Assembly (NCBI GenBank): GCA_029863065.1
Contig: JAOTWE010000006.1
Coordinates: 1 to 33,824, forward strand
Source of the DNA: Betaproteobacteria bacterium
GTDB taxonomy: Bacteria; Pseudomonadota; Gammaproteobacteria; Burkholderiales; SG8-39
Length of the DNA: 33,824 nt
Direction: 5' to 3'
How positions within the stretch are numbered: position 1 is the stretch's first letter; each line of letters begins with the position of its first letter. Under the pieces are notes generated by a model. It had not been told where the DNA came from. It saw only the letters and a list, made by a program, of their open reading frames with translations, and made no database searches. The position numbers were made by a program, and so were the translations under genes. Of the stretch, positions 1 to 33,824 are shown one piece after another.

Positions 1-835
1 CGAACACCTCCACCAGCGTGGCGCCGCGCGCGAGTGACACCGCCGCCACCACCAGCGCCGCCACCCCCACCGCCACGGTGAGCAGCCGCGTGAAGCGCGT
101 CATGCGCAGCACGAGCGGCGCCGTGGGTGCTTCCCGGCCGAGCACGGAGGTGGCGATGCGCCCGAGCGCAGTGTCGGTGGCCGTGGCCACGACGAGCCCG
201 CGCCCCCGCCCGCTGCGCACCATGGTGCCCGCGAAGACCATGTTGACGCGCTCGGCGAGCACCACCTCACGCTCGAGCACGCGCTCGGCGTCTTTCACCA
301 CGGCCAGCGACTCGCCGGTGAGCAGCGATTCGTCGACCGAGAGGCGCTGCTCGGCGACGAGGCGCAGGTCGGCGGGCACCTTGGCGCCCGACTCGAGCAG
401 CACGAGGTCGCCGGGCACGAGCTCGCCCGCGTCGATGTCGCGCTCTTCGCCGTCGCGCTCGACCAGCGCGCGCGCGCTGACGAGGTTGCGCAGCGCTTCC
501 GCGGCGCGCTCGGCGCTCGACTCCTGGTGCGTGCCGATGAGCGCGTTGATGAGGACGGCGGCGAGGATAAAGGCGGCGTCCGCCCAGTCGCGCAGCAGCA
601 GCGACAGCAGCGCCGCGCCGATCAGCACGAGCATCAGGGGGCTGGCGAACTGGCGCAGGAAGATCGCGGCGAGCGAGCGCGGCGCGGCGCGCGGCAGCGT
701 GTTGCGCCCGAACAGCGCGAGCCGCCGCGCGGCCTCGTCGCGCGCCAGACCGCGTGCCGCGGCACCGATCGCCGCCGCGACCTCGCCTGCGGGCAGCGCG
801 TGGGGATGCAGGCGCGAGAGCGCGGCGCGGTCCAC
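1..835 (-). CDS. P-type cation-transporting ATPase, N-terminal part (continues beyond window start)
   Basis: Minus-strand reading frame opens with GTG at 835 (VDRAALSRLHPHALPAGEV...) and contains VPADLRLVAEQRLSVDESLLTGESLAVVKD and a following TM segment, typical of P-type ATPase actuator and TM regions. It has no stop before position 1. It lies 11 bp after the stop of the MgtE-like gene. Confidence 0.85.
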   Translation of the reverse strand, partial: MDRAALSRLHPHALPAGEVAAAIGAAARGLARDEAARRLALFGRNTLPRAAPRSLAAIFLRQFASPLMLVLIGAALLSLLLRDWADAAFILAAVLINALIGTHQESSAERAAEALRNLVSARALVERDGEERDIDAGELVPGDLVLLESGAKVPADLRLVAEQRLSVDESLLTGESLAVVKDAERVLEREVVLAERVNMVFAGTMVRSGRGRGLVVATATDTALGRIATSVLGREAPTAPLVLRMTRFTRLLTVAVGVAALVVAAVSLARGATLVEVF

Positions 836-846
836 GGCGCGCGCCG

Positions 847-1818
847 CTACAGTCCGAAGGCGCGCACCACGCCCAGGTAGACGAGCAGGCTGAGGACGTC
901 CTGGATCACCGTGGCGATCGGGCCGCTGCCCATCGCCGGGTCGCGGCCCGCGCGCGCGAGCCACCACGGCAGCGCGAGCCCGAGCACTGCGGCGACGCCG
1001 CCCGCGGCGAAGATCGCGACGGCCACGGCGCCTGCGAGCTGCAGGCTGTCGAAGACGACCCACACCGGCAGGAAGCTGAGCAGCCCCAGCAAGGCGCCGA
1101 TCGTCATGCCGGTGCGCAGCTCGCCGCCGAGCAGGTGCGCCACACCCGTGCGCGTGAGCGACAGGCCGCGTACCGCCACCGCCTCGCTTTGCGTGCCGAT
1201 CGCGTCCGCCAGGTACACGATGCCGGGTACGAAGAAGGCGACGGCGACGTGCGCTTTCAGTGTCGCCTCGAATCCCGCCATGGCGGCGGTGGCGAAGGCG
1301 GCGCCGCCGAGGCCCGCGAGCAGCCACGGCAGGCGGTGACGCACGCGCCGCAGGGGCGGGTCCTCGATCGCGTGCCGCGCCTGCGCCGTCTCGCGCTGGA
1401 TGCCGGCGAGCACGTGCAGGTCTTCGACGTGCTCGCGGCGCAGCACCTGCATCAGCGCCTGCGCCGGCATGACGCCGAGCGCGCAGCCTTCGGCGTCGAC
1501 CACGGCCAGCGCGTCCACGCCGTGGTGCAGCGCGAGCGAGGCGGCGCGCTCCTGGTCGGTGTTCGGGCGCACGCGCGGAAAGTCGCGCGCGAGCGCCTTG
1601 TCGATCGGCTCGTCCGCCTCCAGCGCCACGACGCGCGCGAGCGGCGCGGCGCCGAGCAGGCGCCCGTGGGCGTCGGTCACCAGCACCAGCTCGAGGCTCG
1701 CGGGCTTCTCGGTGGCAAGGCGCGCGAGCACCTCCCGCACGCGCTCCGCCGGGCGCGCGTGCAGCACCGAGGCGACGAGGTGGGCGCCTACGGTCTCGTG
1801 ATGCTTCATTGCGCACAT
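847..1818 (-). CDS. MgtE-like divalent cation transporter (CBS-like region plus MgtE membrane domain)
   Basis: MCAMKHHETVGAHLVASVLHARPAERVREVL... N-terminal CBS-like region, then a multi-TM C-terminus ending GSGPIATVIQDVLSLLVYLGVVRAFGL, which resembles the MgtE membrane domain. The start lies 4 bp after the upstream ATPase stop. Confidence 0.8.
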   Translation of the reverse strand: MCAMKHHETVGAHLVASVLHARPAERVREVLARLATEKPASLELVLVTDAHGRLLGAAPLARVVALEADEPIDKALARDFPRVRPNTDQERAASLALHHGVDALAVVDAEGCALGVMPAQALMQVLRREHVEDLHVLAGIQRETAQARHAIEDPPLRRVRHRLPWLLAGLGGAAFATAAMAGFEATLKAHVAVAFFVPGIVYLADAIGTQSEAVAVRGLSLTRTGVAHLLGGELRTGMTIGALLGLLSFLPVWVVFDSLQLAGAVAVAIFAAGGVAAVLGLALPWWLARAGRDPAMGSGPIATVIQDVLSLLVYLGVVRAFGL

Positions 1819-1822
1819 TGTC

Positions 1823-4204
1823 TCACCGCGCCTTTCTCCCGAGCTTGAGCAGCTCGACCCACGCCACCCCGGCAATGCCCGCCGCGGCGGCGAGCCCAAG
1901 CTGCGCGGGCCCGAGCGCGGAGAACTTGAACAGCGCCGCCGCCCCCGGCACGTAGATCGAAACGGCGAGCGCTGCGAGCGCGCCGAGGGTGATCCACCAC
2001 AGCGCCGCGTTCGGCTCCCGCATCGTGGCGAAGACGCTGCGCGTGCGCGAGCGCGTAGCGAAGAGCAGCGCCAGGTTCGAAAGGACGATGGCGGTGAACG
2101 CCGCGGCGCGTGCCTCGGTATCGGCCGCGCCGCCGGCGACTGTCAAACCGTACAACGCAAACACCGCCCCCAGCATGGTCGCGCCGAGCGCGAGGCTCAT
2201 GCCGAGCATCCGCAGGCTGAACAGCGGCTCGGCCGGATCGCGCGGCGGGCGCTCCATGGCCCCGGCTTCGGTAGGCTCGGCCTCGAACACCAGAGTGCAG
2301 GCCGGGTCGATCACGAACTCGAGGAACACCACGTGCACCGGCAGGAAGAACAGCGGCCCGCCCAGCGCCACCGGCAGGAACGCCATGCCGGCGATCGGCA
2401 CGTGCACGGACACGAGATAGCGCATGGCGTTGCGGATGTTTTCGTAGATACGCCGCCCCAGGCGCACCGTGCGCACGATCGAGGTGAAGTCGTCGTCGAG
2501 CAGGACGAGCGCGGCCGCCTCGCGCGCGACGTCGGTGCCGCGGCTGCCCATGGCGATGCCGATGTGCGCGGCCTTCAGCGCCGGCGCGTCGTTCACGCCG
2601 TCGCCGGTCATGGCGACCACTTCCCCCGCCGTGCGATACGCCTGTACCAGGCGCAGCTTCTGCTCGGGCCGCACGCGCGCGTAGACCTGCACGGTGCGCA
2701 CTGTCGCGGCGAGCGCCGCGTCGTCCATCTCGGCGATGTCATCGCCGGTCAGCGCCGCGCGCGCTTCGATGCCCGCCGCGCGCGCGATGTTGAGGGCGGT
2801 GCCCGGGTAGTCCCCCGTGACCATCACCACGCGGATCCCTGCCCGGCGGCACTGCGCCACCGCGTCCGGCACCGAGGCGCGCAACGGATCGGCGAGCTTG
2901 GCGAAGCCCGCGAAGCGGAATGCGCAGCGCCGCGGATCCTCGGGCAGTTCGCCTTCGCATTCGCCTTCGGCCACCGCCAGCAGGCGCAAGCCCTCCTGCG
3001 CGGCGCCACGCACTTCCTCCATTGCATCCATGCGCCCGCACAGGGCAAGCACCGTTTCCGGCGCGCCCTTCAGCGCGATGCGCCGCTCGCCCTGCGGCGA
3101 GCGCCAGGCGTGGCACACCGCCATGAACTCGTCGCTGAAGGGATAGTCGCGCTCGAGCCTCCATTCGCTGCGCACGCTGCGGGCGTCCGCGCTGGCCGCG
3201 GCGACGATCGCCTTCTCCATCGGGTCGAAGGCGTCGATCTCGCTGGCGAGCGCGGCGAGATCAGCCACCGGCTGCGGTGTATCGACCAGCGCCATGCGGT
3301 TCTCGGTCAGCGTCCCGGTCTTGTCCACGCACAGCACGGTGGCGGCGCCGAGCATCTCGATCGCCGCCATGCGGCGCGTCAGCACGCCGTGGCGCGAGAT
3401 GCGCCAGGCACCGAGGGCGAGGAACACGGTCAGCACCACCGGGAACTCCTCGGGCAGGATCGCCATGGCGAGCGTCAGGCCGCCAAGCGCGCCGCCCAGC
3501 CAGTCGCCGCGCGCCAGCACGTAGGCGAGCGCGAGCGCGAGGCAGAGAACGACCGCAAAGGCCGCCACCAGCCGCACGACGCGCGCCGTCTCGCGCTCGA
3601 GCGTCGTCTTGCCGGGCTCGAGCGTAGCGAGCGAGGTGCCGATGCGCCCCAGCTCGCTGCGTGGCCCGGTAGCACTCGCCTCGGCGCGTGCGTGGCCCTT
3701 CACCAGCAGGGTCCCGGAATACACGGTGTCGCCCGCGCGCTTGTCCACCGGCAGCGATTCGCCGGTAAGCAGCGATTCGTCCGCCGTCAGGTCGGTGGCC
3801 GTGATTAGCCGCGCGTCGGCCGGCACGCGGTCGCCCTCCGCGAGGATCAGCAGATCGCCGCGCACCACCTCGCGCCCGGCAATGCGCTTTCGCTCGCCGT
3901 CGCGCAATACCATGGCGCGCGGGCTCGAGAGGTCGCGCAGCGCCTCAAGCGCGCGCTCGGCCTTGCGCTCCTGCGCCACCGTGATGGCGATCACGCCGAC
4001 GATGGAGGCGCCCAGCACCAGCGCTTCGTGCACATCGCCGAGCAGAAGATAGATGCCGGTGGCCGCGATGAGCAGCAGGAACATCGGCTCGCGCAGCACG
4101 CCGAGCGCAAGGGCGAGCATCCCATGCCGCGCGGCCGTCGGCAGCGCGTTCGGTCCCTCGGCCGCGAGGCGCGCGGCCGCCTCGGCGGAGCTCAGCCCCT
4201 TCAC
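1823..4204 (-). CDS. Cation-translocating P-type ATPase
   Basis: 793 aa with TADESLLTGESLPVDK, ILPEEFPVVLTVFLALGAWRISRHGVLTRRMAAIEMLGAATVLCVDKTGTLTENRM (phosphorylated DKTGT) and VAMTGDGVNDAPALKAAHIGIAMG. Start overlaps the ACP stop (GTGA). Confidence 0.95.
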   Translation of the reverse strand: MKGLSSAEAAARLAAEGPNALPTAARHGMLALALGVLREPMFLLLIAATGIYLLLGDVHEALVLGASIVGVIAITVAQERKAERALEALRDLSSPRAMVLRDGERKRIAGREVVRGDLLILAEGDRVPADARLITATDLTADESLLTGESLPVDKRAGDTVYSGTLLVKGHARAEASATGPRSELGRIGTSLATLEPGKTTLERETARVVRLVAAFAVVLCLALALAYVLARGDWLGGALGGLTLAMAILPEEFPVVLTVFLALGAWRISRHGVLTRRMAAIEMLGAATVLCVDKTGTLTENRMALVDTPQPVADLAALASEIDAFDPMEKAIVAAASADARSVRSEWRLERDYPFSDEFMAVCHAWRSPQGERRIALKGAPETVLALCGRMDAMEEVRGAAQEGLRLLAVAEGECEGELPEDPRRCAFRFAGFAKLADPLRASVPDAVAQCRRAGIRVVMVTGDYPGTALNIARAAGIEARAALTGDDIAEMDDAALAATVRTVQVYARVRPEQKLRLVQAYRTAGEVVAMTGDGVNDAPALKAAHIGIAMGSRGTDVAREAAALVLLDDDFTSIVRTVRLGRRIYENIRNAMRYLVSVHVPIAGMAFLPVALGGPLFFLPVHVVFLEFVIDPACTLVFEAEPTEAGAMERPPRDPAEPLFSLRMLGMSLALGATMLGAVFALYGLTVAGGAADTEARAAAFTAIVLSNLALLFATRSRTRSVFATMREPNAALWWITLGALAALAVSIYVPGAAALFKFSALGPAQLGLAAAAGIAGVAWVELLKLGRKAR

Positions 4205-4443
4205 CGCGCCTTTGCCGCGAGGTATTGCACCACTTGGTCGAGCGTGCCGAGCTTGCGGTAGTCGGCTTCCGGAATCTCGATCTGCAGCCGCTCGTTCAGC
4301 GCGACGAGGAAGTTGAGCCAGTCCATCGAGTCGAGGTCGACCTGGTCGCGGAGCGGCTTCGCCGGCGCGACCTCCTCCAGCTCGGGCGCAATGCGCCTGA
4401 GCTCGCCGAGCACGACTTTCCTGATCTCGTTCGCGTCCATCAC
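4201..4443 (-). CDS. Acyl carrier protein
   Basis: 80 aa; VDLDSMDWLNFLVALNERLQIEIPEADYRKLGTLDQVVQYL with a Ser in the DSM 4'-phosphopantetheine context. Start overlaps the E2 stop by 4 nt. Confidence 0.88.
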   Translation of the reverse strand: MMDANEIRKVVLGELRRIAPELEEVAPAKPLRDQVDLDSMDWLNFLVALNERLQIEIPEADYRKLGTLDQVVQYLAAKAR

Positions 4444-5585
4444 AGTTTCTCCGGTTCCTGCAGCAGGGCCGCGAGCGCGGCCAGGAAGCGCGCGCCGCGA
4501 TGGCCGTCGCTCGCGCGGTGATCGCCCGCGAGGCTCGCCACCACCACCGGCACGGCGCCGGTCATGCCGTCCTCGGCCCAGGGACGCGGCGCGAGGCGCC
4601 CGAAGCCGACGATCGCCAGCTGCGGCGGATAGATCACAGGAAACACCGCGTCCACACCCTGGTCGCCGAGGTTGGTCACGGTGACCGTCGGATCGCTCAT
4701 CTCGGAGGAGCGCAAGCTGCCCGCGCGTGCGCGGCGCACGAGATCGGCGAGCGCCTTCATCAGCTCGTCGAGGCCGAGCTCGGCGACGTCGTGGATCGCG
4801 GGCGCGATAAGCCCGCCCTGCCGCAGCGAGATGGCAACGCCGACGTGGATGCCTGGCGCCGGCTGCAAGGCGTTGTCTCGCCAGAAGCCGTTCAAGTCGG
4901 GAAAATCCTTCAGCGCGAGCGCCACGGCTTTCAGCTGCAGGGCGCCCATCAGCAGCCTGTCGGCGACGGGTCGCTTCTCGTTTTGCGCCGTGAGCCAGTC
5001 CGCCGCGCGCTGCATCGGGATCGCCTGCGAGAGGTAATAGTGCGGGATCTCGCGCTTGGAGCGGCTCATCGCCGCGGCGATCGCCTTGCGCATGGCGGCG
5101 AGCTTATCGGGAGGCGGCGCGGCCTCCTTCTTCGGCGCGCCCTTCGCCGCGTTCTCGACGTCTTCCACTGTCACCGCGCCGTGCGGCCCGCTGCCGGGCA
5201 GCTGTTCGACGTCCACGCCCAGCTCGCGCGCGTGCTTGCGCGCGGCGGGGGAGACGAGGTGGCGGGTTGCGCCGGGCGCTGGCGCAGGTTTCGCTTCCGG
5301 CCTCGGTTCCGGCTCCGCGGCGGGCTTCGCCGGCGCCTCCTTCGGCTCGGCCGCGCCGCGCAGATGCGCCAGCACGCCGCCGACCGGAACAGTCTCGCCA
5401 GGCTTGGCGACGAGCTCTTCGATGACGCCCTCCTGCCAGATCTCCACATCCACTGCGGCCTTCGGCGTTTCCACCACCGCCACGAGGTCGCCGCGCTTCA
5501 CCGTGTCGCCCGGCTTCACCTTCCATTCCAGGAGCTTGCCCTCGTCCATGTCGGCGCCGAGCGAGGGCATCTTGAACTCGATCAT
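4440..5585 (-). CDS. 2-oxo acid dehydrogenase E2 component (lipoyl dihydrolipoamide acyltransferase)
   Basis: [48 protein letters not shown] (lipoyl domain), peripheral-subunit-binding segment ([34 protein letters not shown]) and HRASDG catalytic motif near the C-terminus. Confidence 0.95.
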
Positions 5586-6535
5586 GCGAACAGCCCCTGC
5601 GCCGCGGCGACGATCTTCTCCGTTTGCGGCAGCGCGGCTTCTTCCAGATGTTTCGCGTAGGGCACCGGCACCTCCTCGCTGCACACGCGCGCCACCGGCG
5701 CATCCAGCTCGTAGAAAGCCTGCTCCATGATGCGCGCCATCACCTCGGCGGCGAGCCCGCCGCTCCTCCAACCTTCGTCCACCACCACGGCGCGGCGCGT
5801 CTTCTTCAGCGACCCGACGACCGGCGCCATGTCGAGCGGGCGCAGGACCCGCAGGTCGATCACCTCGCCGTCCACCTGCTCCGCGGCCTGCATCGCCTTC
5901 GGCAGGCAGCCGCCGTAGGTGACCAGCGTGACCCGGCTCCCCTCGCGCCGCACCTTCGACGAGGCGATGTCGACCTTCCCGCCGGAGGCTTCGCCTTTCG
6001 TCTCGAACAGCGCCGGGTACTCGAAGACCAGCACCGGGTCGGGGTCGGCGAGCGCCGCGCCGAGCATGCCGCGCGCGTCCTCGACGGTCGCGGGCGCGAC
6101 GATCCTGATGCCCGGGATGTGCGCGTACCAGCCCTCCAGGCTGTGCGAGTGCTGCGCGGCGAGCTGGCGCCCGGCGCCGGTCGCCATACGCACGACGAGC
6201 GGCACGGAAAACTGCCCGCCCGACATGTGCCTGAGCAGCGCCGCGGTGTTCACGATCTGGTCGAGCGCGAGCAGGCTGAAGTTCACCGTCATCACTTCCA
6301 CGATCGGGCGCATGCCGCCGAGCGCGGCGCCAATGCCCGCGCCCACGAAGCCGAGTTCCGAGAGCGGCGTGTCGCGCACGCGCTCGGATCCGTACTTCTC
6401 CAGCAGGCCCTTGCTCACGGCGTAGGTGCCGCCGTATCTGCCGACGTCCTCGCCCATGAGAAAGACGCGCTCGTCCTTTTCGAGTGCCTCGTCGAGCGCG
6501 AGGCGCAGCGCCTCGCGGTAGCTGATCGCGCTCAT
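5582..6535 (-). CDS. 2-oxo acid (pyruvate-like) dehydrogenase E1 beta subunit
   Basis: [74 protein letters not shown]..., a typical transketolase-like beta subunit. ATGA overlap with the E1 alpha stop. Confidence 0.95.
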
Positions 6536-7520
6536 GACGGAGTGGTGACGTCCTTCGCCAGGTCTTCCGCCGGCTCCCGGGTGCCGGCTTCGGCGAACGC
6601 GACCGCCTTGTCCACCTCGGCCTGCGCCGCGCGGTCGAGCTCGAGGAAGCGCCCCTCGGTCAGATCGCCTTGCGCCTTGAGGCGCGCCGAGAAGGTGTGC
6701 AGCGGCCCGCGCTCCTTCCACGCCTCCACCTCGCCCTTGTCCCGGTACAGCTCGGGGTCGAACATCGAGTGCGCGCGGAAGCGGTAGGTCTGGAACTCCA
6801 CGAACACCGGGCCCTTCGTCGCGACGTGCTCACGCGCGCGCTGGGCGGTCTTGTGCACCGCGGCGACGTCCATGCCGTCGGCCTTCAGCGTCGCCATGCC
6901 GTAGGAGGCGGCCTTGGCGCACAGGTCGGTCTGCGACTCCGAGCGCTCGAGCGCCGTGCCCATCGCGTACAGGTTGTTCTCGCAGAAGTACGCCACCGGC
7001 AGCCGCCAGAGCTGCGCCAGGTTCATCGACTCGTGGAACGCGCCCTCGGCGACCGCGCCTTCGCCGAAGAAGCACGCGGTGATCCGCGATTCCTTCTTCA
7101 GCTTCGCCGCGAGCGCGAGGCCCGCGGCGAGCGGCAGCCCGCCGCCGACGATGGCGTTGCCGCCATAGAAGCGCGCCGCCGCGTCGAACAGGTGCATCGA
7201 GCCGCCGCGCCCGCCCGAGCAGCCTTCGCGCTTGCCGTACATCTCGGCCATGATGCGGTCCATCGACACGCCGCGCAGGAGCGCATGGCCGTGCTCGCGG
7301 TAGGTGGCGACGATGTTGTCCTCGGGCGCGAGCGCGCGCATCGCCCCGGCGGCTACCGCCTCCTCGCCGATGTACAGGTGCAGGAACCCCCGGATCTTGC
7401 CCTCGCCGTAGAGCTCGGCGCACTTCTCCTCCATGCGGCGGATCCTCAGCATGTCGGCGAGCAGCGCGAGCGAGAGCGCCACCGGCAGCTCGACCTTTCC
7501 AGACGGCGGCGGCGGGACCT

Positions 7521-7524
<4 letters not shown>
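6532..7524 (-). CDS. 2-oxo acid (pyruvate-like) dehydrogenase E1 alpha subunit
   Basis: [65 protein letters not shown]...[39 protein letters not shown] (TPP-binding motif). GTGA overlap with the CoA-ligase stop. Confidence 0.94.
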
Positions 7525-9230
<1,706 letters not shown>

Positions 9231-9263
9231 GCAACAATGGTCGCCGAACCGGCTGCGCCGCGT

Positions 9264-9277
9264 TTGACTTTCGTCAA
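9264..9277. promoter_or_regulatory. FNR/DNR-like palindrome TTGAC-TTTC-GTCAA between divergent genes
   Basis: Direct read. Centre 9270.5 is 40.5 bp from the CoA-ligase GTG (9230) and 39.5 bp from the GNAT ATG (9310). Downstream hexamer GACAAT at 9299-9304. Confidence 0.75.
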
Positions 9278-9309
9278 CCGGCGCCGCGCTGCGCTCGCGA
9301 CAATGCCCA

Positions 9310-9828
9310 ATGGTCGAGTTTCCCCTGCACCTTGTGCGCACGCGCAAGCTGGCCGACGGACGCACGGTGACCATCCGCCCGGTGCGTGCCGGGGACGAGC
9401 GCGCCGAAGCGCAATTCCTCGAGAGCCTGTCCGGCGAGAGCCAGCGCCTCAGGTTCCTGAATTACGTGCAGGCGCCGGGCGACCGGCTGGTGCACTTCTT
9501 CACGCACATCGACTACGACCGCCACATGGCCTTCGTCTGCGAAGCCGAGGGCGGCGAACTGGTCGGCGAGGCGCGCTACGTCGCCAACGCCGACGGCCGC
9601 AGCTGCGAGTTCGGCGTCGTGGTGGCGGACCACTGGCGCCATAGCGGCATGGCGCGGCTGCTCATGGACGCGCTCATCCGCGCCGCGCAGGCGCGCAAGC
9701 TCGAGACCATGGAAGGCCTGGTGCTGAGCGACAACCAGGACATGCTGAAGTTCGCCAGTGCGCTCGGCTTCGAGCTCACGCCCGACGCCGTGAAGCCGGC
9801 GCTCGTGCGCGTGACGAGGAAGCTTTGA
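9310..9828 (+). CDS. GNAT-family N-acetyltransferase
   Basis: 172 aa; [29 protein letters not shown]...[56 protein letters not shown]. Resembles the acetyltransferase domain of Pat-type protein acetyltransferases. Confidence 0.88.
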
Positions 9829-10532
9829 GCGCGCCGGTCTTCCAGGCCCGCGGCCTTACCAAGGTCTACCGAATGGGCGAAGCCGAGGTGCACGCGCTGC
9901 GCGGTGTCGACCTGGAGATCTTCGCCGGCGAGTTCATCGTGCTGCTCGGGCCCTCGGGCAGCGGCAAGTCGACGCTGCTCAACATCCTCGGCGGGCTGGA
10001 TACGCCGACCGCAGGCGACGTGCGCTTCCTCGAGCACCAGCTCACCGGCGCCGACGAGGCCGAGCTGACGCGCTACCGGCGCGAGCACGTGGGATTCGTG
10101 TTCCAGTTCTACAATCTCATTCCGAGCCTCACTGCGCAGGAGAATGTGGCGCTGGTGACCGACATTGCCGTCGCGCCGATGCCCGCGCACGAGGCGCTCG
10201 ATTGGGTGGGGCTCGGCGAGCGGCTGGATCACTTCCCCTCGCAGCTCTCGGGCGGCGAGCAGCAGCGCGTCGCCATTGCCCGCGCCATCGCCAAGCGCCC
10301 GCAGGTGCTGCTGTGCGACGAGCCCACCGGCGCGCTCGACTACGAGACCGGCAAGCTGGTGCTCGAGGTGATCGCCAAGATCAACGCCGAGCTCGGCACC
10401 ACGGCGATGGTCATCACGCACAACGCCGCGATCTCGGGCATGGCCGACCGCGTGCTGCGGCTGGGCAACGGCCGCATCGTGGGCGAGGAGAAGCCCGCGC
10501 GCAAGCTCACGCCGGCGGAGATTTCCTGGTGA
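9825..10532 (+). CDS. ABC transporter ATP-binding protein (MacB/LolD type)
   Basis: Walker [10 protein letters not shown], signature [16 protein letters not shown], Walker [13 protein letters not shown]. Confidence 0.96.
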
Positions 10533-12889
10533 AGTCCCTCGACCGCAAGCTGCTGCGCGACGTCTGGTTGCTCAAGACCCAGGTAGTGTCGATCGCGCTC
10601 GTCATCGCCTGCGGTATCGGCGGCTTCATCGGCTCACTGTCGACGCACAGCTCGCTGCTGTGGTCGCGCCAGCACTATTACGACACAGCGCGCTTCGCGC
10701 ACGTGTTCGCCACCGCCAAGCGCGCGCCGGCGTCGCTCGCAACGAAGCTGCGCGGGATCCCCGGCGTGGCGGAGGCCGAGACGCGCGTGGTGCGCGACGC
10801 GCAGCTCTCGCTGCCCGGCGTGGTGCCGCCGATGATCGCGCGCCTCATCGGCCTGGACTTTGCCCATCCGCCGGGCATGAACCGCCTGACGCTGAAGGGC
10901 GGGCGCTGGCCCGCGCCGGGCGCGAAGGGCGAAGTGGCGGTGAACCAGCGCTTCCTCGTGGCGCGCGGACTCAAGCTCGGCCAGACGATGACCGTGCTCC
11001 TCAACGGCAAGCTCGAGCGCCTCACGCTGGTCGGCACCGCGCTGAGTCCCGAGTACATCTACGCCACGCGCGGCGGCGGCATGCCCGACGACGAGTGGTT
11101 CGCGGTGCTGTGGATCGACGAGCGGTCGCTGGCCGCCGCATTCAACATGGAGGGCGCCTTCAACTCGGTACTGCTGCGGTTGCAGCACGGAACCTCGAGC
11201 GGGGTTGCGGTGGAAGCGCTCGATCACCTGCTCGAGCCCTACGGCGGGTTCGGCGCCGTCGGCCGCGAGGACCAGGTCTCCGACAAGATCCTCACGCAGG
11301 AGATCAACGAGCAGAAGATCTTCGGCACGGTGCTGCCGGCGGTGTTCCTGCTCGTCGCGGCCTTCATCCTCAACGTCGTGCTGCACCGGCAGGTGAACGC
11401 GCAGCGCGGCGAGATCGCCGCGCTGAAGGCGCTCGGCTACCCCGACCGCGACATCGCCGTGCACTATCTCAAGTTCGCCTCGGTGATCGTGCTGCTCGGC
11501 GTGGCGCTCGGCGTGTGGCTCGGTCACTGGCTGGGCAGCGCGATGACCGGGCTGTATACCGACTTCTTTCATTTCCCGGAGTTCCACTACCGGATGGAAC
11601 CGTGGCTCGTGCTCGCGGGCGCCGGCGCCACGCTGGCCGCCGCGTTCGGCGGGGCGCTCGCCGCGATCCACGGCGTGGTGCGCCTGCGCGCGGCGGAGGC
11701 CCTGCGTCCGCCAGCGCCGGCGGAGTTCCGGCCGCTGCTGGTCGAGCGCTTGGGCTACGGGCAGCTCCTCACGCCCTCGCAGCGCATGATCATGCGCAAC
11801 CTCGAGCGCAAGCCCTTGCGCGCGCTCATCACCGTGGCCGGCATCGCGGCTTCCGTGGCGATCCTCATCTCCGGCATCTTCTGGGGCGACGCCATCGAGT
11901 GGTTCATGGACGTGCAGTTCAACCGGGTGCAGCGCGCGCAGGTGAGCGTGGGCTTCGCCGAGGCGGTGCCGCGCGCGGCGCGCTGGGAGCTCGAGCGCCT
12001 GCCGGGGGTGAAACAGGTCGAGGTACAGCGCGCCATTCCCGTGCGCCTGCGCGCCGGCCATCGCAGCTACCGCACGGCCATCACGGGACTGGCCGACGAT
12101 GCGCAGCTGCAACGCATCCTCGACGCCGACCTGCACGCCGCGAAGCTCGTGCCGGGCGCGGTACTCCTCACCACGCGTCTGGCCGAGCGCCTGGCGGTCC
12201 GGCCCGGCGACACGATCCAGGCCGAGCTGCTGGAAGGCGAGCGCATCAAGGCCGGCTTGCGCGTTGGCGGCAGCGTGGACGAGATGGCGGGCATGAACGC
12301 CTGGATGCGCCTGGAAGACCTGAACCACCTGGCGCGCGAGGCAGACCTCGTCTCCGGCGCGGGCCTGCTGGTGGACCGCGACGGGGAGCGCGCGCTCCTC
12401 GAGCGGCTCAAGCAGATCCCGGCGGCGGCGGTGGTCATCGTCACCCGCACGCTGGTGGACACCTTCCGCGAGACGAGCGCGAAGAACGTGCTGTTCTTCA
12501 CCACGATCCTCACTGTCTTCGCCGCCACCATCGCGGTAGGGGTGGTGTACAACAACGCGCGCATCCAGCTCGCCGAGCGCGCCTGGGAGCTCGCCAGCCT
12601 GCGCGTACTCGGCTTCACGCGCGGCGAGGTGTCGGTGCTGCTGCTCGGCGAGCTCGGGCTGGAGATCGCCGCCGCGATCCCGCTCGGCTTCGTCGCCGGC
12701 TTCTGGCTGGCGGCGCTGCTCCTGTGGTTCATGCCGCACGACGTCATCTCCTTTCCGCTGGTCATCTATCCCGGCACCTACCTGTTCGCGGGCGCCGTTG
12801 TGGCCGCCGCCGGCGTGGCGAGCGCGCTCATCGTGCGCAATCGGATCGATAATCTGGACCTCGTCGGAGTGCTGAAGACACGCGAATGA
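10529..12889 (+). CDS. ABC transporter permease with FtsX-like domains
   Basis: Frame of ORF 10202..12889. GTG at 10529 overlaps the ATPase stop (GTGA). [40 protein letters not shown]... with two FtsX-like membrane regions. Confidence 0.9.
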
Positions 12890-14082
12890 AGACACGCAAC
12901 CAGATCCTGCTGAGCGTCGCCGTGCTGGCGGTGGCCGCGCTCGTCGCCTGGGCGCTGCGGCCGCAGCCGATCGCGGTGGAGACCGCCGCGGTCGCGCGCG
13001 GGCCCTTCGAGCAGACCATCGTCGACGACGGCAAGACGCGCGTGCGCGAGCGCTACGTGATCGCGGCGCCGCTCGCCGGGCGCGTGGCGCGCATCCGGCT
13101 CGAGCCCGGCGATCCTGTGCGTCTGGATCAGGTGGTGGCGCTGCTCGCGCCGACTGCGCCCGCCTTCCTCGATGCGCGCACCGCGCGCGAGCTGCAGGAG
13201 CGCATCGGCGCCGCGCAGGCGCAGGTGGCGCGCGCCCGTGCCGAGACGCTGAAGGTGCTGGCGCAGCGCGACCAGGCGCGCGCCGACCTCGAGCGCCAGG
13301 CGACGCTCGCCGCCGGCGGCTTCGTGTCCCCGACCGCACGCGAGCAGGCGGCGCTCGCACTGCGCACCGCGGAGCGCTCGGTGGATGCGGCGCGCTTCGC
13401 CGAGGACGCGGCCGGCCACGACCTGGCGCAGGCACGCGCGGCGCTCACGCGCTACAAGAGCGGCGACCCGACGGCGAAATGGGAAGTGACCTCGCCGGTG
13501 AACGGCTCCGTGCTGAAGGTAGTGCAGAAGAGCGAGAGCCCGGTGGCGCTCGGCGCGCCGCTGCTCGAAGTCGCCGACGCGCGCAGCCTCGAGGCGGTGG
13601 TGGACGTGCTGTCGCAGGACGCCGTCGCCATCCGCCCCGGCATGGCGGCACGCGTCGAGCTCGGCCAGGGCGTGGCGCCGCTGCCCGCGCTGGTGCGCCT
13701 GGTGGAGCCCGCGGCCTTCACCAAGGTGTCGGCGCTCGGCGTCGAGGAGCAGCGCGTCAACGTGATCCTCGACTTCGCCGGGCCGCTCGACCAGGTGTGG
13801 ACGATCGGCGACGCCTTCCGCGTCGAAGCGCATATCGTCACGTACCGCATCGAGGACGCGGTCAAGGTGCCGGTGGGGGCGCTGTTCCCCGAGGGCGACG
13901 GCTGGGCGGTGTTCGTAGTGCAGGACGACACCGCCGCGAAGCGCGCCGTCAAGGTGCCGCGCAGGAACGGCGTCGAGGCGATGGTCGAGGACGGGCTGAA
14001 ACCGGGCGAGCGCGTGATCGTCTATCCCTCCGATGCCCTGCGCGACGGCTCGACGATCGAAATCCCGGATGCACGACGGTGA
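12886..14082 (+). CDS. HlyD-like periplasmic adaptor / membrane fusion protein
   Basis: [78 protein letters not shown]; coiled-coil region then VPVGALFPEGDGWAVFVVQ. Confidence 0.9.
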   Translation: MKTRNQILLSVAVLAVAALVAWALRPQPIAVETAAVARGPFEQTIVDDGKTRVRERYVIAAPLAGRVARIRLEPGDPVRLDQVVALLAPTAPAFLDARTARELQERIGAAQAQVARARAETLKVLAQRDQARADLERQATLAAGGFVSPTAREQAALALRTAERSVDAARFAEDAAGHDLAQARAALTRYKSGDPTAKWEVTSPVNGSVLKVVQKSESPVALGAPLLEVADARSLEAVVDVLSQDAVAIRPGMAARVELGQGVAPLPALVRLVEPAAFTKVSALGVEEQRVNVILDFAGPLDQVWTIGDAFRVEAHIVTYRIEDAVKVPVGALFPEGDGWAVFVVQDDTAAKRAVKVPRRNGVEAMVEDGLKPGERVIVYPSDALRDGSTIEIPDARR

Positions 14083-14774
14083 GGGGCGATCTTGACGGGC
14101 TCGCAGCGGTGATCTTCGACCTGGACGGCGTGGTGACCCGCACCGCGCGCGTGCACGCGCGCGCCTGGAAGGAAACCTTCGATCCGCTGCTGGCGCCCGC
14201 AGGCCAAGCGCCGTTCGACCCGGCGGCGGACTATCTGCGCCATGTCGACGGCAAGCCGCGCGAGGACGGCGTGCGCAGCTTCCTCGCTGCGCGCGGCATC
14301 GCCGCGACCGAGGACGAGATACGCACCCTCGCGGCGCGCAAGGACGCGCTGTTTCACGAGCGACTCAAGGACGGCGTCGAAGTCTTCGCAACCTCGCTCG
14401 CGCTGATCAGGGATCTGCGCCGGCGCGGCGTACGCACCGCGGTAGTGTCGGCAAGCAGGAATTGCATCGAGGTGCTGCGTGCCGCCGGTGCGCTCGAGTT
14501 GTTCGACGCCCGCGTGGACGGCAACGACGCCGCGCGGCTCGGCCTCGCCGGCAAGCCGGCGCCGGACACGTTCCTGCACGCGGCGCGCCTGCTCGGCGTC
14601 GTGCCCGCGCGCGCCGCGGTCGTCGAGGACGCGCTCGCCGGGGTCGAGGCCGGGCGTGCGGGCGGCTTCGCCGAGGTGATCGGCGTCGACCGCGCCGGGC
14701 AGGCGGCGGCGCTGCGCGAGCACGGCGCGACGCGCGTGGTGCGCGATCTGGGCGAGCTGGAGCTCGCCGCGTGA
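14079..14774 (+). CDS. HAD-family beta-phosphoglucomutase-like hydrolase
   Basis: GTG at 14079 overlaps the HlyD stop. VIFDLDGVVTRTARVHARAWKETFD...GKPAPDTFLHAARLLGVVPARAAVVEDALAGVEAGRAGGF. Confidence 0.88.
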   Translation: MRGDLDGLAAVIFDLDGVVTRTARVHARAWKETFDPLLAPAGQAPFDPAADYLRHVDGKPREDGVRSFLAARGIAATEDEIRTLAARKDALFHERLKDGVEVFATSLALIRDLRRRGVRTAVVSASRNCIEVLRAAGALELFDARVDGNDAARLGLAGKPAPDTFLHAARLLGVVPARAAVVEDALAGVEAGRAGGFAEVIGVDRAGQAAALREHGATRVVRDLGELELAA

Positions 14775-15523
14775 ACCGGGCGACGCCGGAGGCGATCCGC
14801 GCCGCGGCCGGCGGCCGCCGGCTCGCCTTCTTCCTCGACTACGACGGCACGCTGACGCCGATCGTCGAGCGCCCCGAGGACGCCGTGCTCGACGCGGCGA
14901 CCCGCGAGGCGCTGCGCAAGCTCGCCGAGCATCACCCGGTGGCCGTGGTCAGCGGGCGCGACCTCGACGACGTGCGCGCGCGCGTCGGCATCGAGGGCCT
15001 CCAATACGCGGGCTGCCACGGCTTCGAGATCGCCGGCCCGCGCGGCAACCGCGTGCACGGCGCCGCGGCCGCCGCCGCGCCACAGCTCGCCGCTGCCGCC
15101 GACCAGGTCGCGCGCGACACCCGGGGGCTGCCGGGCGTGCAGCTCGAGCGCAAGCGCTTCACGCTCGCGGTGCACTACCGGCGCGCGCGCGAGTCCGACG
15201 TGCGCGCCGTTCGCGAGGCCGTCGAGCGCGCGCAGGCGCGCCATCCGGCGCTGCGCGTGACCGCCGGCAAGAAGGTGTTCGAACTGCAGCCGGACGTCGA
15301 CTGGGACAAGGGGCGCGCGGTGCTCTGGCTGATCGACACGCTGAATCTCGAGGACGCGCTGCCGGTGTACGTCGGCGACGACGTCACTGACGAGGACGCG
15401 TTCCGCGCGCTCGCCGGGCGCGGCCTCGGCATCGCCGTGCAGGAGAAGCCGCAGCCGACCGCGGCGCAGTACGCGCTGCGCGACCCCGGGGAGGTGCGGA
15501 CGCTGCTGGCGGGTCTGGCGTGA
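14771..15523 (+). CDS. otsB: Trehalose-6-phosphate phosphatase
   Basis: GTG at 14771; [73 protein letters not shown]. Confidence 0.92.
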
Positions 15524-17901
15524 GCTGGACGCTCGACTACCGCGAGTTCAAGCCCGCAGAAGAGCGCCTGCGCGAGGCACTGTGCACGCTCGGCAACGGC
15601 TACTTCGCCACCCGCGGCGCGGCGCCGGAGGCGGCGGCCGGCGAGTCCCACTACCCGGGCACCTACCTCGCGGGCGGCTACGACCGGCAGGCGACCGAAA
15701 TCGCTGGGCGCCGCGTGGAGAACGAGGACCTCGTCAACCTGCCAAACTGGCTGGCGCTGGCGCTGCGCGTCGAGGGCGCCAACTGGTTCGACCTCAAGGC
15801 GGTCGAGATCCTGGAATACCGCCAAGTGCTAGACATTGCGAGCGGGCTGCTGATGCGCACCGTAACGTTCCGCGACGCCTTGGCCCGGCGCACGCGGCTC
15901 GAGCAGCGGCGGCTCGTGCACATGAGCGAGCCGCACCTCGCCGCGCTGGAAACGGTTCTGACCGCGGAGAACTGGAGCGGGGCGCTCGAGGTGCGCAGCG
16001 CGCTGGACGGCCGCGTGGAGAACGCCGGCGTGGCGCGCTACCGCGATCTCGCACGGCGGCACCTCGAGCCTCTCGAGGCGCGTGCCGTGGGCGACGACAC
16101 GGTCTACCTGAAGGTGCGCACGCTGCAGTCGCGGCTGGAAATCGCGCTTGCCGCGCGCACCCGGCTCGAGGCGCCCCGGGAGGGCAGGTCGCGATATACC
16201 GGCGAGGCCGACCGCGCCGCACGGAGCTTCCATGTCGAGATGGCGCAGGGCGAGCAGCTGCGCATCGAAAAGGTGGTGGCGCTGTACACCTCGCGCGATC
16301 ACGCCATTGCGGAATGCGGCGAGGCGGCGTGCGCGGCAGCGGCGCGCGCGCCGGATTTCGCCGCGCTGGCGGCGAGCCACACGCGCACTTGGCGCCACCT
16401 GTGGGAGCGCTTCGACATCGCCCTGGAATGCGGCGACGAGCGCACGCAACTCATCCTGCGGCTGCATGTCTTTCACCTCCTGCAGACGGCCTCGCCCAAC
16501 ACCATCGCGCTCGACGCCGGCGTGCCGGCGCGCGGCCTGCACGGCGAAGCGTACCGCGGTCACGTCTTCTGGGACGAGCTGTTCATCTTCCCGCTCCTGA
16601 ACCTGCGCCTGCCCGAGATCACGCGCGCGCTGCTGCTTTACCGCTATCGCCGACTCGGCGAGGCACGCGAGAACGCGCGCACCGCCGGCTATCGCGGCGC
16701 CATGTACCCGTGGCAGAGCGGCTCGAGCGGGCGCGAGGTGAGCCAGGTGCTGCACCTCAACCCGCGCTCGGGGCGCTGGACCCCGGACCACACCTACCTG
16801 CAGCGTCACGTCAATGCCGCTATCGCCTACAACATCTGGCAGTACTGGCAGGTCACTCGCGACCACGAGTTCCTGTCGCACTACGGCGCCGAGATGTTTC
16901 TCGAGATCGCGCGCTTCTGGGGCAGTTTCGCCACGTTCAACGAGACGCAAAAACGTTACGAGATCCTCGGCGTCGTCGGCCCGGACGAGTTCCACACCGC
17001 CGACGCCGAGACCGGCCGCCCGGGGCTGGACAACCACGCCTACACCAGCGTCATGGCCGCCTGGGTGCTGGCGCGCGCCTTCGACGTGCTGGCGGCGCTG
17101 CCCGAAGAACGCCGGCGCGAGCTGCGCGAGACGCTCGCGCTCGGTGACGAGGAGCTCGCACGCTGGAATGAGGCGAGCCGCCGCATGCGGGTGGCGTTCC
17201 ACGACGAAGGCCTGATCAGCCAGTTCGAAGGCTACGAGAAGCTCGACGAGCTCGACTGGGCAGGCTACCGCGAGCGCTACCGCGACCTGCAGCGGCTCGA
17301 TCGCATCCTCGAGGCCGAGGGCGACGACATCAACCGCTACAAGGTATCCAAGCAGGCCGACGTGCTGATGCTGTTCTACCTTTTTTCCGCCGAGGAGCTG
17401 GAGGAACTCTTTGCGCGGCTCGGCTATGCGTTTCCGGCCGACACCATCCCGCGCAACGTCGCCTACTATGCCGCGCGCACCACTCATGGCTCCACGCTTT
17501 CGCGCGTCGTCAACTCTTGGGTGCTCGCGCGCTCCGACCGCGCCGGGTCCTGGCGCTTCTTCCAGGAAGCGCTGGAGAGCGACGTCGGCGACATCCAGGG
17601 CGGCACCACGGCGGAAGGCATCCACCTCGGCGCCGTGGCGGGCAGCGTGGACCTGGTGCAGCGCACCTATACCGGCATCGAGACGCGCAGCGACGTGCTC
17701 TGGCTCAACCCGCGGCTGCCGAAGGAGCTGGACTGCCTGCGCCTCGCGGTGCGCTATCGCGGCCTCACCCTCGACCTGGAGGTGCGGCACGACGCGCTCG
17801 CGGTGCACGCGCGCGCCTCCAATGCCGCGCCGATCGCGCTCGGCGTGGTCGACGAAATCCACACGCTTAAGGCCGGCGAGACGCGACGCTTCGCGATCTA
17901 G
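15520..17901 (+). CDS. Glycoside hydrolase family 65 protein (trehalose/maltose/kojibiose phosphorylase type)
   Basis: 793 aa; [56 protein letters not shown] (catalytic Glu context), [11 protein letters not shown] and [19 protein letters not shown]. Confidence 0.93.
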
Positions 17902-17982
17902 CGGGCACCGCGACGGCCTGGAGCAGGCGAGCGCGGCGGCGGCCGAGCCGCGCAAGGATGCATTGCGCGTCAGCTTACGCGC

Positions 17983-17996
17983 TTGATCGGCGTCAA
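17983..17996. promoter_or_regulatory. FNR/DNR-like palindrome TTGAT-CGGC-GTCAA upstream of the nfeD locus
   Basis: Direct read. 21 bp before CACAAT (18018-18023). Centre is 40.5 bp from an ATG at 18030. Confidence 0.75.
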
Positions 17997-18029
17997 CCTC
18001 GCGGCGCGTGAGCTTGCCACAATATTCGC

Positions 18030-18083
18030 ATGCTGCTCATGCTGGGCATTGAAGCCGGCGGATTGAGCGCCGAGGCGTCGTGA
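18030..18083 (+). CDS. Putative leaderless small ORF (17 codons) coupled to nfeD
   Basis: ATG CTG CTC ATG CTG GGC ATT GAA GCC GGC GGA TTG AGC GCC GAG GCG TCG TGA = [17 protein letters not shown]. The stop overlaps the nfeD GTG at 18080 (GTGA). The ATG falls at the predicted +1 of the FNR-type promoter. Confidence 0.5.
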   Translation: MLLMLGIEAGGLSAEAS

Positions 18084-19366
18084 GAGTAGTCGTGCTCGTG
18101 TTCGCCATGCTGCTCGGCGCCCATGCGGCAGGGCAGCCGGCCGCAGCATCGCGCCACGTCGCGGTGCTCACCATCGAGGGCGTCATCGGTCCGGCGAGCG
18201 CCGACTATTTCGAGCGCGGCCTCGCGCGCGCGGCGAGCGAGGGCGCCGCGCTCGTCGTGCTGCGCATGGACACCCCGGGCGGGCTCGATACCTCGATGCG
18301 CCAGATCATCAAGGCGATCCTCGCCTCGCCGGTGCGCGTCGCGGCGTTCGTCGCGCCGCAGGGCGCGCGCGCGGCGAGCGCCGGCACCTACATTCTCTAT
18401 GCGAGCCACATCGCGGCGATGGCTCCCGGCACCAACCTCGGTGCGGCGACGCCGGTGGCGATCGGGCTGCCCGCGCCCGGGGAGAAGGCCGAAAAACCTT
18501 CCCCGATGGAGAGCAAGGCAGTGAACGACGCCGCGGCCTACATCCGCGGGCTGGCGCAGCTGCGCGGCCGCAACGCGGACTGGGCGGAGCGCGCGGTGCG
18601 CGAGGCCGTCAGCCTCCCGGCGGAAGACGCGCTGCGCGAGAACGTCATCGACCTGATGGCCGCCGACGTTCCCGAGCTGCTCGCCCGGCTGGATCTGGCC
18701 GGGACGCGGACCGTCGAGATCGCGCCCGACTGGCGCACGCGCTTCCTGCAGGTGATCACCAACCCGAGCATCGCGCTGATCCTGCTCCTCATCGGCGTCT
18801 ACGGGCTCTATTTCGAGCTCACGAGCCCCGGCTTCGGGGTGCCGGGCGTGCTCGGGGCGATCTGCCTGCTGATCGGCCTGTTCGCCTTCCAGCTGCTTCC
18901 GGTGAACTACGCCGGGCTGGCGCTTATCCTGCTCGGCATCGCGCTGATCGTCGCAGAAGCGCTGCTTCCCGGCTTCGGCATACTCGGCGCGGGTGGCATC
19001 GCGGCGTTCGTCATCGGGGGACTGCTCCTCATGCGCACCGACGTGCCGGGCTTCGGCATTCCGCTGCCCCTGATCCTCGGGCTCGCGTGTTCGAGCGCGT
19101 TCTTCATCCTCATCGTCGCCCGGCTCGCCCTGAAGTCGCGCCGGCGGCCCGTGGTGAGTGGGCGCGAAGCGCTCCTCGGCAGCACCGGCGAAGTGTTCGA
19201 GGCGGCCGCTGACGGCGCCTGGGCGAGGATCCACGGCGAGAGGTGGCGGGTGCGCAGCAGCACGCCGCTGCATGCCGGCCAGGCGGTGCGCGTCACGGGC
19301 ATCAAGGACCTCGAGCTCGAGGTCGTCCCCAAAACAACCGAGAAGGAGACCGGCCATGCTGTTTGA
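18080..19366 (+). CDS. NfeD-family membrane-bound ClpP-class serine protease
   Basis: [73 protein letters not shown] (Ser) and [15 protein letters not shown] (Lys); multi-TM, then C-terminal NfeD OB-like domain. Confidence 0.95.
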
Positions 19367-20111
19367 CTTCAACCTGGGACTCGGCGGCGCCTTGTTCCTG
19401 CTGCTGCTGCTCGTCATCGCTTCGTTGCGCATCCTGCGCGAGTACCAGCGCGCCGTGGTGTTCGTCCTCGGGCGCTTCTGGAAGGTCAAGGGGCCGGGCC
19501 TCATCATCGTCGTGCCCGGGATCATGCAGATGGTGCGCGTGGATCTGCGCGTGGTCACCATGGACGTGCCGGCGCAGGACGTGATCTCGCGCGACAATGT
19601 CTCGGTGAAGGTCAACGCGGTGGTCTACTTCCGCGTCCTCGACCCGCAGAAGGCCATCATCGAGGTGGCGAACTTCGTCGAGGCCACCAGTCAGCTCGCG
19701 CAGACTACCCTGCGGGCGGTGCTCGGCAAGCACGAGCTCGACGAAATGCTCGCCGAGCGCGAGAGGCTCAACCTCGACGTGCAGAAGATCCTCGACGCTC
19801 AGACCGACGCCTGGGGCATCAAGGTGTCGAACGTCGAGATCAAGCACGTCGACCTCGACGAGTCGATGGTGCGCGCCATCGCGCAGCAGGCCGAGGCCGA
19901 GCGCGCGCGTCGCGCCAAGGTGATCCACGCCGCCGGCGAGCTGGAAGCCTCGCACAAGCTGCTCGAGGCGGCCGGCGTCCTGGCGCAGAAGCCGGAGGCG
20001 ATGCAGCTGCGCTATATGCAGACCCTCACGCAGATCGCCGGCGACAAGAGCTCGACCATCGTCTTCCCGCTGCCGCTCGACATCCTGCAGCTCCTGAGGA
20101 AAGTGGGCTGA
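19356..20111 (+). CDS. Slipin / stomatin-like SPFH-domain protein
   Basis: [94 protein letters not shown]... Confidence 0.96.
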
Positions 20112-20112
20112 G

Positions 20113-20160
20113 ACAATGGCAACCCGCTTCTGACGCTTCATCTCCGAAGCGCAGTTGTCG
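20113..20160 (+). terminator. Possible hairpin downstream of slipin
   Basis: Nested inverted repeats GACAA(20113-20117)/TTGTC(20156-20160) and CGCTTC(20135-20140)/GAAGCG(20147-20152) in a convergent intergenic region. No clear U tract. Confidence 0.3.
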
Positions 20161-20270
20161 AACATGGTCGCCCAGGGCGCCTACCTGGGCGCGAGCGCCG
20201 CCCGCGAGCGCGCCCGCGCCCGGGCCGCGGGAGATCGAAACGCTGCCGGATGCTCGAGCGGGACCTCGTG

Positions 20271-21063
20271 CTAGTCCCGGCGCGAGGGTTCCCGGCCCGC
20301 CGCGTCGCGCGCCCCGCGGCGGTAGATCACGTAGTACACCAGTGCCACCAGCACGCTGCCGCCGACGAGATTGCCGGCGATCACCGGCACGAGATTCCTC
20401 CACAGCCCCGCGTACTGCACCGGCTCGCCCGCGGCCGCGTGCAGCATCATCGCCAGCGGCAGAAAGTACATGTTGGCGATCGAGTGCTCGAAGCCAGCGG
20501 CGACGAACCTGTCCGTCACGCTGCGCCCGGCGAGCACCATCCACACCGCGAGGCACACGAGCACGTTGCAAAGCACGCCGCGAAAGAACGCCTCGCCGAG
20601 GGGCAGCGACGACTTCGCCGCGCCGATCGCGAGGTAGGTCTTCGCGTACTGCTCCGCGTGGCCCGACCAGAACACGAGCGCCGCGAGCCCGGCCGCGCCC
20701 GCGAAGTTCGCCGCGCACACCACCGCCCAGTTGTACAGGACATCGCGCGTCCCCAGGCAGCCGTCGGCCCAGGCCATCGCCAGCAGGTTGTTGCCGGTGA
20801 ACAGCTCCGCCCCCCGCCACCACCACGAGGAGCAGGCCGAGCGAGAACACCACGCCGCCGAGCACGCGCTGCAGCGCGTGGGGCAGCGCCGGGTCGCTCG
20901 CCACGATCACGTAGTACAGCGAGCCCAGGCCGATGAAGGCGCCGGCGAGCACACCGAGCATGACGATCTGCAGCAACGGCAGGCGCGCCTTGAGCAGGCA
21001 CATCTCCCGCACGCGCTCCGCGATCTCGCGCGGCGCGTAGGCGTCCGAGCCGAACAGGGGCAC
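20271..21063 (-). pseudogene. Formate/nitrite transporter (FNT) family gene with an apparent single-base frameshift
   Basis: N-terminal part in one frame (MPLFGSDAYAPREIAERVREMCLLKARLPLLQIVMLGVLAGAFIGLGSLYYVIVASDPAL...FSLGLLLVVVAG). The rest is in another frame (LFTGNNLLAMAWADGCLGTRDVLYNWAVVCAANFAGAAG...). The junction is the C6/G6 run at 20810-20815; removing one base restores VVAGAELFTGNNLLAMAWADG. Confidence 0.85.
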
Positions 21064-21070
21064 TACAGCG

Positions 21071-21538
21071 CTACGCGCCGCCCAGCGGCGCGCGCTTTTC
21101 GCGCTCGCGCATGCGGCCCCAGCGCAGGCCCTCCGCGAGCTGCCCGAGCTCGGCCGAGACGACGCGCAGCACGTCGTCCAGCGTGACGATGCCCTTCAGG
21201 CCGCCGTCCGCCGCCACCACGGGCAGGCGCCGCACGGCGCGCTCCGACATGATCTGCGCGACCTCGAACAAGCCGTCGTCCTCGCGCGCCACCGCGAGCC
21301 GGGTGGACATGGCGTCGGCGACGCGGATGCCTTCGGGCCGCGCGCCCGGCACCGCGATCACGGCCACCACGATGTCGCGATCGGTGAGCACGCCCACCGG
21401 CCGCGTCACGCCCTCTTTCTTCTCCACGACGACGAGCGCGCCGACGTGCTGGTTGCGCATCAGGAGGGCAGCTTCGCGCAATGAGGCGCCCGGCTCGGCC
21501 AGCGCGATTTGGGGACTGCAGAAGTCGCGTACTTTCAC
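21071..21538 (-). CDS. CBS-domain protein
   Basis: GTG at 21538: VKVRDFCSPQIALAEPGASLREAALLMRNQHVGALVVVEKKEGVTRPVGVLTDRDIV...IMSERAVRRLPVVAADGGLKGIVTLDDVL; two CBS repeats. Confidence 0.92.
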   Translation of the reverse strand: MKVRDFCSPQIALAEPGASLREAALLMRNQHVGALVVVEKKEGVTRPVGVLTDRDIVVAVIAVPGARPEGIRVADAMSTRLAVAREDDGLFEVAQIMSERAVRRLPVVAADGGLKGIVTLDDVLRVVSAELGQLAEGLRWGRMREREKRAPLGGA

Positions 21539-21539
21539 G

Positions 21540-22034
21540 CTAGCGGCTCCAGCGCACGCGCAGCAGGTTGTCGGCCTTGCTGTAGCGGTAGTCGAGCTCG
21601 CCCTTGTAGGCGTGCTTGAGCGCATCGCCGATGCGCCGCGCGAGGTGCGCGCCGGTCGTCGTCACCAGGACGCCCTGGCCGTCGGCCCCGATCGCCATGA
21701 TGCGCTCCAGCGGATGGCCGCGCTTCTCCGCCGCCTCGCAGCGGCGCACGCGCCCGAGGACTTCGTCGCGGTGCGCGTCGAAGAATTCGCCCTGCAGCGC
21801 CACGTAGCCGGCCGGGAAGCGGTCGCGGATGCGCTTGCACGCTGGGCACAGCCCGGCGTGCGCGCCCGCGGGCGCCGCGGCCCAGCTCCAGCGCCCGCGC
21901 CGCCACAGCGCGCCGCACTCCTTGCAGCGCGCGGGCTCGGGGAGCTTTCTCTTCGACTTGTAGGTATCGTGCACCACCAGCTCGAGCAGCTGCTCCTGCC
22001 GGTGCGTGCGGACGTGCTTGCGCGGAGCCTTCAT
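21540..22034 (-). CDS. BCAM0308-like conserved protein with two Cys-X2-Cys motifs
   Basis: MKAPRKHVRTHRQEQLLELVVHDTYKSKRKLPEPARCKECGALWRRGRWSWAAAPAGAHAGLCPACKRIRDRFPAGYVALQGEFF...; recalled similarity to the BCAM0308 family. Confidence 0.72.
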   Translation of the reverse strand: MKAPRKHVRTHRQEQLLELVVHDTYKSKRKLPEPARCKECGALWRRGRWSWAAAPAGAHAGLCPACKRIRDRFPAGYVALQGEFFDAHRDEVLGRVRRCEAAEKRGHPLERIMAIGADGQGVLVTTTGAHLARRIGDALKHAYKGELDYRYSKADNLLRVRWSR

Positions 22035-22067
22035 GTGTTTACGCTACGACACGGGCGACCGATGCCC

Positions 22068-22081
22068 TTGACCTTGGTCAA
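22068..22081. promoter_or_regulatory. FNR/DNR-like palindrome TTGAC-CTTG-GTCAA between divergent genes
   Basis: Direct read. Centre 22074.5 is 40.5 bp from the ATG at 22034 (minus) and 54.5 bp from the ATG at 22129 (plus, with its own AAGGAGG). Confidence 0.75.
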
Positions 22082-22128
22082 ACGCTTCGCGCATAGCAGG
22101 CCTAGTGTGGATGCAGCAAGGAGGCGGG

Positions 22129-22521
22129 ATGCCGCTGAACCGCAGGGAAACGATCGAGCTCGCCAGCGCCATCGAGGAGCGCCGCACGGCGCTCGCCGCG
22201 GAGATCCGCCGCGAAGTGGCGCGCGCGCGGAACGAGTCCTACGCCGAGTTGGCCGGCGCGGTGCACGACACCGGCGACGAAGCGCTCGCCGACCTGGTGG
22301 CCGACCTGGACAACGCCGAGGTCAAGCGCGACCTCACCGAGGTGCGCGAGCTCGAGGCCGCGCGCGCACGCATCGCCGACGGCAGCTACGGCGTGTGCGT
22401 GGACTGCGGTGCCGACGTTCCGGTGGCGCGCATGCGCGCCCAGCTCGCGGCGCGGCGCTGCATCGCCTGCCAGGGACAGTACGAGAAGACCTACGCCGTG
22501 GGTGAACGGCCGACGCTCTAG
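22129..22521 (+). CDS. DksA/TraR C4-type zinc finger family protein
   Basis: MPLNRRETIELASAIEERRTALAAEIRREVARARNESYAELAG...GSYGVCVDCGADVPVARMRAQLAARRCIACQGQYEKTYA; AAGGAGG Shine-Dalgarno at 22118-22124. Confidence 0.9.
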   Translation: MPLNRRETIELASAIEERRTALAAEIRREVARARNESYAELAGAVHDTGDEALADLVADLDNAEVKRDLTEVRELEAARARIADGSYGVCVDCGADVPVARMRAQLAARRCIACQGQYEKTYAVGERPTL

Positions 22522-23801
22522 GCGGTGCCGCGGTCGACCTCGTCGGCCAGGCGCCGCAGCGCCGGCGCAATCTCGACCACAGGGGCCGGCAGGCGTGCCA
22601 GCCCGGCGCGGCAGTGCTCGCGCATTTCGGCGAGCGCCGGCTGCGCCAACCGCCTGCCGCCGCGCATCACCGGTGTGAGCAGCGCCGCGCCCGGCTGCGC
22701 GTCGCCTTCCACCGTGACGACGTCGCGCTCGTAATGGCCCGCGGCATCGAGCTTTCGCCACACCTGCTTGCGCCCCGGCCAGGTCGCCTTGCCGGTGGAG
22801 CGTTTGCGGCGCGCGCGGCCCGCGTATTCCTGCAGCTTGTACACCGCGTCGAGGTAGGGGGCATCCGCCGAGGTGGTGAGGCTCGTGCCGACGCCGAAGC
22901 TGTCGATCGGCGCGCCCGCGGCGACGAGCGCAGCGATGCGCGCCTCGTCCAGGTTGCCGCTCGCGAAGATGATCGCGTCGCGATGCCCGGCGTCGTCGAG
23001 GATCCTGCGCACCTGGCGTGAAAGCGCGTCCAGGTCGCCGCTATCGAGGCGCACGCCCTTCAGCTTGCCCGGCGTGGCCGCGGCGCGGCGCGCGCCCTGC
23101 AGCGTGTCGTAGGTGTCGACGAGCAGCACCGCGTTGTTTGGAAATGCCGCCGCGAAATGCGCGAACGCCCCCGCCTCGCTCTCGTGCGCCTGGACGAACG
23201 AGTGCGCCATGGTGCCGAACACGGGGATGCCGAAGCGCGGCGCGGCGAGCGCGGTGGCGCTGCCGTCGAAGCCGGCGAGGTATGCGGCGCGCGCCGCGAG
23301 CAGGCCGGCTTCCGCGCCGTGCGCGCGACGCAGCCCGAAGTCGATCAGCCCCTTGCCCGGCGCGGCGCGCCGCACGTGCGCCGCCTTGGAGGCGATCACC
23401 GTCTGGAAGTGCACGAGGTTGAGCAGGCGCGTCTCGACGAGCTGCGCTTCGGGCATGGGCGCGGCGACGCGCAGGATCGGCTCGTCGGGGAAGAACAGCG
23501 TCCCCTCGGGCATGGCATGCACGTCGCCCGTGAAGCGCAACTGCTCGAGGCGCGTGGCGAAGTCCGCGCGGAAGTGCCCCGAGCGCTCGATCCATTGCAG
23601 GTCCTCGGGTGCGAAGCGCAGGCCTTCGAGATACGCCAGCGCCTGCTCGAGCCCCGCGGCAACGAGGAATTCGCGCCCGGGCGGGAGCTTTCTCACGAAC
23701 AACTCGAACACCGCGGTTTCGGTCATGTCCTGCTCGTAGTACGCCTGCAGCATGGTGAGCTGGTACAGGTCGGTGAGCAGAGGGCTGGTGAGCGCGTTCA
23801 T
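22518..23801 (-). CDS. pncB: Nicotinate phosphoribosyltransferase
   Basis: MNALTSPLLTDLYQLTMLQAYYEQDMTETAVFELFVRKLPPGREFLVAAGLEQALAYLEGLRF...FGTMAHSFVQAH...GVRLDSGDLDALSRQVRRILDDAG...GVGTSLTTS. Confidence 0.93.
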   Translation of the reverse strand: MNALTSPLLTDLYQLTMLQAYYEQDMTETAVFELFVRKLPPGREFLVAAGLEQALAYLEGLRFAPEDLQWIERSGHFRADFATRLEQLRFTGDVHAMPEGTLFFPDEPILRVAAPMPEAQLVETRLLNLVHFQTVIASKAAHVRRAAPGKGLIDFGLRRAHGAEAGLLAARAAYLAGFDGSATALAAPRFGIPVFGTMAHSFVQAHESEAGAFAHFAAAFPNNAVLLVDTYDTLQGARRAAATPGKLKGVRLDSGDLDALSRQVRRILDDAGHRDAIIFASGNLDEARIAALVAAGAPIDSFGVGTSLTTSADAPYLDAVYKLQEYAGRARRKRSTGKATWPGRKQVWRKLDAAGHYERDVVTVEGDAQPGAALLTPVMRGGRRLAQPALAEMREHCRAGLARLPAPVVEIAPALRRLADEVDRGTA

Positions 23802-23834
23802 GAACGCACCTTACGTCCGCAGCGCGCCGCGCGC

Positions 23835-23848
23835 TTGACGCAGGTCAA
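23835..23848. promoter_or_regulatory. FNR/DNR-like palindrome TTGAC-GCAG-GTCAA between divergent genes
   Basis: Direct read. Centre 23841.5 is 40.5 bp from the minus-strand ATG (23801) and 42.5 bp from the plus-strand ATG (23884). Confidence 0.75.
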
Positions 23849-23883
23849 CGGCCGCGGGAGCGCCGGCGGCACACTGCGTGACG

Positions 23884-26289
23884 ATGAACTCCCCGCTGCC
23901 CGCCTCGGCGCTGCGACGGCGCTGCGATCCGCAGCGGCTCGGATTTGCCACGACCGCCGCGCTGCAGGGCCTGGAGCGCGCGCCCGGCCAGGCGCGCGCG
24001 GAAAGCTCGCTCGCCTTCGGCATCGGCATGCGGCGCGAGGGCTATCACCTCTTCGCCATGGGGCCCGAGGGCTACGGCCGTCATAGCCTGGTGCGCGCGC
24101 GCCTCGAGGAAGAGGCGCGCCGGCGCGAGGCGCCCGCCGACTGGTGCTACGTCTTCAATTTCGACGCCCCGCACCGGCCGCGCGCGCTCAAGTTGCCCGC
24201 CGGGCGCGCGAACGCCTTCCGCGACGCGATGGCGCGCCTCGTAGAGGAGCTCGCCGCCGCGATCGCCGCCGCCTTCGAGACCGACGAGTACCGCAACCGC
24301 CACCGCGAAATCGAGACCGAGCTCGCCGAGCGCCAGGAACGCGCGCTGAACGACCTCGGCGCGCGCGCGCGCGGCGACGGCATTGCGCTGGTGCGCACGC
24401 CGAGCGGCTTCGGCTTCGGCCCGTTCAGCAAGGCGGGCGACGGCGTCATGGAGCCCGAGGAGTTCGGCAAGCTGGAGGCCGCCGCGCAGCAGCGCTTCGA
24501 AAAGCGCATCGGCGAGCTGCAGAAGGAGCTCGGCGACCTCCTGCACCAGATGCCGAAATGGCGCCGCGAAGCGCTGGACAGGATGCGCGGGCTGGATCGC
24601 GACGTGACGCGCGCGGCGGTGAACAGCCTGATCGACGAGCTGAAGGCGACATACGCGGCCCTGCCCCACGTGCAGGAATACCTGGAGCGCGTGAAGGCCG
24701 ACACGCTGGCGAACGCCGCGGTGTTCCGCCAGGCGAAGGACGGCGAGGCGCCGACGCTGTTCGGCATCCCGTTGCCGCGTCCCGAGGGCTCCGAGGGGCC
24801 GTTCCGCCGCTACGCGGTGAACGTGCTCATCGAGCATTCCGGCGCCAGCGGCGCACCGGTGGTGACCGAGGACCATCCGAGCCATGCGGCGCTCATCGGC
24901 CGCATCGAGCACGTGGCGCAGATGGGCGCCCTGGTCACCGACTTCACCCTCATTCGCGCGGGCGCGCTGCACCGCGCGAATGGCGGCTATCTGGTGCTCG
25001 ATGCCCTCAAGGTGCTCACCCAGCCCTATGCCTGGGAGGCGCTGAAGCGCGCCCTGCGCGCGCGCGCCATCGACGTGCGCACGCTCGGCCAGGAGCTCGG
25101 CATCCTGTCGACCGTGTCGCTCGAGCCCGAGCCGATTCCCCTCGACGTGAAGCTCGTGCTGGTGGGCGAGCGCCATCTGTACTACCTGCTGCACGCCTGG
25201 GACCCGGAGTTCGCCGAGCTGTTCAAGGTGGCGGTGGACTTCGAGGAGGATATGCCGCGCGGCGACGACGACGACGCGCGCTTCGCGCGGCTCATCGCCG
25301 GCTGCGTGGCGCGCGAGAAGCTGCGGCCGCTGGATGCCGCGGCGGCGGCGCGCGTCATCGAGCATCAGGCGCGCGACGCGGGCGACGCGCACAAGCTCTC
25401 GGTGCGCATGCAGGGCCTGGTCGACCTGCTGCGCGAGGCCGACTACTGGACGGGCGTCGCCGGGCGCGAGACGGTCGGCGTGGAGGACGTGCGCAAGGCG
25501 ATCGACGCCCAGGTCGCGCGCGCCGACCGGCTGCGCGAGCGCCTGAAGGAGACGATCGTGCGCGGCACGCTGCTCATCGACACCGCCGGCAGCCGCGTCG
25601 CGCAGGTGAACGCTCTGGCGGTGCTGCAGCTCGGTGACTTCGCCTTCGGCTCGCCGCATCGCATCACGTCGCGCGTACGGCTCGGCTCGGCGGGCGTCGT
25701 CGACATCGAGCGCGAGTCCGAGCTCGGCGGCCCGATTCATTCCAAGGGCGTGCTGATCCTCTCGGGCTACCTGGCAGGGCGCTACATGCCGACGAAGCCG
25801 CTGTCGCTGTCGGCGAGCCTGGTCTTCGAGCAGAGCTACGGCGGCGTCGAGGGCGACAGCGCCTCGTCCGCGGAGCTCTACGCGCTCCTGTCGGCGCTCG
25901 CCGGCGCGCCGCTCAAGCAGTCGCTCGCCGTCACCGGCTCGGTCAACCAGCACGGCGACGTGCAGGCGATCGGCAGCGTGAACGAGAAGATCGAGGGATT
26001 CTTCGACCTGTGCCGGGCGCGCGGCCTGACGGGCGAGCAGGGCGTGCTGATACCGCAGGCGAACGTCATGCACCTCATGCTGCGCGAGGATGTCGTGCAG
26101 GCGGTCGAGGAAGGCAGGTTCGCCGTGTACGCGGTGCGCAGCGTGGACGAAGGCGTGGAACTCCTCACCGGCGTGCCGGCCGAGGAAATCCACGCGCGGG
26201 TCGAGGCGCGGCTCGCGGAGTTCGCGGCGAAGGCGCGCGCCTTCGCCGCGGGCGGCGAAAGACCATGGCAGCCCGGCAAGAAGAAGTGA
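23884..26289 (+). CDS. Lon-related ATP-dependent protease (AAA_32-type / LonB-like)
   Basis: MNSPLPASALRRRCDPQRLGFATTAALQGLERAPGQARAESSLAFGIGMRREGYHLFAMGPEGYGRHSLV...; Lon proteolytic domain with EQSYGGVEGDSASSAELYALLSALAGAPLKQSLAVTGSVNQHGDVQAIGSVNEKIEGFF (Ser-Lys dyad). An alternative GTG at 23878 is possible. Confidence 0.93.
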   Translation: MNSPLPASALRRRCDPQRLGFATTAALQGLERAPGQARAESSLAFGIGMRREGYHLFAMGPEGYGRHSLVRARLEEEARRREAPADWCYVFNFDAPHRPRALKLPAGRANAFRDAMARLVEELAAAIAAAFETDEYRNRHREIETELAERQERALNDLGARARGDGIALVRTPSGFGFGPFSKAGDGVMEPEEFGKLEAAAQQRFEKRIGELQKELGDLLHQMPKWRREALDRMRGLDRDVTRAAVNSLIDELKATYAALPHVQEYLERVKADTLANAAVFRQAKDGEAPTLFGIPLPRPEGSEGPFRRYAVNVLIEHSGASGAPVVTEDHPSHAALIGRIEHVAQMGALVTDFTLIRAGALHRANGGYLVLDALKVLTQPYAWEALKRALRARAIDVRTLGQELGILSTVSLEPEPIPLDVKLVLVGERHLYYLLHAWDPEFAELFKVAVDFEEDMPRGDDDDARFARLIAGCVAREKLRPLDAAAAARVIEHQARDAGDAHKLSVRMQGLVDLLREADYWTGVAGRETVGVEDVRKAIDAQVARADRLRERLKETIVRGTLLIDTAGSRVAQVNALAVLQLGDFAFGSPHRITSRVRLGSAGVVDIERESELGGPIHSKGVLILSGYLAGRYMPTKPLSLSASLVFEQSYGGVEGDSASSAELYALLSALAGAPLKQSLAVTGSVNQHGDVQAIGSVNEKIEGFFDLCRARGLTGEQGVLIPQANVMHLMLREDVVQAVEEGRFAVYAVRSVDEGVELLTGVPAEEIHARVEARLAEFAAKARAFAAGGERPWQPGKKK

Positions 26290-26768
26290 GGATCCGGCGC
26301 GTCGTCGCGTGCTTCGCGCCGGGGAGCGTGGCGCGTCCGGAGGCGGTGGCGCGGCTGGCGCAAGAGCTGGATGCCGAGCTGCTCGGGCTGTTCATCGAAG
26401 ATGTGGAGCTGCTGCGCTTCGCGTCCCTGCCCTTCGCGCGGGAGGTCGGGCTCGCGTCGGCCACGCTGCGCGCGATGGACGTGGCGGGGCTGGAGCGGCA
26501 AATGCGCGCGCAAGCGCGGCTGCTCGAGGACGCCCTGGCGGCAATTCTAAATCCCGCCGCGACCGACTGGTCGTTCCGCGTGGAGCGATCGACGCCCGCG
26601 AGCGCCGTCGAGGCGGTGCTAGCGGAGGGTCATGCGCCGGCGCTGCTGATTCCGCCGGGCGGGAACATTCGAGCGGAGCGGCGGCTGGTGAAGCGGCCGG
26701 AGCTGACGCTGGCCGCGGTCAAGGAGTGGCTGGCGGCGGGGAAGCCGGTGGTGATTCTGCCGGAGTGA
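26265..26768 (+). CDS. Universal-stress-like small protein coupled to the Lon-like gene
   Basis: MAARQEEVRIRRVVACFAPGSVARPEAVARLAQELDAELLGLFIEDVELLRFASLPFAREVGLAS...VLAEGHAPALLIPPGG...; overlaps the end of the protease gene. Alternative GTG start at 26286. UspA-like N-terminus and weak overall family match. Confidence 0.65.
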   Translation: MAARQEEVRIRRVVACFAPGSVARPEAVARLAQELDAELLGLFIEDVELLRFASLPFAREVGLASATLRAMDVAGLERQMRAQARLLEDALAAILNPAATDWSFRVERSTPASAVEAVLAEGHAPALLIPPGGNIRAERRLVKRPELTLAAVKEWLAAGKPVVILPE

Positions 26769-26770
26769 TG

Positions 26771-26804
26771 TGCGGTTTCTCGCTCGTGCAGTCTTGAAAC
26801 CGCA
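26771..26804. repeat. Perfect 9-bp inverted repeat TGCGGTTTC-N16-GAAACCGCA
   Basis: Direct read: TGCGGTTTC 26771-26779 and GAAACCGCA 26796-26804, in the convergent intergenic region. Could be a bidirectional terminator. Confidence 0.6.
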
Positions 26805-26858
26805 TGGACCGGCGAGAGTCCGCTTACGGCCAGAAGGCGACGTTCGCGAATGGACGTG

Positions 26859-27734
26859 TCAGTGCCCGGCTGCCGAAAATGCGCGCGCGGCGCGTTCGCG
26901 GCCGAGCGCGATCAATTCCTCCGCACGCCAGTACTCGAAAAGGCCGCAGGCATTGCGCGGGATCTCGATCATTACGTCGGTCGAGTAGGCAGCGAGCCGC
27001 AAACGCATGATGGTGTCCTGCATCGCTTCCATGGATGCAGACGCAATATCGAGGATGCCGTGCGCAGGCGCGGCCGGCATGCCTGACTGGTGCAGGCTGT
27101 CGATAAAGGCATGGATGCGCTGCCGATAGCAGTTGCCATTGGGGATCGGCGCTCGCGGGGGCGGGGGTGGCCTCGACTCGGTGGCGCCTCTCAGATTGAC
27201 GGCAACGGTGAGACCGGTTGTGTCGTTGTGCGTGGGTCCGATCGGGACCGGATTCACCAAGCCGCCGTCAACCAGCGTGCGGCCGTTGCGGCCGAAGGGC
27301 GTAAAGATGAAAGGGGTTGCGATCGACGCACGGATCGCATCGAACAGCTTACCCTCGTGCAGCCACACCTCCTCGCCGGACTCGAGGTCGGTTGCCACTG
27401 CAGCGAACGACACGGGCAGATCCTCGATGTCGAAATCGCCAATCAGCTCGCGCAGCACACCGATAATGCGATCGCCCTTGAAAAGACCTTTGCGCCCGAA
27501 CGCCGGATCGAGCAGCCGCACCACGTGCAGGCGCTCCAGCGCCAGCACCCACTCCGTATAAGTGTCGAGCTTGCCTGCGGCGTAGATTCCTCCGATGAGC
27601 GCGCCTATCGAAGCGCCCGTGATCGAGCGAATGTCATAGCCGTTCTCGTTGAGCCACTGGATTACGCCGATGTGCGCCATGCCGCGGGCGCCGCCGATGC
27701 CGAGAACGAGCGATACCGTCTTCAACTGTGTCAC
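26859..27734 (-). CDS. Patatin-like phospholipase family protein
   Basis: MTQLKTVSLVLGIGGARGMAHIGVIQWLNENGYDIRSITGASIGALIGGIYAAGKL (GxSxG, oxyanion GGARG) and FTPFGRNGRTLVDGGLVNPVPIG (DGG). Confidence 0.95.
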   Translation of the reverse strand: MTQLKTVSLVLGIGGARGMAHIGVIQWLNENGYDIRSITGASIGALIGGIYAAGKLDTYTEWVLALERLHVVRLLDPAFGRKGLFKGDRIIGVLRELIGDFDIEDLPVSFAAVATDLESGEEVWLHEGKLFDAIRASIATPFIFTPFGRNGRTLVDGGLVNPVPIGPTHNDTTGLTVAVNLRGATESRPPPPPRAPIPNGNCYRQRIHAFIDSLHQSGMPAAPAHGILDIASASMEAMQDTIMRLRLAAYSTDVMIEIPRNACGLFEYWRAEELIALGRERAARAFSAAGH

Positions 27735-27846
27735 GATTTGCCCGGCAATGCCGCGCAGGGTCGCTGCGCCTCAAGCTACGCCTTCGCGAATCATGCGCCT
27801 TATTTGAGCCGACGGGTACACAGGCGTGCAACAAACGAATAGGATA

Positions 27847-29556
27847 TCAATCAGCATGCGCTGCGCGCGCCAGCCAGCGCCTGAGCTCCGCGAGCGGCCG
27901 CGTATTGAGGACGTCCTTTCTCTCCAGCCACCCGCGCCGCGCCTGCCCGATCCCGAAGCGCAGCACGTCGAAGCCGTCCACGCCGTGCGCGTCCGAGCTC
28001 ACGGCGACCAAAACGCCCTCCGCCTTCGCCATGCGGCAGTGCGCATCAGTCAGGTCGAGGCGGTCCGGGTGCGCGTTCAGCTCCAGCGCTACGCCGAGCC
28101 GCTGTGCCTGCCTCACGATCGCGAGCATGTCGACGTCGTAAGGCGCGCGCTCCTCGATCAAGCGCCCGCTGGGATGCGCGAGGATGGAGAACAGCGGGTT
28201 TGCCATCGCTTTCAGGATGCGCTCGGTCTGCCGCGCGCGCGGCAGATCGAACTTGCCGTGCACCGCGCCCACCACGAGGTCGAGCTTCTCGAGGATCGAG
28301 TCCGGCAGATCGAGGCTGCCGTCCTCGAGGATGTCCACCTCGATCCCCTTGAGCAGCGTGATGCCCGAGAGCGTCTTGTTCAGCGCGTCGATCTCCGCGA
28401 TCTGCTTCGAAAGGCGCTGCGGATCGAGGCCGTGCGCCATCGTCAGCCGCCGCGAGTGCTCAGTGATGGCGAGGTACTGCAGGCCGTGCGCATTTGCCGC
28501 CAGCGCCATCTCGCGAAGCGTATTGCGGCCGTCGGTGGCGCGCGTGTGCGCGTGCAGGTCGCCCCTGAGATCCGCGAGCTCGACGAGCCGCGGCAGCTCG
28601 CCGCGGCGCGCCGCCTCCAGCTCGCCCGCTGCCTCGCGCAGCTCGGGCTCGATGTAGGGCAGCCCCACCGCGGCATAGACCGACGCCTCCGTCTCGCCCG
28701 CGACGCGGCGCTTTCCCTTCCATACGCCGTACTCGTTGATCTTGAGCCCGCGCGCGATGCCGAGCTTGCGCACCGCGATGTTGTGCGCTTTGGATCCCGT
28801 GAAGTAGTGCAGCGCCGCGCCGAAGGACGCCTTGGGCACTACGCGCAGGTCACACTGCACGCCGCTCGCGAGAATCGCGCTCGCGCGCGTGGTGCCCTGC
28901 GCGGTTACGTGCTTCACCTCGCCGTAGCCCGCAAAGCGCTTGACGATCTGCGCGGGCTTGTCGGAAACGACCAGGAAGTCCAGGTCGCCGACGGTCTCCT
29001 TCATGCGCCGGTAGCTCCCGGCGACCACCGCGCCGAGATGCCTCGCGAAGGGCTCGGCGTACTGCGCGGCCACCGCGAGCTTGAAGCGCTGCTTCTTCTG
29101 CGCGTGCGCGCGCGCCGCTTCCAGGAGCCGCTGGGCGGTCTTCTCGCCGAAGCCGGGGATATCCGCGAGCTTTCCCGCGCGCGCCGCGCGCTCGAGTGCG
29201 TCGAGCGAGGAGATGCGCCGCTCGTAAAGCGCGCGCAGGCGCTTGGGGCCGAGGCCCGGAAGCCGCAGCAGCTCCGTGATGCCGGCGGGATACTTCTTGC
29301 GCAGCCGCTCGAGCAGCGCGCAGCGGCCGGTCGCCGCAATCTCGTGGATCTTGCCGTCGAGGTCCGCGCCGATGCCGGGAAGCTTCGGCAGATCCTGCCC
29401 TGCGGCGAGCGCAGCCGGGAGGTCGAGGGAGAGTCCCGCAACGACGCGCGCCGCGTTCCGGTAGGCGCGCACGCGGAACGGGTTTTCGTCGCCGAGCTCG
29501 AGCAGCTCCGCGATCTCCTCGAACGCGGCCGCGATGTCGGCGTTGTGGACCGGCAT
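27847..29556 (-). CDS. polX: PolX-type DNA polymerase beta family protein with C-terminal PHP domain
   Basis: MPVHNADIAAAFEEIAELLELGDENPFRVRAYRNAARVVAGLS..., LPGIGADLDGKIHEI, VAGSYRRMKETVGDLDFLVVSDKP, then PHP segment DLRGDLHAHTRATDGRNTLREMALAANAHGLQYLAITEHSRRLTMAHGLD. Confidence 0.94.
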   Translation of the reverse strand: MPVHNADIAAAFEEIAELLELGDENPFRVRAYRNAARVVAGLSLDLPAALAAGQDLPKLPGIGADLDGKIHEIAATGRCALLERLRKKYPAGITELLRLPGLGPKRLRALYERRISSLDALERAARAGKLADIPGFGEKTAQRLLEAARAHAQKKQRFKLAVAAQYAEPFARHLGAVVAGSYRRMKETVGDLDFLVVSDKPAQIVKRFAGYGEVKHVTAQGTTRASAILASGVQCDLRVVPKASFGAALHYFTGSKAHNIAVRKLGIARGLKINEYGVWKGKRRVAGETEASVYAAVGLPYIEPELREAAGELEAARRGELPRLVELADLRGDLHAHTRATDGRNTLREMALAANAHGLQYLAITEHSRRLTMAHGLDPQRLSKQIAEIDALNKTLSGITLLKGIEVDILEDGSLDLPDSILEKLDLVVGAVHGKFDLPRARQTERILKAMANPLFSILAHPSGRLIEERAPYDVDMLAIVRQAQRLGVALELNAHPDRLDLTDAHCRMAKAEGVLVAVSSDAHGVDGFDVLRFGIGQARRGWLERKDVLNTRPLAELRRWLARAAHAD

Positions 29557-29572
29557 GGCCCTACTTGGCCGG

Positions 29573-29851
29573 TCAGTGGTCCTCTATGCGGGGAACGCCA
29601 TCCTCGGCGGGCACGCCGGTGTCGGGGTCGATGTAGTCCGAGATGCCGATCTCCTTCTCGGCCTCTTCCAGCGTCTCGCCCGGCTCCGATGTGGATTCGC
29701 CGGCCTCCATGTCCTGCACCGCCTCGAGCAGCGTGGCGAAGGGCCCGTACTCGCGGCCGCCGTCTTTCGACTGCCAGTAGACGCCGTCGGGACGCTCGAC
29801 GATGCGCGTGCGGTCGTATTCGGGCGGGGTCTCGGGGATCGCCTTGCTCAT
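29573..29851 (-). CDS. Hypothetical small acidic protein
   Basis: 92 aa MSKAIPETPPEYDRTRIVERPDGVYWQSKDGGREYGPFATLLEAVQDMEAGESTSEPGETLEEAEKEIGISDYIDPDTGVPAEDGVPRIEDH; coherent composition, co-directional with polX. Confidence 0.75.
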   Translation of the reverse strand: MSKAIPETPPEYDRTRIVERPDGVYWQSKDGGREYGPFATLLEAVQDMEAGESTSEPGETLEEAEKEIGISDYIDPDTGVPAEDGVPRIEDH

Positions 29852-29863
29852 CGCGCCCCAATG

Positions 29864-29935
29864 TTACCTGCAAACGAGCACCGGTACGCGCGAATTCGCG
29901 ACCGTCTTCAGCGTCTGGCTGCCGAGTGCCGGCGC
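29864..29935 (-). pseudogene. Remnant C-terminus of a universal stress protein
   Basis: Minus-strand translation ...PALGSQTLKTVANSRVPVLVCR* ends at TAA (29864-29866) and matches the typical UspA C-terminal LGS-x(n)-PVLV-x-R pattern. No Usp body upstream; the FNR-like box begins about 10 bp away. Confidence 0.6.
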
Positions 29936-29944
29936 GGCGCGGGT

Positions 29945-29958
29945 TTGACCGAGATCAA
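29945..29958. promoter_or_regulatory. FNR/DNR-like palindrome TTGAC-CGAG-ATCAA
   Basis: Direct read. Centre 29951.5 is 39.5 bp from the ATG at 29991 (plus). Confidence 0.7.
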
Positions 29959-29990
29959 ACCGGCGCCCGCCGGCCGTGCCAGCCTGCCGC

Positions 29991-30152
29991 ATGGCCATCC
30001 AACCGCTCACGCGACGCGTGGCGGCAGGGGCGCTCGGCGCCTTCGGCGTGGCACTCATGCTGCTCACTCCGGACACGCGCGCCGGGCTTGCGCTGCTCGC
30101 ACTCGCAGTGGCGATCGAGGTCGCGGGTATCCTGATCGAGCTCAAGCGCTAG
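29991..30152 (+). CDS. Small (53 aa) predicted membrane protein
   Basis: MAIQPLTRRVAAGALGAFGVALMLLTPDTRAGLALLALAVAIEVAGILIELKR*; two hydrophobic segments. Below the ORF-track length cut-off. Sits 39.5 bp from an FNR-like box centre. Confidence 0.6.
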   Translation: MAIQPLTRRVAAGALGAFGVALMLLTPDTRAGLALLALAVAIEVAGILIELKR

Positions 30153-30949
30153 GGCACCCACCCGCCCCACATGTCGTAGAGCGTGAGCGCGATCTCGAAC
30201 GCGATCAGCGCCACGATGTACCACTCGACGCGCAGCGCGTGGCGCGCGCCCATCAGGTCGACCAGCGTGCGCTCGGTGCGCGCGATGAGCTCCAGCTTGC
30301 GGTCGAGCGCGGCGAGGCGCTCGCGGATCTCGAATTCGTCTTCCAGCAGCGCGTTGAGCCCCTCCAGCCGCGGGTGGTCCCAGAGCAGCTCGGGCTTGTC
30401 GCCGACCTCGGCGCGCCCGACCATGCGGCTCTCGATGAGCAGCAGTGCGCCGATCCGCTTCAGGTGCTCGCGCGTGCGCCCGCCGATGCGACCTTCGCGC
30501 TCGAGCGTCAGGGCGAGCGGCTCGATGCGGTCGAAGTCGGCCGCGAGCCGCGCCTCGTAGTGGGCGAGCACCACGCTCTTGGACAGCGCCTCGGCGACCA
30601 GCTGCAACCGCTCGAGGCTCGCCGATTGCAGGACAAGCGCCCCTTCCTGCAAGCCCTCGGGCCGCGAGGCGTCGACGCGCACCTCGAGCTCTTCCACTTC
30701 GGGGCTGCGTGCGCGCTGCTCGTCGGGCAGGGCGAGCCGCGCGCGAAGGTCGCGCTCGTCCTCGGGCGAGGCAGCGAAAAGCACCGCCACGCCGTAGCGG
30801 AACAGCACCGCGAGGCCGCCGCCGCCGAGCTTCGTCGTGAGCGGCGCCCGGGCCAGGGTCTCGGCCTCGGGCCAGTTGCGCAGGTCGAGGCGCGTACCGA
30901 GCAGCAGCGCGCGCGCGCGGAAGGCGCGCGACGTGAAGGCGTATTCCAT
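30149..30949 (-). CDS. RMD1/DUF155 family protein
   Basis: MEYAFTSRAFRARALLLGTRLDLRNW...GLAVLFRYGVAVLFAAS...ASLERLQLVAEALSKSVVLAHYE...LLEDEFEIRERLAALDRKLELIARTERTLVDLMGARHALRVEWYIVALIAFEIALTLYDM; layout of the RMD1/YagE family with C-terminal TM. Confidence 0.85.
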   Translation of the reverse strand: MEYAFTSRAFRARALLLGTRLDLRNWPEAETLARAPLTTKLGGGGLAVLFRYGVAVLFAASPEDERDLRARLALPDEQRARSPEVEELEVRVDASRPEGLQEGALVLQSASLERLQLVAEALSKSVVLAHYEARLAADFDRIEPLALTLEREGRIGGRTREHLKRIGALLLIESRMVGRAEVGDKPELLWDHPRLEGLNALLEDEFEIRERLAALDRKLELIARTERTLVDLMGARHALRVEWYIVALIAFEIALTLYDMWGGWVP

Positions 30950-30982
30950 GGCGCCATTGCGCCATGCACGCGGCCCGCGCGC

Positions 30983-30996
30983 TTGACTGAGGTCAA
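30983..30996. promoter_or_regulatory. FNR/DNR-like palindrome TTGAC-TGAG-GTCAA between divergent genes
   Basis: Direct read. Centre 30989.5 is 40.5 bp from the minus ATG (30949) and 41.5 bp from the plus ATG (31031). Hexamer TCTAAT at 31018-31023, 5/6 to TATAAT. Confidence 0.8.
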
Positions 30997-31030
30997 GGGG
31001 CGAAGAGATGGCGGCGGTCTAATGGACCGT

Positions 31031-31207
31031 ATGCCCTGGAACCAGGCCTATTACCCGGCCTCGATGAAGCGTCTGCCGTTGCGCGTGCGCGCGAAGGCGA
31101 TCGAGATCGCCAATGCCCTGCTGGAATCAGGGCGCCCCGAAGGCCAGGCGATCCGCATCGGCATCGCGCAGGCGAAGGCATGGGCCACGCGCCACAACCC
31201 CCAGTGA
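31031..31207 (+). CDS. YdaT-like small stress protein
   Basis: 58 aa MPWNQAYYPASMKRLPLRVRAKAIEIANALLESGRPEGQAIRIGIAQAKAWATRHNPQ; strong recalled resemblance to YdaT-type general stress proteins. An ATG at 31022 would overlap the predicted -10. Confidence 0.82.
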   Translation: MPWNQAYYPASMKRLPLRVRAKAIEIANALLESGRPEGQAIRIGIAQAKAWATRHNPQ

Positions 31208-32286
31208 AGCTGTTCCTCTGCGGCGACGTCATGACCGGCCGTGGCATCGACCAGGTGCTCGCCGTCCCCTGCGATTCGGCGATCGACGAGCCTTGGGTGA
31301 AGGACGCGCGCGATTACGTGGCGCTCGCCGAGTGCGCGCACGGCCCGATCCCGCGCGCCGCCGCGCCGGAGTACGTCTGGGGCGACGCGCTCGAGGCGCT
31401 CGAGGCGGAGCGGCCCGATGTGCGCATCGTGAATCTCGAGACTGCCGTGACAACGAGTCCAGAGCGCACGCCGAAGGGCATCAATTACCGCATGAACCCG
31501 GCGAACGTCGCCTGCCTGCTGGCCGCGCGCATCGACTGCTGCGTGCTTGCCAACAACCACGTGCTCGACTGGGGCGCGCGCGGCCTGGAAGAGACGCTCG
31601 ACACGCTGCATGGCGCCGGCATGCGCACCGCGGGCGCGGGACGCAACGCGGCGGAAGCGGCTGCGCCGGCGATCCTGGAGACGCGGGCCCGCGGACGCGT
31701 GCTCGTCTACGCCTACGGCCTGGAAAGCTCGGGCGTACCCGCGGCCTGGGCGGCTGGAGAGCGCCGGTCCGGGGTGAGCTTCCTGCCTGATCTGTCCGAG
31801 GCGAGCGCCGATGCCGTCGCCCGCCACGTATCCGACATGAAGCGCGCCGGCGACATCGCGGTGGTATCGATGCACTGGGGACCGAACTGGGGCTACGAGG
31901 TCGAGCGCGAGCGGCGCGCCTTCGCGCACCGCCTCGTGGACGCGGGGGCGGCGGACCTGGTGCACGGCCATTCCGCACATCATCCCGGCGCGCTCGAGCT
32001 GCACCACGAGCACCTCATCCTCTACGCCTGCGGCGACTTCCTCAACGACTACGAGGGGATCGAGGGCCACGAGTCCTTCCACCCGGATCTCGTGCTCATG
32101 TACCTGGCCACGCTCGACGAGGCGGGCGGCGCGCTGCGCGAGCTCTCGATGCGGCCGATGCGTGTGCGGCGCTTCCGCCTCGAGCGCGCTGGCGAAGGCG
32201 ACGCCGAGTGGCTCGCCGCCACGTTGCGGCGGGTGAGCGGATTGGACATCGAGCGCGCGCAGAACAACCGCTTGCTCCTGCAATGA
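31204..32286 (+). CDS. CapA-family (poly-gamma-glutamate synthesis / metallophosphatase-like) protein
   Basis: GTG at 31204; LFLCGDVMTGRGIDQVL, VRIVNLETAVT, DCCVLANNHVLDWGARGLEETLDTL, VVSMHWGPNWG, DLVHGHSAHHPGALELHHEHLILYACGDFLNDY. Confidence 0.93.
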   Translation: MKLFLCGDVMTGRGIDQVLAVPCDSAIDEPWVKDARDYVALAECAHGPIPRAAAPEYVWGDALEALEAERPDVRIVNLETAVTTSPERTPKGINYRMNPANVACLLAARIDCCVLANNHVLDWGARGLEETLDTLHGAGMRTAGAGRNAAEAAAPAILETRARGRVLVYAYGLESSGVPAAWAAGERRSGVSFLPDLSEASADAVARHVSDMKRAGDIAVVSMHWGPNWGYEVERERRAFAHRLVDAGAADLVHGHSAHHPGALELHHEHLILYACGDFLNDYEGIEGHESFHPDLVLMYLATLDEAGGALRELSMRPMRVRRFRLERAGEGDAEWLAATLRRVSGLDIERAQNNRLLLQ

Positions 32287-33173
32287 CGCTCACCGCACTC
32301 ATCGCCGGCGACGCGCACCCCGCGCTCGCGAAGGACATCGCGCGCGAGTCGGGCCTCGCGCTGCTGCCGGCGCAGATTGGCGCCTTCGCCGACGGCGAAA
32401 CGCGCGTGAGAATCGATGCCGAGGTGCGCGGCATGCATCTCGGCATCGTGCAGCCGACCCCAGCCCCGGTCGGCGAGCGCCTCATGACGCTCGCGCTGCT
32501 CGCCGACGCCGCGCGCGCCGCGGGCGCCGCGAGCGTCACGGCGCTCGTGCCCTACTTCGGCTTCGCGCGCCAGGATGTGCGCGGCGCACCGGGCGAGCCG
32601 CGTTCGGCGCAATTCGCCGCGCGCCTGCTCGCCGCCGCGGGCATCGAGCGCATGGTGACGCTGGAGCTGCACTCGAGCGCGCTGGAGAGCGCCTTTCCCA
32701 TGCCGGTCACACAGCTGCGCGCCGACGACGCCGTGCTGCCGCTCCTGCGCGGGCGCGGCTATACCGTGGTCTCGCCCGACGCGGGCGGCATGAAGCGCGC
32801 ACAGCGCTACGCCATCGCTCTCGGCGCGCCGCTCGCGGCAGTGGCGAAGCAGCGCACCGGCACGGACGTCGCCGTGCCGCTGCAGGTGCTGGGCGAAGTG
32901 CGCGGCGCCACCTGCCTGCTGGTCGACGACATGGCGAGCACCGGGCGCACGCTCGCAGGCGCGGCGCAGGCGCTCGCCGCCGCGGGCGCGACCGAGATGC
33001 ACGCCTTCTTCGTGCACGCCGTGATGGCGCCCGGAGCACTGGAGCGCCTGCGCGCGGCCGGCGTGCGCCGCGTTCTGACGACCGACAGCGTGCGCCCCGT
33101 GGCGGAGCCGGGGGTCGAGGTGGTGACGGTGGCGCCGCTCTTCGCCGCCGCGCTGCGCGCCGGCTTGCGCTAG
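32283..33173 (+). CDS. Ribose-phosphate pyrophosphokinase-like protein (PRPP synthetase paralogue)
   Basis: IGAFADGETRVRID, VTALVPYFGFARQDVRGAPGEPRSAQFAARLLAAAGIERMVTLELHSS, VVSPDAGGMKRAQRYA, ATCLLVDDMASTGRTLAGAAQAL. Confidence 0.92.
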   Translation: MTLTALIAGDAHPALAKDIARESGLALLPAQIGAFADGETRVRIDAEVRGMHLGIVQPTPAPVGERLMTLALLADAARAAGAASVTALVPYFGFARQDVRGAPGEPRSAQFAARLLAAAGIERMVTLELHSSALESAFPMPVTQLRADDAVLPLLRGRGYTVVSPDAGGMKRAQRYAIALGAPLAAVAKQRTGTDVAVPLQVLGEVRGATCLLVDDMASTGRTLAGAAQALAAAGATEMHAFFVHAVMAPGALERLRAAGVRRVLTTDSVRPVAEPGVEVVTVAPLFAAALRAGLR

Positions 33174-33178
33174 ATCAA
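33165..33178. promoter_or_regulatory. Degenerate FNR/DNR-like site TTGCG-CTAG-ATCAA
   Basis: One half-site perfect (ATCAA), the other 3/5. Centre 33171.5 is 40.5 bp from an in-frame GTG (33212) with GAGAAT at 33200-33205. Confidence 0.4.
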
Positions 33179-33190
33179 GGAGGCGGAAGC

Positions 33191-33824
33191 TTGGCGGGCG
33201 AGAATGTTTTCGTGCCGCGCCTTTTCGACTCCCGCCTCGAGGCCGGCCGTCGCCTCGCCGAGGCGCTCGCCGCCTACAAGGGACGCAATCCCCTGGTGCT
33301 TGCCATTCCGCGCGGTGCGGTGGCGATGGGCGCCGAGATCGCGCGGCTGCTCGAGGGCGAGCTCGACGTGGTGCTGGTGAAGAAGCTGCGCGCGCCCGGC
33401 AGTCCCGAATTCGCCGTCGGCGCGATCGACGAGACCGGCTGGGCCTACGTCGCCGATCACGCCGCGCAGGCCGGCGCCACCGAGGCGTATCTGGCGCGCG
33501 AGCAGGCCGAGCAGCTCGCGCTCCTGCGCCGCCGTCGCGCGCAGTACACGCCGGCGCGCGCGCCGGCGGATCCCGCGGGCCGCGTCGCCATCGTGGTGGA
33601 CGACGGCATTGCCACCGGCGCAAGCATGATCGCTGCGCTGCACGCGGTGCGCGCAAAAAAACCCGCGCAGCTGGTGTGCGCCGTGCCGGTCGCGCCGCCC
33701 GACAGCCTCGAGCACATCCGGCCCTACGCCGACGAGCTCGTGTGCCTTGAAGCGCCCGAGGAGTTCATGGCGGTGGGGCAGTTCTACCGCCATTTCGAGC
33801 AGGTCGAGGACGACGAGGTCGTCG
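33191..33824 (+). CDS. Phosphoribosyltransferase-domain protein (runs off window end)
   Basis: AAGGAGG (33177-33183) then TTG at 33191: LAGENVFVPRLFDSRLEAGRRLAEALAAYKGRNPLVLAIPRGAVAMGAEIARLL...VAIVVDDGIATGASMIAALHAVRAKKPAQLVCAVPVAP (PRPP-binding motif). Alternative GTG start at 33212. No stop before the window end. Confidence 0.88.
   Translation, partial: MAGENVFVPRLFDSRLEAGRRLAEALAAYKGRNPLVLAIPRGAVAMGAEIARLLEGELDVVLVKKLRAPGSPEFAVGAIDETGWAYVADHAAQAGATEAYLAREQAEQLALLRRRRAQYTPARAPADPAGRVAIVVDDGIATGASMIAALHAVRAKKPAQLVCAVPVAPPDSLEHIRPYADELVCLEAPEEFMAVGQFYRHFEQVEDDEVV

What the first reader, a model, noticed from the sequence alone, without database searches (positions are those of the whole stretch)
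9264..33178. A network of FNR/DNR-like palindromes at fixed distance from start codons implies bidirectional class-II promoters with leaderless mRNAs
Six near-perfect 14-bp palindromes (9264, 17983, 22068, 23835, 29945, 30983) and one degenerate copy (33165) all lie in promoter positions. I noticed none inside CDSs, although I scanned by eye only. Distances from box centre to the first base of the start codon are: CoA ligase 40.5, GNAT 39.5, ORF before nfeD 40.5, BCAM0308-like 40.5, pncB 40.5, Lon-like 42.5, 53-aa membrane protein 39.5, RMD1 40.5, YdaT-like 41.5, phosphoribosyltransferase (GTG) 40.5. The dksA-like gene is the exception at 54.5, and it has a strong Shine-Dalgarno. FNR-family class-II activators bind around -40.5/-41.5, so the predicted +1 coincides with the start codon. 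Hexamers resembling -10 elements sit 21 bp from the box edge (GACAAT, CACAAT, TCTAAT, GAGAAT, TAAGGT). In four divergent pairs a single symmetric box could serve both directions. A whole stress island wired for leaderless expression from shared boxes appears unusual.
Basis: partly seen in the sequence, partly recalled or inferred. Interest (0 to 1): 0.88.

Follow-up and report, generated by a model that had tools for sequence, protein, structure and literature searches.

The report
Leaderless genes switched by oxygen-sensor boxes
In an uncultured betaproteobacterium, a cluster of low-oxygen survival genes is read from shared, mirror-symmetric FNR-type control sites placed so that the messenger RNA should begin exactly at the start codon, without the usual ribosome landing site, and related bacteria keep the same arrangement.

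Summary
All six boxes, the degenerate seventh and all eleven quoted distances reproduce. The genome has 53 TTGAY-N4-RTCAA boxes, against 1 for the reversed motif. Around them only one other element stands out, a -10-like hexamer 28.5-33.5 nt from the box centre, which predicts +1 at about 40-42 nt. ATG is enriched at 39.5-42.5 nt (20 seen, 4.3 expected genome-wide; 8 seen, 0.36 expected in the window).

None of 21 genes whose start lies there has a clear Shine-Dalgarno. Of 15 box genes starting further out, 14 do. In relatives the spacing is kept for GNAT, CoA ligase, BCAM0308-like, pncB, Lon-like, the 53-aa protein, RMND1-like, YdaT-like and the phosphoribosyltransferase.

The genome encodes an FNR with the Cys cluster plus two FtrB/FixK-like regulators. 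The window belongs with lxa-type low-oxygen islands (NF040826), and similar leaderless clusters occur in other families.

Corrections: most FNR boxes elsewhere in the genome drive SD-led genes, or no clear gene, so leaderless expression marks a subset. The ORF before nfeD is unproven. Regulator identity, transcription starts and translation are untested. Known parts in a new arrangement: a new variant.

The parts
9264..9277 (.). FNR-type palindrome TTGACTTTCGTCAA shared by CoA ligase (left) and GNAT (right)
   Evidence: orthologous region in L115 and L116 keeps a box with 40.5/40.5 and 40.5/39.5 spacing
7521..9230 (-). AMP-binding CoA ligase, GTG start 40.5 from box centre, predicted leaderless
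   Evidence: Pfam PF00501; GTG and 40.5 spacing kept in L115 and L116; no SD
9310..9828 (+). GNAT acetyltransferase, ATG 39.5 from box centre, predicted leaderless
   Evidence: PF00583; 40.5 in L115 and 39.5 in L116; no SD
17983..17996 (.). FNR-type palindrome upstream of nfeD
   Evidence: no box upstream of nfeD homologues in relatives
18030..18083 (+). 17-codon ORF, ATG 40.5 from box centre, overlapping the nfeD GTG (18080) by 4 nt; possible leaderless leader peptide
   Evidence: spacing only; coding status unproven; nfeD itself has a GAGG upstream
22068..22081 (.). FNR-type palindrome shared by the lxa BCAM0308-family gene (left) and dksA-like (right)
   Evidence: TTGACCTTGGTCAA identical in the congener locus L033
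21540..22034 (-). lxa BCAM0308-family protein, ATG 40.5, predicted leaderless
   Evidence: NF040826, 195 bits against cut-off 100; 40.5 in L033; 63.5 with a leader in L116
22129..22521 (+). dksA-like gene, ATG 54.5 with AAGGAGG leader; leaderless orthologue at 41.5 in L033 and L116
   Evidence: PF01258
23835..23848 (.). FNR-type palindrome shared by pncB (left) and Lon-like (right)
   Evidence: congener L182/L279 keeps the box with 41.5/42.5
22518..23801 (-). nicotinate phosphoribosyltransferase (pncB), ATG 40.5, predicted leaderless
   Evidence: PF17767/PF04095; N-terminus aligned from residue 1 in most relatives
23884..26289 (+). Lon-like protease, ATG 42.5, predicted leaderless
   Evidence: PF13654, PF20436; 42.5 in L182 and L019
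29945..29958 (.). FNR-type palindrome upstream of the 53-aa membrane protein; in G003 it also serves the 93-aa gene on the left
29991..30152 (+). 53-aa membrane protein, ATG 39.5, predicted leaderless
   Evidence: homologues with box and start at 40.5-41.5 in G003, L115, G039 and G400
30983..30996 (.). FNR-type palindrome shared by RMND1/DUF155 (left) and YdaT-like (right)
30149..30949 (-). RMND1/DUF155-family protein, ATG 40.5, predicted leaderless
   Evidence: PF02582; 40.5 in L233 of another genus
31031..31207 (+). 58-aa YdaT-like protein, ATG 41.5, predicted leaderless
   Evidence: 41.5 in L241 (G003) and 40.5 in L226 (another genus)
33165..33178 (.). degenerate box TTGCGCTAGATCAA overlapping the stop codon of the upstream ribose-phosphate pyrophosphokinase-like ORF
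   Evidence: identical in G003 (L279), start at 40.5 there too; upstream ORF PF13793
33212..33824 (+). phosphoribosyltransferase, GTG 40.5 (runs off window), predicted leaderless
   Evidence: PF00156; ATG at 40.5 from the same degenerate box in G003

Best explanation
The boxes are operators of an FNR/ANR- or DNR-type activator. Bound at about -41.5, it activates sigma-70 RNA polymerase at class-II promoters, with a -10 about 21 bp from the box edge. In this low-oxygen (lxa-type) island the start codon coincides with +1 within about a nucleotide or two, so the mRNAs begin with AUG or GUG and are translated leaderlessly. In at least three boxes of the window the palindrome has a -10 and a start codon on both sides, so one box can drive two divergent leaderless genes. 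Shown from sequence: boxes, -10 signal, spacing, absence of SD, conservation. Inferred: binding by FNR/DNR, low-oxygen induction, TSS positions, leaderless translation, simultaneous two-way activation.
For: 53 boxes against 1 for the reversed motif. -10-like conservation peak at 28.5-33.5. ATG excess at 39.5-42.5 in genome, window and independently fetched loci. 21 genes at this spacing lack an SD (mean -2.8 kcal/mol for the ten in the window) while 14 of 15 leadered box genes have one (mean -7.9). Orthologues keep box and spacing for nine genes. Natural switches between +1 start and SD leader with the box and -10 kept: dksA-like and BCAM0308-like. FNR with CSSC-N5-C, 223 bits to NF008365 (cut-off 228), and two FtrB/FixK-like regulators encoded. 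Typical low-oxygen targets (hemN, U32 peptidase, NnrS-like, hemerythrin) share the layout in the same genome (NnrS named from its sequence only). Congeners: 38 leaderless-spaced against 10 control-spaced matches. BCAM0308 family (NF040826) ties the island to the B. cenocepacia lxa locus.
Against: No transcript, binding or translation data exist here. Most FNR boxes elsewhere in the genome drive SD-led genes or no clear gene. Outside the genus the family-wide excess is small (314 against 271, p = 0.08; the control spacing itself contains real SD-led starts). Many orthologues in more distant relatives have no box at all. Two starts (CoA ligase, phosphoribosyltransferase) are GTG, a poorer leaderless start in E. 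coli (general knowledge). Which of several regulators acts is unknown.
Confidence: 0.85

Rival explanations
1. The boxes are class-II FNR/DNR promoters, but the transcripts are not leaderless: the annotated starts are wrong, or a second upstream promoter supplies a leader with an SD.
For: Most FNR-box genes elsewhere in this genome have SD leaders. A few genes have in-frame downstream starts.
Against: Homology runs from the first codon for pncB, BCAM0308-like, GNAT, RMND1-like, YdaT-like and the 53-aa protein. No clear SD precedes these starts. The -10-like element lies just upstream of the start codon. Spacing is kept over divergent sequence.
Confidence: 0.08
2. The palindromes are operators of a different regulator, such as CRP or FixK without redox sensing, or of a repressor, so the low-oxygen link is wrong although the promoter geometry is right.
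For: Two other superfamily members without the N-terminal Cys cluster, plus a more divergent one, are encoded; half-site sequence alone does not separate FNR, DNR and FixK.
Against: TTGAY-N4-RTCAA is the FNR/DNR/FixK consensus, not that of CRP (established knowledge). Co-regulated genes include hemN and a hemerythrin. A repressor would not need a fixed -41.5 position and conserved -10 spacing.
Confidence: 0.12
3. The constant distance is a by-product of compact divergent intergenic regions in a small genome, not selection for leaderless starts.
For: Intergenic regions here are short (about 80-110 bp between divergent starts).
Against: The same spacing occurs at one-sided boxes and in other families. 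The distribution is split between 39.5-42.5 without SD and farther starts with SD, rather than broad. The ATG excess is confined to four positions; adjacent 4-nt bins are near background.
Confidence: 0.04

Closest known systems
Class-II FNR/ANR promoters (for example the fnrS sRNA promoters of E. coli and N. gonorrhoeae, box at -41.5; PMC3032703)
   Same: Box consensus, box centre at -41.5, -10 spacing. The gonococcal FnrS transcript even begins with AUG, but a fusion showed that it is not translated.
   Different: Here +1 coincides with start codons of conserved protein genes, repeatedly and often on both sides of one box.
Low-oxygen-activated (lxa) locus of Burkholderia cenocepacia (Sass 2013, summarised in PMC6127331 and PMC3759415)
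   Same: BCAM0308 family (NF040826); low-oxygen gene cluster; an FtsH-like gene is a box target in this genome and the lxa locus has one (BCAM0309); FNR-type regulator BCAM0049 proposed. USPs are present in related islands.
   Different: No universal stress protein gene was identified in this window; gene order differs. No report of leaderless expression or shared boxes at lxa was found in the papers read.
Leaderless mRNAs in proteobacteria (72 genes with TSS exactly at the start codon in B. cenocepacia J2315, enriched for regulators; PMC4603805)
   Same: A promoter motif lies directly upstream of the start codon in place of an SD.
   Different: There scattered and not linked to FNR in that paper; here concentrated in one regulon and island.
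Fnr regulons of Herbaspirillum seropedicae (PMC5934665)
   Same: Betaproteobacterial FNR regulon with several Fnr paralogues.
   Different: The searched text contains no mention of leaderless mRNAs, start-codon distance or 41.5.

Membership tests
FNR-family class-II activated promoters | TTGAY-N4-RTCAA box | tested here: met
   six exact copies in the window, 53 against 1 genome-wide
FNR-family class-II activated promoters | -10 element at a spacing that puts the box centre near -41.5 | tested here: met
   -10-like conservation peak at 28.5-33.5 from the centre
FNR-family class-II activated promoters | FNR/ANR/DNR regulator encoded in the genome | tested here: met
   FNR with Cys cluster (223 bits, just under the 228 cut-off of NF008365) and two FtrB/FixK-like regulators
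FNR-family class-II activated promoters | regulator- and oxygen-dependent transcription | not testable with these tools
   needs mutants, ChIP-seq or RNA-seq
Leaderless mRNAs | no Shine-Dalgarno upstream of the start | tested here: met
   0 of 21 with a clear SD; AAGG upstream of pncB lies at the expected -10 region; 14 of 15 leadered controls have an SD
Leaderless mRNAs | TSS at or within a few nt of the start codon | not testable with these tools
   predicted from -10 position only
lxa-type low-oxygen islands | BCAM0308-family protein | tested here: met
   NF040826, 195 bits against cut-off 100
lxa-type low-oxygen islands | universal stress proteins and low-oxygen induction | tested here: inconclusive
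   no USP domain among the window proteins scanned, not every ORF was scanned; USP-like N-termini in related islands G039, G400, G017; induction not testable

The most novel reading that the evidence does not exclude
Leaderless expression is a selected feature of FNR/DNR-driven low-oxygen islands in Betaproteobacteria: one symmetric box gives two leaderless mRNAs, and the layout ties these messages to a ribosome state found at low oxygen, for instance initiation by 70S or formerly hibernating ribosomes. Some island genes are themselves ribosome-linked (a hibernation-factor-like gene, RMND1-like, and perhaps the weakly NMD3-like BCAM0308 protein).
Probability: 0.25. Interest if true: 0.85.

Novelty: new variant of a known kind. 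Interest (0 to 1): 0.66.

Why it matters
It would link a classical oxygen-sensing transcription circuit to a non-canonical way of starting translation, at the scale of an island rather than a single gene. It gives a simple sequence rule (box centre to start codon of about 40-42) that corrects start-codon annotation and predicts 5' ends in uncultured bacteria. Orthologous promoters that differ only in having or lacking an SD leader give natural pairs for asking why a cell would prefer leaderless messages at low oxygen.

Tried and rejected
Class-wide scan (274 genomes): no general excess of leaderless spacing over the control spacing (tallies 247 against 253 genomes with a match), so it is not a general feature of FNR boxes; the window's genome had the highest leaderless-spaced count I saw in the table (21). 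Family-wide excess outside the genus is only 1.16-fold. The control spacing (59.5-62.5) is not neutral because SD-led starts fall there, so these ratios are conservative. nfeD homologues were fetched to test the 17-codon ORF: none has a box, so no test. BCAM0308 orthologues across the order mostly lack boxes within 220 bp. The ISME J 2013 lxa paper is not in the library, and supplementary TSS tables could not be read. Literature searches found no description of a leaderless FNR regulon, which is weak negative evidence only.
Full report
WHAT IS THERE. The window is contig C331 of a 3.07 Mb, 94% complete betaproteobacterial metagenome-assembled genome (kinship from the titles). All eleven box-centre to start-codon distances reproduce: ten at 39.5-42.5 and dksA-like at 54.5. 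Gene identities were confirmed for GNAT, CoA ligase, nfeD, pncB, dksA-like and Lon-like, for the BCAM0308 family (NF040826), and for RMND1/DUF155 and the phosphoribosyltransferase.

IS IT MORE THAN CHANCE. The genome holds 53 such boxes against 1 for the motif read backwards. In 52 boxes (104 half-sites), counting ATG in every frame with no gene calling, ATG is in excess at 39.5-42.5 (20 seen, 4.3 expected) and at 32.5-33.5, where it overlaps the end of the -10. Adjacent four-base bins are near background. The excess remains without the window (12 against 3.9) and in loci fetched only by pncB similarity without the same genus (26 against 9.9). A base-by-base information profile shows one strong element between the box and the start codon, a -10-like hexamer with A at 29.5, A at 31.5 and T at 33.5. 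With the usual distance from -10 to +1 (established knowledge) this places +1 at about 40-42.

SD TEST. Ten window genes and eleven genes elsewhere in the genome begin at 39.5-43.5. None has a clear SD; pncB has AAGG at the position of the expected -10. Of fifteen genes whose start lies 59-100 nt from a box centre, fourteen have an SD. Mean hybridisation energy is -2.8 kcal/mol for the ten window genes and -7.9 for the leadered set. The leadered starts were picked by hand, which may favour SD-bearing ones; the leaderless set was chosen by position only.

CONSERVATION. In the congener G003 (contig loci L019, L033, L182, L241, L279, L280) boxes with starts at 40.5-42.5 occur at pncB, Lon-like, BCAM0308-like, dksA-like, the 53-aa protein, a 93-aa gene, YdaT-like and the phosphoribosyltransferase. 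L115 and L116 keep the CoA ligase (GTG, 40.5 in both) and GNAT (40.5, 39.5) arrangement. RMND1-like is at 40.5 in L233 and YdaT-like at 40.5 in L226, both other genera. The 53-aa membrane protein has box and start at 40.5-41.5 in L115 and in two other families of the order, G039 and G400.

NATURAL SWITCHES. With box and -10 kept, dksA-like starts at +1 in L033 and L116, but behind an AAGGAGG leader in the window. BCAM0308-like starts at +1 in the window and L033, but 63.5 nt from the box in L116. The 92-aa gene left of the 29945 box is at 40.5 in G003 but at 100.5 here, with the sequence next to its ATG still similar. These pairs argue that promoter geometry is fixed and that the leader is what comes and goes.

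REGULATOR. Five genes pass the Crp-type HTH cut-off. One has the N-terminal CSSC-N5-C cluster and matches the FNR model at 223 bits (cut-off 228). Two others lie on box-bearing contigs, C169 and C263, and match FtrB/FixK-like models well below their cut-offs; a fourth is more divergent. Other leaderless-spaced targets in the genome include HemN, FtsH-like, U32 peptidase, COX15, hemerythrin, a NuoEF-like protein, CheR and a CBS-BON protein, plus an NnrS-like protein named from its sequence only. I therefore read the boxes as an FNR/DNR low-oxygen regulon; which paralogue acts is not known.

HOW FAR IT REACHES. In the genus, leaderless-spaced matches outnumber control-spaced ones 59 to 18 (38 to 10 without this genome). 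In the rest of the family the ratio is 314 to 271. A stricter order-wide pattern with a -10 placed G039 (9), G400 (8) and this genome (8) at the top of 300 genomes. In both others the matches cluster near BCAM0308 homologues. Because these islands were picked by that pattern, they show recurrence, not frequency. Leaderless-spaced genes there include a DksA-like, a MgtE-like, an MlaC, an AMP-binding and an L,D-transpeptidase protein.

VERDICT. FNR class-II promoters, leaderless mRNAs and lxa-type islands are each known. Their systematic combination, two leaderless genes per box, was not found in the papers I could search. That is a new variant of a known kind. What remains is experimental: TSS, binding, oxygen response, translation.

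Noticed in passing
window 29573-29851 (-) and L279 box 10862: The 92-aa gene is leaderless-spaced (40.5) from the shared box in G003, but in the window its box is 100.5 nt away while the sequence next to the ATG, including a -10-like TAACAT, is still similar; about 60 bp appear to have been gained.
   Followed up: partly
window 18030-18083: A 17-codon ORF at leaderless spacing overlaps the nfeD GTG by 4 nt with a GAGG before it; could be a coupled leader peptide.
   Followed up: partly
window 33165-33178: The degenerate box overlaps the stop codon of a ribose-phosphate pyrophosphokinase-like ORF and is identical in the congener G003.
   Followed up: yes
window 29991-30152; L274 13644; L275 3874: A family of roughly 50-aa membrane proteins with no Pfam match is repeatedly found behind an FNR box at start-codon spacing in at least three families of the order.
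   Followed up: partly
window 9230 (CoA ligase): A GTG start at +1 is kept as GTG in L115 and L116, which is unexpected if leaderless GUG is a poor start.
   Followed up: no
window 21540-22034, 30149-30949; L274 16428-16760: Several box-driven genes look ribosome-linked: weak NMD3 similarity (20.6 bits, below the 24.9 cut-off), RMND1/DUF155, and a hibernation-factor-like S30AE gene in a related island (leadered there).
   Followed up: no
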